This document shows positions 1 to 57,648 of a DNA stretch of 57,648 nt, in pieces. The stretch's first letter is position 1. Every line of letters starts with the position of its first letter. Source of the DNA: Myxococcota bacterium (GTDB lineage Bacteria > Myxococcota_A > Bradymonadia > UBA7976 > UBA1532); the NCBI GenBank assembly GCA_018813065.1, contig JAHJCH010000279.1:1-57648 (forward strand). The letters are read 5' to 3'. The position numbers and the translations under genes are program-made. A model generated the notes under the pieces. That model was given only the letters and a program-made list of their open reading frames with translations. It was not told the origin of the DNA and did not search any database.

Positions 1-2
1 CG

Positions 3-1079
3 CCCACCACGACGCCCACCACCCCGTCTCCGCCCACCACGACGCCCACGCTCGGCGTCCTGCTCCCGCTCTCCGGCCCGCTGGCCCCCATGGGCCGCGC
101 GCTGAAGGGCGTCGCGCCCCTGGCCGCCGCGCCGCGCGTCAAGGGGGGCGCGCGCTTGATCTTCCATGAGATCGATGACGCGGCGCGGCTCGATGGGATC
201 TTGCGCGCGCTGGCTGAGGAGGGCGCCTTCGGGGCCGTGGGCCTCTTTGATCGCGCGCAGGCCCTCGCCGCCGCCAAGGCCGCCCGAGAGATCAACCTCC
301 CGCTGATCATGCTCACCCTCGAAGATCGCGCCCTGGGCGCCCCTGGCCCCGTGTGGCGGGCCCTCCACACCCCGCCGCTGGTGGCCCGCACGGCGGCGGG
401 CGGTGGCCTAGAGCGGGGGGGCAAGGTCGCGGCGGTCGTGCGCCCAGACCGGCGCTTCGCCGCCCGGCTGGAGGCGTGGTTCTCTGAGGCGTGGCGCGGC
501 GGCGGCGGTCGCGTTATCCAGGGCATCAGCTGGCCCCCCGAGAAGCCCGACTGGCCGAGCGTGGCGCGGCGGGTCAAGGCCCTGGAGGCCGACACCCTGT
601 TTATCCCCTGCGACGCGGAGGACGCCGCCCAGCTGATGAGCCACCTCGCCGCCCAGAAGATCTGGTCGAGGGGGCTCAAGCCCCGCTTCAAGGGCGACGC
701 GGTGCGCGAGATCGTCGTCCTGGGGATCAGCGAGTGGTACACCCCACAGCTCCTCCAGCGCGCGCGCCGCTACCTGGAGGGGGCGCTGATCCCCGCGCCT
801 TTCTTGGCCGAGACGCCACGCGGGGCGCGCTTCAGCGCCCTGATCCGCGAGGCCCTCTCCCGCGAGGCCAGCGCCTTTGACGCGCTGCTCTATGACGCGC
901 TCTTGGCTTTGACGCAGGCGGCGACGCGCAGCAGCGACGGCGGGGCGGTGGAGCGGCTGCGCCGCGTCGAGGCCGTCGAGGCGGGCGTGACCTCGGGCCT
1001 CAACTTTACGCGCCCCGAGGCCCTCGGCGGCCTCTACCTCGTTGAGGTCTACCAAGGCCAGTTTATCCCCATGCGTTGA
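3..1079 (+). CDS. Periplasmic-binding-fold protein, LpoA/LivK-like (5' truncated by window edge)
   Basis: The frame is open to the left edge, so the gene starts outside the window; the first ATG at 90 is internal. The visible protein opens with a Pro/Thr-rich linker (positions 3-47) followed by LGVLLPLSGPLAPMGRAL, which is the characteristic first strand of type I periplasmic-binding (branched-chain amino acid receptor or LpoA) folds. Later segments such as GAVGLFDRAQALAAAKAA and VAAVVRPDRRFAARLEAWF fit alternating alpha/beta lobes. In LpoA-type proteins an N-terminal TPR region precedes this domain and the protein activates a penicillin-binding protein. Whether this one senses a ligand or activates cell-wall synthesis cannot be decided here. 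The downstream gene starts 9 bp later, suggesting co-transcription. Confidence 0.6.
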   Translation, partial: PTTTPTTPSPPTTTPTLGVLLPLSGPLAPMGRALKGVAPLAAAPRVKGGARLIFHEIDDAARLDGILRALAEEGAFGAVGLFDRAQALAAAKAAREINLPLIMLTLEDRALGAPGPVWRALHTPPLVARTAAGGGLERGGKVAAVVRPDRRFAARLEAWFSEAWRGGGGRVIQGISWPPEKPDWPSVARRVKALEADTLFIPCDAEDAAQLMSHLAAQKIWSRGLKPRFKGDAVREIVVLGISEWYTPQLLQRARRYLEGALIPAPFLAETPRGARFSALIREALSREASAFDALLYDALLALTQAATRSSDGGAVERLRRVEAVEAGVTSGLNFTRPEALGGLYLVEVYQGQFIPMR

Positions 1080-1091
1080 TGGAGGCGGATG

Positions 1092-1568
1092 ATGACACGC
1101 GCTCTTTGGGTTGGGCTCCTCGGCGTGGCCCTGATCACCATCACGCCGCCACGCGCCGAGGCGCACATGGGCTGGAGCGCCCCGCAGAACTGGGTGCTCC
1201 TCGGCGGCCCGCTGTGCCTCTCTTATGAAGGCCAAGGCGGCGTCTGCTCAGGCTTTGAGGCCAGCGTCGTTCACTTCAACCCCGATGATGGCCTGTGGTT
1301 GGGCGGCTACTTCGACGCCCTCTATCACGGCGCCTCAGAGACGCTGCGCCTCAGCTTGGGGCCGGAGATCGGGCTGCTCTTTTTTGGCCTTGATGGCGGG
1401 GTGAGCTTGGAGTCGGGGCCGAGCGGCTCCGAGGTGGGTTATGTCCTGCGCGCGCTCGTGGCCTTTGTGGCGATCACGCCCTATCTCCGCTACGGCCAAC
1501 GCTTTACCGGGGATCAGGGGTATTTCTTCGAGGGCGGGCTGCTGCTCAAGCTGCCACTCCAGCTCTAG
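1092..1568 (+). CDS. Small secreted/outer-membrane beta-barrel-like protein
   Basis: About 158 residues. There is an N-terminal signal peptide (hydrophobic run then PPRAEA, cleavage probably before HMGWS), followed by alternating Gly/aromatic beta-strand-like segments, ending in an amphipathic strand (FEGGLLLKLPLQL) typical of small outer-membrane barrels or periplasmic beta proteins. Two adjacent ATGs occur at 1089 and 1092. The GGAGG at 1081-1085 sits 6 nt before the second, which I prefer; the first would be too close. It follows the periplasmic-binding-protein gene by about 10 bp. Function unknown. The 3' end overlaps the convergent methylase gene by 4 bp. Confidence 0.6.
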   Translation: MTRALWVGLLGVALITITPPRAEAHMGWSAPQNWVLLGGPLCLSYEGQGGVCSGFEASVVHFNPDDGLWLGGYFDALYHGASETLRLSLGPEIGLLFFGLDGGVSLESGPSGSEVGYVLRALVAFVAITPYLRYGQRFTGDQGYFFEGGLLLKLPLQL

Positions 1569-2395
1569 CCGCGCTCGCAGGTCTTGACCAAGAACTCCGC
1601 CACCCGCCCACGGCGATCTCCACGGCTGTTGATGTTGCGGCGGACGAAGACCTCGTCCTTGGGGAGATCGGCGTAGAGATGACGCGTCTCCTCAGTGCAT
1701 GAGTTGGAGAGGAGCCCAAAAGCGCCGCGCGCGGCGAGGGCCTTGAACGAGGCGGTCAGCCGCGCCTGCTCCTCGACGCCGAACCGCGCCCCGTCATAGC
1801 GCGTGAAGGAGGCGGTCTTGCTCATCGGCGAGTAGGGCGGATCGCAGTAGACGACGCTGCCCGGCCCCGCCAATGACATCACCTCGTCGAAGTCGCTTTC
1901 GTGCAGGTTCACGTTCTGTAGCGCCTCGCTGCATCGATAGAGGTTCTCTTCATCGACGAGGCGTGGGTTTTGATAGCGACCAAAAGGGACATTAAAATCA
2001 CCATTTTTATTTGTGCGATAAAGCCCGTTATAGCATGTCTTATTCAGCCATAAGAGCCGAGCGGCCCTTGGTATATCATGGCTTCTGTTGTCTTTGTCAA
2101 ACTTAAGCCTCCGCACGTCATAATATACTTTTTCGCTATGTTTCCATTTGTAAATGGCTTGTATAAGCGCCTTTGGCTGCTCTTTTACCATACGATAGGC
2201 GTGAATCAGCTCTGGGTTGCGATCATTTAAGATCGCACGCTGAACACGGCCCGCGCGGGCCAAGGCGAAGAAGACCGCGCCGCCGCCGAGGAAGGGCTCG
2301 ATGTAGAGCGGGATCTCCCCCGAGGGCAGGCGCTTTAGGATCTCAGCGAGGAGGGCGCGTTTCCCCCCCGCCCACTTCAGGAAGGGCTGCGGCAT
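1565..2395 (-). CDS. dam: Dam-family DNA adenine-N6 methyltransferase
   Basis: 276 residues, normal for the Dam (class D12) family. The N-terminus has the AdoMet-binding FLKWAGGK motif and the following IEPFLGGGAVFFAL. The catalytic motif IV is present as CDPPYSPMS, and the middle carries LLWLNKTCYNGLYRTN, typical of GATC-type Dam enzymes. It transfers a methyl group to adenine N6 in DNA; GATC specificity is likely from the family but not proven. A strong GGGAGGAG precedes the ATG, although spacing is short. No restriction endonuclease is adjacent, so it is an orphan methylase. Codons for roughly residues 50-145 (about 1960-2235) are clearly more AT-rich than both ends of the gene. Confidence 0.88.
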   Translation of the reverse strand: MPQPFLKWAGGKRALLAEILKRLPSGEIPLYIEPFLGGGAVFFALARAGRVQRAILNDRNPELIHAYRMVKEQPKALIQAIYKWKHSEKVYYDVRRLKFDKDNRSHDIPRAARLLWLNKTCYNGLYRTNKNGDFNVPFGRYQNPRLVDEENLYRCSEALQNVNLHESDFDEVMSLAGPGSVVYCDPPYSPMSKTASFTRYDGARFGVEEQARLTASFKALAARGAFGLLSNSCTEETRHLYADLPKDEVFVRRNINSRGDRRGRVAEFLVKTCERG

Positions 2396-2643
2396 CTCCT
2401 CCCATCCTCCAACGGACAGCAGAGATCACGGTACACAGGTATAGATCCAGTGACAAGGGCTCAAGGCGCGGCGAGCAGGGCAATCGCACCAAATCTTGAT
2501 TGACAGGATTGAGCCAGCGTGATCCAGGAGGCGGGCTCGGGCACAGTTTCAATGTCCCTGTGAGCGAGAGACTCCTGCAACTCAGCTGAAAACCAAATTC
2601 GCGATTGCGGAGACGCACTCAGGTTAGGGTGTGATTGCCCTGC
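2396..2643. other. Intergenic region at left border of the 23-kb gene block
   Basis: This 248-bp stretch holds no convincing gene. It contains two copies of a short repeat in opposite orientations (2465-2490 and 2628-2649) that recurs at the other side of the block (25826-25856). On the minus strand a TATACC hexamer (2438-2443) could be a -10 element for the methylase gene, but no good -35 is seen. Confidence 0.5.
2465..2490 (-). repeat. Border repeat, left outer copy
   Basis: On the minus strand this reads GGTGCGATTGCCCTG followed by CTCGCCGCGCC. The first 15 bases occur exactly at 25826-25840 on the plus strand. The plus-strand 17-mer at 2465-2481 occurs exactly at 25840-25856 in the same orientation. 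The site lies between the methylase gene and the end of the 12-gene block. Confidence 0.5.
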
Positions 2644-2649
2644 TCACCC
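2628..2649 (+). repeat. Border repeat, left inner copy (diverged)
   Basis: Reads GGTGTGATTGCCCTGCTCAC on the plus strand and matches the left outer copy (opposite strand) at 19 of the first 21 positions. It overlaps the last codons of the deacetylase-like gene. An ACTCAG precedes both this copy and the right copy at slightly different spacing, which hints at a longer shared ancestor. Confidence 0.45.
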
Positions 2650-4527
2650 ACCCGATTCGACAGGTCGCCAAGCCACAGACGCTGGCTGGATAGGCGCCAC
2701 CACTCGCCCCTCCGCGTCGAGGATCTTTACCCCACGCCCCACCCCATCGAGATCAAACCACACACTGCCTTCTCGCCCCTTGGCGATCGGCGCGTCGCTA
2801 CGCGCCTCGACACACAGCGTGCTTTCGGGGAGGTTGGCTGGGGGCAACAGGGTGAGCCCCTTGAGAGGGGTAGACGAGCGCAGATGGATCCCCTCCGGGC
2901 TGTAATTGATCCGCGCGCGCAGCGCCGCCTCCATATGTGTAACTAACGGCCCCAGCGGCGCCATCCAGAGCTGTCGAGTTGTCTGACGTTTCGCCAAGTT
3001 GCTGAAGAGCGCGTCGACCTCAGGGCGGATCTGAAAGCCTGTGGGACTTGGCTTGATCAAGCCTCGCCCCTTCAGCCGCCCTTGGCGGCGCCAAGTCTCG
3101 AGGTAGACGTGCCCGAGGAGCAGTCCCCGCTCCGACGCCAGGCGATCGAGGTGATGCGCGTTGAAGAGCTTGAGAAGCGTGACACGCTTGAGGAACAGCC
3201 AACTCGTCGAGAAAAGCCAAAAGCCTGGGAAGCGTGGGTGCTTGAAGATCACCGATCGTCGCCTGTTGGAGGAGCCTGGATCGAGCAGGTTGAGGGAGCC
3301 CCTCGAGAGGATGAGATCGCGCGCGGTCCAGAGCAAGCGGACGTTGTGCTTGGCGAGGATATCGAGGATGTAGCGTGAGCCGGGTGAGCTGCCTCGATTG
3401 GTGATCGCCTCGCAGTTGGTGTCGGGTTGGTGATCGATCCACACGCGCCCGCTGTAAGCGCCTCGGAACTGCTTGACCAGCGCCTCGACCCGGCTTGGGG
3501 GATCGTCCTCCCCCGTGACAGAGTGCAGGCCGATCTCCACTCCACGCGCCTGTATGGTGTCGAGGAGCGCGCGGTAAGCCGTCTCCTCGAACTGAGGCGC
3601 GTGAGGCCCACGCTTCTCCACGAAGATGGTCTTGGTGTAGCTCAGCCCTCGGTTGACGAAGCCTGGGTACTCGGAACCCACTTCCCCGCGCTTCAATGCG
3701 CCTGTAGACCCGAAGGCGAAGGCCTCGAGGCGCTTCGTGTCTGATTGATCCGCGTGGTCGGTGAGTACGATGGCCGCGCGATACCCGTTGGGGTAACGCG
3801 CCACCCGAAGGGGGTGAGCAGAACCCACGATCCACTCCGCCTCAAGGCGTCGACGTGTGCCGATCTCACGAGGCTCGGCGGGGAGCGGCGTTCGGCGCGC
3901 CTTGAGATCCACATGGGTGGTACACGCCTCGTAGGTGGAGAAGGGGTGATTCTCCTCATGTTCCAGTTCGAGGCGCACCTCATAGCGCCCCTTTTTGTCT
4001 GGATGCACCCAAGCGCCTTCAATTCCTTCGCCGCCAATAAGGGACAAGCGAGCATCGAAGTGGACTTGACGTGGGGTGAGTCCCCCGAGAAACGTCGTGC
4101 TCCGTACGTGCTTGAGGCGGTAGGCGAAGTCGAGCGCCTCGACGCGTTGGAAGCGCCCTGTCCTGAAGCGCACCCACTCCTCCTTGAGGGCCACCACCCG
4201 CCGCGTCGTCGAGGTAAGTACCAAGTGCAGCCTTGAATCCCCCTCGTGGTGCTCGATCACCAAGCGGTGAGCGACCTCAGGCGCCTCGGCGAGAGCCACC
4301 AGCCTCCAGCCCCCCTCGCGCGGGCCACTCTCAGCCGCGCTGAGCCGAAAGGGGTAGTGCCGTGCTTGACGCTCACCTGACCGGACCACCAGGACAGGGA
4401 GGAGATCGACGAGCGCGCCGCCCTCATCGTGCAGCCACGCCGTAGAGGCCCCCACGCGCAGGGTGAAGCGCGGGGGCTCGGGTGACGCGCAGAGGAGGAG
4501 TGGGAGGAGCAGGGTTAAGGACGACAT
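2644..4527 (-). CDS. Secreted NodB-like polysaccharide deacetylase-fold protein
   Basis: 627 residues with a short hydrophobic N-terminus (MSSLTLLLPLLLCAS) consistent with export, possibly as a lipoprotein. The first ~240 residues look beta-rich and are unrecognised. From about residue 245 the sequence resembles the glycoside hydrolase/deacetylase barrel: YRAAIVLTDHADQ (position of the NodB Asp pair), then GVEIGLHSVTGEDD (candidate His motif) and RVWIDHQPDTN. The catalytic set is not perfectly canonical, so activity is uncertain. The ATG overlaps the 3' end of the upstream FGE-fold gene by 13 bp, so it is probably the last gene of the block. Inferred role: modification of an envelope or surface polysaccharide. 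Confidence 0.55.
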   Translation of the reverse strand: MSSLTLLLPLLLCASPEPPRFTLRVGASTAWLHDEGGALVDLLPVLVVRSGERQARHYPFRLSAAESGPREGGWRLVALAEAPEVAHRLVIEHHEGDSRLHLVLTSTTRRVVALKEEWVRFRTGRFQRVEALDFAYRLKHVRSTTFLGGLTPRQVHFDARLSLIGGEGIEGAWVHPDKKGRYEVRLELEHEENHPFSTYEACTTHVDLKARRTPLPAEPREIGTRRRLEAEWIVGSAHPLRVARYPNGYRAAIVLTDHADQSDTKRLEAFAFGSTGALKRGEVGSEYPGFVNRGLSYTKTIFVEKRGPHAPQFEETAYRALLDTIQARGVEIGLHSVTGEDDPPSRVEALVKQFRGAYSGRVWIDHQPDTNCEAITNRGSSPGSRYILDILAKHNVRLLWTARDLILSRGSLNLLDPGSSNRRRSVIFKHPRFPGFWLFSTSWLFLKRVTLLKLFNAHHLDRLASERGLLLGHVYLETWRRQGRLKGRGLIKPSPTGFQIRPEVDALFSNLAKRQTTRQLWMAPLGPLVTHMEAALRARINYSPEGIHLRSSTPLKGLTLLPPANLPESTLCVEARSDAPIAKGREGSVWFDLDGVGRGVKILDAEGRVVAPIQPASVAWRPVESGG

Positions 4528-6812
4528 TTTCCGGGGGGAGGCGCGTTCGTGTTGACCTCAGCGGCGATGCGCCATCGACCACCGTGATGCACCATCAGAA
4601 TGCCCAACTTGATGGGGAGGTGTTGCTTGCTCAAACTCGAGTAGAGTGAGCCCTCCACGGCGAGCCCCACCTCACCCACAGAGGCGTGCTGCAGCGTAAC
4701 TTGGGAGATCATCAAGCGGCTCCCGGGATTGTTGAAGTAGGGATCACGTTTCTTTCGAATATGTTCGATCCCAAATTGGTTTTTCTTGCTGCGATACCAA
4801 CAGGGTATCGGATTCATGTAGGTCTGAAAGTATAAGTAGGAGTTTCCCTGGTTAAATGCCTTAACGAAATCACGATACGTGTTGATCGCGTCTTTCACTG
4901 AGTGTTCTTTATCCTCTACACATCTCCAATTTCGGCAAGATGAGTAGAGGCCGGGGCAATCTGAGTCTGATTGGCACGCCGCTTTGATGCATTTACCTTT
5001 CTTCGAAGAGCATATATAGCCATATACACACTTATTATGGTGTTTACATGGGCAGTCTCGACATTTTTTAATCGCGCAGTGTCCATCAATACAGTGCTCT
5101 TCACCCAAACAATCCTCACGCCTGCGGCATCGAGGGTAATCACGCGTCGCCAACCGGATCCCAATCAGAGGACTTGATGCCTCTGAAGGCGTATCGGCCC
5201 GACGCGTCGCGGAGATCTCCTCTAGGGGGGTGGTATAGCTCCCCCCCCGCACCACGCGGCGGTATGAGCCTGAGGTCACCGCTGAGCCATCCAACGGCGC
5301 ATCATTGTAGTCCCCATGATAGACGTCCTCGATCCATTCCGAGACCCCCCCGATGAGATCGCATGGGATCCCCTTGACGCAGTCCTTCTCACGCAGGTCT
5401 ACGCTCGCCAACATACCGCATCCGACCAACAACGCCCTTGAGCAGTTGGGTTTGGCATGCCCCCAGGGCCAGGCACGCTGACCACGGGCGGTGGCAGCGA
5501 ACTCCCACTCAGCCTCTGTCGGCAAGCGCGCTTCGAGCCACGAAGCCAGCCTTCGCGCCTGCGCCCATGTCACGCAGCGCGCGGGGGTTCGATCCATGGC
5601 GAGGGGGGCGGGGCAATTGGCCCCTTGACCTGCGGGTGAGCACACCCCGGCCAAGACGCAAGCGGAGTATTGCCGGGTGGTGACCTCCGAGCGCGTCAGC
5701 TTGAATGTCGGCACGCGTACCTGATGCGCGGGGCGCTCATTGGCCTCACCATGCTGGGTGCCCATCGTGAAGGCGCCCCCCCTCACCTCGATCCAGTTCA
5801 GATCTGCTTGGGCGATTTGTCGGCAACGCGTGGCGATCCCCGACAAACAGGAGAGCGTGATGAGGCGCTCGATCTCCTCCGGCGAGGCATCCCTCCGCTC
5901 TTGTATGTGGATAACCCCCTCGCACGCCTCGCCGACCCGCGCGGCGCAAGCGGGCTCGAGTGTTTGGAGGGCGACCTCTGCGTCGAGGTGCTCGTAGAGC
6001 CACGCGCAGGCCACGCCGTAGCCCCCCAAGCAGAGCCGCTCGAAGTCCTCCTGCAATTCGGGAGACTGCCCCAAGATAGGAGAGAGGAGAAGGCGGCGCA
6101 GCGCTTCACACGCAACCTTGTCCCCCTTCGAGCACCCCACCTCATAGAGCCCCAACGCTCTGGAAAGATCCGCCTCCCCTCCTCGTCCCAGCTCATAGAG
6201 CCCCCCCAACGCCCGATGCGCGGCGATCTCCCCTCGACCACAATGCACCCTGAGGTGAGATCGCAGCCGTCTCCAGAGTGGATCTGAAGGGGGGCGTGTG
6301 GTGGAGAGCGCTTCGAGCGCCATGCACGCGCGTGAGCTTCGAGCGCAACGCCCCTCAAAGGCGTTGATCATCGCTGCGAGTGGATTTGAGGAGGCGTCAT
6401 AGGTTCCCGTAATCCTGGCACACGCTGCGGTGTCTCCTTTCTCACAGGCTTGGAGATCAACCAAAGCCGTGCCGTAAACAAGGGCGCTGGGAGGGCGCCT
6501 GTGAGTTGGCGCGGCGAGGAGCCCAAGCGCCAGCCCGATCCCCACAAGCACCCCCAAACCCCAAGCCCTCTGGGGCCACGCCGAGGGGGGGGCATACGAG
6601 GTCTGCATGAGGGGTCGCACCAAGGACAATGAGGTGGGCGCAGCGTATACCTCTCCCTCCTTCGTGAGCCAATCCTCCACGGAGTTGATCAAAGCTGGGC
6701 TTTCTATACCTGATGCCAGATCCTGTAGATCAGCGAGCTTGAGGGGCTCAAGCCCGAGCGCTTGAAAAGCTCTGCTGAGAACTGATCCCGCGTGAGTGTT
6801 CTCCGGCGTCAA
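4515..6812 (-). CDS. Membrane-anchored Sel1-like / FGE-fold / Cys-rich / NTF2-like protein
   Basis: 765 residues. The start is a TTG at 6812 preceded by GAGGAG seven bases upstream. Layout: cytoplasmic N-terminus 1-82; one TM helix about 84-101; a shared motif RPPSALVYG...ACEKGD (107-127); Cys-containing Sel1-like repeats 115-335; an FGE/SUMF1-type domain 340-556 (GGAFTMGTQHGE, RLPTEAEWEFAA, VVRGGSY); a Cys-rich segment 560-631; an NTF2-like module 637-765 containing CWY. The region after RGGSY lacks the two catalytic cysteines of true formylglycine-generating enzymes, so a binding or scaffold role is more likely. It belongs to a paralogous trio with the next two genes. Codons for the Cys-rich segment (4720-5110) are AT-rich. 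Confidence 0.72.
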   Translation of the reverse strand: MTPENTHAGSVLSRAFQALGLEPLKLADLQDLASGIESPALINSVEDWLTKEGEVYAAPTSLSLVRPLMQTSYAPPSAWPQRAWGLGVLVGIGLALGLLAAPTHRRPPSALVYGTALVDLQACEKGDTAACARITGTYDASSNPLAAMINAFEGRCARSSRACMALEALSTTRPPSDPLWRRLRSHLRVHCGRGEIAAHRALGGLYELGRGGEADLSRALGLYEVGCSKGDKVACEALRRLLLSPILGQSPELQEDFERLCLGGYGVACAWLYEHLDAEVALQTLEPACAARVGEACEGVIHIQERRDASPEEIERLITLSCLSGIATRCRQIAQADLNWIEVRGGAFTMGTQHGEANERPAHQVRVPTFKLTRSEVTTRQYSACVLAGVCSPAGQGANCPAPLAMDRTPARCVTWAQARRLASWLEARLPTEAEWEFAATARGQRAWPWGHAKPNCSRALLVGCGMLASVDLREKDCVKGIPCDLIGGVSEWIEDVYHGDYNDAPLDGSAVTSGSYRRVVRGGSYTTPLEEISATRRADTPSEASSPLIGIRLATRDYPRCRRREDCLGEEHCIDGHCAIKKCRDCPCKHHNKCVYGYICSSKKGKCIKAACQSDSDCPGLYSSCRNWRCVEDKEHSVKDAINTYRDFVKAFNQGNSYLYFQTYMNPIPCWYRSKKNQFGIEHIRKKRDPYFNNPGSRLMISQVTLQHASVGEVGLAVEGSLYSSLSKQHLPIKLGILMVHHGGRWRIAAEVNTNAPPPGKCRP

Positions 6813-6849
6813 CGACAGCCTCCTCTATGCTCGATGTAGGCCGTTAGGC

Positions 6850-8250
6850 TCAGCGCATCTTGACCACCCGAAAGCCGACGTCAGAGTCGAGGTAGTTGGG
6901 CGTATAACCCCCTCGATTCGCGGCTCTTTGGCCCTTGGCTGGATCATAGATCCCCCCGCCTCGAAACGATTTCTCGCCCGTGCGCTTTGCGTTGGGCCCG
7001 TATCCCTTGCGGTAATCATCGCTCACCCACTCCCAGGCATTCCCAGCCATATCACACAGGCCTTGAGCGGTGTTTCCCAATGGGAGAGAGCACACAGGCC
7101 ACGTGGATGAGCGACCGCAGCCTGGGCCATCTTGCTGCTTGTACACCGCGCGCTCACAGTTGATCGCCTGATCTCCCCAGGGATATTTGACATCTTGACC
7201 TCGACCCCGCGCGGCGTACTCCCATTCCGCCTCGGTTGGGAGCCGCGCGCTCGCCCAGCTTGCGAATTGACTGGCTTGATACCAATCAATACAGACGACG
7301 GGGTGGTCAGGGCTTCGGAAGGTATGGGGGATCTTCGCCCTCTTGATCCCCTCTCCAAAGTTAACCCTGCATTTAAGATCATCCCAGTGAGGTGGCGTGC
7401 AGTGGCCCTCATAAACACATTTATTATATTGACTTACTGTTACTTCATGCTTTGATATGTAGAAGGAGTTAACTTCTTTTAATAATATTGGTTTCTCATC
7501 AGCTTCGCCTTTATTAGACCCGATATAAAAACTACCTCCTTTAATATAGACCCATTCAATTAAATTTTTATCATTAATAAACTGATCAGGTACAGGATTT
7601 CGAGAAAGAACGGCCTCTGAGATGCGTATACAGCCCTCTCCAGAGCCAGTCTGACACGTCCGATCCATCAACCGCGCCGAATCTTGGAGAGCGTTAGATT
7701 GAACAAGTTGAGCCGCCTCAAGGCAACCCCCCCCCCCGCGACGATGGCAACTCGCCCAGGCGCGTGCGCTGGATGCATCGTGGGAGCCCTCGAGGCGTTC
7801 TAGGATCCCACACGCACCATCCATATCCATGTCACAAGCGACCCGCAGCGCGCCCAGGCGTGAGTCTCCTTCGACCCCCTCAATGATCTCGAGGCACCGC
7901 TCGCGCGCTCCATCCAAGCACGCCCGATACGCCACGACCGCCGCCCCATACACCGAAGCGTCAGGCGCCCGGTGAATCCGAGGAAACCAGCGAACCCCGA
8001 CGCCCAGGAGGAGGGCGGTGACGAGCACCCCATCCCAAGCGCGGAGGGGGAGCATGAGCGCTTTGGTCGGCGGGGTGGGCTGGAGCGGGGTTGGGAAGGG
8101 GATCTCCTCAGGCCGCAGGGTAGGGGTGGCTGAGGCGCTCACCCAGCCCTGAGGCGCTACAATCAGGGGGTCGCTCCAAGCGTCCCCGATCTCTTGGAGG
8201 GCCTCGAGGTCGAGTGGGTTTTGGCGTAGAAAGCGTTGAGTGAACTTCAT
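6850..8250 (-). CDS. Membrane-anchored FGE-fold (SUMF1-like) protein, paralogue 2
   Basis: 466 residues. Layout: cytoplasmic N-terminus with a Pro-rich linker 1-70; TM about 73-90; the trio motif RAPDASVYG...ACLDGA at 96-115; Cys pairs reminiscent of Sel1 repeats 110-215; FGE-type domain 232-466, with GGSFYIGSNKGEADE, ISKHEVTVSQY, RLPTEAEWEYAARG, AGNAWEWVSD and GFRVVKMR. The fold motifs are better kept than in the 765-aa paralogue, yet the loop after SFRGG again lacks the catalytic cysteines. It is 37 bp upstream of the 765-aa gene and 19 bp downstream of the 581-aa gene. No clear Shine-Dalgarno is seen, so coupling is possible. Codons around 7340-7610 are AT-rich. Confidence 0.72.
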   Translation of the reverse strand: MKFTQRFLRQNPLDLEALQEIGDAWSDPLIVAPQGWVSASATPTLRPEEIPFPTPLQPTPPTKALMLPLRAWDGVLVTALLLGVGVRWFPRIHRAPDASVYGAAVVAYRACLDGARERCLEIIEGVEGDSRLGALRVACDMDMDGACGILERLEGSHDASSARAWASCHRRGGGGCLEAAQLVQSNALQDSARLMDRTCQTGSGEGCIRISEAVLSRNPVPDQFINDKNLIEWVYIKGGSFYIGSNKGEADEKPILLKEVNSFYISKHEVTVSQYNKCVYEGHCTPPHWDDLKCRVNFGEGIKRAKIPHTFRSPDHPVVCIDWYQASQFASWASARLPTEAEWEYAARGRGQDVKYPWGDQAINCERAVYKQQDGPGCGRSSTWPVCSLPLGNTAQGLCDMAGNAWEWVSDDYRKGYGPNAKRTGEKSFRGGGIYDPAKGQRAANRGGYTPNYLDSDVGFRVVKMR

Positions 8251-8269
8251 TGGTTGGCTCTCATTCCGA

Positions 8270-10015
8270 TCACCTGTAGCAGCTTTTTTGCTCGTCAGGA
8301 TTCGCCCAACTCATCAACTTCCAACTCCCATCGATCTTTTTCATAAGAGCCACTCGATTTCCACTCGCACTCATACGTTTACGCGTTTTTTCATCATAAA
8401 AATCAACATTTAAATAGTATGTAATTCTAATAACATTTTTGTTTATATACATTGAACTCAACGAGGAGAATTGTGATCGATAATAGTTGTTCTTACTAAA
8501 ATGATTCTCGTCATAGAATTTCTTTATGGATGAGTAAGATTTACCTCTATTTTCGAACCAACATGACATTTGAGCAGGGATATATTGATAAAAATGAAGT
8601 GAGTTGCGATGGGAATGTGCGTTAAAGAGATTGATAAAAGCAGAGGTTGCTTCACGCTCAAGATTAGCCTTGCTTTGTTGAGCGCGCTGCTCCCTTGTTC
8701 GAATTTTCTCTAACCGCTCTTCCTCCTTCCTCCGAATTCTATCTTGTTCCTTCTGCTTTTTTCTCTCCTGCTCCTGCTCTCTCTTTCGGATGAGTTCTTG
8801 CTGTTCCCTCTCCTTCTCTTCAAGCTCGATCTCTCTCCTTGTCTTGATATTTTTTGTTTTCGATTTAAAACAGCTTTTTTCGATACGGTTATCCTCTACA
8901 TGGATTTTCCATTGATCAGACTCTTTTTTTAGGACAATCACCCTCTCATATTCTTCAAATGAAGATTTACCAGGCTCTTTAACTCGACCTTTATCGATAA
9001 AAATCATCTCATTTTCTGAAAAATCTATAATATCTGTTGATTGAGATTCAACATTCCCACCTCCTTGCTCAAACTGCTCTTTATGAATAGATAAAACCTC
9101 ACTTTTAGGTTGATCTTTTTGATTGTAAAAACATCCGACTTGATTAGAAATCATGCCATAGAACTTTTCTGAATTTTGTTCATTATAGGCAGACAGATAG
9201 TCTTTATATATAGAAACTACAGAATTACGCTTTAAGATCAGATCATTTTGCTCTTTTTCTCTAATCTCAAGAACTTTTTGACATCCTTTTTCATAGTTCA
9301 TCGAGCAAGACTTCCAATAAAGATATTTGATTGTCGATATTTGCTCCTGTGGGAGCAGGCCTGCGAGCCGCACACAAGCTTCACCTTTACTCCCCTCGCA
9401 AGCTCGCTCAAGCAAAGCTTTTATCGTATCTTGATCTTTATCACCATGGCTTGATTTTGCTAGTCTAAGACAAGCCGAAGCGCTCCCCAGATGACATTGA
9501 CCCCATATAGAGGCAAGTTCACAGCTTTGCGGATATTTGCATTGCTTTAGGGCTATACACGCCCCACTAGACTTCTTCGAGTTACAAGCTGCTTCGATCA
9601 AACGTTGTTGACTCTCTCCTTCCACCGACTTTACCAGATCGGCGCACTCTTCCATATTCCCTTCTAAGCAGGCTTTATGAGAGACGCTCCTGGGGCCGTA
9701 CTCGAAGATGTCTGGTGGTCGATAGGCATGGGGTAAAAATATAAATATACCACAGAGAAGGAGCCCTACAGTTGAAATACCTCCATAAAGCTTTAGGTAG
9801 AAAAGGGATTCTTTATAAGATGGGGTAGATTGCAATAATGTTTGGTCATACAAGCTGTTATATTGAGGTACCGCGATGTTTAAATCAGTAGAGATCCATT
9901 TAGAGGATGGAATAATGAGATATGATATTCCGGAATTGGATACCCTTTTTATCTCTTCAGGCTCAAAAATTTTATTCTCATTAAATTTAGCAACAAAGAG
10001 AGAATGGCTTTTCAT
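8270..10015 (-). CDS. Membrane-anchored double NTF2-like protein with coiled coil, paralogue 3
   Basis: 581 residues, AT-rich throughout. Cytoplasmic N-terminus 1-75; TM about 77-96; trio motif RPPDIFEYG...ACLEGN at 99-120; Cys-rich Sel1-like repeats to ~250; NTF2-like module A 262-383 (AYNEQNSEKFY ... GCFYN); a highly charged Glu/Lys/Arg/Gln coiled coil about 390-452; NTF2-like module B 455-581 (CWFEN), ending KSCYR. Modules A and B resemble each other and the C-terminal module of the 765-aa protein. There is no FGE domain. The Shine-Dalgarno is weak. Function unknown; topology puts the repeats and NTF2-like modules on the outside if the TM is a signal anchor. Confidence 0.65.
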   Translation of the reverse strand: MKSHSLFVAKFNENKIFEPEEIKRVSNSGISYLIIPSSKWISTDLNIAVPQYNSLYDQTLLQSTPSYKESLFYLKLYGGISTVGLLLCGIFIFLPHAYRPPDIFEYGPRSVSHKACLEGNMEECADLVKSVEGESQQRLIEAACNSKKSSGACIALKQCKYPQSCELASIWGQCHLGSASACLRLAKSSHGDKDQDTIKALLERACEGSKGEACVRLAGLLPQEQISTIKYLYWKSCSMNYEKGCQKVLEIREKEQNDLILKRNSVVSIYKDYLSAYNEQNSEKFYGMISNQVGCFYNQKDQPKSEVLSIHKEQFEQGGGNVESQSTDIIDFSENEMIFIDKGRVKEPGKSSFEEYERVIVLKKESDQWKIHVEDNRIEKSCFKSKTKNIKTRREIELEEKEREQQELIRKREQEQERKKQKEQDRIRRKEEERLEKIRTREQRAQQSKANLEREATSAFINLFNAHSHRNSLHFYQYIPAQMSCWFENRGKSYSSIKKFYDENHFSKNNYYRSQFSSLSSMYINKNVIRITYYLNVDFYDEKTRKRMSASGNRVALMKKIDGSWKLMSWANPDEQKSCYR

Positions 10016-10111
10016 AAGGAGCCAGCCTTAAAAAGCAAAGATATGGATCTTTTAGGCAGTATGATCATCTTTTATTCCTTATACTAAATTTATGTGTACT
10101 ACAGTCCGTGG

Positions 10112-13100
10112 TTAGTAGATCATCGAGCCGATCATCAGGAGCCCGACGACCTGAGTTATGATGGCCATTCGGGTGTATTGAGCGCGCAGCAGCGCCAGAG
10201 AGAGCCCAAACCAGCCACTAAAAACAATCATCACGATCACATTGCCGATGAGAACATATTCGAGGCGGCTCCAGGCGCTCGATCCTGGGATCAGCCCAGC
10301 CATATCACCAAAGTAACCCGTGGTCCTCCATACACTCCAAGAGAGCCACTTGATGATCGGATAAGATAGGATCGTGATAACCAATCCAGCGATTGTAATG
10401 ACAACTCCTATGTGGTTTTGACTCCGCTCGGCAGCGGTCAATTTCGAGCGCAGGAAAAGTTCCTGCTTAGCTTTAAGTAATAAGAAGCTAATTACGCCGA
10501 CGAAGATTGCGACTACAGTTGGGATTAAAAACGCGAGAGTAATCGTCGCTGTGAGGATGATCACGATCTGTTTTGTAGAGAAATTACCCTGTAAATTAAT
10601 TTTTTCCTCTAATTCAGGAGGAGCTGCTCTTTTTGCCTTACTTATTGTAAGTTTAAATGCAAAGATTCCAACAAGTGTGACTATAAGCGCGAGGAATAAG
10701 GGTATTATAGTGGAATAACTTGACCAAAAATAGCAATTTTTGTTAAAAATCCCCTTAGTTGCCATCAATGAGCCCAGTTCAAAGAACTCTTTACCCAGAT
10801 AGTCGTGTGAGAAACCAAGCAAATAGCCGAATACTCCACCTAGAATTGAGAGAATCGGGATATACAGGAGGCTCGTTTTAAATGCTGTGCCAAGTCGATC
10901 AAAATGGTTGATTTTGACCGTCATCTCGACGTCTTGAGCCAACGTGTTCGCATCATGCTCAACCGTGAGGATCTTAAAGGTTTTTTTGACCGTGATCTTA
11001 TCAAAGACCTCCGCTTGATCAAGGCGCGCGACCAAAGGCTGGCCTGTCATGGGGGTGGGGATGCTGCACACGCAATTCTCAGAGTCGATCAGAACCGCGT
11101 GGATAGGGACATCCCCCTCCTCGGCGAGCGTCAACTGCACGCCGATGTTGAGCGCCGTCTGAGAGGGCATCCCGGAGATTGTCTGTTGTTTAGAGGCTGG
11201 GTGATATCGGCTGCGTCGACCTCCAAGGGCCTCTATGGCGAGCGCCGCGCGATCCTTGATGAACAACCAAGCCTGGGGGTTGATCATAAGTTGAGAGGCG
11301 AAGCTGCAGCGGGTCAGTAGCCAATTGGGGGCGGGGGGGCACTCCTTGCTGAAGAGGATGTTGGCCTCATCCACGAGTTGGTGGAGGTGCTCGAGCCGTT
11401 CACGCGCTTCAGAGGGCGCCCAAGCGTCCAACACGCGCGTGTCAAAGAGGCGCTCGATATCTGGGAGGTGCTCGGAGGCCGCCTCGATGAGTTGCTGAGG
11501 CCGCTCGACGGAGAATTGGTGATTGACCATGAGCTTGCGATAGCTGAGGCCCCACAAGCAGGCCATGTAGCGCGTGCGCAGATCACCCGCGATATCGATA
11601 CGCTTCTTCAGATCCTCACCCAACTCGGGGATGTGGGCCTCAGCCCACCTCACGAGCATTCCCGTCACGAAGGCGATCTCCACCTCGGGGGGCGGGGCGG
11701 GTTGCTCCTCGATCCAACCGACGAAGGCGGCCAAGACCGCATGCGCGCTTCCCTTTTGATACCCCCCAAAGCGAGGCTGCCCCTCACACTCGCTGCCCAG
11801 AGGAAACCCATCCGCTTGGCGCATTGTCGTGTCATCCGCGCTGACGAGCAGATCAAAGAGCGACGCCGGGTTGAGGGGCTGGTTCACGCTCTGGGTCAGC
11901 CAGTCATGGAGGCGAGCCAGCGTCTCCTCCTGGGAGAGCTCGGCCCAGTAGAGATGCGCGCGCTCGATGAGATCCTCGACGCTTTCGATAAGCAGGGGCT
12001 CTGAGGCGCCAGGGAGGAAGAGGATGAACTCGCGCCGCCCCAGAAGGTTGAAGACGCGCTGCGCGATCAGGGGTTTGGAGTCCCAACGCTTCAAGGCCAA
12101 GGCCCTGATCTCCTGGCGAATCTCCTCAGCGATGTCGTTGGCGACAGCACCCAACCACAGCCCCAGCGCGCCGTCCGCAGTGGCGGCCCCAACATGGCTG
12201 AAGTTCTCGGGGTTGCTCAACAATGTCGCGATCAGCCCCGCGAGAGTCGGGCGATCCAGATCTACCTTATCCCAGACAAAGCGTGTATGGCCGAGGTGCC
12301 ACTGGAGCCGCTTGATGATATGCGCCTCGGATGGGTTATCGCCCAGTTCTGAGAGGGCCTCTCGGAGCCCAAGCCCATCGGGCCGCAGGCACGTCATGAC
12401 CCAAGCCAACACCAACCCCTCCCTCGTCGCCTTGAGGAGCGCGGGATCGTGGGGGTATGCTTGGCAGAAGCCGCTGATGTCTTGGTAAACAACGCCATTC
12501 TCGAGGAGAAGGCGATTGTCGCCACATGCCCAGGCGAGTTGCCACAGGCTCAAGCGCGTGTCGCTGTCCTGCTCGCTCCGAAAGCGCTGCTCTGCATCGC
12601 GCGCCTTTTCCTGGAGCGCCGCGTTGGCGTCGATGGCGCGGAACCAACTATGGATAAGCTTGGCGCGGACAACGGTGATCAGGGGGCGGATGTCGCGCGC
12701 CTTGATCTCCTTGAGCAGCGTCTCAAGTGAGGTAGCGTAGCCCTCATCAAGGAAGAGGCGGTCATCACCACACGCCCATGCTAACTCCCACAGCGCTTTT
12801 TGAGTCTCGCGGTTGCTCGCGTCGATGAAGCCCCGCTCTGCGTCCTCGGCGCTCTGTTGGAGGGCGGGGGTGACTTCGTCGACGGTTTCAAACCAGCGAC
12901 TGATGAGCTTTGCGCGGACGACGTAGACGAGCGCTTGGATCTTGTGCTTTTGGATGGCCCTGAGAAGCTGCTTTAGGGATGAGACTTTACCGAAGTTCCA
13001 GTTTGCTGTGGTCTTTTTTCTACCCCAGTCTAAGTCGATCCAGCTTAATCCAGCATTCCAAAGAATAGACCAGGCTCCTTGCTCAAGAGCTTCTTCGGTC

Positions 13101-14020
13101 TTGAGCTTAGAATAAAGTTCGATACAGCGTCTAGAAGCTTCTTGGGCCTTACGTTGGGTTAAACTATGAGGTTTAATCCAATATAGGATAGATGAGGTTC
13201 TAAGTGTATCTTTAAGTTGCCTTAAAACTTCTTCCAAATCTGTATTTACTGCTGATAAAACTTCATTCAGAGATCTAAGTTGTAAAGATGCTCCATGCAA
13301 AAGAGGAAGTTGCTCTTCTCTTTTAAATGAAACGCCATCTTTTTCTTTATTCGCTTCAATATTTTTAAGAATATCATCAATAGATGTACTAGGAAGTCCG
13401 AGATTTTCTGTTTCTTCCGAAAGAATTTGAAAATCATAATCACTTAGAAAGTTATCTTGGTATCGTGCTTCCGCAAGTGATCTAAGCTTTTTAAGACGAC
13501 TTGCTTTAATTATACGGCAGAGACCACCAATGATTAGGTCCTGATAAGTATCTGAACTTCTCTCTAAACTGCGCAATTCTCGCCATTTTGATCGATTTTC
13601 GAGAGATTGAGCAATTGTCTGCAAAGGACCAGGCTGATTAACCGATCGACGAACTGAATCTCTCTGTTTCTTGAGCCTCTGCTTAAAAATTTCATAATCT
13701 TCTGGTTTACGTATAAATAGCATCACCTCACGTTGCGGGATAAACAAAGTGAGCATCTCATCTTCATTTTGAAGCACCGCGTTGATCAGATCGATCGTAA
13801 TTCGAGGCGGAGGGCCATAAAGCCATCCTTCATCTTTCTGATCTAAGGGAATACTGAGTTGTGCTGGGAGGGCCTCTCCGACCTCCCGAAGTGACGAACC
13901 TGTGGGTTCGGGCCGGAGTTCCCCTTCACCTAAAGTGGACTCGACCTCTTTGAGTGATGACCCCGTATGCTCGGGCTGGAGACCTTGATCTATATGACTT
14001 TTTTTCTCTTCTCGCAACAT
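10112..14020 (-). CDS. 1302-aa polytopic membrane protein with internal repeats, unknown function
   Basis: Not recognised. The N-terminus holds two copies of a PE-x-TGSSL-x-EV motif (about 16-50). A large soluble, mostly helical region follows, with at least two clear ~82-residue repeats (360-441 and 444-525: VVRAKLI, WF, DAE, LW-LAWACGD-RL) and a diverged third (about 275-358). Residues ~1045-1302 contain five to seven hydrophobic helices, so the protein is anchored by its C-terminus with a large, presumably cytoplasmic, front. Both ends of the gene are AT-rich (13010-14020 and 10112-10990), while the middle is GC-rich. The start ATG follows AGGTGGAAAT. It could be the membrane hub of the block; no catalytic motif is seen. 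Confidence 0.62.
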   Translation of the reverse strand: MLREEKKSHIDQGLQPEHTGSSLKEVESTLGEGELRPEPTGSSLREVGEALPAQLSIPLDQKDEGWLYGPPPRITIDLINAVLQNEDEMLTLFIPQREVMLFIRKPEDYEIFKQRLKKQRDSVRRSVNQPGPLQTIAQSLENRSKWRELRSLERSSDTYQDLIIGGLCRIIKASRLKKLRSLAEARYQDNFLSDYDFQILSEETENLGLPSTSIDDILKNIEANKEKDGVSFKREEQLPLLHGASLQLRSLNEVLSAVNTDLEEVLRQLKDTLRTSSILYWIKPHSLTQRKAQEASRRCIELYSKLKTEEALEQGAWSILWNAGLSWIDLDWGRKKTTANWNFGKVSSLKQLLRAIQKHKIQALVYVVRAKLISRWFETVDEVTPALQQSAEDAERGFIDASNRETQKALWELAWACGDDRLFLDEGYATSLETLLKEIKARDIRPLITVVRAKLIHSWFRAIDANAALQEKARDAEQRFRSEQDSDTRLSLWQLAWACGDNRLLLENGVVYQDISGFCQAYPHDPALLKATREGLVLAWVMTCLRPDGLGLREALSELGDNPSEAHIIKRLQWHLGHTRFVWDKVDLDRPTLAGLIATLLSNPENFSHVGAATADGALGLWLGAVANDIAEEIRQEIRALALKRWDSKPLIAQRVFNLLGRREFILFLPGASEPLLIESVEDLIERAHLYWAELSQEETLARLHDWLTQSVNQPLNPASLFDLLVSADDTTMRQADGFPLGSECEGQPRFGGYQKGSAHAVLAAFVGWIEEQPAPPPEVEIAFVTGMLVRWAEAHIPELGEDLKKRIDIAGDLRTRYMACLWGLSYRKLMVNHQFSVERPQQLIEAASEHLPDIERLFDTRVLDAWAPSEARERLEHLHQLVDEANILFSKECPPAPNWLLTRCSFASQLMINPQAWLFIKDRAALAIEALGGRRSRYHPASKQQTISGMPSQTALNIGVQLTLAEEGDVPIHAVLIDSENCVCSIPTPMTGQPLVARLDQAEVFDKITVKKTFKILTVEHDANTLAQDVEMTVKINHFDRLGTAFKTSLLYIPILSILGGVFGYLLGFSHDYLGKEFFELGSLMATKGIFNKNCYFWSSYSTIIPLFLALIVTLVGIFAFKLTISKAKRAAPPELEEKINLQGNFSTKQIVIILTATITLAFLIPTVVAIFVGVISFLLLKAKQELFLRSKLTAAERSQNHIGVVITIAGLVITILSYPIIKWLSWSVWRTTGYFGDMAGLIPGSSAWSRLEYVLIGNVIVMIVFSGWFGLSLALLRAQYTRMAIITQVVGLLMIGSMIY

Positions 14021-14074
14021 ATTTCCACCTGTTTTTTAAATCTATCTTTTTGAGTTGATTTTTTATGTCTGGAC

Positions 14075-15385
14075 TTATAGATTCACATCAATTCGAACTC
14101 TCTCATTATTCACCTTAAATTCCAATTTTTTAAGAATTTTAGTTTGATTTTTTATAATCAGAGTATATCGTCCAGCGTTCGGCAAATGTTGTTCGAACCG
14201 GCCATCACTGGGCCGGCTTGTCCAACATTCACCTGATCTCATTTTAACCTCTTCAATCTCAAAAATTGCCTCGACTGGTTCTCCATCTTTCTTAATGTAA
14301 CCATACACTGCTGGTCCTTGGAGGATTCGATCAAAGAGTGCCCAAACAATTGGTCTAAGTGACATAATCGAGCGTTTGCGAACCGAGACATTAAGAGGAT
14401 TATGATGTGTTCCCTCAATAATATAGGCTAAAGTCCCATATTTATGGTAATACCAATCTTGTTCAGTACCATCAACGGGATACATTTGTCTTTTTACACG
14501 AAATCCTTTATTATTATTTGGTAACATTGTCGAATCTCGTAAAATCTGAGCAATTTCCCAAGCAACATCCGGTTTTGGATTCTTAACACCCTCGATTGTA
14601 TAGGGGGAAAGAATCATCCTTCCATTTGTATGCCATGATAACGCTGCAACAAATCGACAATCTTCCGCAAGATTCATAAGTATCCTGGTCTCAGGCTCAG
14701 ATGCGCTTGATTCTCCACGAAAATAGTCACTCTTAGAGTCTGATTTACTTCCACGCTCACCAAGAGCACCCCACCTGAATGGAAAATTGCGGTTGATATC
14801 GACGCCCTCATGCAACACGTCATATTTGTGATCTTGGTTGCAATCTCGCCCATTCTTGCGGCCACGCTGCCAAGTTCGATTAACCTCCAACGTCACATAG
14901 TTTCCGTCAGGGTTCGCCAATGGGATAAACCAAAGATCGAGAGATTCTAGATAGTTTTGAACTTTTGGGTGATCTATTTGCTCTAGAATATGCTGAATTG
15001 CATCAAATACGTAATCAATAGCGAGAAGTTCATCGCCATGGATAGCGCCAACTATTAAAATTGAAGGTTTATTTGTATTTTTTTCGATCCTTTTCGAGAC
15101 TTGAAGGGCTAATATAGAACGATCTTGATGACTTTTTCCAAGATTATGCAGTCGAGTCACATCTGGATACCGTTTATGATATTCCTCGAGGAGTAAGTTA
15201 ACCATCTTTTCATTTTTATAGCTTGCGTTTACATCAAATCCTCGATCTGTTTTTGGAAGGAGTTGGTTTCGATAGGAGCGATAGACCCGATCTCTGGACC
15301 ACCATGATTTTTTGGAGGGGAGCGGTTGGGCAATGCTCGCGCTCCAACTAATAAAACATCCAATTAATACTAAAAGTTTAAACAT
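14075..15385 (-). CDS. Secreted zinc carboxypeptidase, M14 family
   Basis: 436 residues with a signal peptide (LVLIGCFISWSASIAQ). The M14 signature is present: zinc ligands in GAIHGDELLAIDY (H-x-x-E), the substrate-binding NRTWQRGR and DINRNFPFRWG, the third zinc ligand in ALSWHTNGR, and the catalytic Glu in AYIIEGTHHN. A C-terminal beta-sandwich (GYIKKDGEPVEAIFEIEE...), of the type found in carboxypeptidase regulatory domains, follows from about residue 355. It should hydrolyse a C-terminal residue from peptides or peptidoglycan stem peptides in the periplasm or outside; the substrate is unknown. It lies 54 bp before the 1302-aa gene and 37 bp after the DnaK-like gene. Confidence 0.85.
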   Translation of the reverse strand: MFKLLVLIGCFISWSASIAQPLPSKKSWWSRDRVYRSYRNQLLPKTDRGFDVNASYKNEKMVNLLLEEYHKRYPDVTRLHNLGKSHQDRSILALQVSKRIEKNTNKPSILIVGAIHGDELLAIDYVFDAIQHILEQIDHPKVQNYLESLDLWFIPLANPDGNYVTLEVNRTWQRGRKNGRDCNQDHKYDVLHEGVDINRNFPFRWGALGERGSKSDSKSDYFRGESSASEPETRILMNLAEDCRFVAALSWHTNGRMILSPYTIEGVKNPKPDVAWEIAQILRDSTMLPNNNKGFRVKRQMYPVDGTEQDWYYHKYGTLAYIIEGTHHNPLNVSVRKRSIMSLRPIVWALFDRILQGPAVYGYIKKDGEPVEAIFEIEEVKMRSGECWTSRPSDGRFEQHLPNAGRYTLIIKNQTKILKKLEFKVNNERVRIDVNL

Positions 15386-15422
15386 CCTGAATCAGTCCTC
15401 TCTGCCCATTGACTTACTCTAC

Positions 15423-17060
15423 CTAAATCACTTCAATGCGGTTGAGACGCGCTTTACGCTCTAAATCCGTGTTTATTTCACTGGATGTGTTACCTCGAGG
15501 TTGAAGTTCTATGCTTTGAGAGCCTTGTGATCGTTCGTGGTGAGCGCTGACCGTAATACGACCTGAATCTGAGACGTTTACGACCATCCTGACCCGATCC
15601 CCGACGCGCGCGCCGATGCTCGGAGGGAAGGTGATGCTCTTGCTGGGAGATGCGCCATCTGGACGAGGCCCTTCTGGGCCTTCAAAAATCTCCACGATGA
15701 GGTGATCATTGACGTTGTTGACCTGGAAAAAACGCTCTTTTTGGATCGGAACGGGGATCCCCTTCTCTACCAACGGACTGAGGTACTCCCCCTCATGTCG
15801 CCACACCAATACATTAATGCCGTGGGCGAGGCTTGAGCGCGGCGCGGACTCGACGACCTCGCTCATCATGGCACGGATCGCTTGGTTCGGGCTGTTTTGA
15901 GCGAGGTCCTGGGCGACCTTGATGGCACCAAACCGCGCGGCTCCTTCGGCGACCACAGCGTCGACGTCAACAGCGTCGCGCCCCGTGATCGGCGCGACAC
16001 GATCCTCTCCAAAGCGCTCGTAGAGCAGGTTTTGAATCGCTCGAAGCCTCACCGATCCCCCAACAGGCAGGACTCGGGTCACCGCGTCGATGCTGACTCC
16101 TGCATCCTCAAGCGCCTGATCGATCGTCTCGCTACAGCGCTCGATCAAGGGCTGGCACTCTCGCTCCCAGTCTTTGACTTGAACTTTGATCACCGTCATG
16201 ACTTCATTTTTGTCGCGAAGTACTGTTTTGATTACTTTTTTCTTGATTTCTTTCCCTGCCGAGGTCTCTTTGAACTGACATGCGAGATCTTTGAGCTGAT
16301 GATATGTAAGTTGACTGATATCTGCGCGGTAATCAAATTCATCTTGAGCATGATGAGTTTCCGCAGATCGCATAATATGCTTGAACATCACATCATCCCA
16401 ATCTTTGCCACCCAACTCAGATTGACCGTGCCCTCCAATCACTTGGGGTTGACCCTCCTCGGGTACCTCTAGGATCGCGATATCTAAGGTCCCCCCCCCA
16501 AGATCAAAGATGAGATAGATTCCAGGATCAGCTTCATTTTCTCCGGGCTTAAAATATCCGTATAGAGCGGCCTCAGGCTCGTTGATCGTGTCAATTAGTT
16601 CGATCCCAGCGAGGGCGACAGCCTGTGCTGTTGCTTCTTTCCTAGGAATTGTAAAATCGCGAGGGTGTGTGACAACTGCTTTAACGAGTGGTCGACTTTG
16701 GTCAGATTCATCAACTGCTTTTTTAATCTTTCTTAAAATAAGTGAAGAAATATCAGTAGGATCTAAATCAAGGTCGGTCCAACGCCGTATTTGATCGCCT
16801 GTGAGGCCAATATGACGCTTCGCAAACTCGACCAGTTCACCTTCATCTTTTGAGATGCTTTCTAGAATAGCCTGAGAACCCACAATTGCCCTTGGATTTG
16901 ACCTGAAATCTTCAGTAATGAATACCTTAGAGGGCATCGTCCAACCCGATTTGCTCCCGTTCCGCTCCAGCTTGATGAGTTCTGTTGAGGTGTCAGGTGG
17001 TGATACTCGCGCGCACGCGCAAAAAGTTGTGCCTAAATCGATTCCAAAAATCGTGCTCAT
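15423..17060 (-). CDS. Hsp70/DnaK-like ATPase without lid domain
   Basis: 545 residues from the ATG at 17060. A longer GTG frame to 17084 exists, but AGAGGAG lies just upstream of the ATG and the family begins TIFGIDLGTT, so the ATG is chosen. The ATPase domain is complete: phosphate-1 IFGIDLGTTFCAC (4-16), phosphate-2 YLIFDLGGGTLDIA (182-195) and adenosine motif VLPVGGSVRLRAI. About 150 residues follow that resemble the Hsp70 substrate-binding beta domain (GIPVPIQKERFFQVNNV, PSIGARVGDRVRMVVNVS). The alpha-helical lid of true DnaK (usually ~638 aa) is missing. No DnaJ or GrpE is nearby, so it is a dedicated paralogue working with this block rather than the housekeeping chaperone. Confidence 0.85.
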   Translation of the reverse strand: MSTIFGIDLGTTFCACARVSPPDTSTELIKLERNGSKSGWTMPSKVFITEDFRSNPRAIVGSQAILESISKDEGELVEFAKRHIGLTGDQIRRWTDLDLDPTDISSLILRKIKKAVDESDQSRPLVKAVVTHPRDFTIPRKEATAQAVALAGIELIDTINEPEAALYGYFKPGENEADPGIYLIFDLGGGTLDIAILEVPEEGQPQVIGGHGQSELGGKDWDDVMFKHIMRSAETHHAQDEFDYRADISQLTYHQLKDLACQFKETSAGKEIKKKVIKTVLRDKNEVMTVIKVQVKDWERECQPLIERCSETIDQALEDAGVSIDAVTRVLPVGGSVRLRAIQNLLYERFGEDRVAPITGRDAVDVDAVVAEGAARFGAIKVAQDLAQNSPNQAIRAMMSEVVESAPRSSLAHGINVLVWRHEGEYLSPLVEKGIPVPIQKERFFQVNNVNDHLIVEIFEGPEGPRPDGASPSKSITFPPSIGARVGDRVRMVVNVSDSGRITVSAHHERSQGSQSIELQPRGNTSSEINTDLERKARLNRIEVI

Positions 17061-17076
17061 CAGCTTTTTATCTCCT

Positions 17077-18600
17077 CTAATCACGATCTTTTTTAATTAA
17101 AAATATGGCTTTATCTTGAATTTCAGCCTCACGCGTGCATTCAGATAGAACTCCATCAACAATATTCTTGAGCCGATACGCTCTTTCTGGATTTTCCCAA
17201 GTATTTTGTGAACTCCAAGACTCAAATCCATTGATTTGATCTTTAATCAAATCAATTTGATACAGTAAATCAATTTCTAAACGAGTTTCCCCTTTAGATA
17301 GGTATAGACACTTTAACGCAGCCTGAAAGTGCCCTGGTTTAACCTGTTTAGGTGGGATAAAAGCGGATTGAATTGGCGTCATCATCTTCACTCCAAGCTT
17401 GGGCTTGAGCCCTGCTGGAGGGGTTGGCGTCGTAGGCTGATCCTCAACGGCGTAGAGGTTGAGGCGCGCCACGCCTTGCCCACGACACTCCAGCGGGAGA
17501 ACAAGTGCATTTAATTCTTCGTATCGGCGAGGTTTACCGCTGGGGAGGACCGCGCCTTGAGCTTTTTCGACCTCCCCATGCGTCAACGTCTTGAATGCGT
17601 AGCGACCGCTGTCATAGGGCGCCAACTCGATCGACTTCAGGCGGTCTTTCGGGGTCGCGACGTGCTCACTCTCTAGGCGCTTCATGACGTGTTGAGTTAC
17701 CTCACGGCCCAATTTAATGTCCCGACTGAGCACGAACACGATCAAAGGACGAACGCCGACATATTCGTATAGGTGATTCCCTGTCGATTGCTCTTCGCGA
17801 AGCTTGGTTGCCTCGAAATCGACCCCAGACCACTCCGGTTGCTCACGCAGGGCGTTGAGGTGATCGCGCACACGAGCGAACATCACCTGATCGAGCCCCC
17901 GTTCTGCGAAGACCTTGCCGCGGAAACGCAGCGAGACGGCGATCATCCACACCCCATAGCCTTGCTGGGCGCGCTCGGCGAGCGCCCTCTGAAGACAAGC
18001 GACGTCTGGCCCAGGCACACAGTCTCCACTCTGCCCATCTGGCTGCGTGCGGGCGGTGGTCGCCTCCAACCCGTCGGTGATAATCACAGAGATCCGCCGC
18101 TCGTCGATGGGGCTTTTCTCCACCGTGCGCTCGCCTGAAGGATCCCGCCGAGGAGGGAAGAGGACCCCCGCGATAGGCGAGGCCCCCTCTCGGTAGACCT
18201 TGGGCGTCCGGTAGTGGTTCGGATTGGGCTTGATCCCACAGCGAGTATCCCCCTTTTTGAGGATCTCGCAGTACTCAACGGGGGCGGCGCCTGCGGCGCT
18301 AATACCCTGTAAAATAAAGCGATGTACACTCTCGACACCGCCCGAGTCGCCGCCCGCGTAGCCCTGCATCGAGGTGCTCAAGTCTACAAAGATCCGCGCA
18401 CCATCGGGGAGCGGCGGGGCTGGCTTGGCTGGAGCTTTCAGCGCCTTTTTCGCCTCCTGCTTCACCTCTGGCTTAGGCGCGGGGGAGGTCGCCGGAGCAT
18501 CATCACAACCCACCGCAGTGACCCAGGCGCAGATGTAGATCGACGCGAGGGCGAGTGATCGGCCCAGGCCAGGCGGAAGGGTGTTTGGTTTAAGGGACAT
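17077..18600 (-). CDS. vWA-domain lipoprotein
   Basis: 507 residues. The N-terminus is a signal sequence with a lipobox-like AVGC (Cys32), then an Ala/Pro/Lys-rich linker. From ~67 there is a von Willebrand A-like fold with the metal-ion adhesion motif DLSTS (73-77) in ARIFVDLSTSMQGY; ISVIITDGLEATT and ARPLIVFVLSRDI-like strands follow. It should be lipid-anchored and bind a divalent cation and a protein partner. It overlaps the upstream 132-aa gene by 11 bp and is 16 bp upstream of the DnaK-like ATG, so co-translation is likely. vWA proteins accompany FtsZ/tubulin-like proteins in some described bacterial operons, which fits the tubulin-like gene here. Confidence 0.75.
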   Translation of the reverse strand: MSLKPNTLPPGLGRSLALASIYICAWVTAVGCDDAPATSPAPKPEVKQEAKKALKAPAKPAPPLPDGARIFVDLSTSMQGYAGGDSGGVESVHRFILQGISAAGAAPVEYCEILKKGDTRCGIKPNPNHYRTPKVYREGASPIAGVLFPPRRDPSGERTVEKSPIDERRISVIITDGLEATTARTQPDGQSGDCVPGPDVACLQRALAERAQQGYGVWMIAVSLRFRGKVFAERGLDQVMFARVRDHLNALREQPEWSGVDFEATKLREEQSTGNHLYEYVGVRPLIVFVLSRDIKLGREVTQHVMKRLESEHVATPKDRLKSIELAPYDSGRYAFKTLTHGEVEKAQGAVLPSGKPRRYEELNALVLPLECRGQGVARLNLYAVEDQPTTPTPPAGLKPKLGVKMMTPIQSAFIPPKQVKPGHFQAALKCLYLSKGETRLEIDLLYQIDLIKDQINGFESWSSQNTWENPERAYRLKNIVDGVLSECTREAEIQDKAIFLIKKDRD

Positions 18601-18988
18601 CCAAAAATTCCTGTTGATCTTGCGCGAGGTGGAGGACCTCGATCGGATTCAATCGATGTATTTGGTGCCCGGATGTGTTTTGGTTATTTTTATATTGAAT
18701 CTCTATATACCTATGTCCATTTCTGTTCGATTTGCTCCCTATAAGCTGAGGGTCGAAGTTGACCTGAGAGGGCCATGGAAATTGAAATGATTGCCCTCTT
18801 CGAGAGCGTAAAATAAAGCTGTGTCGAACACGATTATTCTGATCTATCAGTAAAAACTGACCATCTCTGATCTCTACATTGAGGAGTTGCTCTCCTGTGG
18901 CGATATTCCAGAAAGACCACCCCCCCTGTCGGCTTAAAAACGGACCTAATTTCTCAATTTCGACCGGTTTTCCATAAAAGCTCGCCAT
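18590..18988 (-). CDS. 132-aa protein of unknown function
   Basis: No recognised domain and no signal peptide. It looks like a small, beta-rich cytoplasmic protein: short hydrophobic/aromatic strands (GGWSFWNIATGEQLL, DGQFLLIDQNNRVRHSFIL, RYIEIQYKNN). A good AAGGAGAT lies 7 nt upstream of the ATG. It sits 12 bp after the actin-like ATPase gene, and its end overlaps the start of the vWA lipoprotein gene, which argues that it is a genuine part of the same complex. Confidence 0.6.
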   Translation of the reverse strand: MASFYGKPVEIEKLGPFLSRQGGWSFWNIATGEQLLNVEIRDGQFLLIDQNNRVRHSFILRSRRGQSFQFPWPSQVNFDPQLIGSKSNRNGHRYIEIQYKNNQNTSGHQIHRLNPIEVLHLAQDQQEFLDVP

Positions 18989-19000
18989 CGTTTATCTCCT

Positions 19001-21661
19001 TTAGGGCAAGGTCAAGAGTCGAGTACGAAGCCCTGACTCGATAAAGAGGTCGAGGGGGCTCTTGCTAAACCAATGTTGATTCTGTTGACGACTTGCTTGA
19101 AGCTTGGGTTGGCTCTCCTGTATAACTCTAAGGAAGTTATCTTTGGAGCCTACAATCTTATCAGGGAATATAATACCCGCTTTTTCGAAGTCATCGAGCC
19201 TCCAGTGATACGCTGCGTTCGACTCAAGGCTTGGCCCGTGGATACTTGGGAAGTGGATGTTAAGATCGAACTCAATAGGACGCCACCAATCGATTAAGGT
19301 CGTGCGCTGATTTTCAGGCAGATCGAAGCACACCATCGTGGTGGGTAGGCCCACAATGCTGCGGCAGGGGGATGGCGCAACGCTCATCCAATCAGGATCG
19401 CGCCCCTGCTCCATTCTTTGGGAGCTGGTGTATACGATCTGAGTTTGTCTTTGTTGACCTAAGAGCCCAAAAGCCACGACGTGCTTTGGGTGCACCCCCC
19501 TTGGAAGGATGAGCGGCTCGACGTTCACCTTCGCTTCGGGGATCGACTCGAGAAGTTCCATGACGCGGCGCTCCAACAGGAAGCTGAAGCTCTGATTGGG
19601 GTTTGGATGCACGAGGTCCGCCAAGCCCCAACCACTCCCCAGGCGCGCGAGGTGGACGACCTGGGTGCTAAAGCCACCGAACCGACGCTGAACTTGGCCG
19701 TTGAACCAGGTGGAAGCGATGAGGCGCGCAATGTACTCGATGAGCTGATCGAAGAAGGCCTCAACGCGTCGCTTGGTCATCGACTGCTTGATGGGGTCGA
19801 TGAGATCGGAGGTCATTCCGTTTTGGCGCAGTTTGCGGCGGATCTCATCGCCGCTGAATCCACGGACCAAGCATCGGTTGGCGATCTGAGCGCCCCCTTC
19901 AGGACCGAGCAGCGCCTCAAAGAGATCCTCCCCAGCGTATTTGAGGCTCGTGGCGTACTCCACGATGGTGGTGGATTGGCCGCCCTGATCGCGCCAGAGG
20001 AAGCTGATATCGGTGCTCCCTCCCCCAATGTCAACCAAGAGCTGGACGGTGTAGCGTCCCCCAATCAGAGCTTGATCGTGATTGGCTTGAGTGACGATGT
20101 TGACCGCTGCTGCGGCTTCGTTGAGCGGGTTGTGGGCGACGTCAACGTCGAGCCTCACCCAGTCCCTCACCCCCCAGTGGTGAAGCCCGTCTCGCGAGGG
20201 GGCCGTCGCCCGCAGTAGGGTGCTTTGGAGCTGCGTGATGGCAGTGGTTGACCAACTCCCAGGGTGGGCGAAGCGCAGGTTGAGGGCGGCGGGGAGGTTG
20301 GGCGCCCCCACGTGCTGCGCCTCCTTGTGGTTGAAGTAGTTGGCGAGGTTAATGAGGAGCAGCGTCTTGAGGTAGGCCATCCGCAACGCCTCAGCTCGCG
20401 CGGTGTCCTCCCACTTTAGGTTTCGGAGCAGAGCGTTAGAGGGATCGAAGCCGCGCCAATCGACATCGTCTCCACCAATGGCGAAGTCGAGCCCAGGGCG
20501 CCACTCGCTGATCGCGTCGGGCGTGTGGCTGCGGGTCGTCTCCACCGTCCAACGCGTCAGCAGCTGGCTGGGGAGGAACTCTCCACAGGGGCCAAACCCC
20601 TTGGTGGGCATGCGCGGAGCCCACTCGGCCATTTGGAATGGCGCGCCAGGCCGGTGGCCTCGCACGAGGTACTCGTGCAGATCCGTGATTGGGAGGATGC
20701 CTTGGTTTTCAGTGATGTCGTCGAACGCCACGCAGGAGTTGGATGTCCCGAAGTCGAGGCCGATCGTCGTCGTGGTGAGCGCGCCGCTGGCGATGGGCGC
20801 GGGGGGATCGATGAGGAAGACCCCACCGTAAACGAGTCCATCGGCCGTCGAGAGGTTCACCGTGACCACCTCAGGGCGACCGCTCGTGGAGAGTGCCCCA
20901 AGGCGCTTCATCCTGATCTCGACAGGGTGGGGGTTGGAGTCAGAGACCTTGAACCCGCAGAAGTCGATGGGCTCCAGCGCGATGAGCTTACCTGATGTAT
21001 CGAGGTAGCGAGCGCTCCAACTCTCCGAGAGTGAGTCCTCCTCGAAGGTCGCGTAGGCCGTTGCATGGACGCGCGCTTCGATGATGAAGGTGTGCCATTG
21101 AGGCGCGCGCACCTTTGGCCAGAGCGTCAACTCAAACCCCTCCAGCATGTCTCGCCGGGGTTGGTTCGTTACGCGGTTTCCCACCCCAATGAGATCCAAC
21201 TCGATGAGCTCGGGGTCATCGGCCTGGCCATGAAATGGAATTCGGACTTGGTAGCGACCTAATCGCTCGTTAATCTGGCCGTGCCATGAGGGGTTGGCGC
21301 GGAACCTTTCGATATCTACGAGGCCGAGGTAGTCCGCTTTGACGGGCAGCTGACCCACCTGGGGGTTCTGACTCCCATCACCGAAGATGAGGACGCCGTC
21401 AAGGAGGATCTCCTTGAGACTGATCGTCTCAGCGTCATCGACCCTGATGTACTGATTCGCGAAATCCTCCCACTGCACGACTCTCCCGCCTGGGAGCCGG
21501 TGGACGCCCAGGTGACTCAGCGTCGTCTTATTTGGATCCTCTGCGCCACAAACGGGGCATCGAATCGACATCGCGTCGGGGGCGTTGAAGCCGATTATAC
21601 CGAGCTTGAGGTTGATCGTGTTGCGCTTCCAATCAAAGCCACAGTTACAAGGTGGAAACAT
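19001..21661 (-). CDS. Zinc-ribbon plus actin/Hsp70-fold ATPase
   Basis: 886 residues. The N-terminus has a likely zinc site, C5-x-C7 and CPVC at 35-38. Residues ~40-290 are a beta-rich region I cannot name. An actin/Hsp70-superfamily ATPase follows: phosphate-1 IGLDFGTSNSCVAF (300-313), phosphate-2 LLVDIGGGSTDISF (541-554) and a later AFGLLG that may belong to the adenosine side. It is longer than any standard Hsp70, MreB or ParM, with ~200 residues inserted between the phosphate loops and a ~100-residue tail. It should bind and hydrolyse ATP; polymer formation is possible but unproven. GGAGG precedes the ATG. It lies 22 bp downstream of the 586-aa gene. Confidence 0.78.
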   Translation of the reverse strand: MFPPCNCGFDWKRNTINLKLGIIGFNAPDAMSIRCPVCGAEDPNKTTLSHLGVHRLPGGRVVQWEDFANQYIRVDDAETISLKEILLDGVLIFGDGSQNPQVGQLPVKADYLGLVDIERFRANPSWHGQINERLGRYQVRIPFHGQADDPELIELDLIGVGNRVTNQPRRDMLEGFELTLWPKVRAPQWHTFIIEARVHATAYATFEEDSLSESWSARYLDTSGKLIALEPIDFCGFKVSDSNPHPVEIRMKRLGALSTSGRPEVVTVNLSTADGLVYGGVFLIDPPAPIASGALTTTTIGLDFGTSNSCVAFDDITENQGILPITDLHEYLVRGHRPGAPFQMAEWAPRMPTKGFGPCGEFLPSQLLTRWTVETTRSHTPDAISEWRPGLDFAIGGDDVDWRGFDPSNALLRNLKWEDTARAEALRMAYLKTLLLINLANYFNHKEAQHVGAPNLPAALNLRFAHPGSWSTTAITQLQSTLLRATAPSRDGLHHWGVRDWVRLDVDVAHNPLNEAAAAVNIVTQANHDQALIGGRYTVQLLVDIGGGSTDISFLWRDQGGQSTTIVEYATSLKYAGEDLFEALLGPEGGAQIANRCLVRGFSGDEIRRKLRQNGMTSDLIDPIKQSMTKRRVEAFFDQLIEYIARLIASTWFNGQVQRRFGGFSTQVVHLARLGSGWGLADLVHPNPNQSFSFLLERRVMELLESIPEAKVNVEPLILPRGVHPKHVVAFGLLGQQRQTQIVYTSSQRMEQGRDPDWMSVAPSPCRSIVGLPTTMVCFDLPENQRTTLIDWWRPIEFDLNIHFPSIHGPSLESNAAYHWRLDDFEKAGIIFPDKIVGSKDNFLRVIQESQPKLQASRQQNQHWFSKSPLDLFIESGLRTRLLTLP

Positions 21662-21683
21662 CTTGATCTAAGCCTCCATCACC

Positions 21684-23444
21684 CTAGTTATCGTTGAAAT
21701 GCACGATGTCTCGCATTGGAGAGAATCGGCCATAGCCGGGGATGACGACGCGCTCCGCCTGGTTCGAGCGCGGCAGGATAGCGCCCCCTCCCTGCGCGAT
21801 GAGCGCCTCGACGATCTCCACGTCTCCTAACACCCTGACAGCGAACGCCTTGGCAGCCAAGAGGCAGAGTTGCTCTAAATCTGAGCTGGGTTGGCTGTAG
21901 CTTTTGATGAACCGTTGCAGCGTCGCGAGGCGATGGGTGATCTCTTGGTCTTGGTGCGCTTTGAGCCACCCCTCAATTTCGATCAATGTTAAGAGTTCGA
22001 ACGCCTCATCGTCTGTCTCGAAGAGCGGCTCGCCCTCCTGATCGATGAAGCCAAAGCCATCGATCCACCGAGCCCCTTCGAAGATGAGCCAGAGCGTGAG
22101 CCCCAACTCTGAAAGATCACCCACGATCTCCTTGCTTGCCGCAGGGAACCCACCCTCAATGAAGGCGAGGCTTGGTTTGTCACTTGCCCCGTCGGGGGGG
22201 AGTCGAAACGCCCACCCCTTCGCTTGGAGGGCATCTAAAACCTCCTCCGAGGGCGCGAGAGTGATATTGTTCTTGGACATGTAGTCCTTGAACCTCGGCG
22301 TCCAGTGCATTGGCGTGAGTTCACCGAGCACGTTGGGGGCGTAGAGCGCCAAGGCGCGCCCAATATCACTTAACGCGAACGGCTGACTCGTAACGAGTTG
22401 GGTCAGTCGCTGTCCGTCGCTTTTGAGCTGATCGATGTGGCCCGAGAAGAGGTTTTTGACAGACTCAGATATCTGATCGAACCTCTGCGCTGACCTTGGA
22501 ATCGGATCCGCGACCCACTCAGCACAGCCCTCCCCAAGGAGGTAGGCCGAGGTCTTCTGCCCAGAGGTCTTTTGGAAATAGGCGAGGTTGTCCTGACCAA
22601 AAGCGAACGTGAGGTAGTTCGGCCTCCCTTTGGGCTCGTCAGGCAGCCTCGCCGTGCAGCCAAGGCTGTGGGCCAGCCGCGTGGTGAAGCCGTCTGAGTC
22701 AGAGAGCAGGTAGATGACGCGGCGCTCCTTTTTGTCTCCCACCTCGACCTCGAAGGGGCCGAGCGAGCGGACGTCGAGGATCGTGTCTGTCGCTTGATCT
22801 GCGAAGCCCTCTAAGACGAGGTCGAAGAGCCTCATCCACGCGTGTCTAGAGGGCTCCCAGTCTCCGCTGCGCGCCAGCGCGGCCCTGATGACGCTGAGCA
22901 GGGCCTTGGTGCGCGCGGCCCTTGGTCCATAGTCGGCCATGATCTGCCGCAGTTGGGCGAGTTTGAGTTTGTCCTGCTTGTAACCCGCGAGGCAAGGCAC
23001 GATGTCATCGACGATGTAACCCCAGAGGTCTGCCCCGTGGAAGATCAGGCCGACGCGGACACTGGCGCCTCGCCGAACAGATAAGATCGCGCTTTTGAGC
23101 GCGTCCGACTTGATGCCCTCGATGTCGATCCATCGAAACGTGAACTTTCCACAGACCAACCCCTGGAGGAGCAGCTTAGAGGCCTCTACCAGGGGGTGGT
23201 TTGTGGCGATTTGAGCGATGTTTGGATCGTTGTCGAGCGTGTTCTTCAGCGCGAGTTGAGTCGCCTCGTTGATTGCGAGGGGAGTCGGGAAACTGCTGAT
23301 GCGTAGACCGTCCGATTTCGGAATCCAATCGGCAGGCGGGCGGTCTGGAGCCGCATTATTATTGAGCTGCGGGGGCGCAAAAAAACCTGAGGTTGGGAGA
23401 GTCCCAATGGCGTTCGGCGGGAGCGGGACGAGAGTGAGTGACAT
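21684..23444 (-). CDS. 586-aa protein of unknown function, conserved-block partner
   Basis: I do not recognise a domain. It has no signal peptide or membrane helix and is probably cytoplasmic. Visible features are an Asn/Pro-rich N-terminus, alternating alpha/beta segments (SVRVGLIFHGADLWGYIVDD; RRVIYLLSDSDGFTTRLA) that might be a vWA- or Rossmann-like core, and a helical C-terminal half. A strong CAGGAGGAT lies 5-6 nt upstream of the ATG. It is squeezed between the tubulin-like gene (27 bp) and the actin-like gene (22 bp), so it is most likely an adaptor or regulator of one of them. Confidence 0.6.
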   Translation of the reverse strand: MSLTLVPLPPNAIGTLPTSGFFAPPQLNNNAAPDRPPADWIPKSDGLRISSFPTPLAINEATQLALKNTLDNDPNIAQIATNHPLVEASKLLLQGLVCGKFTFRWIDIEGIKSDALKSAILSVRRGASVRVGLIFHGADLWGYIVDDIVPCLAGYKQDKLKLAQLRQIMADYGPRAARTKALLSVIRAALARSGDWEPSRHAWMRLFDLVLEGFADQATDTILDVRSLGPFEVEVGDKKERRVIYLLSDSDGFTTRLAHSLGCTARLPDEPKGRPNYLTFAFGQDNLAYFQKTSGQKTSAYLLGEGCAEWVADPIPRSAQRFDQISESVKNLFSGHIDQLKSDGQRLTQLVTSQPFALSDIGRALALYAPNVLGELTPMHWTPRFKDYMSKNNITLAPSEEVLDALQAKGWAFRLPPDGASDKPSLAFIEGGFPAASKEIVGDLSELGLTLWLIFEGARWIDGFGFIDQEGEPLFETDDEAFELLTLIEIEGWLKAHQDQEITHRLATLQRFIKSYSQPSSDLEQLCLLAAKAFAVRVLGDVEIVEALIAQGGGAILPRSNQAERVVIPGYGRFSPMRDIVHFNDN

Positions 23445-23471
23445 ATTAATCCTCCTGAGAGATTTGGTGGC

Positions 23472-24821
23472 CTAGTTTCGCGTTAAATGTTCTGTGATGA
23501 TGTTGATCAAAACATCCGCAAGGTGGTTCGCCAAATCCTGAGGATTTTTAACTTGGTTTGGTGGCTTTGTTGAGCTAAGTTTCCAGATTAATTTGAGCTG
23601 GTCAAGATGTGATCCTGAAATATCTGAATCATATTGAGACCATGTGATTCCATTGTCGTAGCACTGGTTTACCCAGTTTATGCATCGGTTTAGGGCTTCT
23701 TGGCGGTGTTTTAATGATAAAATAAGTAGATCAATAAACTCATTTCGTTTTTTCTTCATCCCACCCGCATTTGAGTACATAATGATGCAATCGTATAAAT
23801 ATGGTGGAATGTCTGATTTATTTGACCAAATGCTAAAAGAACTTTTGAGATTTTTTTGTTGTGTTTCATCTTCAGTATAGAAACTCAACAGTTGAATCGT
23901 GTGTCTCGCGACGGTCAGTCTCTTAATCAAAGAGATATTTTCATGCCATTTCATCTCTAACAAACTGCGAGGTTGAGCGTTGTCATGTGAATATGCAATG
24001 ACATTGCTTTGGAAATTCGTCGTCATGTCCGTCGCGAATTGGAAGAGCGCGCGCGCCGCGAGGAGGTGGTAGATCGAGGACACCTCACCCTGAACCGGCG
24101 TGCGTGCCTCCAAAAACCCTTGCGCGTTCAGGGGGGGGCCCAGCAGCGCAGACGCTTTGAGGTGTGGGCGCACGGTTCGATAAAAATAATCGAGCCCGTG
24201 GCGCATGTTGCTGTCCATATCCGCCTTCGAGATCGCGGCGGCTTGGTTGATCGGGGGGTTGAGCCAGCCGAGGTGGAACGCGCCGAACCACCTCTGAGCG
24301 TCCCCCAGACGCTGGACGAAGCTGGGGATCACCCCCGCACCTGTGCCGCCGATAAAGCTCCCACACACCATCACGCGCTGTTTGTTGTTGGCTACGGCGT
24401 TGATCTCTTCGGCGATGTGGTTTTGCTGCGCGGCGAAGGCGGAGGCCCCCAACGTGGGCCGCGCGAAGAAGCCATGGGCCACGTCCTGATCCGCGTCCTC
24501 CTGGGTGAACAGGGCGTTGATGAGATGCGCGGTGTCGCCAGGCTGCTCATCAAGGAGGTTACGGAACTTTAATCCGTCTCCCCCGACCCCCGTGGAGTCA
24601 AAGGGAGGGAGGAAGTGCGGCGCCATGGGGTGACGCGCCCCGAGCTTCTGATCCACGTACCCGTCGAAGGACTGAAGCGTCTCCGAGAGCGGAGACTCTG
24701 TGTCCGCGTCGATGACATGACAATCGATATCTGGAGGCAGCGCACCTAGATACATGAGCCGCGCGATGGCCAACGCGGAGTGTTGGCCCGATCCTCCAAC
24801 CGCGATGAGGAGCTGTGACAT
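23472..24821 (-). CDS. Tubulin/FtsZ-like GTPase
   Basis: 449 residues. The N-terminus IAVGGSGQHSALAIAR (6-21) fits the first nucleotide-binding loop of the tubulin superfamily, HVIDADTESP (35-44) fits the strand-3 acidic end, and GSFIGGTGAGVIPSF (154-168) holds the GGTGAG form of the tubulin signature G-G-x-T-G-[SAT]-G. Spacing between these motifs is right. The C-terminal half is helical, unlike FtsZ, and resembles the divergent tubulin-like family found with vWA proteins. It should bind GTP; filament formation is inference. The codons change abruptly from GC-rich (24000-24821) to AT-rich (23472-24000), with no obvious domain break. The Shine-Dalgarno is weak. It is not the cell-division FtsZ. 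Confidence 0.78.
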   Translation of the reverse strand: MSQLLIAVGGSGQHSALAIARLMYLGALPPDIDCHVIDADTESPLSETLQSFDGYVDQKLGARHPMAPHFLPPFDSTGVGGDGLKFRNLLDEQPGDTAHLINALFTQEDADQDVAHGFFARPTLGASAFAAQQNHIAEEINAVANNKQRVMVCGSFIGGTGAGVIPSFVQRLGDAQRWFGAFHLGWLNPPINQAAAISKADMDSNMRHGLDYFYRTVRPHLKASALLGPPLNAQGFLEARTPVQGEVSSIYHLLAARALFQFATDMTTNFQSNVIAYSHDNAQPRSLLEMKWHENISLIKRLTVARHTIQLLSFYTEDETQQKNLKSSFSIWSNKSDIPPYLYDCIIMYSNAGGMKKKRNEFIDLLILSLKHRQEALNRCINWVNQCYDNGITWSQYDSDISGSHLDQLKLIWKLSSTKPPNQVKNPQDLANHLADVLINIITEHLTRN

Positions 24822-24859
24822 CTCTAGAAACCCCTAACCTCTTTTGTTATGAAGCGCGA

Positions 24860-25423
24860 TTAACGACGTCGAATCAAACCATGAATGATTTTGATTATGA
24901 ATGAGAGTACTAAGACTGGTGATGCTCCGAACAAGGCACCTCTCTGCCAGTCTGGAATATTATAGAGCAGTATCAAGTCTCTGAGTTTTGGGTCAAGGAT
25001 GCATCGAGTGACCATCTCTTCTTCTGGCCTAAACACCGCTTGAATCACGCCTGCGGTGATCACAAGAGGAGTTAGGACACTGATAAAGCGGATAAACCCG
25101 CCAGGGAGCCAGTTTTTATTTGAAAAGATCCAAAAGAATAGGAAGAATAGAGAGACTCCCAATAATGTCGTGATCCCAACAGAGATCAAAAGGGCTTGGT
25201 TTGTGCTTTCACAGTCAACAGGCTTGATCTCATCTATGAGATCAATGATTATTGGTACATTTCCATCATCAATGTTACCATCATCAGCAAGCTTGCGGTC
25301 TTTACCATCACCATCAAGCTCGGCTTTGTCTGTGCGACTTGGAGCAAGCTGTGCGTACGAAGCCCCCCCAGCGCTCAAAACAAAAAAGCATGACACGATC
25401 AGGATCCAGTACGGCCTTTTCAC
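24860..25423 (-). CDS. Secreted/membrane protein, first gene of the block
   Basis: I start the gene at a GTG (25423) because GGGAGA lies just upstream and the resulting N-terminus is a clean signal peptide (VKRPYWILIVSCFFVLSAGGASYA, cleavage before QLAP). A longer ATG frame from 25486 would put 21 charged residues before it and would overlap the putative -35. The mature protein is ~160 residues: an Asp/Lys-rich stretch, then two or three TM helices (LLISVGITTLLGVSLFFLFFWIF; FISVLTPLVITAGVIQAVF; ALFGASPVLVLSFIIKIIHGL). Function unknown; likely an inner-membrane anchor or sensor for the downstream tubulin-like protein, whose gene follows after 38 bp. Confidence 0.6.
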   Translation of the reverse strand: MKRPYWILIVSCFFVLSAGGASYAQLAPSRTDKAELDGDGKDRKLADDGNIDDGNVPIIIDLIDEIKPVDCESTNQALLISVGITTLLGVSLFFLFFWIFSNKNWLPGGFIRFISVLTPLVITAGVIQAVFRPEEEMVTRCILDPKLRDLILLYNIPDWQRGALFGASPVLVLSFIIKIIHGLIRRR

Positions 25424-25507
25424 AGGTTTCTCCCAATAACGCCCAGGGTCATGGGGCACGACATCAAATAAAAACACGCTTGTCAAGAGACTTTGGTGAC
25501 TTCGCCA

Positions 25508-25527
25508 GCAATACTCCGGTCACTTTT
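25508..25527 (+). repeat. Direct repeat A upstream of block
   Basis: Shares GCAATACTC-GGTCACTTT with the copy at 25588-25606; one mismatch (C or T) in 19 bases. The copies are 80 bp apart and lie in the region expected upstream of the block promoter. Possible operator. Confidence 0.55.
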
Positions 25528-25587
25528 CGAGGGGATGGGGGCGATTAACCTCCTGGGAAAGAGGCGGGAGAAGGGGTATCCGTGGTC

Positions 25588-25606
25588 GCAATACTCTGGT
25601 CACTTT
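25588..25606 (+). repeat. Direct repeat B upstream of block
   Basis: Second copy of the repeat, same orientation as 25508-25527. It may be a regulator site or the remnant of a mobile-element end; no transposase gene is present to support the latter. Confidence 0.55.
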
Positions 25607-25811
25607 CACGCGTCGATTCTATAAGCCTGGGCAAATGGGGCTGGATTGCTGGGTTGGTTGGCTTGATGTCCAAGAATGAAAAACTCGTAAGGTGAAGTCT
25701 TCATTCTGTTTTCTGCGCGAGCGGAGGCGATAGAGAGGATCTTATGGCCCTGCCGATCACCTCTGCTCGGAGGACGTTGAGTGAGGCCAACCAAAGGTGA
25801 CTTCGAGTGAC

Positions 25812-26567
25812 TCAGCGAAGGTGAAGGTGCGATTGCCCTGGCGCGGCGAGCAGGGCGGTGATCAAGGGCTGGACCGGCGCCCAAGCGGCGGGCGCGCTCG
25901 GGGGGGGGTCTTGGATCTCATTGAGGAAGCGCAGCGCGTCGATCTGGGGCTTGAGCAGGCGACCCGTCGCCAGGGCAATAGACACACGCTCGCGGAGCTG
26001 ATCGAGGCTGAGGCCCTTGAGATCAACCCAGCCCGCAGCCCCCGCCGCGCTGAGGCGGCCCATCAGCACATCCACCGCGAAGCCCAGGGTGTTTTGTCGC
26101 CCCGTCAGGATCGCCAGCGCCCGCGCAGCGGCGACGATCTCCCCGGCGAGGGCCTCGATCTGGGCGCGGCGCGCCTTGAACTCATAGCCCCAGTCCAGCG
26201 CGACCTTGCTGAGATCGCTGTAGATCGGCTCCGCCTCGGCCTCCAGCGCCTTGAGCTTGCCCATCAGCTTCTCGTGGTGCTGCGGTGGGGTGCGGTAGAG
26301 GTGCATCTGTATCCGCTTGTGCTGGGTTTGGCGCTGTAGATACGCATCGGCGAGGCGCTGATAGCTGGCCTGGTGGGCCTCCAGCGGCGCGAGGAGGGTC
26401 TTGAGCTGCTGCTCCATCAAGGTGATCTGCGCTTGTAGCTCCACGGCCTCCTTGGTTTGAATCTCGTAGACAAGGGGGTATGGGCGCAGATCATCGTCGA
26501 GCGCGGGCGGCTGCGCGGGCAGCGGCTGGAAGATGGCCTGGGCGAGGACAAGGGTCAGCAGCATCAT
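25812..26567 (-). CDS. Secreted coiled-coil protein of unknown function
   Basis: 251 residues. A signal peptide (MMLLTLVLAQAIFQPLPA) is followed by a long helical region with heptad-like Leu/Ala/Glu/Gln pattern (about 38-165), suggesting a periplasmic coiled coil. GGAGGGAG precedes two tandem ATGs (26567 and 26564). Its last codons contain the right border repeat (25826-25856). It is transcribed in the same direction as the block but separated from it by 388 bp, and its composition is typical of the GC-rich chromosome, so I regard it as outside the block. Confidence 0.55.
   Translation of the reverse strand: MMLLTLVLAQAIFQPLPAQPPALDDDLRPYPLVYEIQTKEAVELQAQITLMEQQLKTLLAPLEAHQASYQRLADAYLQRQTQHKRIQMHLYRTPPQHHEKLMGKLKALEAEAEPIYSDLSKVALDWGYEFKARRAQIEALAGEIVAAARALAILTGRQNTLGFAVDVLMGRLSAAGAAGWVDLKGLSLDQLRERVSIALATGRLLKPQIDALRFLNEIQDPPPSAPAAWAPVQPLITALLAAPGQSHLHLR
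25826..25856 (+). repeat. Border repeat, right copy
   Basis: The plus strand begins GGTGCGATTGCCCTG, continues with the 10-base GCGCGGCGAG and ends CAGGGC. The first 15 bases are the inverted partner of 2476-2490; the 17-mer at 25840-25856 is an exact direct repeat of 2465-2481. Internally GCCCTG and CAGGGC can pair. The repeat lies in the 3' end of the coiled-coil protein gene. Confidence 0.5.
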
Positions 26568-26658
26568 GCTCCCTCCGAGCGTGGCGTGGGGAAATCACCA
26601 TCAAAGGCGCGTCAGCCTAAAAACATTCCAGGCTGAAAACGCAATGGGGGCGTCTACC

Positions 26659-28077
26659 TCAGCGCGGGGCGATCTCATTGGCGTGGATGCCCAGCTTCTC
26701 AGATAGATCACGCAGCGCCGTGCGCAGCCCCTCCTCCAAGACAGGGTGGTAGAAGGGCATCCGCAGCGCGTCGGTGACGGTCAAGCCCTGCTGGATCGCC
26801 CAAGCCAAGAGGTGCGCCATGTTCTCCACGCGGGGGCCAAACATCTCCGCGCCCAGGAGCTTGCCCGTGCCCACCTCGCCATAGATCCGCACTAAACCCT
26901 CGCCTTGGGCCATCACCCGCGCGCGGCCCTGGCGGCGGAAGTCCACCTCGCCGATCTCGAAGGTGCCTGGCTTGAGGCTGGCGAAGGCGCGCCCCGCGCT
27001 GCCGATGTTGGGATCCGTAAAGACCACCCCCATCGGCGCGCGCCGCGCGTAGCGTTGGACCGGCTCGCCCTTCGCCACCCGCGCGGCGTTCCACCCCGCG
27101 ATGCGCCCCTCATCGCTGGCCTCGTGCAGCAGCGGCAAGGTGCCGGTCACGTCACCGGCGAGGAAGACGCGGCTCTCACCGCAGCGCATGGTCTCGGGAT
27201 CAAACACAGGGACGCCTCGATCCAGCTCAAGCCCAGCCTTGTCCAGATCCAAGCCCGCCACGTTGGGGCGCCGCCCCGTGGCCGCCAAGAGCTTGTCGAA
27301 GACGGCCTCGCCAGCGACCCCCTCAGCGTCCACCCAGCGCACCTTGACGCCGCCCTCGACCTCCTCGGCGCTCAAGCGCTGGCACTCCAGCTTCATATTG
27401 AGGCTGCCCTCAAAGGCCTCACGCACGCGCGCCTTGACCGCTGGGTCCGTGCCCGCGCCGATGATGTCATCGACGGCGAAGAAGTGGGTGTCCACGCCCA
27501 GGCGGTGCATCGCTTGGCCCAGCTCGATGCCGATGACGCCACAGCCAACCACCGCCAGGCGCTTGGGGAGGTCCTCAAGATCAAAGACATCGTCGTTGTA
27601 CATCAGGCGCTCGTCGAGGCCACGCAGGGGCGGCGGCAGCCAGGAGGAGGAGCCCGTGGCGATGACGATGGCGCCCGCCTCCACGGTCGTGCCGTCGCCG
27701 AGCGCCAGCGTGTTGGGGCCGATAAACTTGGCCGTGGTGCGCCGCAGGATCTCGGCGGGCATGGCCTCGACGTCCTGAATGACGAAGCCCGCGAAGCGAT
27801 CGCGCTCGGCGCGCACGCGCTTCATCACAGCGACGCCGTCCACACGGGGCTGAGCGTGGACGCCAAAGACCTCGCCGTGGCGGGCGGCGTGGGCCGCCTC
27901 GGCGGCGGCGATGAGCAGCTTGGAGGGCATACAGCCGACGCGCGCGCAGGTGGTGCCATAGGGGCCTGGATCGATAAGCAGGGTCTTGGCCCCCAGCTTG
28001 GCCGCCATCCGCCGCGCCGGGAGGCCCGCGCTGCCCGCGCCGATGACGGCGACGTCCACCTTGATAATCTGGCTCAT
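26659..28077 (-). CDS. Dihydrolipoyl-dehydrogenase-like flavoprotein (pyridine nucleotide-disulfide oxidoreductase)
   Basis: About 472 residues, normal for the family. It has an FAD site VDVAVIGAGSAGLPA, a redox-active Cys pair in GTTCARVGCMPSK, an NAD-binding GCGVIGIELGQAMHRLG, a second FAD motif VFLAGDVTG, and a C-terminal active-site FYHPVLEEGLRTALRDL (His-Pro and Glu). The TTCARVGCMPSK variant characterises a lipoamide-dehydrogenase subgroup distinct from the pyruvate-complex Lpd (usually TCLNVGCIPSK). It should move electrons between NAD(P)H and a disulfide; the partner is unknown because no 2-oxoacid dehydrogenase genes are adjacent. Two ATGs occur (28080, 28077); GGAGAG spacing favours 28077. 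Divergent from ung over 117 bp. Confidence 0.8.
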   Translation of the reverse strand: MSQIIKVDVAVIGAGSAGLPARRMAAKLGAKTLLIDPGPYGTTCARVGCMPSKLLIAAAEAAHAARHGEVFGVHAQPRVDGVAVMKRVRAERDRFAGFVIQDVEAMPAEILRRTTAKFIGPNTLALGDGTTVEAGAIVIATGSSSWLPPPLRGLDERLMYNDDVFDLEDLPKRLAVVGCGVIGIELGQAMHRLGVDTHFFAVDDIIGAGTDPAVKARVREAFEGSLNMKLECQRLSAEEVEGGVKVRWVDAEGVAGEAVFDKLLAATGRRPNVAGLDLDKAGLELDRGVPVFDPETMRCGESRVFLAGDVTGTLPLLHEASDEGRIAGWNAARVAKGEPVQRYARRAPMGVVFTDPNIGSAGRAFASLKPGTFEIGEVDFRRQGRARVMAQGEGLVRIYGEVGTGKLLGAEMFGPRVENMAHLLAWAIQQGLTVTDALRMPFYHPVLEEGLRTALRDLSEKLGIHANEIAPR

Positions 28078-28194
28078 CATCTCTCCATTCGAGCAGTATT
28101 TTTAGGGGCTTGGCTCATCGAGCCTTTACAGGAGCCCGCAGTCGAGGGATACGTTACCGACGCCTCAAGTTTCCACAAGGCCGGAGGTCCCCTC

Positions 28195-28878
28195 ATGCCC
28201 GAGCGTGAAGTGCAGATCCACCCATCCTGGCTCGCCGTCGTCGGCGAGGAGTTCGACAAGCCCTATATGACGCAGCTGCGCGCCTTCCTTGAGCAGGAGC
28301 AGGCCCAGCATCAGGTCTTCCCGCCCAACAAGGAGATCTTCAGCGCCTTTGAGCACACGCCCTTCGATGAGGTGCGTGTCGTCATCCTCGGCCAAGATCC
28401 CTACCACGGGCCGGGTCAAGCCAACGGCCTTTGCTTCTCGGTGAAGCGCGGCGTCAAGGTGCCCCCCTCCCTGGTCAACATCTTCAAGGAGATCGAGTCG
28501 GAGATGGGCTACCCCCGGCCCAAGCACGGCGATCTCACCAGCTGGGCTCAGCAAGGCGTGCTCCTGCTCAACGCCGTGCTGACCGTGCGGGCGCGCAACG
28601 CCAACTCACACCGCGATCAGGGCTGGGAGACGTTCACGGACCAGGTGATCCGCGCGCTGAGCGCGCAGAAGGAGGGGCTGATCTTCCTGCTGTGGGGTGG
28701 CCCCGCCAAGAAGAAGGCGCGCATGATCGACGCCAATAAGCACCTGATCCTCACCGCCTCGCATCCCTCGCCGCTGTCGGCCCATAACGGCTGGTTTGGC
28801 TGCGGGCACTTCGCCCAGGTCAATGAGCACCTCAAGGCGCGCGGCGACAGCCCGATCAACTGGCGTTTGCCGGAGTAG
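28195..28878 (+). CDS. ung: Uracil-DNA glycosylase, family 1
   Basis: 227 residues, normal length. Family-1 motifs are complete: catalytic water-activating LGQDPYHGPGQANGLCFSV (Asp68), LLLNAVLTVRARNANSHRDQGW, and the DNA-intercalating HPSPLSAHNGWFGCGHF. It removes uracil from DNA as the first step of base excision repair, in the cytoplasm. I start at the ATG at 28195, preceded by GGAGG with 7-nt spacing. The frame stays open far upstream (to 26905), but that extension is the antisense shadow of the flavoprotein gene. Confidence 0.97.
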   Translation: MPEREVQIHPSWLAVVGEEFDKPYMTQLRAFLEQEQAQHQVFPPNKEIFSAFEHTPFDEVRVVILGQDPYHGPGQANGLCFSVKRGVKVPPSLVNIFKEIESEMGYPRPKHGDLTSWAQQGVLLLNAVLTVRARNANSHRDQGWETFTDQVIRALSAQKEGLIFLLWGGPAKKKARMIDANKHLILTASHPSPLSAHNGWFGCGHFAQVNEHLKARGDSPINWRLPE

Positions 28879-28932
28879 CGCCTCCCCCGCCTGTGCTATA
28901 AGGCCCGCCTCATAACCGCCCCCCGCCGCCCT

Positions 28933-30996
28933 ATGCTCCAACGCCTCTCCCCCATCGCCTCGGCCCTGGCGCCGACGGCCGTCGGCGTGACGCTCGTCGC
29001 GCTCCTCGACGCCCTGACCCTGCTCAGCCGAGGCGCGCCGCCGCGCGCGTTGCTCTACGCGGCGCTGATCACCGCGCCCTTGGCCCTGCTCGCCGCCGCG
29101 CTCTTATGGGGCGTCCTCTGGATCAGCCTCGCCTCAAGCCGCCAGCTGGCCCGCGCCCTGCGCCGCGCCCCGCCGCCGCCTGAGCGCCTCGTCGCCGCGC
29201 TGGCCGGCCTGCTCATCGCCCTGGCGCTGCACCCCGCGCATCAGACCTTCGCCAAGCACGCGCTGGGCGCCTATATCACTACGGGCTACGCGCTCTTCGT
29301 CAGCCTCAGCCTCAGCGCCTGGCTGGCGCGGCTGTGGCGACGCGCCCCGGATCTGAGCCCTCGATGGCTCAGGGCGCTGGCCCTCGTCGCCGCGCAGGGC
29401 CTGATCGCCGTTCACCAGATCAACACGCAGCTCTACGCGGGGCTCTACACGCCCCTCCACCACGGCTTGACCGGCCTCAGCGTGGGGCTGGGCGTCACCG
29501 CCGCGCTGCTGCTGCTGCGCGCCCGGCCTCGCCTGGCGCCACACCTCCTGGCGGGGGTCTTGGCCTTGGGGCTCATCGGCCTCGGCGCGCTCTATGACGC
29601 CGCCGCCGCCCGCGCCCACGTCTTCTTCTCAGGGACAGAGCTGCAGCACCTCGCCGCGCTCGTGGATCGCGCCTTGGACTGGGACCGGGACGGCGTCTCG
29701 GGCGCCTTGGGCGGGGGGGACTGCCGCGATGATGATCCGCAGATCAGCCCCCTGCGCTACGAGATCAAGGGCAATGACGTCGATGAGAACTGCCGAGGGG
29801 GCGCCTGGGATGGGCAGCGCGGGCTTGCGCTGCGCCCCGCGCCGCTCACCCCCGGCGTGGCCGCGTGGCGGGCGGCGCGGGGGCCGCTCAACGTCGTCGT
29901 CGTCTTCATCGACACGCTGCGGGCAGACGCCGTGGGCGCCTATGGGGCAACAGAGGGCGTCACCCCCCACCTCGACGCCTTCCTCGCCACCGCCGCCCGC
30001 TTCACCCAGGCCCGCACCACCGCCCCGCGCACCCCCCACGCCTGGATGTCGATCATCCGCGCCCGCTTCAATGGCCGTAACCTCACCTGCCGCCAAGCCC
30101 TGCGCAGCCCCGGCGCCCGCGCCCTGCCCCACGTCCTCCAGCGCGCGGGCTACTTCACCGCCGCCCACCTGGTGGGCCAGTCCTGGCCTAAGTTTCACCT
30201 CAAGGGGGGCTGGGATCGCCTGATGATGAAGGGCCACGCCAACAACATCACGGGGGGGATCATCACCCGCGACGCCCTGGCGACGCTCAAGGCCCATGAC
30301 TTCGCCCACAAGCCCCTCTTCTTGGTCGCGCACTACGCCGATCCGCACGCCCCCTACCTCGCCCACGGCGCGCCAGGGCGGGGGCTGGCGGCGCGCTATC
30401 GAGGGGAGGTCGCCTACGCCGACGCGCAGCTCGGCCAGCTCCTCGCCGCCCTCAAGGCCCAAGGCCGCCTCGATGACACGATCATCATCGTCTTCTCCGA
30501 TCACGGCGAGAACCTCGGCGATCACGGCGACGCGGGCGGGCACCACGGCGTGTCGCTCTATGATGAGGTGCTGCGCGTGCCCTTGGGCGTCTATGCCCCG
30601 GGCGTCGCGCCGAGGGTCGTCGAGGCGCCCGTCTCCGTGGTGGACATCGCCCCGACGATCTTGGAGCTGGTGGGCGCCCGCCCCCTCAAGGGCGCTGATG
30701 GGCGCAGCTTGGCGGGCTACCTCTTTGACGCGCCGCCGCCGCCCGCGCCGACGATCAGCGAGTTTTATGACTTTGATCATCGCCTCCAGGCCATCGTTGA
30801 TGGCCGCCATAAGCTCATCCTCGACGCGCGCCACAACGCCCGCCTCCTCTTTGATGTCATCGCCGATCCCCAAGAGCGTAAGGATCTCTTGACCCAGGCC
30901 CCGGAGGTGGCGCGGCGCCTCAACGCCCTGCTGGATCGCTGGGTCGATGAGCGCAGCGATCCCACGCAGCCGCGCCCCCGGGAATGTCTGGATTAA
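28933..30996 (+). CDS. Membrane sulfatase/phosphotransferase-superfamily protein with MopE-type calcium motif
   Basis: 687 residues. The N-terminal half (1-225) has about six to seven TM helices. A short Asp-rich segment follows (DWDRDGVSGALGGGDCRDDD, then NDVDENC) of the MopE/thrombospondin-3-like metal-binding type. From ~318 there is an alkaline phosphatase/sulfatase fold: VVVFIDTLRADAVGAYG (metal ligand Asp327), the nucleophile region APRTPHAW where Thr367 occupies the Cys/Ser position, and IIIVFSDHGENLGDHG (Asp523, His524). Because the nucleophile is Thr and no C-x-P-x-R is present, this is more like an LTA-synthase or phosphoethanolamine-transferase type enzyme than a formylglycine sulfatase. 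The start ATG lacks a clear Shine-Dalgarno. Confidence 0.75.
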   Translation: MLQRLSPIASALAPTAVGVTLVALLDALTLLSRGAPPRALLYAALITAPLALLAAALLWGVLWISLASSRQLARALRRAPPPPERLVAALAGLLIALALHPAHQTFAKHALGAYITTGYALFVSLSLSAWLARLWRRAPDLSPRWLRALALVAAQGLIAVHQINTQLYAGLYTPLHHGLTGLSVGLGVTAALLLLRARPRLAPHLLAGVLALGLIGLGALYDAAAARAHVFFSGTELQHLAALVDRALDWDRDGVSGALGGGDCRDDDPQISPLRYEIKGNDVDENCRGGAWDGQRGLALRPAPLTPGVAAWRAARGPLNVVVVFIDTLRADAVGAYGATEGVTPHLDAFLATAARFTQARTTAPRTPHAWMSIIRARFNGRNLTCRQALRSPGARALPHVLQRAGYFTAAHLVGQSWPKFHLKGGWDRLMMKGHANNITGGIITRDALATLKAHDFAHKPLFLVAHYADPHAPYLAHGAPGRGLAARYRGEVAYADAQLGQLLAALKAQGRLDDTIIIVFSDHGENLGDHGDAGGHHGVSLYDEVLRVPLGVYAPGVAPRVVEAPVSVVDIAPTILELVGARPLKGADGRSLAGYLFDAPPPPAPTISEFYDFDHRLQAIVDGRHKLILDARHNARLLFDVIADPQERKDLLTQAPEVARRLNALLDRWVDERSDPTQPRPRECLD

Positions 30997-30999
30997 GGC

Positions 31000-31028
31000 T
31001 TGACAAAGCCCGCCACGGGGGATAGCGT
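31000..31028 (+). promoter_or_regulatory. Candidate promoter of rho
   Basis: TTGACA at 31000-31005 is followed after 16-17 bp by ATAGCG/TAGCGT (31022-31028), a passable sigma-70-type -10. It sits ~140 bp upstream of the rho start, leaving an untranslated leader; rho genes commonly have a long leader used for autoregulation. Confidence 0.4.
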
Positions 31029-31166
31029 GCCCGCGATCTCCCAACCCCCCTCAGCCCACTCCTGTTTGAGGAACTGACCGTCCCGCCCGCCCTGATCAAA
31101 CCCCAAAAATAGTGCTTTCGGGTTCGTTATTTCTGGTGGACGCTGGTCGGCCATGAAGGAAGACAG

Positions 31167-32414
31167 ATGAATCTAAAAGAGTTGAAGCAACTCAAGATCG
31201 GCGAGCTCGCGGCGATGGCCCGCGAGATGGACATCGAGAACTCCTCAGGCCTGCGCAAGCAAGAGCTGATCTTCGCCCTCCTCAGCGAGCAGACCAAGAA
31301 GAACGAGCCCATCTTCGGAGAGGGCGTCCTCGAGATCCTGCCCGACGGCTTCGGCTTCCTCCGCGCCCCGGACTACAACTACCTGCCCGGGCCAGATGAC
31401 ATCTACGTCTCTCCTTCTCAGATTCGCCGCTTTGGTCTGCGCACAGGCGACACGATCAGCGGTCAGATTCGGCCCCCCAAGGATAACGAGCGTTACTTTG
31501 CCCTCTTAAAGGTTGAGACGATCAACTTCCAAGAGCCCGAGGCCACGAAGTCCAAGATCCTCTTCGACAACCTCACCCCGCTCTATCCCGAGACCAAGCT
31601 CGAGATGGAGTACCACCCCAAGAACTACAGCACCCGCATCATCGACCTGCTTTGCCCCATCGGCAAAGGCCAGCGCGCGCTGATCGTCTCCCCGCCCCGC
31701 GCGGGTAAGACGGTGCTGATGCAGAACATCGCCAACGCCATCGTGCACAACCACCCCGAGGTCTACCTCATCGTGCTGCTCATCGACGAGCGCCCGGAGG
31801 AGGTCACGGACATGGAGCGCTCGGTGGAGGGTGAGGTGGTCAGCTCCACCTTCGATGAGCCCGCACAGCGCCACGTCCAGGTCGCGGAGATGGTGATCGA
31901 GAAGGCCAAGCGCCTCGTCGAGCACAAGAAGGACGTCGTTATCCTGCTCGACTCGATCACGCGCCTCGCCCGCGCCTACAACACCGTCGTGCCCCCCAGC
32001 GGCAAGATCCTCTCCGGTGGTGTGGACTCCAACGCCTTGCACAAGCCCAAGCGCTTCTTCGGCGCGGCGCGCAACATCGAAGAGGGCGGCAGCCTGACCA
32101 TCATCGCCACCGCGCTGATCGACACCGGCAGCCGCATGGATGAGGTCATCTTCGAGGAGTTCAAGGGCACGGGTAACAGCGAACTGCACCTTGATCGCAA
32201 GCTGATGGAGAAGCGGATCTTCCCCTGCCTCGACATCAACCGCTCCGGCACGCGCAAGGAGGAGCTGCTCATCGATCAGGTCAACCTCAACCGTGTTTGG
32301 ATCCTGCGCCAGCTGCTGCACCCCCTCAACGTGGTTGACTCCATGGAGTTCGTCCTCGACAAGGTGGCCCGCACCGACAGCAACGCCGAGTTCCTGGAGT
32401 CCATGTCCGGCTAG
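31167..32414 (+). CDS. rho: Transcription termination factor Rho
   Basis: 415 residues, the usual length for Rho. The N-terminal helical domain [18 protein letters not shown] is followed by the RNA-binding cold-shock-like domain ([17 protein letters not shown], 50-66), then the RecA-like ATPase with Walker [11 protein letters not shown], Walker [17 protein letters not shown], the Q-loop/R-loop segment [22 protein letters not shown] and the arginine-finger region LHLDRKL. It forms a hexameric RNA-dependent helicase that ends untranslated transcripts. GGAAGA precedes the ATG. No N-terminal insertion, unlike actinobacterial Rho. Confidence 0.98.
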
Positions 32415-32470
32415 CGCTACCCTGCCTCGGATCATTGATCGTCCATCAACCCTCTTTAAGGAGAAGCCCA

Positions 32471-32671
32471 ATGAAAGAAGGCATCCACCCCAACTACCAA
32501 GCCGCGCAAATCCAGTGTGCCTGCGGCGCCGTGATCGAGACCCGCTCCACCAAGGGCTCCTATCACGTCGAGATCTGCTCCAGCTGCCACCCGTTCTTCA
32601 CGGGCAAGGCCAAGCTGGTGGACACCGCAGGCCGCGTCGAGCGCTTCAACCGTAAGTATCGCCGCAGCTGA
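32471..32671 (+). CDS. rpmE: Ribosomal protein bL31
   Basis: 66 residues. It begins MKEGIHPNY, the standard bL31 start, and keeps the zinc-binding cysteines (C-x-C in QCACGAV and CSSCHPF), so it is the zinc-containing type, plus the FTGK segment. AAGGAGAAG lies about 5 nt upstream of the ATG at 32471. The rho-rpmE-prfA order is a common conserved cluster. Confidence 0.97.
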
Positions 32672-32687
32672 GGCGCCACGGCGGTCT

Positions 32688-33752
32688 ATGAGAGAGAAGC
32701 TCCTCGATATTTGTCGCCGCTTTGACGAGCTGACGGCGCGCATGAGCGCCCCTGAGATCTACGAGATCCCGGGGGAGTATCAACGCGTCGCCAAGGAGGT
32801 CGGGCACCTTGAGCCCCTCGTGGAGACCTGGCGTAGCCTCGAAGAGGTCACGGCGGGGATCGCCGAGGCGCGCGAGATGCTCGCGGACGCTGAGCTGGCG
32901 GAGCTGGCTCGGGGTGAGCTTGAGGCGCTGACAAAGGAAGAGGAGCGGCTCTCTGAGGCGCTCAAGCGCCTGCTCTTGCCCAAGGACCCCAACGACGACA
33001 AGGACGTCGTCTTGGAGATCCGCGCCGGCACGGGCGGCGAGGAGGCGGCGCTCTTCGCCGCCGATCTCTTCCGCATGTACAGCCGCTACGCCGAGAAGCG
33101 GGGCTGGAAGATCGAGACGCTCAGCGCCTCCTACAGCGACACCAGCGGCTTTAAGGAGGTCATCGCCTCCATCCACGGCGATCGCGTCTACAGCGGGCTG
33201 AAGTTCGAGGTCGGCGTCCACCGTGTCCAGCGCGTGCCCACCACCGAGAGCCAAGGGCGCATCCACACCTCCGCCTGCACGGTGGCGGTGCTGCCCGAGG
33301 CCGAGGAGGTGGAGCTGGACATCCCCGAGAGCGATCTGCGCATCGATCGCTTCCGCGCCAGCGGCCCTGGCGGCCAGTCGGTCAACACCACCGACAGCGC
33401 CATCCGCGTCACCCACAAGCCCACGGGCCTGGTCGTCTCGTGCCAGGATGAAAAAAGCCAGCACAAGAACAAGGCCAAGGCCCTGCGGGTGCTGCGCGCG
33501 CGGCTGATGGACATGCGCGAGGCCGAGGCCCACGCCGAGCGCGCCGACGCCCGCCGGGCGATGGTCGGCTCAGGGGATCGCTCAGAGCGCATCCGCACCT
33601 ACAACTTCCCCCAAAACCGCGTCAGCGATCACCGCATCGGGCTGACGCTCTACCGACTCGACGAGATCATCGAGGGCCACCTCAACCCGATCATCGAGCC
33701 CGTCCGCGCGCACTTCCAGGCTGAGCTGGTCAAGCAGCAGAGCCGCGCCTAG
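32688..33752 (+). CDS. prfA: Peptide chain release factor 1
   Basis: 354 residues. It carries the catalytic GGQ motif in [20 protein letters not shown] and the RF1-type stop-codon-reading P-x-T in [15 protein letters not shown], so it should read UAA and UAG. The [18 protein letters not shown] segment is also typical. It hydrolyses peptidyl-tRNA at the end of translation. Only 16 bp separate it from rpmE. Its usual partner prmC (the GGQ methylase) is not adjacent. Confidence 0.97.
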
Positions 33753-33853
33753 CGCGCCCTCGCGCTTCCCTTATTCCGGCGCGATCACTATGATTCGCCG
33801 GATTTTCACTCCCATCATACATTTCCATGATCACGCAGATCAGAAGGAGCCCC

Positions 33854-34738
33854 ATGAGGACGCTGATGCCCTTGCTGAGCCTCGCCCTCTTCCTCGTCGC
33901 CTGTGACGACGGCGAGGACGGCGACGCCACGCCCAGCCCCACGCAGGACGCGACGATCCCCACAGACAACGGCGTCGCCCCCGACGTGGCCCCTGTCGAG
34001 CCAGACGCGACCCCCATTGAGCCGGACGCGGCCCCTGTCGAGCCGGACGCGGCCCCTGGCCCCGTGGCCGTTTGCAGCGAGCCGAGCTTCGTCACCTGCG
34101 AAGACCAGATGATCTTGGAGATGGCGTTACAGCCCGATCCTGCGCCGGGGCGCATCAGCAATGACGCCAGCGACAGCCAGCAGGGCGTGTGGTTATCGGA
34201 GATCGACGCCACCGCAGGCGGCGCCTTCGCCAACCCACCTCACGCCTTCGTCTATGGCCGCTTCACCGATGAGGGCATGGAGAAGGTGGACATCGACGAC
34301 GAGGCCGCCTTGGAGTCCATGGACTGGGACATCGCCTTCCGCCGCTACATGATCCGCCTCAACGGCGGCGAGTCTGGCCCTGCTTGTGTGAGCGCCTGGC
34401 GCGCGGATCGCGGCGCGGCCTTTGAGGATCAAGGCATCCCCGCCGACGACGCCTACCAGATGGACCAGCACTACACCCCCGAGTGTGTCTTCGTCGATGA
34501 CGGCTCAGGGCTGGAGACCTCCCCGCGCACGGCGCTGTCGAGCTACTACAGCTATGAGGGCTGCGTGAAGATGACCGAGCGGGTCTATGTGCTGCGCCTC
34601 GCCTCGGGGCGGCTGCTCAAGCTCCAGGTCTTGGGCTACTACACCCTCGATGTCCAAGCGCAGTGTCAGACGACGGGCCAGACCCCGATGCCCTCGGGCT
34701 CGGGCAACATGACCGTCAAGTGGGCCTTCTTGAACTAA
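33854..34738 (+). CDS. HmuY-like lipoprotein
   Basis: About 294 residues from the ATG at 33854 (AGGAG four bases upstream), which gives a clear lipoprotein signal with lipobox LVAC (Cys17). A Pro/Asp/Ala linker with three 7-residue repeats (VEPDATP type) follows. The folded part contains DWDIAFRRYMIRLNGGESG and ERVYVLRLASGRLLKLQVLGYYT, both characteristic of the HmuY heme-binding-protein family. In Bacteroidota HmuY captures heme with a TonB receptor; here no receptor is adjacent and heme ligands cannot be confirmed, so the ligand is open. The MXAN_6640-like protease gene starts 1 bp after its stop. Confidence 0.7.
   Translation: MRTLMPLLSLALFLVACDDGEDGDATPSPTQDATIPTDNGVAPDVAPVEPDATPIEPDAAPVEPDAAPGPVAVCSEPSFVTCEDQMILEMALQPDPAPGRISNDASDSQQGVWLSEIDATAGGAFANPPHAFVYGRFTDEGMEKVDIDDEAALESMDWDIAFRRYMIRLNGGESGPACVSAWRADRGAAFEDQGIPADDAYQMDQHYTPECVFVDDGSGLETSPRTALSSYYSYEGCVKMTERVYVLRLASGRLLKLQVLGYYTLDVQAQCQTTGQTPMPSGSGNMTVKWAFLN
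33995..34057 (+). repeat. Three 21-bp in-frame repeats in lipoprotein linker
   Basis: Three consecutive units encoding VEPDATP, IEPDAAP and VEPDAAP in the stalk that links the lipid anchor to the HmuY-like domain. Copy number may vary between strains. Confidence 0.75.
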
Positions 34739-34739
34739 G

Positions 34740-36377
34740 ATGCGCCACGCCCTCCCCGCCTCGCTCCTCCTCCTCCTCGCCTGCGCGGCCCCCCACGCCC
34801 CCCCCGCGCCGACGCTCAGCCAAGCGCAGCGTGAGATCCGCCCCACCGGCGCCCACCCGCTGTGGCGCTTCGAGCCGGATGAGATCATCGAGCAGCTCGA
34901 CTCTGAGCGGTTCCGCGTACACTTCACCCGCCAAGGCCCCAACGCCGTGCCGGATGAAGACATCGACGGCGATCAGATCCCCGACTATGTGGCGCTCGTC
35001 GCTGCGGTCTACGAGGACGTGCTTGATGTCTACCTGGGCCTTGGGTTCCGCGCCCCGCTCAGCGACGCCGATCTCAGCGGCGACAACGGCGGCGATGGCC
35101 GCATGGACATCTACCTCATCGACTTCGCGTTACAGTCTGACGGCGCCTTCAGCGTGGAGAGCTGCCAGCGAGAAGATCACAACCTCTGCTTGGGCTTCAT
35201 CCTCCAAGAGAATGACTTTACGGGCTACCACTACCCCAACCTGGACATCGCCACGCGGATCCTCGCCAGCCATGAGTTCTTCCACGCCATCCAAGCCGCC
35301 TACCACAACGATCAAGGCGTGGTGTACTCCGAGGGCATGGCGGTATGGGCCAGCGACGTCTACGACCCTGACCTTGGGGATCTCGCGGGCTTCGTCGGCG
35401 CCTACCTCAAAGATCCGGGCCGCACGCTCGACGTCCCCCCGCCGGGGCCGGTGCCCAGCTTCGCCTATGGCGCCTCGCTCTTCTTCCGCTTCCTCCACGA
35501 GCGCTTTGAGCCTGAGCTGCTGCGTGTCCTCTTGGAGCACCTGGAGTCTGGCGCGGGCCTGCCCGGCGGCGTTGACAGCCCCCAAGCGCCGTACTGGATA
35601 AGCCAGCTCGATCTGATCCTCCAGGCGGACTATGACAGCAGCTTCGCCGAGGCCTTCTATGAGTTTGGCGTGTGGAACCTCTACACGAGCAGCCGCGCCA
35701 ACGCCGCGCGGGCCTACGCGGACGGCGCGCGCTACCCCAAGGTGCAGATGGAGCGCGTGGCGACGCCCTACTTTGAGGCGCGGCTGCGGATCTACGCCGC
35801 CTCCACGCAGTACTTTGACCTTGATCCGGGCCCGCGAGGGGAGATGACCGCCGCCTTGACGCCCAACCTCGCCCGCGAGGGCCAGCTTGAGGGGCTGAGG
35901 CTGCTGATCGCCACCGTGGACAACCTGCGTGGGTTAGAGATCAAAGAGATCGATCCAGTGGGCATGGAGACGCTGAGCACGGCGGGCAAGTCGAGCTTCT
36001 TTGTGATGATCAGCAACCCTGCCATAACGGGTGACAGCCGCAAACCGGGGCTGTGCGTCGGTGACGCGGCGGAGGTCGCCGCCTGCGTCGCTGCTGCGGG
36101 CGTGGTGGATGACGCGGGGATCGAGGCGGATGCTGGCGTGGATGTGGGCGTGGATGTGGGCGTGGATGTGGGCGTCGCGCCTGACGCGGCGCGGCCTCTC
36201 CCAGACGCGGGCGCGCCATCCCCGGACATGGGGGCGGCCTTGGAGGCAGACGGCGGTGTGTCTGACGAGGGCGAGGATCAAGGCGGCTGCCAGGTCGGGC
36301 TGGGCGCAAGCGGGGGGCGCGCGCTTTGGCTGTGGCTGCTGCTCCTCTTGGCGCTGCGGGCGCCTCGACGCCGCTGA
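34740..36377 (+). CDS. MXAN_6640-like putative metalloprotease lipoprotein with CTERM-style tail
   Basis: 545 residues. Lipobox LLAC (Cys15). The zinc motif is H178-EFF-H182 in ASHEFFHAIQAAY, with EGMAVWASDVYD downstream supplying the expected third-ligand region; SDADLSGDNGGDG and DEDIDGDQIPDY look calcium-binding. This arrangement matches the MXAN_6640 family of myxobacterial putative proteases. The C-terminus has an Asp/Ala/Val linker with VDVG repeats, then a Cys-containing Gly-rich segment, a hydrophobic helix and RAPRRR, a tripartite sorting tail like MYXO-CTERM. Having both a lipobox and a sorting tail is unusual. It starts 1 bp after the HmuY-like gene, so they are co-transcribed. Confidence 0.72.
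   Translation: MRHALPASLLLLLACAAPHAPPAPTLSQAQREIRPTGAHPLWRFEPDEIIEQLDSERFRVHFTRQGPNAVPDEDIDGDQIPDYVALVAAVYEDVLDVYLGLGFRAPLSDADLSGDNGGDGRMDIYLIDFALQSDGAFSVESCQREDHNLCLGFILQENDFTGYHYPNLDIATRILASHEFFHAIQAAYHNDQGVVYSEGMAVWASDVYDPDLGDLAGFVGAYLKDPGRTLDVPPPGPVPSFAYGASLFFRFLHERFEPELLRVLLEHLESGAGLPGGVDSPQAPYWISQLDLILQADYDSSFAEAFYEFGVWNLYTSSRANAARAYADGARYPKVQMERVATPYFEARLRIYAASTQYFDLDPGPRGEMTAALTPNLAREGQLEGLRLLIATVDNLRGLEIKEIDPVGMETLSTAGKSSFFVMISNPAITGDSRKPGLCVGDAAEVAACVAAAGVVDDAGIEADAGVDVGVDVGVDVGVAPDAARPLPDAGAPSPDMGAALEADGGVSDEGEDQGGCQVGLGASGGRALWLWLLLLLALRAPRRR
36138..36173 (+). repeat. Three 12-bp tandem repeats (VDVG-coding)
   Basis: The unit GTGGATGTGGGC is repeated three times exactly in the linker before the sorting tail of the metalloprotease-like gene. 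It encodes Val-Asp-Val-Gly. Confidence 0.85.
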
Positions 36378-36435
36378 GCGCGCGGCGAAGATCATTTCTT
36401 AAGATAAGAACCTAAAAAAATACATATCGATTGAT

Positions 36436-37929
36436 CTAAAAACACATATCGCCACCACGAGATTGATTCGTGACGATATTACCCAGAGGCGTGATATTAA
36501 AGCTCGGATATTCAATATCAACGACCTCCCAAACATCATTGACGCGGTTCATCAAAGTTGGGCCATAAGTCGCCACGGTTACACCAAAATTAAGAACATT
36601 TACGGTGACACGAGGCGCATTTCCATCATGCGCGTCATAATAATGAATGACAACTCGATAAGTCCCCGCCGCAGGCTCCTCAATATTGATATTTTCAGGG
36701 CCATATCCATCAACATCATCTACATCAAGGAATGGATCATCTAAATAATGGCCTTGCTGCGCCCAATCTGGCGTCATATTACTAAAATAGCAGTCCCCCT
36801 CACAGGTCCACATGACACCATTCGGGCCTAAGAGGTGTAAATCTACGTCTGTGAGGTCGGTGTCCCACTCGATGTTGACGTGCAGCGCCACATCTTGGAG
36901 GGGCGGCGGCACCGCGAAGGCCCCCACATTGAGCTGCTGATTTGGGTTCTGCACATCATCGCTGAGCACATCAAAGTAGCCCCCCTCGATCTGGGAGAGC
37001 ATGGGCGTATAGGCCACGTTGAGGCGATAGCGCTGCCCCGGATCGATGACGATGGGGAAGCTGGGCTGCGGATCAAGGGCGAAGGTGGTGGGCAGGCTGC
37101 CGAAGATGCTCTGTCCTCGATTGATGGCGCGCACAACAACCGGTTGATTGCCGCAAGACACTAAGTCTGAGTGCTTAACAAGGGTGTCACCGCGTGGCAC
37201 TTGACCAAAATCCAATCGGGCGGGCTCCAGCGAAAGGCAGGGGCCATTGATGCCGGTCTTGGCTTGGCTCAAAAGCTCCACGTCCACGCCCGCCTCGGGG
37301 GGGTTGGTCAGCACATGCAAGATCCCGCTGTCATTGTGCTCATCGTCGGCGCGGAAGTTGACCACCAGATCGAGGGTGTCGCCAGGGGCGAGGCGATGGG
37401 GGAGGGCCAGATCACCTGGGGTGAAGGTCGGCGAGCCTTCGACCTCGAAGCCGACGATCTCCACGGCGGCGCTGCTCTGATTGCCCACCCGGCTCGTCAA
37501 CGTGCGCTCATCGCCGCCCACGGCGAAGAGGAAGATGAGCATATCGGGATCGACGACCAGGCCCGTCGCCGCGCTGGGATCTTCGAGGCAGAGCCCGCCG
37601 ACGCAGAGGCGCCCCGCGGGGCAGCCTGGATCGCAGCGAATCCCATCCAAGCAGCGCTGTTGGAAGCAGATCAGCAGGCCCGTACAGTCCTCATCGATCT
37701 CGCACTCAGGGGGAGCGGCGTCCACCTCGGGCGGCGCGGCGTCGATGACAGGAGAGGCGGCGTCCACCACGGGCGGCGTGGCGCGATCTGCGCGGGGGGC
37801 GGCGTCGAGCGGGATCTGCGCGTCCGTGATGATGATCGGCGCGCCGCCCTCGGCGTCCTCGGCGACCTCGTCGGAGCAAGCAAGAGAGAGGAGTGGCAAG
37901 AGCAGCGTGAGCCCTCTACGTGACAACAT
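36436..37929 (-). CDS. Lipoprotein with Asp/Ala/Pro linker, EB-like Cys region and anchor-type beta domains
   Basis: 497 residues from the ATG at 37929 (AGGGGA upstream); the frame extends 46 codons further but the signal peptide starts here. Lipobox LSLAC (Cys18). A DAAPP-rich linker follows, then a Cys-rich segment (CEIDEDCTG, CFQQRCL, CDPGCPAGRLCVGGLC), then two beta-sandwich repeats of the choice-of-anchor-D/ASH type (LDFGQVPRGDTLVKHS), and a C-terminal DVDLHLLGPNG domain seen in secreted bacterial proteins. Surface-exposed; no enzymatic motif. The last ~130 codons (36440-36830) are AT-rich against a GC-rich remainder. Its end is 58 bp from the convergent metalloprotease-like gene. Confidence 0.65.
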   Translation of the reverse strand: MLSRRGLTLLLPLLSLACSDEVAEDAEGGAPIIITDAQIPLDAAPRADRATPPVVDAASPVIDAAPPEVDAAPPECEIDEDCTGLLICFQQRCLDGIRCDPGCPAGRLCVGGLCLEDPSAATGLVVDPDMLIFLFAVGGDERTLTSRVGNQSSAAVEIVGFEVEGSPTFTPGDLALPHRLAPGDTLDLVVNFRADDEHNDSGILHVLTNPPEAGVDVELLSQAKTGINGPCLSLEPARLDFGQVPRGDTLVKHSDLVSCGNQPVVVRAINRGQSIFGSLPTTFALDPQPSFPIVIDPGQRYRLNVAYTPMLSQIEGGYFDVLSDDVQNPNQQLNVGAFAVPPPLQDVALHVNIEWDTDLTDVDLHLLGPNGVMWTCEGDCYFSNMTPDWAQQGHYLDDPFLDVDDVDGYGPENINIEEPAAGTYRVVIHYYDAHDGNAPRVTVNVLNFGVTVATYGPTLMNRVNDVWEVVDIEYPSFNITPLGNIVTNQSRGGDMCF

Positions 37930-38079
37930 GAGGTTCCCCTTGGGTGATGATTCGCGCTGATTAGAGCCAAAACCGGATAAAGAGACAATCAGGATGCTTT
38001 TTCGCGCGACCCCCTCAGCCTTTGTCCGTTGCAGCACGATAGAAATCCAACCGATCAACCCAGCCAACTGGAGGCTTCA

Positions 38080-39384
38080 ATGCGTTGGGGGCTCTTATCT
38101 CTCACCCTATGCCTTTATGCGTGCGATGACAGCGGCGGCTCTTTGGAGGGAGGCGACGTGGAGCTGAGCGAGGCGCGCGGGCGGCGCTCCTGACGCGCTT
38201 CGTCGAGAGCCTGGAGCGGGATCTCAACGCCGCGCTCTATGAAGCGCTGGCCTCATCGGGCGTGCTCTCTTACTTCGAGGGCGTCGAGATCAACATCGAG
38301 TTTGAGCAAGACCCCTTCGAGCGCGGCGACGGCCCGCCGCCCTCCGAGGCCATGATCCACCTCAGCGTGCTGATCAAGCGGGTCCACTTCGCGCTCTCCT
38401 GCTTTGACGTTGAGCTGTCTGAGCTGGAGCTGTTTGGGCGCCTGGGCCTCATCGCCCCGCCGCCTGGGGGCGACACCGTGACCTCACGGCCCGCGACCTG
38501 GGGGGGATCGAGCTGGGGGCCTTTGAGACGCACTACTGGACGCGCTTTAACGGGCGTGAGCGCCTGATGGTCTACCCCAGCGTCGCCTGCGATGATCCCG
38601 ACGACGCGGGCTGCAACCCGCGCCAAGATTGGCGGACTGAGCCTGGGGATCTGGCGTTGGTGCTCGACACGCTGGCGCTGCGCAGCGGCGGCGAGGTGAT
38701 CGACATGGCCCACCCCGAGCGCCTGCGCGCCAGCTTTAGCATCAGCGGGCGTAATGGCGTCTGCGAGGCCATCGAGTTCTTCGTGCCCATGGAGGCCTTC
38801 GTCGAGGACGCGCTGCTGACCTTGGGGGAGCGCCTCTCCCAGCAAGACCTGCTCTCGCGCATCCGCGCCAGCGCCTTTATCCAGGACGCCTGGCTCGATC
38901 TCATCGACATCCTGCGGCCCCAGCGCGTCGAGTACGTCAACGAGGCGGTCAACTTTGTCCACGCCGTCACGACCTGCTTCACGGAGGCGGGCTGCTGTGG
39001 GATCGGCGAGCTCAAGATCGCCTTGGAGTACACGCTCAACGTCGGTGACAGGGGCCTCGATCTGCGCTTGGCGGAGGTGATCAACAACGCCGCCAACGGC
39101 GCTCTCAACCTCACGTCAGCGCTGCTCAACCCCGAGGGGCAGGCGGGCCGCTACCTGCTGGGCGACGTGGTCAACCACAACCAGACACATGGCCCCAGCG
39201 AGGCCATCTTTGATCTGGCCCTCAGCGAAGGCCTGCTCAACCAGCTCTTCTTCGCGCTGGCCTCAAGCGGGCTCATCGAGGTGGAGACGGACAGCCTCAG
39301 CCTCACCGCGCCGATCGTGCCCACGGTGGACACTGCCCCATCGCTATCCCCCATTGCCATCCATGCCCTCGGCTCGCATCCTGA
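38080..39384 (+). pseudogene. Frameshifted lipoprotein gene (two clear, one possible single-base loss)
   Basis: An ATG at 38080 with GGAGG five bases upstream opens a lipoprotein signal (lipobox LYAC, Cys15), but the frame stops at 38191. The coding sense continues in the -1 frame (TRFVESLERDLNAALYEAL...) and shifts -1 again near the G-run at 38466-38470 into the frame that encodes FETHYWTRFNGRERLMVYPS. Restoring one G at about 38179-38181 and one at 38466-38470 joins these frames. A third -1 shift at the C-run near 39346-39350 would end the gene at 39384, just before the next gene; without it the frame overruns that gene to 39586. Either the gene is decaying or the assembly has homopolymer errors. 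No domain recognised. Confidence 0.6.
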
Positions 39385-39413
39385 GGGCGGACGCATCACC
39401 CTTGGAGCCCCTT

Positions 39414-40475
39414 ATGCGCGCCCTTCTCCTCACGCTGCTGGCCCTCCCCGCGCTGGCCGCCCCCCCTGCGCTGACGCCCCAGACCGTCGAGGGCGTCACG
39501 ATCCAGACGCCTACGGGCTGGACCCTCAGCGTGCAAAAACAGCCGATCTTTATGCTCCAAATGGAGGCGCGCCCTGGCGCCGCTGACAGCCCCAGCCTGC
39601 TGGCTGCGGTGATGCCGTTGAGCGAAGGCGTGGGCACGACGCGGGCCTTCATCGACGAGCTGCTCAAGCAAGCGATGCCCTCGCATGTGGCGCTCTCAGA
39701 CGAGGCTGGCCCCCATGGAGAGCGCCTCCAGATCCTCAGCGGTCGTGTCCATGACATCCCCGCCAAGATCGCCGTCTTCGAGATGAACCAGGCGAGCCAG
39801 GGGATCGGCTTCGTCGGCCTCTTCGTCGCCCCTGACGCGGAGTTCGACGCTTTGGGCGGCGCCCAGCTCCTCTTTACGGTCCTGGGGGGGATGAATCAGC
39901 AGGGCGCCGCGCCCCCGCAGGCCACCGCGCCCCCTCAAGCCTCCGCGCCCATCACCGCCAGCGGCGGCCCCTTTACGCCCCCCGCCGCCTACGCCCGCGC
40001 TCAGTCACCGGCGCTGAGCTACCTCGCCGTCGAGGGCGACGCCCTTGGCCCCAAGGAGATCGAGTCGGCCTTGAGCGCCTTAAACAAGGATGAGCGGCTG
40101 CTGCTCTCGCTCAACCCGGCCTTCGCCCAGCACCTCCACCGCCAAGCGTGCCAGCTCAACCCGCAGTATGTGCTCAACCTCAGCGAGTACAGCCCGCCGA
40201 TCTCCTGCGCGCAGAACCTCAAGATGTTTATGGAGACGCTCCAGTTCGTGGGCAATGACCCAAACAAGGCGCTGGAACAAGCCATCAACGAGCGTAATCA
40301 GCTTCAAATGAGCTGGAAGTGTGAGGTCGGGCAGATCGATGCGCAGACTTGCCAAACGTACTACCGCACGATGATGCAGATGAACGACGCCCACCACCGG
40401 TCGATGATGCGCGTCATCACCAACATGGGCGGCAACAGCTGCATCGTCGGCGATCCAGGCTGTCAGCCGAACTGA
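39414..40475 (+). CDS. Secreted protein of unknown function
   Basis: 353 residues from the ATG at 39414 (GGAG about 6 nt upstream). The frame is open further upstream but that part lies inside the preceding gene. Signal peptide MRALLLTLLALPALA, then a beta-rich domain (~18-155) that resembles general secreted alpha/beta domains, a PPQATAPPQASAP linker, and a C-terminal helical domain with several Cys (CQLNP, ISCAQNL, WKCEVGQ, QTCQTYY, NSCIVGDPGC), presumably disulfide-bonded. No family recognised. Confidence 0.6.
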   Translation: MRALLLTLLALPALAAPPALTPQTVEGVTIQTPTGWTLSVQKQPIFMLQMEARPGAADSPSLLAAVMPLSEGVGTTRAFIDELLKQAMPSHVALSDEAGPHGERLQILSGRVHDIPAKIAVFEMNQASQGIGFVGLFVAPDAEFDALGGAQLLFTVLGGMNQQGAAPPQATAPPQASAPITASGGPFTPPAAYARAQSPALSYLAVEGDALGPKEIESALSALNKDERLLLSLNPAFAQHLHRQACQLNPQYVLNLSEYSPPISCAQNLKMFMETLQFVGNDPNKALEQAINERNQLQMSWKCEVGQIDAQTCQTYYRTMMQMNDAHHRSMMRVITNMGGNSCIVGDPGCQPN

Positions 40476-40565
40476 GAAATCGCTCCTGGGCGCGCGCGCA
40501 TCCCCAAAAATGAGGATTGACCGCGCGATCCGGTCAGGGTACGCCCTGCCTACAGGAGCGCGAAG

Positions 40566-41522
40566 ATGCCCAACCTCCCCCAAGATCTCACCGTCGTCGC
40601 CATGGGCGGCCACTCCCTGCTCGATCCCCAAAAGGCGCCCAGCGTCGAGAGCCAATTCCAGGTCACGGCGGCGGCGCTCGCTCCCGTGGTGACGCTGATC
40701 AACCGGGGCGTCCCGGTGGTCCTCACGCACGGCAATGGCCCCCAGGTCGGCTTCCTTAAGCGCCGGGTGGAGTTGGCGATGGCGGAGCTGCATGACGTCC
40801 CCCTCGACGCCCTCGTCGCCGACACACAAGGCGCGCTGGGCTACATGATCCAGCGCGAGCTGCGGCTCTTGCTCAAGGATCCCACGCACCCCGTCGCCAC
40901 CCTCGTCACCGAGGTGGAGGTGGACCCTGAAGACCCCGCCTTCAGCCAGCCCACCAAGGGCATTGGCAGCTTCTACAGCCACGAGGAGGGCCAGCGCCTC
41001 CAGGCCGAGTACGGCTGGGTGATGGTCGAGGACTCGGGGCGTGGCTGGCGGCGGGTGGTCCCCTCACCGCGCCCGCAGCGGATCATCCAGCTTGAGACCA
41101 TCAAGGCGCTGCTCGACGCCGGCGTGGCCGTCATCGCCTGCGGCGGCGGCGGCATCCCCGTCGCGCCCGACGCCAAGGGCGATCTGATGGGCCTTGAGGC
41201 GGTCATCGACAAGGATCTCAGCAGCGCGCTGCTCGCCAACGACCTCGGCGCGCGCACGCTGCTGATCACCACCGGCGTGCGCACGGTCTTCAAGGGCTTC
41301 CGTGGTGGCCAGCCGACCCCGCTGCATCACATCGGCGTCGATGAGGCGCGTGCGCTGCTCGACGCTGGCGAGTTCCCCGCCGGGAGCATGGGGCCCAAGA
41401 TCCAGGCCGCCATCGAGTTCCTTGATCGTGGCGGCGAGCGCGTCATCATCTGCCACCCCAGCGACCTCGCCGCGGCCTTCGACGGCCAGGCGGGGACCAC
41501 CATCACAAAGGAACCTGTATGA
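40566..41522 (+). CDS. arcC: Carbamate kinase (YqeA/ArcC-type)
   Basis: 318 residues, normal length. Amino-acid-kinase fold with THGNGPQVG, IACGGGGIPV and VIDKDLSSALLANDLGARTLLI, the hallmark loops of carbamate kinase. The first glycine loop reads VAMGGHSLL rather than the usual VALGGNALL. It makes ATP from carbamoyl phosphate in the catabolic direction. AGGAG precedes the ATG by 6 nt. It is the first gene of an operon; the following start codon overlaps its stop by 4 bp. With a YgeW-type carbamoyltransferase and YgeY-type hydrolase next door, the likely job is energy recovery from a ureido compound rather than arginine deiminase. Confidence 0.88.
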   Translation: MPNLPQDLTVVAMGGHSLLDPQKAPSVESQFQVTAAALAPVVTLINRGVPVVLTHGNGPQVGFLKRRVELAMAELHDVPLDALVADTQGALGYMIQRELRLLLKDPTHPVATLVTEVEVDPEDPAFSQPTKGIGSFYSHEEGQRLQAEYGWVMVEDSGRGWRRVVPSPRPQRIIQLETIKALLDAGVAVIACGGGGIPVAPDAKGDLMGLEAVIDKDLSSALLANDLGARTLLITTGVRTVFKGFRGGQPTPLHHIGVDEARALLDAGEFPAGSMGPKIQAAIEFLDRGGERVIICHPSDLAAAFDGQAGTTITKEPV

Positions 41523-42613
41523 ACCTCGATCGCGATGCTTTAAAGAGCCTCTACGGCTTCAGCCTGCTGACCACCCAGCACGCCAACGACGCCCAGATCA
41601 AGGCCATCGCCGACCTCGCCGACCACCTCCAGGCGCTGGACAAGCAGGGCAAGAAGACCAACCTGCTGCCCAATGAGCTGGCCTACGCCCTCTTCTTTGA
41701 TAACTCCACGCGCACCAAGTCGGCCTGGGCGGGCGCGGCCAGCCGCCTGGGGATGCAGCCGGTGATCGTGGACGGCAGCTCCACGCAGGTCAGCCACGGC
41801 GAGACGGCGGTGGAGACGGGCGCCATGTTGGGCATGAACGCCCACGCCATGGGCGTCCGCCATGATCTGATCCTGGGCCAAGGCCAGACGTTCATCAACG
41901 ACGTCAAGAAGGGCATCGACGACTACCTTCAGGCCACCGACGATGGCCGCCAGGTGCCCATCGTCAACCTCCAGTGCGACGTAGACCACCCCACGCAGTC
42001 CATGGCCGACTACCTGTGGATGCGCGAAAACCTCGGCGATCTGCGGGGCAAGAAGATCACCATGTCCTGGGCCTACTCGCCCTCCTACGCCAAGCCGCTG
42101 AGCGTCCCCCAGGGCATCATCACGCTGATGAGCCGCTTTGGCGCCGAGCTGACGCTGGCCCACCCCGAGGGCTACGACCTGATCCCCGAGCAGGTGGCCT
42201 TGGCCGCGCAGAACGCCGAGGCCTCAGGCGGCAGCTTCCGCGTCACCCACGACATGGACGACGCCTTCAAGGGCGCCGACGTGGTCTACCCCAAGAGCTG
42301 GGGGCCGTATGAGCTGATGCTCAAGCGCGTGGGCGCCGACGCGGCGGGCCTCAAGGCCGTCGAGGCGGAGATGCTGGCCCAGAACGCCCAGCACAAGGGC
42401 TGGATCTGCGATGAGCGGCGCATGGCGTTGACCCACGACGCGCTCTACATGCACTGCCTCCCCGCCGACATCGGCGACGAGGTCACGCCCGGCGTGATGG
42501 AGAAGTTCCGCGTCGCGCTGGCCCAAGAGGCCAACAAGAAGGTCTATGTGATCATGGCGTTGCTGGCCGCCGCCAAGATCCCCGACCTCGCCGACAAGCT
42601 GGGGGCGCTATGA
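41519..42613 (+). CDS. ygeW: YgeW-type carbamoyltransferase
   Basis: 364 residues; aspartate/ornithine carbamoyltransferase superfamily. It has the carbamoyl-phosphate site FFDNSTRTKSAW, the VDHPTQSMAD motif, and the amino-acid-side loop HCLPADIGDEV. The knot-region sequence and longer length place it with YgeW rather than with ArgF/ArgI. The true amino substrate of YgeW has been hard to define; in E. coli the gene lies in a selenium-linked purine/hydantoin cluster. It overlaps the carbamate kinase gene and the following hydrolase gene by 4 bp each, so the three are translationally coupled. Confidence 0.85.
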   Translation: MNLDRDALKSLYGFSLLTTQHANDAQIKAIADLADHLQALDKQGKKTNLLPNELAYALFFDNSTRTKSAWAGAASRLGMQPVIVDGSSTQVSHGETAVETGAMLGMNAHAMGVRHDLILGQGQTFINDVKKGIDDYLQATDDGRQVPIVNLQCDVDHPTQSMADYLWMRENLGDLRGKKITMSWAYSPSYAKPLSVPQGIITLMSRFGAELTLAHPEGYDLIPEQVALAAQNAEASGGSFRVTHDMDDAFKGADVVYPKSWGPYELMLKRVGADAAGLKAVEAEMLAQNAQHKGWICDERRMALTHDALYMHCLPADIGDEVTPGVMEKFRVALAQEANKKVYVIMALLAAAKIPDLADKLGAL

Positions 42614-44133
42614 GCCTCGCCGCCCGCGTCGCCGAGCTGGCCGCGCGTGATCTGCCCCTCGCCCGCGCGCTGCTGGCCGCCGTCATCCGCGTCCCCGCCG
42701 ACTATGTGGACGGTGAAGATCCGCTCTGCGGGCTGAGCAACCACGAGGGCCCTCGCTTCGCCCTCTTACAAGACTGGCTGATCGCCCATCAGGGCGTCCG
42801 TCACCCCGATGACGTGGGCCTCGACGCCTTCGGCAACCTGGTGTGGACGGTCATGGACCCCGACGACGGGATCCCCATGGCCGACAAGAAGGTCATCTAC
42901 TTCGACGGCCACGGCGACACCGTCGCGGCGCTGTGCGATCAGTGGGGCAAGCTCGGCGGCGGCGTGGACGCCTACGACGGGCTGACGGACCCCGACAAGC
43001 TCAACGCCGAGGCCCTCAAGGCGGGGATGGGCTACCTCCCGCCTCAAGCCCAATGGGACCACCTGCTCTTTGGCCGTGGATCAGCCGACCAGCTCGGCGG
43101 CGTCGTCGCCCAAGCGGTGGCCACGCGCATCCTCTTGGAGTTGGCCCCCGAAGGCGCGCTCAAGGGCGTGATCATCCGCGCCTACGCCACCGCCGCCGAG
43201 GAGGACAACGACGGCGGCGGCCCCATGTACATCGTCAACGAGGTGTTGCCGGGCGCCGCGCCGGAGCTGATCCCGGACGTGGTGGTGCTCACCGAGGGCA
43301 CCGGCGACGCCCGCGAGGGCGGCTTGGGGATCTACCGAGGCCAGCGTGGGCGGATGCAGATCGAGGTCGAGGTGGTGGGCCGCTCTTGTCATGGCTCGAT
43401 GCCTTGGGAGGGGCTCAACCCCTTGGAGTTCGGCGCGGGGATCTTGGTCGAGGCCGCCGCCGCCTACGACGCCCGTGAGGGCTTCCTGGATGACGCCTTC
43501 CTGGGCCACGGCACGCGCACGGCCTCTTGGGCCAAGCTGGATACGCCCAGCGACTGCGCCGTGCCTCAGCGCTTTGTCTTCCGCTTTGATCGCCGCCTGA
43601 CCATCGGCGAGACGGCGGAGGGGGCCGTCGCCGACGTTGACGCGCTGCCCGCCGTGGCGCGCGCCCGTGAGGCGGGCCTTGAGGTCAAGGTCACCATCCC
43701 CACCTACGATCAGCTGACGCACACGGGCTACCGTCCGGGCAACCCCGCCGTCTACCCCAGCTGGCAGACCCCCGTCGAGCACGCCAGCATCCGGGCGGCG
43801 GTGGAGACGTACCGCCAGGTGATCACGCCGCACGTCAGCGAGGCCGAGGAGGCCGAGGGCAAGGGCGCGCTGCGGCGTGAGCCTCGCGTGGCGCGGTGGA
43901 TCTTCTCCACCGACGGCGTCGGCTTCCCCGTGCCCAAGGACGACACGCGGATCCCGGTCACGCCTGCCAAGCGCTGGGTCACCTCGGGGGCGGTCAAGCA
44001 CCCGGCGATGTTTGGGATTGGGCCGGGCCAGGAGCAGAACACGCATAAGATCGGCGAGTGTGTGGACACGCGCGAGCTGCGCCACGCCATCGCCTTCTTG
44101 GCGCGGTTCCCCTCTGTCTTCCAAGGGATGTGA
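42610..44133 (+). CDS. ygeY: YgeY-type M20 metal hydrolase
   Basis: 507 residues, longer than the ~400-residue E. coli YgeY. M20 metal ligands are visible: YFDGHGDTV (His, Asp), FGRGSADQLGGV (bridging Asp), YATAAEEDNDG (Glu-Glu catalytic pair), a Glu/Asp in LTEGTGDA, and the terminal His in QNTHKIGECVD. M20 enzymes deacylate or hydrolyse small amide substrates. In the E. coli cluster YgeY acts on an N-acyl/carbamoyl diamino compound together with YgeW and YgeX; YgeX (diaminopropionate lyase) and the hydantoinase are absent here. Extra residues around 85-120 and 300-330 may be lineage-specific insertions. Confidence 0.82.
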   Translation: MSLAARVAELAARDLPLARALLAAVIRVPADYVDGEDPLCGLSNHEGPRFALLQDWLIAHQGVRHPDDVGLDAFGNLVWTVMDPDDGIPMADKKVIYFDGHGDTVAALCDQWGKLGGGVDAYDGLTDPDKLNAEALKAGMGYLPPQAQWDHLLFGRGSADQLGGVVAQAVATRILLELAPEGALKGVIIRAYATAAEEDNDGGGPMYIVNEVLPGAAPELIPDVVVLTEGTGDAREGGLGIYRGQRGRMQIEVEVVGRSCHGSMPWEGLNPLEFGAGILVEAAAAYDAREGFLDDAFLGHGTRTASWAKLDTPSDCAVPQRFVFRFDRRLTIGETAEGAVADVDALPAVARAREAGLEVKVTIPTYDQLTHTGYRPGNPAVYPSWQTPVEHASIRAAVETYRQVITPHVSEAEEAEGKGALRREPRVARWIFSTDGVGFPVPKDDTRIPVTPAKRWVTSGAVKHPAMFGIGPGQEQNTHKIGECVDTRELRHAIAFLARFPSVFQGM

Positions 44134-44175
44134 GCGATGAGGGCAGGTGGGCTGGGGGGGATGACTGGGGGCTGA

Positions 44176-44748
44176 TCAGAGGGGCACGCCGTAGTGCTTG
44201 GCGAGGGGCAACATCCCGCCCGCGAAGCCTTGGCCGACGGCCTTGAACTGCCACTCGTTGTTGTACTTATACAGCTCGGCGAAGACCATGGCCGTCTCGG
44301 AGGACATCTCCTCAGAGAGGTTATAGCGGGCCAGCTCCTTACCATCCGCGGCGTTAACCACGCGCACGAAGGCGTTGCTGACCATGCCGAAGTTTTGGCG
44401 GCGGGCCTCGGCCTCATGGATGGTCACGCAGATGGCCACGCGCGTGGCGTCGGCGCCCATCTTGGAGAAGTCGATGGTGACCTGCTCATCATCGCCATCG
44501 CCTTGACCCGTGCGGTTATCCCCCAGGTGCTGCACCGCGCCGTCGGCGGAGGTCAGCTGATTATAGAAGACAAAATCGCCGACGCTGCGCACGCGCTTTT
44601 GATCATTGAGGATGAAGGCGCAGGCGTCGAGATCGAACTCTTGACCGTCGCTGGCGCGCTCATCCCAGCCCAACCCCACGAGCACCTTCTTGAGCCCCGG
44701 AGATTGCTTGGACAGAGAGATGTTGCCGCCTTTGGTGAGCAGGATCAT
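44176..44748 (-). CDS. terD: TerD-family calcium-binding stress protein
   Basis: 190 residues from the ATG at 44748 (AGGGAG six bases upstream); a longer upstream frame is not supported. Family motifs are clear: LVGLGWDERASDGQEFDLDACAF and the acidic Ca-binding GDNRTGQGDGDDE, plus VRVVNAADGKELARYNL. TerD proteins are associated with tellurite, phage and general stress resistance and bind Ca2+. Here terD is alone: no terA, terB, terC, terF or terZ is seen. An imperfect inverted repeat at 44761-44808 lies immediately upstream and may control it. Confidence 0.9.
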   Translation of the reverse strand: MILLTKGGNISLSKQSPGLKKVLVGLGWDERASDGQEFDLDACAFILNDQKRVRSVGDFVFYNQLTSADGAVQHLGDNRTGQGDGDDEQVTIDFSKMGADATRVAICVTIHEAEARRQNFGMVSNAFVRVVNAADGKELARYNLSEEMSSETAMVFAELYKYNNEWQFKAVGQGFAGGMLPLAKHYGVPL

Positions 44749-45059
44749 GTCACACTCCCTTGCTCTATCAGCAGAGCTTTTTAACCGCGTGGAGCACTGA
44801 TAAGAGCAGCGAGATCGGGCGCTGTCAAGCGTCTGATAGATCCATCGTTGGAGATTCGCAGGGGGGAGGATCTGGGCGTCGCGCTTTGCATCACAGCGCG
44901 CCGACATATTTTTTTAAAAAAATCATTGACCAGTGAGTGACACAAACACCACATTGACAGCCGGGTGGGGCGACGCCGAGGCGGTGCCACGCCAGGAAAC
45001 CGGGTAACGCTTTTAAATATAAAGCGATTTTGGCGACAGCAGACAACGCAAAGGGGACA
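44749..45059. promoter_or_regulatory. Divergent region between terD and KASIII operon
   Basis: 311 bp without a convincing gene. It contains the 44761-44808 inverted repeat on the terD side. On the KASIII side, an AT-rich segment (45011-45023) includes TATAAA, a possible -10, without a good -35. A-runs at about 44908-44918 may be a terminator-like or curved segment. I see no RNA gene. Confidence 0.4.
44761..44808. promoter_or_regulatory. Imperfect inverted repeat upstream of terD
   Basis: TGCTCTATCAG (44761-44771) pairs with CTGATAAGAGCA (44797-44808), eleven pairs with one bulged A and a 25-nt spacer. It starts 12 bp upstream of the terD ATG, so it could be an operator or an mRNA leader hairpin. 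Function is inferred from position only. Confidence 0.4.
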
Positions 45060-46262
45060 GTGTTGAGGCACGCAGGTATCACAAGCATGGGAGGCTATCT
45101 CCCCGCGAAGACGATCTCCAAGGAGAAAAGCCAAGCGCTCGTGCGCTTCTTGAGAGAGGCGACGACGCTCCCTCAAGAGTACATCGACGTCATCGAAAAA
45201 ACGGGGACGCTGCCAGGCTACATTGAGACGAATGATGATGGGTGGTCCAGCCAGCCTTGGTTTGAGGCCTGGCTTGAGCGAATGCCGCCTAAAAAACGCG
45301 CCAATCCATTCCAAGGGGCCAAAGAGCGCCGAAGAGTCCCCCTCGATCCAGACTCTAAGAAGAAGTCGATCAATCCTCATTGGATGAAGCCCTCTGACGC
45401 CGAAACAATCGCGGGTGCGATGGCAATTCTCAATGGAAATGTCGAACGAGACAGCATTGATCTTGTACTATCACACTCTCAAGTACCCGATTTTTCATTG
45501 CCGCAGAACGCATCATTAATCCAAGATAAACTTGGGCTTAAAAACGCGGGAGCATACGCGATTGATACTTGCTGCTCATCATTCGTAACGATGATTGAGA
45601 TTGCAGCGAGCCTCGTGACAATGGGTGTCAAATCAAAAGTGCTTATCGTAAGCAGCTATCTTGACTCTCATGTTGTTGATAAATCGGATTATTTTAGCGT
45701 AAATACAGGTGACGCTGCGATCGCTGCGATTGTAAGTCAAGTTGAGCCTGGATTTGGCTATGTTTCATCGCATTCAACCAGTCATGGTAGCCGTCATGAT
45801 GGGATCATCTATGAAAGACGCTCCCCAAGGCTACATAAACAAATCGGCGTTGGATCATCCTACTCAAAAGAGTTCACGACCTTTTACAACCAAGAAGCGT
45901 GTAAAGAGATCGCGGTGAACGCGGAAGAGGACATGGTCTACGTCGTTCAGCGCGCCTTAGAGAAGGCCAAGGCCGAGGTCAGCGACGTGGATCTGTTGGT
46001 GACTCACCAGCCCGTGGCTTGGGCGGGGGAGGCTTGGCGGCGCGCCATTGGTGTGCCGCCAGAGCGCTTCTATGAGACCTATGAGGCTTATGGCAACATC
46101 GCGACCTGCGCGGCGGCGACCAACCTCCTTGAGGCGCTTGAGGCGGATCGCGTCAAGGCGGGTGATCTGCTCCTCATCGCCTCGTCTGGGGCGGGAGAGA
46201 ACCACATCGCGGTCTTGGAGCGGGCCTCTCCTCAGCTGATCCAGAGCTGCCGAGGCGCTTGA
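45060..46262 (+). CDS. FabH-like ketoacyl synthase (KASIII), first of pair
   Basis: About 400 residues from a GTG at 45060 (alternative TTG at 45063 or 45030); AAGGGGA lies just upstream and VLRHAGITSMGGYLP is the expected family start. Thiolase fold with active-site Cys in AIDTCCSSF (~172), His in LLVTHQPVAWAG and Asn in YEAYGNIATCA, so the Cys-His-Asn triad is complete. It is longer than FabH (~320) because of ~70 extra residues (about 30-110 of the protein), rich in charged residues. Likely a specialised condensing enzyme rather than primary fatty acid synthesis. Codons shift from AT-rich (45400-45920) to GC-rich (45920-46262) within the gene. Confidence 0.82.
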   Translation: MLRHAGITSMGGYLPAKTISKEKSQALVRFLREATTLPQEYIDVIEKTGTLPGYIETNDDGWSSQPWFEAWLERMPPKKRANPFQGAKERRRVPLDPDSKKKSINPHWMKPSDAETIAGAMAILNGNVERDSIDLVLSHSQVPDFSLPQNASLIQDKLGLKNAGAYAIDTCCSSFVTMIEIAASLVTMGVKSKVLIVSSYLDSHVVDKSDYFSVNTGDAAIAAIVSQVEPGFGYVSSHSTSHGSRHDGIIYERRSPRLHKQIGVGSSYSKEFTTFYNQEACKEIAVNAEEDMVYVVQRALEKAKAEVSDVDLLVTHQPVAWAGEAWRRAIGVPPERFYETYEAYGNIATCAAATNLLEALEADRVKAGDLLLIASSGAGENHIAVLERASPQLIQSCRGA

Positions 46263-46706
46263 ATGACGACGACACATCAGGGCGACGAGGCGGCGATCTG
46301 CTTTGAGGGTGTGGCGCATATCGGCGTCAAGGTGCGCGACATCGCCGCGCTGCGGGGGACGCTGACGCGCCTTGGGTTTACGCCAGGGCGCGTTACGGCG
46401 CGGCCGGAGGTGGGGCTCAAGCTCAGCCTCTGCGGCGTCGGGGGCGCCGCCTCCTTGGAGCTGCTTGAGGATCTCCACGCCGACAGCGCCCTCATCAACG
46501 CGCCGCTGGGCCTGCATCACATCGCGCTGCGCGCGCCTGATATTGAGGGCGCGTATCGAGCGCTTCAGCGAGATCCAGCCATTGCGCTTGAGGGGCCGAT
46601 TCGCCAAGGCGCCCATGGGCGGATCTGCTTCTTCAGGATCAAAGACAGCGACGAGATCCTCTTCGAGTGTGTTGAGGCGCCGCGCGCCCAAGGTGAGGTG
46701 AGATGA
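46263..46706 (+). CDS. VOC/glyoxalase-fold protein, methylmalonyl-CoA epimerase-like
   Basis: 147 residues. Vicinal-oxygen-chelate fold with paired beta-alpha-beta-beta-beta modules: VAHIGVKVRDIAALRGTL (His near the start of module 1) and GLHHIALRAPDIEGAY (His of module 2), ending DEILFECVE (metal-ligand Glu). This pattern is closest to methylmalonyl-CoA epimerase-like members. It starts immediately after the stop of the first KASIII and overlaps the next gene by 4 bp. In this context it may act on a thioester intermediate of the two condensing enzymes; substrate unknown. Confidence 0.75.
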   Translation: MTTTHQGDEAAICFEGVAHIGVKVRDIAALRGTLTRLGFTPGRVTARPEVGLKLSLCGVGGAASLELLEDLHADSALINAPLGLHHIALRAPDIEGAYRALQRDPAIALEGPIRQGAHGRICFFRIKDSDEILFECVEAPRAQGEVR

Positions 46707-47734
46707 TCTGCCCTGTGAACATCATCGGCGTGGGGGCCTACTTCCCTCAGCGCGTCAAGACCAATGAGGCCTTTGATGGCGCGGCGGTGGGGGTGGGCGC
46801 GCGCTGGTTTGAAGCGCTTGGCGTCCAGGCTCGACGAGTGGCGGGCGAGGACGAGACGATCATCGATCTGGCCTACGAGGCGGCGCGGCGCGCCATCGAG
46901 GCCGCCGGCGTTGATCCTCAACAGATTGATCGCATCATCGGCGTGTCCGCCACGCCTGATCCGCAGCGCGTCGCCCCCAGCGGCTTCGCTGAGCTACAGC
47001 GCCGCCTCGGCATCGACGAGTGCGCGACCTTCTCGCTGATCGACACCTGCGCGGGGGCGCTGATGGCCACGGAGTTGGCGACCCAGGCCATCCAACTGGG
47101 GATCGCCAAGGTCGTCTTGGTGGTGGCGGCGGAGGCCTTCTCCAAGGTCTTTGATGGCGGCTCTGAGAGCGGCTTTAAGTTTGGGGTGGGCATGGGGGAT
47201 GGGGCGGGGGCGATCATCCTCTCGGGAGATCCAGCTCAACCCAACGGCTTTATGGGGGCGCACCTCCAGACCCATACGGTGTTCAGCAGCGGTTTAGGCG
47301 TGCGCGTCGCTGAAGGTGGAGGGCGCTTCACCTTTGGGTTGGGCGCAGCACCGCCCATGCTCAACGGCGCGCCGCTCGATCCGAGGGAGGCCGCGCGAGA
47401 GATCAAAGCCTACACCTCCGCGACGATCCCAAGCGCGATTGAAGCGCTCTTCAAGAAAATCAATATCACGAATGATGATATTGATTTTTATTTCCTGCAT
47501 CAGCCTAATCGGGCCTTCATTGATGAATGGAAACGAAGAGCGCAGATCCCTGACCATAAAGCGATTGATACATTAAGTAAGTATGGGAATTTATCTACGG
47601 TATCTGTGCTTGCAAATCTCAACGAAGCCTATCAAAATAATTTATTAAAACATAATGATTTAATTGTATTTGCCTCTATTGGAGAAGGTGTAAATGTATG
47701 CGCAATGGCCTGGAGATGGCATCTCAATTTGTAA
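46703..47734 (+). CDS. FabH-like ketoacyl synthase (KASIII), second of pair
   Basis: 343 residues. Catalytic Cys116 in LIDTCAGALMA, His in FYFLHQPNRAF and Asn in YGNLSTVSV, so the triad is complete. Start overlaps the VOC gene by 4 bp. With its partner it forms an operon that probably makes a small beta-keto or alkyl product; heteromeric KASIII pairs are known (for example PqsB/PqsC in quinolone signalling) but there one subunit lacks the Cys, unlike here. The last ~100 codons (from about 47440) are AT-rich, continuing into the following kinase gene. No dedicated ACP or ligase is adjacent. Confidence 0.85.
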   Translation: MICPVNIIGVGAYFPQRVKTNEAFDGAAVGVGARWFEALGVQARRVAGEDETIIDLAYEAARRAIEAAGVDPQQIDRIIGVSATPDPQRVAPSGFAELQRRLGIDECATFSLIDTCAGALMATELATQAIQLGIAKVVLVVAAEAFSKVFDGGSESGFKFGVGMGDGAGAIILSGDPAQPNGFMGAHLQTHTVFSSGLGVRVAEGGGRFTFGLGAAPPMLNGAPLDPREAAREIKAYTSATIPSAIEALFKKINITNDDIDFYFLHQPNRAFIDEWKRRAQIPDHKAIDTLSKYGNLSTVSVLANLNEAYQNNLLKHNDLIVFASIGEGVNVCAMAWRWHLNL

Positions 47735-47851
47735 TAATTGGTTAATTAAGAACAAATCTTATTATCTGTTAAAAAAACACAATCAATTTAAAATTAAACA
47801 ATGTTAAAAATGTGATTTTGTGTGTTTTATGCACACTCAGTGATATTAAGT

Positions 47852-47880
47852 TTGACACCTATACTAGAATTCACGAACAT
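47852..47880 (+). promoter_or_regulatory. Candidate promoter of the hybrid histidine kinase
   Basis: In the 181-bp AT-rich gap (47735-47915), TTGACA (47852-47857) and TATACT (47860-47865) overlap the space of one promoter, so they cannot both serve the same start. A GAACAT lies 17 bp from TTGACA. A GTGTG/CACAC dyad (47820-47836) is just upstream. Confidence 0.25.
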
Positions 47881-47915
47881 AACCGAGCTTAAGGCGGTCT
47901 TCAATTATCACCACG

Positions 47916-49661
47916 ATGCGTTGGGATTTCACCGTGAATTACCCCTCAAACTACCAGGATCATATTCAGTTTTTAGAAAATTTAAACCGTATTGATAACG
48001 CAATTCGCAAAGAAATCTCACTGCACTCCACTTTGATCGCTGTACTTGATCAAATTCTACTTATTTTAGGGTGCGACCGAGCTTGGCTGCTTCATCCCTG
48101 TGATCCAAACGCCAAGAGCTGGACCGTACACGCAGAGCGAACGACTCCGGACTACCCTGGTGCTTATCAGACCGGGAGCGAGCAGCCGATGAAAGACGCT
48201 GATCGCCATAATCTACAAGCAGTGCTTAATGCGCACGGCCCACTTTGCTTCTCCAAAGATGATTTGCCCACAGAAGACGCGACCGCCCACAAATTCTCCA
48301 TCCAAGCGATTATGTTGGTCGCGATCTACCCAAAGAATGGCGGCGCTTGGGCCCTTGGCGTTCACCACTGCGCAAAAAATCATATTTGGACAGATCAAGA
48401 GCGAGCGTTTTTTCAAGAAGCAGGTCGAAGACTCGGTGATGGCCTTAATAGTCTGCTCCTTCAGCGAGATTTATTGGAGCGTGAGCGTGAGCTGCATCAA
48501 TCTCAAAAAATGGAGTCTATTGGACAATTAGCGAGCGGTGTTGCACATGACTTTAATAATATACTCACAACAATCTTGCTTAATACAGATATAGCGAAAT
48601 TTTTATTTGATGATCAAACAGATAAAGAATTTATCGAAATCATTAGCGAAATTGAAAAAGCAGGGAAAAATGCTGCTTCTTTAATCAATCAATTGCTCAC
48701 TTTTGCGAAAAAAGACATTTTATCTCCTGAAATTTTAGATGTAAATCTTCAAATCGAGGATTTTAAAGAAATTATATCGAGATCAGTTAGAGAAAATATA
48801 AAAATAGAATATAATCTGGGTGGAAATTTGCCAAATATTTTAATGGACAAATCAAAATTAAATCAAATCATCCTTAATCTCGTTATAAATGCAAGGGATG
48901 CGATCGAAAAAAATAATGGCAATATTATTATTAAGACATCAAGCTGTTTTATTAAAAGCAAGGGTAGTTCTGATAATATGCCTGCGGTTTGTCTTTCTGT
49001 TGAAGACAATGGCGAAGGAATTAATCCAAACTTAAAAGACTTGATATTTGACCCATTTTTTACAACCAAAAAAAAGAGTCACGAATATGGATCAGGTTCA
49101 GGTCTTGGCCTTGCTAATATAAAGCGAATTGTCCAAGAAGATATGGGTGGTATTATTGAGGTGGATAGTAAATTAGGTCATGGTTCTTGTTTCAGAGTAT
49201 ACTTGCCGATAAAAAGTGAATATACACATTCAAGATTAACACATATCGAAATTGAACAAGATTTATCTTTAAAAGACAGCCTGGTTGGTACAGAAAAAAT
49301 TATTGTTTGTGAAGATGAACCCTCTGTCCTTAAAATGGTGTCTCGCTTATTAAAAAACGCTGGATATCATGTAATTGAAGCAAATGATCCGCTCATTGCG
49401 CTGTCGTTCTGGCGGTCTGATCCCATAAAAGCAGACCTTTTACTTACAGATTTAATCATGCCTGCAATGAATGGTCGTGAGTTATTAGAGGAGATGAGGC
49501 GAGATGTTCCATCACTGAAGTCTGTTTTTATGTCTGGATATACATCCAACATTCTTGATCAAGATAATGGTCATAATATGATCGAAAATTATAAGTTGAT
49601 ACCGAAACCATTTAGTCAGGGTCAGCTTCTTAGGGCCATTCGCCAAATTTTGGATCAGTGA
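47916..49661 (+). CDS. Hybrid sensor histidine kinase (GAF-HisKA-HATPase-REC)
   Basis: 581 residues, cytoplasmic (no TM helix). GAF-like sensor about 35-185; dimerisation/phosphoacceptor SIGQLASGVAHDFNNIL with His211; HATPase with N-box LVINARDAIEKN, G1 VEDNGEGI and G2 YGSGSGLGLANI; C-terminal receiver with acidic EDEP, phosphoacceptor LLTDLIMPAMNG (Asp512), and Lys in LIPKPFS. The signal is probably a small ligand or redox/light cue perceived by the GAF. No DNA-binding output is adjacent. No Shine-Dalgarno is evident before the ATG. AT-rich throughout. Its place 181 bp downstream of the KASIII operon makes a product-sensing role possible but unproven. Confidence 0.88.
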   Translation: MRWDFTVNYPSNYQDHIQFLENLNRIDNAIRKEISLHSTLIAVLDQILLILGCDRAWLLHPCDPNAKSWTVHAERTTPDYPGAYQTGSEQPMKDADRHNLQAVLNAHGPLCFSKDDLPTEDATAHKFSIQAIMLVAIYPKNGGAWALGVHHCAKNHIWTDQERAFFQEAGRRLGDGLNSLLLQRDLLERERELHQSQKMESIGQLASGVAHDFNNILTTILLNTDIAKFLFDDQTDKEFIEIISEIEKAGKNAASLINQLLTFAKKDILSPEILDVNLQIEDFKEIISRSVRENIKIEYNLGGNLPNILMDKSKLNQIILNLVINARDAIEKNNGNIIIKTSSCFIKSKGSSDNMPAVCLSVEDNGEGINPNLKDLIFDPFFTTKKKSHEYGSGSGLGLANIKRIVQEDMGGIIEVDSKLGHGSCFRVYLPIKSEYTHSRLTHIEIEQDLSLKDSLVGTEKIIVCEDEPSVLKMVSRLLKNAGYHVIEANDPLIALSFWRSDPIKADLLLTDLIMPAMNGRELLEEMRRDVPSLKSVFMSGYTSNILDQDNGHNMIENYKLIPKPFSQGQLLRAIRQILDQ

Positions 49662-49667
49662 TAGCGA

Positions 49668-50735
49668 TTAAGGCACGAGTGTACGCCAAGGCAGGTTGAT
49701 CGATTCACCAAGGATGACGCTCCCCTCAAGCGGCTGGCCGCTGATAAAGGTGCGATCTTGGGTGTCTTCATCGGGGATGCAGTCAAAGTCGCTGGCGTTA
49801 TAGCCGCCCGTCATGCTCAGCGCGATGTGCTGATAGAGGGCCTCCAGCTCCGCAGGCTCTGCGGCTGAAGCGTAGTAGCCGCCCGACTCCTGAGCCACGC
49901 GTTGTAGCAGCTTGATCGTCTCGGTGGAGGGCTCAGCGTAGGGGCAAGAGGCCGAGGCCGAGGCGAGGCCCACAGCGTGGATGATGGTGTCTCGCTCCTT
50001 GGCTAAGCGGATCACGCTCTCGGGGGAGTGTGTCCAAGACTCCGTGTCCTCGCCGTCGCTGAGCACGATGACATAGCGCTTCATCTCGCTGATCTTGTTC
50101 GACGCGTCCTGGCGCGCCTTGGCCTCGTCGCTGGTGGCCTGGATGGACTCCGCCAGCGCGTCCCAGAGGGGCGTGCCGCCCACCGCCATGATCTGATTGA
50201 CGTTGTCCTTGATGAGATCCGGATCGCCGCTGAAGTCGCTGATCTGGCGGATGGTCTGGTAGTCGCCGCTGGTGCCGACGCCGAAGTCGGAGAGGCTCAA
50301 CACGCTGTCGGGGGCTTGCTCAAGGATGATCGAGGCCAAGCGGCTCGCCGCCTCGGCGCGCTGCGTGGTGGGATCGCTGTCCTCCATGCTGCCGGAGTCG
50401 TCGATGAGCAGCATCACCGCGTTGTACGGGCTGCCCTCAAGCTCGCGCTCGTCGATAAAGGTGCAGTCGGTGGTGCTGCCGTCCTCGTTCTTGAGCTGGA
50501 CGCCTAAGCCCGCGCTGGCGAGGCCCTGGCGGAGCACGCCGGCGGTGAAGGGATCCTCTTCATCGTCGATGGGCAGCAGGTTGAAGGTGATCTTGCCGGT
50601 GTCGCGGTAGTCCTCGGAGGGCGTCACGCCCAGCAGCTCAAGGCCCAGATCGCCGAGGAGGCCGCTGAGGACTTGGCAGCCCGAGAGGGGCAGCGTGAGG
50701 GAGAGGAGCAAGAGCGCGAGGCGTGTCATCTTCAT
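49668..50735 (-). CDS. vWA-domain lipoprotein (second in window)
   Basis: 355 residues from the ATG at 50735 (GGAGAT upstream). Lipobox LSGC (Cys20). The vWA domain has the full MIDAS start VMLLIDDSGSMEDSD, a Thr in GGTPLWDALAES and Asp in VIVLSDGEDTES, so it should bind Mg2+/Mn2+. Unlike the vWA lipoprotein of the 12-gene block, this one has a canonical DxSGS. No partner genes around it indicate a complex. Its end is 6 bp from the convergent kinase gene. Confidence 0.8.
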   Translation of the reverse strand: MKMTRLALLLLSLTLPLSGCQVLSGLLGDLGLELLGVTPSEDYRDTGKITFNLLPIDDEEDPFTAGVLRQGLASAGLGVQLKNEDGSTTDCTFIDERELEGSPYNAVMLLIDDSGSMEDSDPTTQRAEAASRLASIILEQAPDSVLSLSDFGVGTSGDYQTIRQISDFSGDPDLIKDNVNQIMAVGGTPLWDALAESIQATSDEAKARQDASNKISEMKRYVIVLSDGEDTESWTHSPESVIRLAKERDTIIHAVGLASASASCPYAEPSTETIKLLQRVAQESGGYYASAAEPAELEALYQHIALSMTGGYNASDFDCIPDEDTQDRTFISGQPLEGSVILGESINLPWRTLVP

Positions 50736-50858
50736 GGGATCTCCGCTGTGGGTCGGTGGGCGGCCCTGTAACGCGGAGGTCAGCGTAACATTCATCCCAT
50801 TGGAGGAGCGCGATGCGCACCTCGTAAAAAAATAAAGATTAGTAATTTTAAGTATTTA

Positions 50859-51791
50859 CTAGTTTTCAAAGGGCAGCTGGGCCTCCTCGACGCCCAGGGG
50901 ATCTTGGTGTACCAAGACCTCCACCTCTTCATGGAGGCCCTTGATCGCCCTGATCACCGCGTCGGCGATGTGGTGGGCCTTGCGCAGGCTGATCTCCGGT
51001 TGCATCTCAACGTGGATCTCGACGAAGACGCATAGGCCCGCGCGGCGCGTACGCAGATCATGGATGCCCTCGACCCCCGCGCAGGCCAAGGCGACCTCAC
51101 GCACCGCTTGGCGCTCCAACTCCGGCAGCTCACGGTCCATCAAGACGTCCAAGGAGAGGCGCGCGATCTCGGCGACGCTCTTGAGGATGATCCCCGCGAT
51201 GAGCACCGCCGCGATGGGATCGATGATCGTCCAACCCCAGCGATCAACGATCAAGATCGAGATGAGCACGGAGGCGTTCATTAAGAGATCGCCTTGGTAG
51301 TGCAGGGAGTCGGCTTGGATCGCCGTAGAGCCCGTTCGACGCACCACAAAGCGTTGAAAGAGCACCAAACCCAGCGTCATTACGATAGAGAGAGACATCA
51401 CCCAGATGCCCACGCCCGGCTGATTGAGCGGCCGAGGGTGTATGAGCCGCTCAGCCGCTTGGAGGAGCAAGAAGACCGCTGAGCCGGTGATAAAAGCGGC
51501 CTGCGCCAGCCCCGCCAAGGCCTCGGCCTTGCCGTGGCCGAAGCGGTGCTCCTCATCCGCCGGCTGGAGGGCGTGGCGGATGGCGAAGAAGTTGATCAGC
51601 GAGGCGCTGGCGTCGAGGACAGAGTCCCCCAGCGTCGCCAGCAGGCTCACGGAGTCGGTCAAGGCCCAGGCCGTCAGCTTGGCGAAGATCAGCGCCACGG
51701 CGACGAGGATTGAGGTGAGGCTGGCGAGGTGCAGCAGCCGCCGCTGGGCTTGCCCGCTGAGAGGCGCGGTGGAGGTGGGGGGCGCGCTCAA
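50859..51791 (-). CDS. Cation diffusion facilitator transporter, FieF/YiiP-like
   Basis: 310 residues, six TM helices and a C-terminal cytoplasmic ferredoxin-like domain with His residues (EIHVEMQPEISLRKAHHIADAV). The transport-site ligands match the DDHD set of YiiP: GDSVLDAS in helix 2 (two Asp four apart) and HYQGDLLMN in helix 5 (His and Asp). RFGHGKAEALAGL is the conserved loop. It exports Zn2+ or Fe2+ by proton antiport across the inner membrane. The start overlaps the upstream L,D-transpeptidase gene by 4 bp. Confidence 0.92.
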   Translation of the reverse strand: MSAPPTSTAPLSGQAQRRLLHLASLTSILVAVALIFAKLTAWALTDSVSLLATLGDSVLDASASLINFFAIRHALQPADEEHRFGHGKAEALAGLAQAAFITGSAVFLLLQAAERLIHPRPLNQPGVGIWVMSLSIVMTLGLVLFQRFVVRRTGSTAIQADSLHYQGDLLMNASVLISILIVDRWGWTIIDPIAAVLIAGIILKSVAEIARLSLDVLMDRELPELERQAVREVALACAGVEGIHDLRTRRAGLCVFVEIHVEMQPEISLRKAHHIADAVIRAIKGLHEEVEVLVHQDPLGVEEAQLPFEN

Positions 51792-52837
51792 GGGGCCTCG
51801 CCAGGCTCCTCGTCGTCGCTGGGCGTCACCGGGGTGAAGGGCTCAAGCGCGACGCTGAGGATCACGCTGGTCTGCGCGCCGCTGATGAGGATCTGCGCCT
51901 GGCCGTCCTCCGCCGCGCGCAGCTCAGCCACCCAGGCGCCATCCTCATCCTGCTCGCCTTGGACCTCGTCCTCGCCGCTGTAGACGTGCAGCGCGATCTC
52001 GGCCTCAGCGCTGGCCTTCACCGTGAGGCGATCCCCCGCCCGCGTCTCCACCCAGAAGCGATCCGCCTCATCGCAGAGCTGAAGCTCATAGAGGCCCGCC
52101 TCCAGCGTCGCGTCATCGTCATAGGCGTCATCCTCACAGGCGTTGAGGCTGGCTTGATACAGCGCCACGGGGTCTTGATCGGGGGGTGTGACGTCCACGA
52201 TGTCGCCCTCGGGGGTGTAGCGCGCCTCGGTCTGAACACGCACGGGCGTGGAGGGGTGGCCCTTGACCATGTAGAAGATCTCCACGATGTCCTCGCCGCG
52301 CATCCGCATACAGCCATGGCTGACGAAGCCGCGGATCAGCTCGCTGGTGATCGGGCCATGAAGGCCATAGGTGTTGTAGCCCTTGTGGTTGGTGGCCGTC
52401 AGCCGCAGGAAGGGGAAGCCGCCGAAGTACTCGGGCGTGTAGCGGCGCGGGTAATACCACCACGTGTCATCGGGATCGGGGCCGGTGGTGAACTCGCCGA
52501 CGGGCGTAAAGGAGACACCCTGGCTGTCCTTGGCGCCGACGCCCGTGGGGTAGACCTTGTAGAAGCCCGTCTCGACGTCGATCAGCTCCACGGTCAGCCC
52601 CTCCAAGCTGACGATGATCTGCGGATCGCTCAGCGTCGGCAGCGCGGGGATCTCATAGCGAAAGCCATCCGCCTTGTCCGTCGTCGGCGGCGCCTCATTG
52701 GGGTTGAGCTGATCGTAAGGGTTACCGCCGCCCTCCGTGGCCACACCGCCGGTGACATTGACGTCCTTGGGCGTGGCCTCATCGGCGGCGCAGGCCCACA
52801 GGCTCGTGGCGAGGATAAAGGAGAGGGTCATGCGCAT
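51788..52837 (-). CDS. L,D-transpeptidase (YkuD) lipoprotein
   Basis: 349 residues from the ATG at 52837, preceded by GGAGG about 8 nt upstream. Lipobox LWAC (Cys16). The YkuD catalytic motif is present: YGLHGPITSELIRG and FVSHGCMRMRGEDIVE, with nucleophile Cys in SHGCMRM. The C-terminal ~130 residues form an unrecognised beta domain ending in an acidic tail. It should cross-link peptidoglycan or attach proteins to it from the outer-membrane lipid anchor. It is co-transcribed with the CDF transporter (4-bp overlap) and divergent from sdhC. Confidence 0.85.
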   Translation of the reverse strand: MRMTLSFILATSLWACAADEATPKDVNVTGGVATEGGGNPYDQLNPNEAPPTTDKADGFRYEIPALPTLSDPQIIVSLEGLTVELIDVETGFYKVYPTGVGAKDSQGVSFTPVGEFTTGPDPDDTWWYYPRRYTPEYFGGFPFLRLTATNHKGYNTYGLHGPITSELIRGFVSHGCMRMRGEDIVEIFYMVKGHPSTPVRVQTEARYTPEGDIVDVTPPDQDPVALYQASLNACEDDAYDDDATLEAGLYELQLCDEADRFWVETRAGDRLTVKASAEAEIALHVYSGEDEVQGEQDEDGAWVAELRAAEDGQAQILISGAQTSVILSVALEPFTPVTPSDDEEPGEAP

Positions 52838-53021
52838 ATCAGCCTCCACGGGTCGCAAAATTCTTGGGCCTTGGATAGCGGTAAACGACCAGAAAATAAA
52901 GGTGAAGCGCGCGATTGTTTGGCATGGATGCGCAAAGCCTGCCCCCTTTTAGACAGTTGTTGAATTGTCAACCCCTAGCTGGTAGACAGCGAGACTCGTG
53001 TTCTGGAGGAGAATGGTTGGC

Positions 53022-53678
53022 ATGAGTAAGCGAAATCTCGCCTTCTATGACACCACGATCGGTAAGAAGGCGGTGATGGCCGTCTCTGGTCTTATCCTGA
53101 TCGGGTTCATCATCGGTCATATGCTGGGCAACTTGCAGATCTTTATGGGCGCTGACAAGCTCAACGCCTACGCCCACCTGCTGCACTCAATGCAGGGGCC
53201 GCTGTGGGGCGCGCGGCTGGTGATCATCGCCGCGCTGATCGCCCACTTCTGGTCGGCCATCAGCCTCACGCTGCGCAACCGCGCCGCGCGGCCGGTTCAA
53301 TACCAGCGCAAGGCCGATCTGGCCACGACCTATGCGGCCAAGACCATGATCTTTGGTGGGATCATCCTGGCGTTGTTTATCGTCTTCCACCTCGCCCACC
53401 TCACGCTCGGTGAGATCGGCGAGTTTGATCCGGCGAACGTCTACGCCAACGTGGTGGCGGGCTTCCAGGTGCAGTGGATCGCGGGCTTCTACATCCTGGC
53501 GCAAGCGGCCTTGGCGCTGCACCTCTATCACGGCGCGTGGAGCTTCCTCCAGACGCTGGGGGCCAACCACGCCAAGTACAACCACCTCCGCAAGGCCTTC
53601 TCCATCGCCCTCGCCCTGGCCGTCGCCGTGGGCAACATCTCCATCCCCGTCGCCGTGCTCAGCGGCTTCTTGAAGTAG
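53022..53678 (+). CDS. sdhC: Succinate dehydrogenase cytochrome b subunit
   Basis: 218 residues from the ATG at 53022; another in-frame ATG at 53013 is closer to GGAGGAG (53005-53011). The MSKRNLAFYDTTIGKKAVMA start is typical of the b558-like SdhC family. Five TM helices carry heme-ligand candidates (IIGHMLGNLQ, HLLHSMQG, VFHLAHLTLG, ALHLYHGAWS), consistent with a diheme anchor as in Bacillus, Campylobacterota and Bacteroidota. It passes electrons to quinone in the inner membrane. First gene of sdhCAB; there is no separate SdhD. Confidence 0.92.
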   Translation: MSKRNLAFYDTTIGKKAVMAVSGLILIGFIIGHMLGNLQIFMGADKLNAYAHLLHSMQGPLWGARLVIIAALIAHFWSAISLTLRNRAARPVQYQRKADLATTYAAKTMIFGGIILALFIVFHLAHLTLGEIGEFDPANVYANVVAGFQVQWIAGFYILAQAALALHLYHGAWSFLQTLGANHAKYNHLRKAFSIALALAVAVGNISIPVAVLSGFLK

Positions 53679-53687
53679 GAGGACGAC

Positions 53688-55627
<1,940 letters not shown>

Positions 55628-55628
<1 letters not shown>

Positions 55629-56404
55629 TGAAGATTACGCTGCACGTGTGGCGTCAGAGCGACGCCAAAGATAAAGGGCACTTCGAGAAGTACGTTCACC
55701 CCAACGTCAGCCCCGACAGCTCCTTTTTGGAGATGCTCGACGAGGTCAATGAAGACCTCCTGAGCCAAAACAAGGAGCCGATCGCCTTTGACAACGACTG
55801 CCGCGAGGGCATCTGCGGCGCGTGTGGCATGGTCATCAACGGCGCGCCCCACGGCCCGCAGCGGCTGACGACGACCTGCCAGCTGCACATGCGCAAGTTC
55901 AAGGACGGCGATGAGGTCTGGATTGAGCCCTGGCGGGCCAAGGCCTTCCCCGTCATCCGCGATCTGATCGTCGATCGTGGCGCCATGGATCGGATCATCG
56001 AGGCGGGCGGCTACATCTCGATCAACACGCAGAACGCCCAAGACGCCAACGCCCTGCCGATCCCCAAGCCCGTCGCCGACAAGGCCATGGACGCGGCGAC
56101 CTGCATCGGCTGCGGCGCCTGCGTCGCCGCCTGCCCCAACGCGGCGGCCATGCTGTTCACCTCCGCCAAGGTCAGCCACCTCGGGCTCTTGCCCCAAGGC
56201 CAGCCCGAGCGGGCCAGGCGCGTGGGCAACATGGTGGCGCAGATGGAGGCCGAGGGCTTCGGCGGCTGCACCAACCACGGCGACTGCGCCGAGGCCTGCC
56301 CCAAGGGCATCGGCCTGGAGTTCATCGCGCGCATGAACCGCGACTTCTTCGGCGCCATGCTCAAGAGCCCCGATCACATCCCCGCCCGTTGGAAGCGCCG
56401 CTGA
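55628..56404 (+). CDS. sdhB: Succinate dehydrogenase iron-sulfur subunit
   Basis: 258 residues. [2Fe-2S] ligands in [10 protein letters not shown] (58-66) plus Cys84; [4Fe-4S]-type [12 protein letters not shown] (159-170); and [15 protein letters not shown] (214-226) for the third cluster. It bridges the SdhA flavin and the SdhC heme/quinone site. Last gene of the operon. Confidence 0.97.
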
Positions 56405-56714
56405 GCGCTTCTCTCACGGCCCACCTTTTTCGATAAAAAGCTTGCTCGCCGAGCCAGACAATGCTTGAATGCCAAGTCAAGTTAAAAGATAAAACCGATC
56501 AATGTTTTATCAATAAGATCACCCATCTAAAGCGTACTTCATCCAAAAGCTGTTGATTTTACTTTAAAAAAATCATGTTAGTTAAGTTTGACCATACCCG
56601 ATTAAGTTTCTCCTGAAAAAATAAATTTTGTCTGAATAAAGCGCGATATCCCCGCGTATCCCGCGCCGTCTGCTCCAGCGTCAATGAGCAGGCTTCACAG
56701 CAAAGGAATACACG
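56405..56714. other. Intergenic region after sdhB
   Basis: 310 bp, AT-rich. Just after sdhB there is a weak CTTTTT/AAAAAG dyad (about 56425-56441), not a convincing terminator. A 31-codon frame at 56461 has no ribosome-binding site and is not annotated. The promoter of the next gene is presumably here but I cannot identify it. Confidence 0.4.
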
Positions 56715-57317
56715 ATGCGCGTGCTGCTCCCAATCCTCCTTATATGCCTCAGCGTCCCGGCCTTCGCCGAAGAGCCCACTCAAGAGAAGCCACAAGAGGC
56801 CCCTGAGAAGGCAAACTCAGTCAACCTCAACCCCATGGGGATCGCCACCGGCAACTACAACCTCAACTATGAGCGGCTCTTTGACGGGACGCACGGCGTC
56901 TTGCTCGAAGGCGGCCTCTCCATGACCGATGACGGCGACACCAAGAGCAGCAGCATGGGCGCGGGTGTCGGCTACCGCTGGCATTGGCGGGGCAAGCAAA
57001 ACTCCGGCTTCTTGGGGGTGCAGGGGAGCTACTACGCCGGAACCGGTGAGGCCAAGGTCTCCTCGGGCGGCAATGAGATGATGAAGTTCGACGTGGACAC
57101 CACGGCCGTCTCCGTCGTGCCCAACATCGGTAAGCGCTGGGCCTGGGACTTTGGCCTCAACATCACCTTCCGGCTGGGCGTCGGCTGGGCCAGCTACAGC
57201 GTCTCCACCGACAGCAAAGATCCGCTGGCGAAGGACGCCGTCAAGCTGGTGCAGGATCTCTTAGAGTTATTCCCCGTCGCCCTCGACGGTGAGCTTTCCG
57301 TCGGCTGGATATTCTAA
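56715..57317 (+). CDS. Outer-membrane beta-barrel-like protein
   Basis: 200 residues. Signal peptide MRVLLPILLICLSVPAFA, then an acidic linker, and Gly/aromatic beta-strands (YNLNYERLFDG, GAGVGYRWHWRG, FGLNITFRLGVGWASY) ending in Phe, as many outer-membrane barrels do. Resembles the DUF3575-type porin-like family in style; not certain. AAAGGA precedes the ATG. The last 51 bp overlap the end of the convergent partial gene. Confidence 0.65.
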   Translation: MRVLLPILLICLSVPAFAEEPTQEKPQEAPEKANSVNLNPMGIATGNYNLNYERLFDGTHGVLLEGGLSMTDDGDTKSSSMGAGVGYRWHWRGKQNSGFLGVQGSYYAGTGEAKVSSGGNEMMKFDVDTTAVSVVPNIGKRWAWDFGLNITFRLGVGWASYSVSTDSKDPLAKDAVKLVQDLLELFPVALDGELSVGWIF

Positions 57318-57648
57318 GCCCGCCCCGACGCCCGCCCCGATCAACACGCCGTCCGTAGGCAGATCCAGCGCCGCGCGCTGAAAATAGGCGCGCGCCGCCG
57401 CCTCATCCCCGACGATCGCCGCCACCCGCGCGCACTCGATGGCCGCCCTGGGGTTGCGCGGGTCCAGCGCCAACGCCTGGTGACAGCGCGCCATCGCCGT
57501 GGTGGGCCGCGCCGCCTCGCCTCCCCGCGAAAGCGCCGCGCGCTCCAGGCTCAGCGCCGCTCGGGCCACCTCCGAGCGCGCGCGCGGCCACAGCGCCGCC
57601 AGGCTTAAGAGCGCCAAGGCCAAGTAAGGCGCCGCGCCGCCGCGCCGC
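57267..57648 (-). CDS. C-terminal part of TPR-like membrane-associated protein (truncated by window edge)
   Basis: The frame is open to the right edge, so the start is outside; the TTG at 57623 is internal. Visible: a hydrophobic helix (PYLALALLSLAALW), then a TPR-like helical pair ending MARCHQALALDPRNPRAAIECARVAA. It could be the tail of an O-antigen-ligase-TPR or similar protein. The 3' end overlaps the beta-barrel gene by 51 bp on the opposite strand. Confidence 0.4.
   Translation of the reverse strand, partial: RRGGAAPYLALALLSLAALWPRARSEVARAALSLERAALSRGGEAARPTTAMARCHQALALDPRNPRAAIECARVAAIVGDEAAARAYFQRAALDLPTDGVLIGAGVGAGLEYPADGKLTVEGDGE

Follow-up and report, generated by a model that had tools for sequence, protein, structure and literature searches.

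The stretch of 57,648 nucleotides analyzed here (the window) carries, between positions 2644 and 25423 (25486 with the most upstream start), long ORFs on the minus strand throughout. These form a block of 13 closely spaced genes, designated from upstream to downstream s208, TUB, p586, ACT, s132, vWA, DnaK, M14, BIG, SP3, FGE2, FGE1 and the gene for a 627-aa protein (Table 1). The initial annotation of this region had counted twelve minus-strand genes; the strand, the intergenic gaps of 12-96 bp and the presence of overlaps (three, of 8, 11 and 13 bp) were borne out, and the number of genes was revised to 13. A promoter and terminator scan revealed no excess of terminators over shuffled sequences, and an Rfam search returned no match. 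The GC content of the block is 0.53-0.55, versus 0.66-0.71 in its flanks, and varies strongly from gene to gene (0.39-0.64). The low and uneven GC content of the zone spanning 2001-26000 is consistent with horizontal gain. The source genome assembly comprises 5.7 Mb in 361 contigs and is 89.6% complete; in the empty-site comparison with relatives, the two flanks of the block fall on separate contigs. Elsewhere in the window, a solitary D12-class DNA adenine methyltransferase (PF02086, 1565-2395) lies directly downstream of the block, and a second low-GC stretch (0.43) encodes a hybrid histidine kinase that contains a GAF and a response-regulator portion (47916-49661). A protein with a clear vWA domain (PF00092) is encoded at 49668-50795, outside the block.

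Table 1. Genes of the minus-strand block, listed from upstream to downstream.
Gene or product	Coordinates	Strand	Description
s208	24860..25423	-	core small membrane protein; start at 25423 (GTG) or 25486 (TTG)
TUB	23472..24821	-	tubulin/FtsZ-superfamily protein, diverged FtsZl1/Tubulin_2 relative; C-terminus all-helical in the model
p586	21684..23444	-	core protein, domain not recognized; joined to TUB in another genome
ACT	19001..21661	-	N-terminal Zn-ribbon and actin/Hsp70-fold ATPase
s132	18590..18988	-	small core protein, poorly conserved
vWA-like lipoprotein	17077..18600	-	DxSxS motif; invariant Cys behind a hydrophobic N-terminus
DnaK-like ATPase	15423..17084	-	ATPase domain and substrate-binding beta domain, lidless; frequent, not universal member
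M14 zinc carboxypeptidase	14075..15385	-	signal peptide; PF00246, E 5e-52; accessory
BIG	10112..14020	-	large protein with about 6 C-terminal TM segments
SP3	8270..10015	-	single-pass; weak SnoaL-like domain; accessory
FGE2	6850..8250	-	single-pass; FGE-sulfatase-like domain without the catalytic Cys pair; accessory
FGE1	4515..6812	-	single-pass; FGE-sulfatase-like domain; accessory
627-aa protein	2644..4527	-	signal-peptide-like N-terminus; accessory

The product of TUB is a diverged, short (449 aa) relative of FtsZl1/Tubulin_2. All 10 members of the TUB family match PF00091 and 9 of the 10 match Tubulin_2, mostly weakly, and the protein encoded in the window scores 13.3 bits against PF13809, below the gathering score of 27. 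The T4 glycine loop (GGTGxG) is invariant across the TUB alignment in the form GGTGAG, and the top structural matches in the PDB for the AlphaFold model of TUB (pLDDT 71.5) are FtsZ proteins, with E-values of about 1e-5 and low TM scores (about 0.3), which upholds the tubulin/FtsZ-like part of the original assignment. The longest C-terminal helix in the model spans about 33 residues, and an extended coiled coil is absent. Inspection of the alignment by eye did not recognize a T7 loop with an NxDFxxD-like motif. Because this catalytic motif was not recognized, TUB may not polymerize like FtsZ.

Two further putative nucleotide-binding proteins proposed initially, a Zn-ribbon actin/Hsp70-fold ATPase and a lidless DnaK-like ATPase, were likewise recovered. 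ACT presents N-terminal Cys pairs (Zn-ribbon), conserved phosphate-1 (GLDFGTSN) and phosphate-2 (DxGGGSTDI) motifs and weak profile matches to mitochondrial Hsp70 and MreB (E-values from 1e-5 to 2e-4), and the DnaK-like protein, when compared with Hsp70/DnaK chaperones, covers their ATPase and substrate-binding beta domains and lacks the alpha lid. The sequence of p586 has no match in Pfam and only local matches in the PDB, to two designed proteins, and its model (pLDDT 68.8, moderate confidence) matches no known fold. The s208 protein, which had not been singled out before and is here part of the conserved core, has a signal-peptide-like N-terminus, about 3 TM segments and two invariant Cys residues. 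Most loci with ACT and vWA as neighbors have s132 in the space separating these two genes. The annotation of the following protein as a vWA lipoprotein stands in a qualified form. The lipoprotein status is predicted from the position of its invariant Cys. Neither Pfam nor the PDB yielded a match, and the vWA assignment is a weak one, backed by a MIDAS-like motif that is altered in one member of the family and by the alignment of the family with vWA domains of its own genome (hhalign 57%, E 1e-4; negative controls 0-0.3%).

A search with TUB across 379 genomes of the phylum identified 14 that have it, whereas a further 12 members of the same family gave no hit. The gene content of related loci was determined with an all-frame profile search. 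The upstream half of the block is a conserved system, with the core order s208-TUB-p586-ACT-s132-vWA-DnaK. In a Bradymonadaceae MAG of the same class (G052), all seven core genes occur in identical order at pairwise identities of 30-41%; Ser/Thr protein kinases lie on either side of that core operon (L003:355-4650 and L003:17372-19387), one of them with a NERD domain. The s208-TUB-p586 genes are adjacent in 11 of the 14 TUB genomes, the window included, and ACT lies in the same locus as TUB in eight and within the same ORF in one. Five genomes (G111, G170, G246, G326 and G186) harbor a split system at two distant loci, with s208-TUB-p586 at one and ACT-(gene)-s132-vWA at the other, the latter being followed by DnaK in G111 and G170. 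DnaK is part of the core locus in four of the 14 genomes and, since several members are without it, is not essential to the system. The joint recurrence of the tubulin-like, 586-aa, actin-like, 132-aa, vWA and DnaK-like genes in several genomes, as initially predicted, is thus confirmed, and is extended by co-occurrence and by gene fusions.

Strong ACT matches are found in exactly the 14 TUB genomes, along most of the protein in 12 and partially in G175 and G086. The remaining 60 ACT matches are short, score below 30 bits and resemble ordinary Hsp70 phosphate loops. The vWA family is present in 12 of the 379 genomes, all of them among the 14 with TUB. The ACT and vWA profiles both derive from genomes that carry TUB, and the genomes are not independent; the hypergeometric figure for the identical TUB and ACT genome sets (about 1e-25) ignores relatedness and profile origin and hence shows only that chance placement fails.

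In some genomes, core genes are merged into larger ORFs. At locus L028 (G120), the TUB sequence extends into a region that resembles p586 (hhalign 90.7%, E 1e-6), and downstream of this fusion follow ACT and a vWA-like lipoprotein (hhalign 86.5%). At L029 (G175), a single 1633-aa ORF contains TUB and ACT regions, with a middle part that is weakly p586-like (hhalign 62%, E 7e-5); immediately ahead of this gene, a tyrosine-recombinase-like ORF was noted by eye (L029:171-1445). The extension of TUB at L030 (G086) is not recognizably p586, and the presence of p586 there was unsupported. Outside the phylum, relatives of TUB adjoin ACT-domain proteins on mobilizable plasmids of the cyanobacteria Gloeothece PCC 7822 and Picosynechococcus PCC 7003 (L031, L032). 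The Gloeothece relative aligns with TUB at an hhalign value of 98.4%, and one cyanobacterial relative passes the PF13809 cut-off with 40.8 bits. A protein of 1118 or 1096 aa is encoded downstream; the C-terminal part of the Gloeothece protein aligns with ACT (hhalign 97.8%) and the Picosynechococcus protein contains the same ACT motifs. A tblastn search for ACT in plasmids found none, the cyanobacterial ACT match having come from the neighbors of TUB matches. A small protein with 4 TM segments precedes TUB on both plasmids. Profiles supported neither its identity with s208 nor the presence of vWA in the cyanobacterial operons, and p586 within the cyanobacterial ACT-domain proteins was similarly unsupported. 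Taken together, the TUB-p586 and TUB-ACT fusions and the plasmid relatives suggest a single complex.

The genes downstream of DnaK present a different picture. M14, SP3, FGE2, FGE1 and the gene for the 627-aa protein are found beside the core in this window only, and BIG in one other genome (G105), where two BIG homologs flank the core, one before s208 (L019:14069-17194) and one after DnaK (L019:1-1635, minus strand). The twelve-gene system first proposed was therefore drawn too wide, since its carboxypeptidase, three single-pass proteins and NodB-like gene accompany the core in no other genome. Several of its individual assignments were sound, namely the M14 carboxypeptidase, with its strong PF00246 match, and the large polytopic protein, BIG, the TM segments of which all lie within the C-terminal fifth. 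The three single-pass proteins are indeed related, sharing an N-terminal region, and two of them contain an FGE-sulfatase domain that had been missed. The NodB-like label of the 627-aa protein was dropped after Pfam and PDB searches without a match. FGE1 and FGE2 resemble the formylglycine-generating enzyme family (PF03781) in their shared domain. Unlike those enzymes, FGE2 lacks the catalytic Cys pair when aligned to the bacterial FGE structures 6muj and 2q17, and is hence not expected to make formylglycine; for FGE1, the pair was judged from its sequence only.

In the FtsZ-FtsA divisome pair, a tubulin-superfamily GTPase has an actin-superfamily ATPase as its partner at the inner membrane. 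The core resembles it in combining a tubulin-like protein with an actin/Hsp70-fold ATPase and differs from it in that the FtsZ catalytic loop is not recognized in TUB and the other partners are different. The 2010 description of the FtsZl1 family (Tubulin_2, PF13809) drew mostly on gene neighborhoods and predicted a function in membrane remodeling for its operons (Makarova and Koonin 2010, PMC2875224), which are the closest known relatives of the present system. The similarities to FtsZl1 comprise a diverged FtsZ-like protein in which T6-T7 is not recognized, a helical C-terminus and nearby membrane proteins and a vWA protein, the vWA call being weak in our case; FtsZl1 operons sometimes include kinases or OmpA (PMC2875224). 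In most FtsZl1 members the GTPase domain is followed by an extended coiled coil (PMC2875224), whereas TUB is short, has no such coiled coil and falls below the Pfam cut-off. The main text of that study contains no p586, ACT, s132 or lidless DnaK, and names no actin or Hsp70 partner for FtsZl1 (PMC2875224). No description of the exact gene set was found in the open-licence literature searched.

The TUB and ACT genes occupy identical sets of genomes and are fused in some species, suggesting a molecular machine of the cell envelope that has not been described before. Gene order, co-occurrence, fusions, nucleotide-binding motifs and predicted membrane segments support an inner-membrane assembly, driven by nucleotides, that would be coupled to envelope sensors, which we consider the likeliest reading, at about even confidence. 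In such an assembly, TUB, p586 and ACT would form one cytoplasmic complex, as suggested by fusions and co-occurrence. Within it, TUB may be a scaffold or a short filament that is switched by GTP; ACT would be the ATPase that partners TUB, in a loose parallel to FtsA and FtsZ, and p586 would join the two. The complex would be anchored in the inner membrane by s208, the vWA-like lipoprotein would work on the envelope side, s132 being its adaptor, and the optional lidless DnaK-like protein might remodel or reset the complex. The FGE-like, SnoaL-like, M14 and BIG accessories could then be exchangeable envelope sensors or effectors. More specifically, and more tentatively, TUB and the actin/Hsp70-fold ATPase may be obligate partners, bridged by the new family p586 and coupled via the inner membrane to envelope sensors in Myxococcota, with a simpler form on cyanobacterial plasmids. 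We infer the physical complex, its polymerization, the hydrolysis of nucleotides, a transmembrane coupling and a role in envelope remodeling or surveillance; the same applies to the outer location of the lipoprotein, the polymerization and the chaperone drive put forward in the initial annotation.

The main rival explanation, and a serious one given the patchiness, the low GC content and the plasmid-borne relatives, is anti-phage defense. The core would then act in biological conflict, possibly by abortive infection, with the NTPases setting a threshold, sensors in the envelope or cytoplasm triggering assembly and an effector arresting the cell, as an analog of the GTPase-centric conflict systems with tubulin and HSP70 that are defined by GAP1-N2 and by DO-GTPase, a member of the TRAFAC clade (Kaur et al. 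2020, PMC7159879). Those systems have in common with the present one a tubulin-like protein, HSP70, vWA proteins and FGE-like (FGS) effectors, and their HSP70s include a version without the peptide-binding domain (PMC7159879); kinase, NERD and DUF4011 genes, moreover, are found beside relatives of the core. They differ in that the conserved second NTPase is here the Zn-ribbon actin/Hsp70-fold ATPase. Membership in the GAP1/DO-GTPase group was ruled out, because GAP1-N2 is absent from the source genome and from all 14 TUB-positive genomes, and DO-GTPase2 (searched as PF19993) from the source genome, the 89.6% complete assembly in which alone it was sought. Within the phylum, GAP1-N2 occurs in only two of the 379 genomes (G201 and G168), both without TUB. 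PADLOC defense profiles matched the core proteins at noise level (best E 0.003), and the anti-phage families they represent were rejected accordingly. No toxin, nuclease or clear effector was recognized in the conserved core, and no relative was found in viral contigs, leaving a conflict system as a possible but rather unlikely account.

Segregation or positioning of the DNA of mobile elements by tubulin-like and actin-like motors, after the manner of TubZ or ParM, would accord with weak profile matches of TUB to TubZ and RepX and with the cyanobacterial plasmids, and is nonetheless improbable, as no DNA-binding adaptor was recognized, several core partners are membrane proteins or lipoproteins, and members are not confined to small replicons, some of their contigs reaching 422 kb. 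A gathering of unrelated neighbors in a horizontally acquired region, to which the gene-to-gene swings in GC and the unconserved downstream genes would be congenial, may describe the accessory half and is refuted for the core by the co-occurrence of ACT and vWA with TUB, the upstream seven genes keeping their order at 30-41% identity and co-occurring even when unlinked, which makes it a highly improbable explanation of the block as a whole.

The two great families of cytomotive proteins are the tubulin-like and the actin-like ones, and not many bacterial systems are known to require a member of each. Should the core be a defense system, it would represent an additional NTPase architecture, distinct from the GAP1/DO-GTPase group. 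Read as a nucleotide-driven envelope assembly, it would provide the FtsZl1 family with partners and testable predictions, and a compact operon encoding both proteins, which always accompany each other and are sometimes fused, would offer a tractable case for how tubulin-like and actin-like proteins cooperate.
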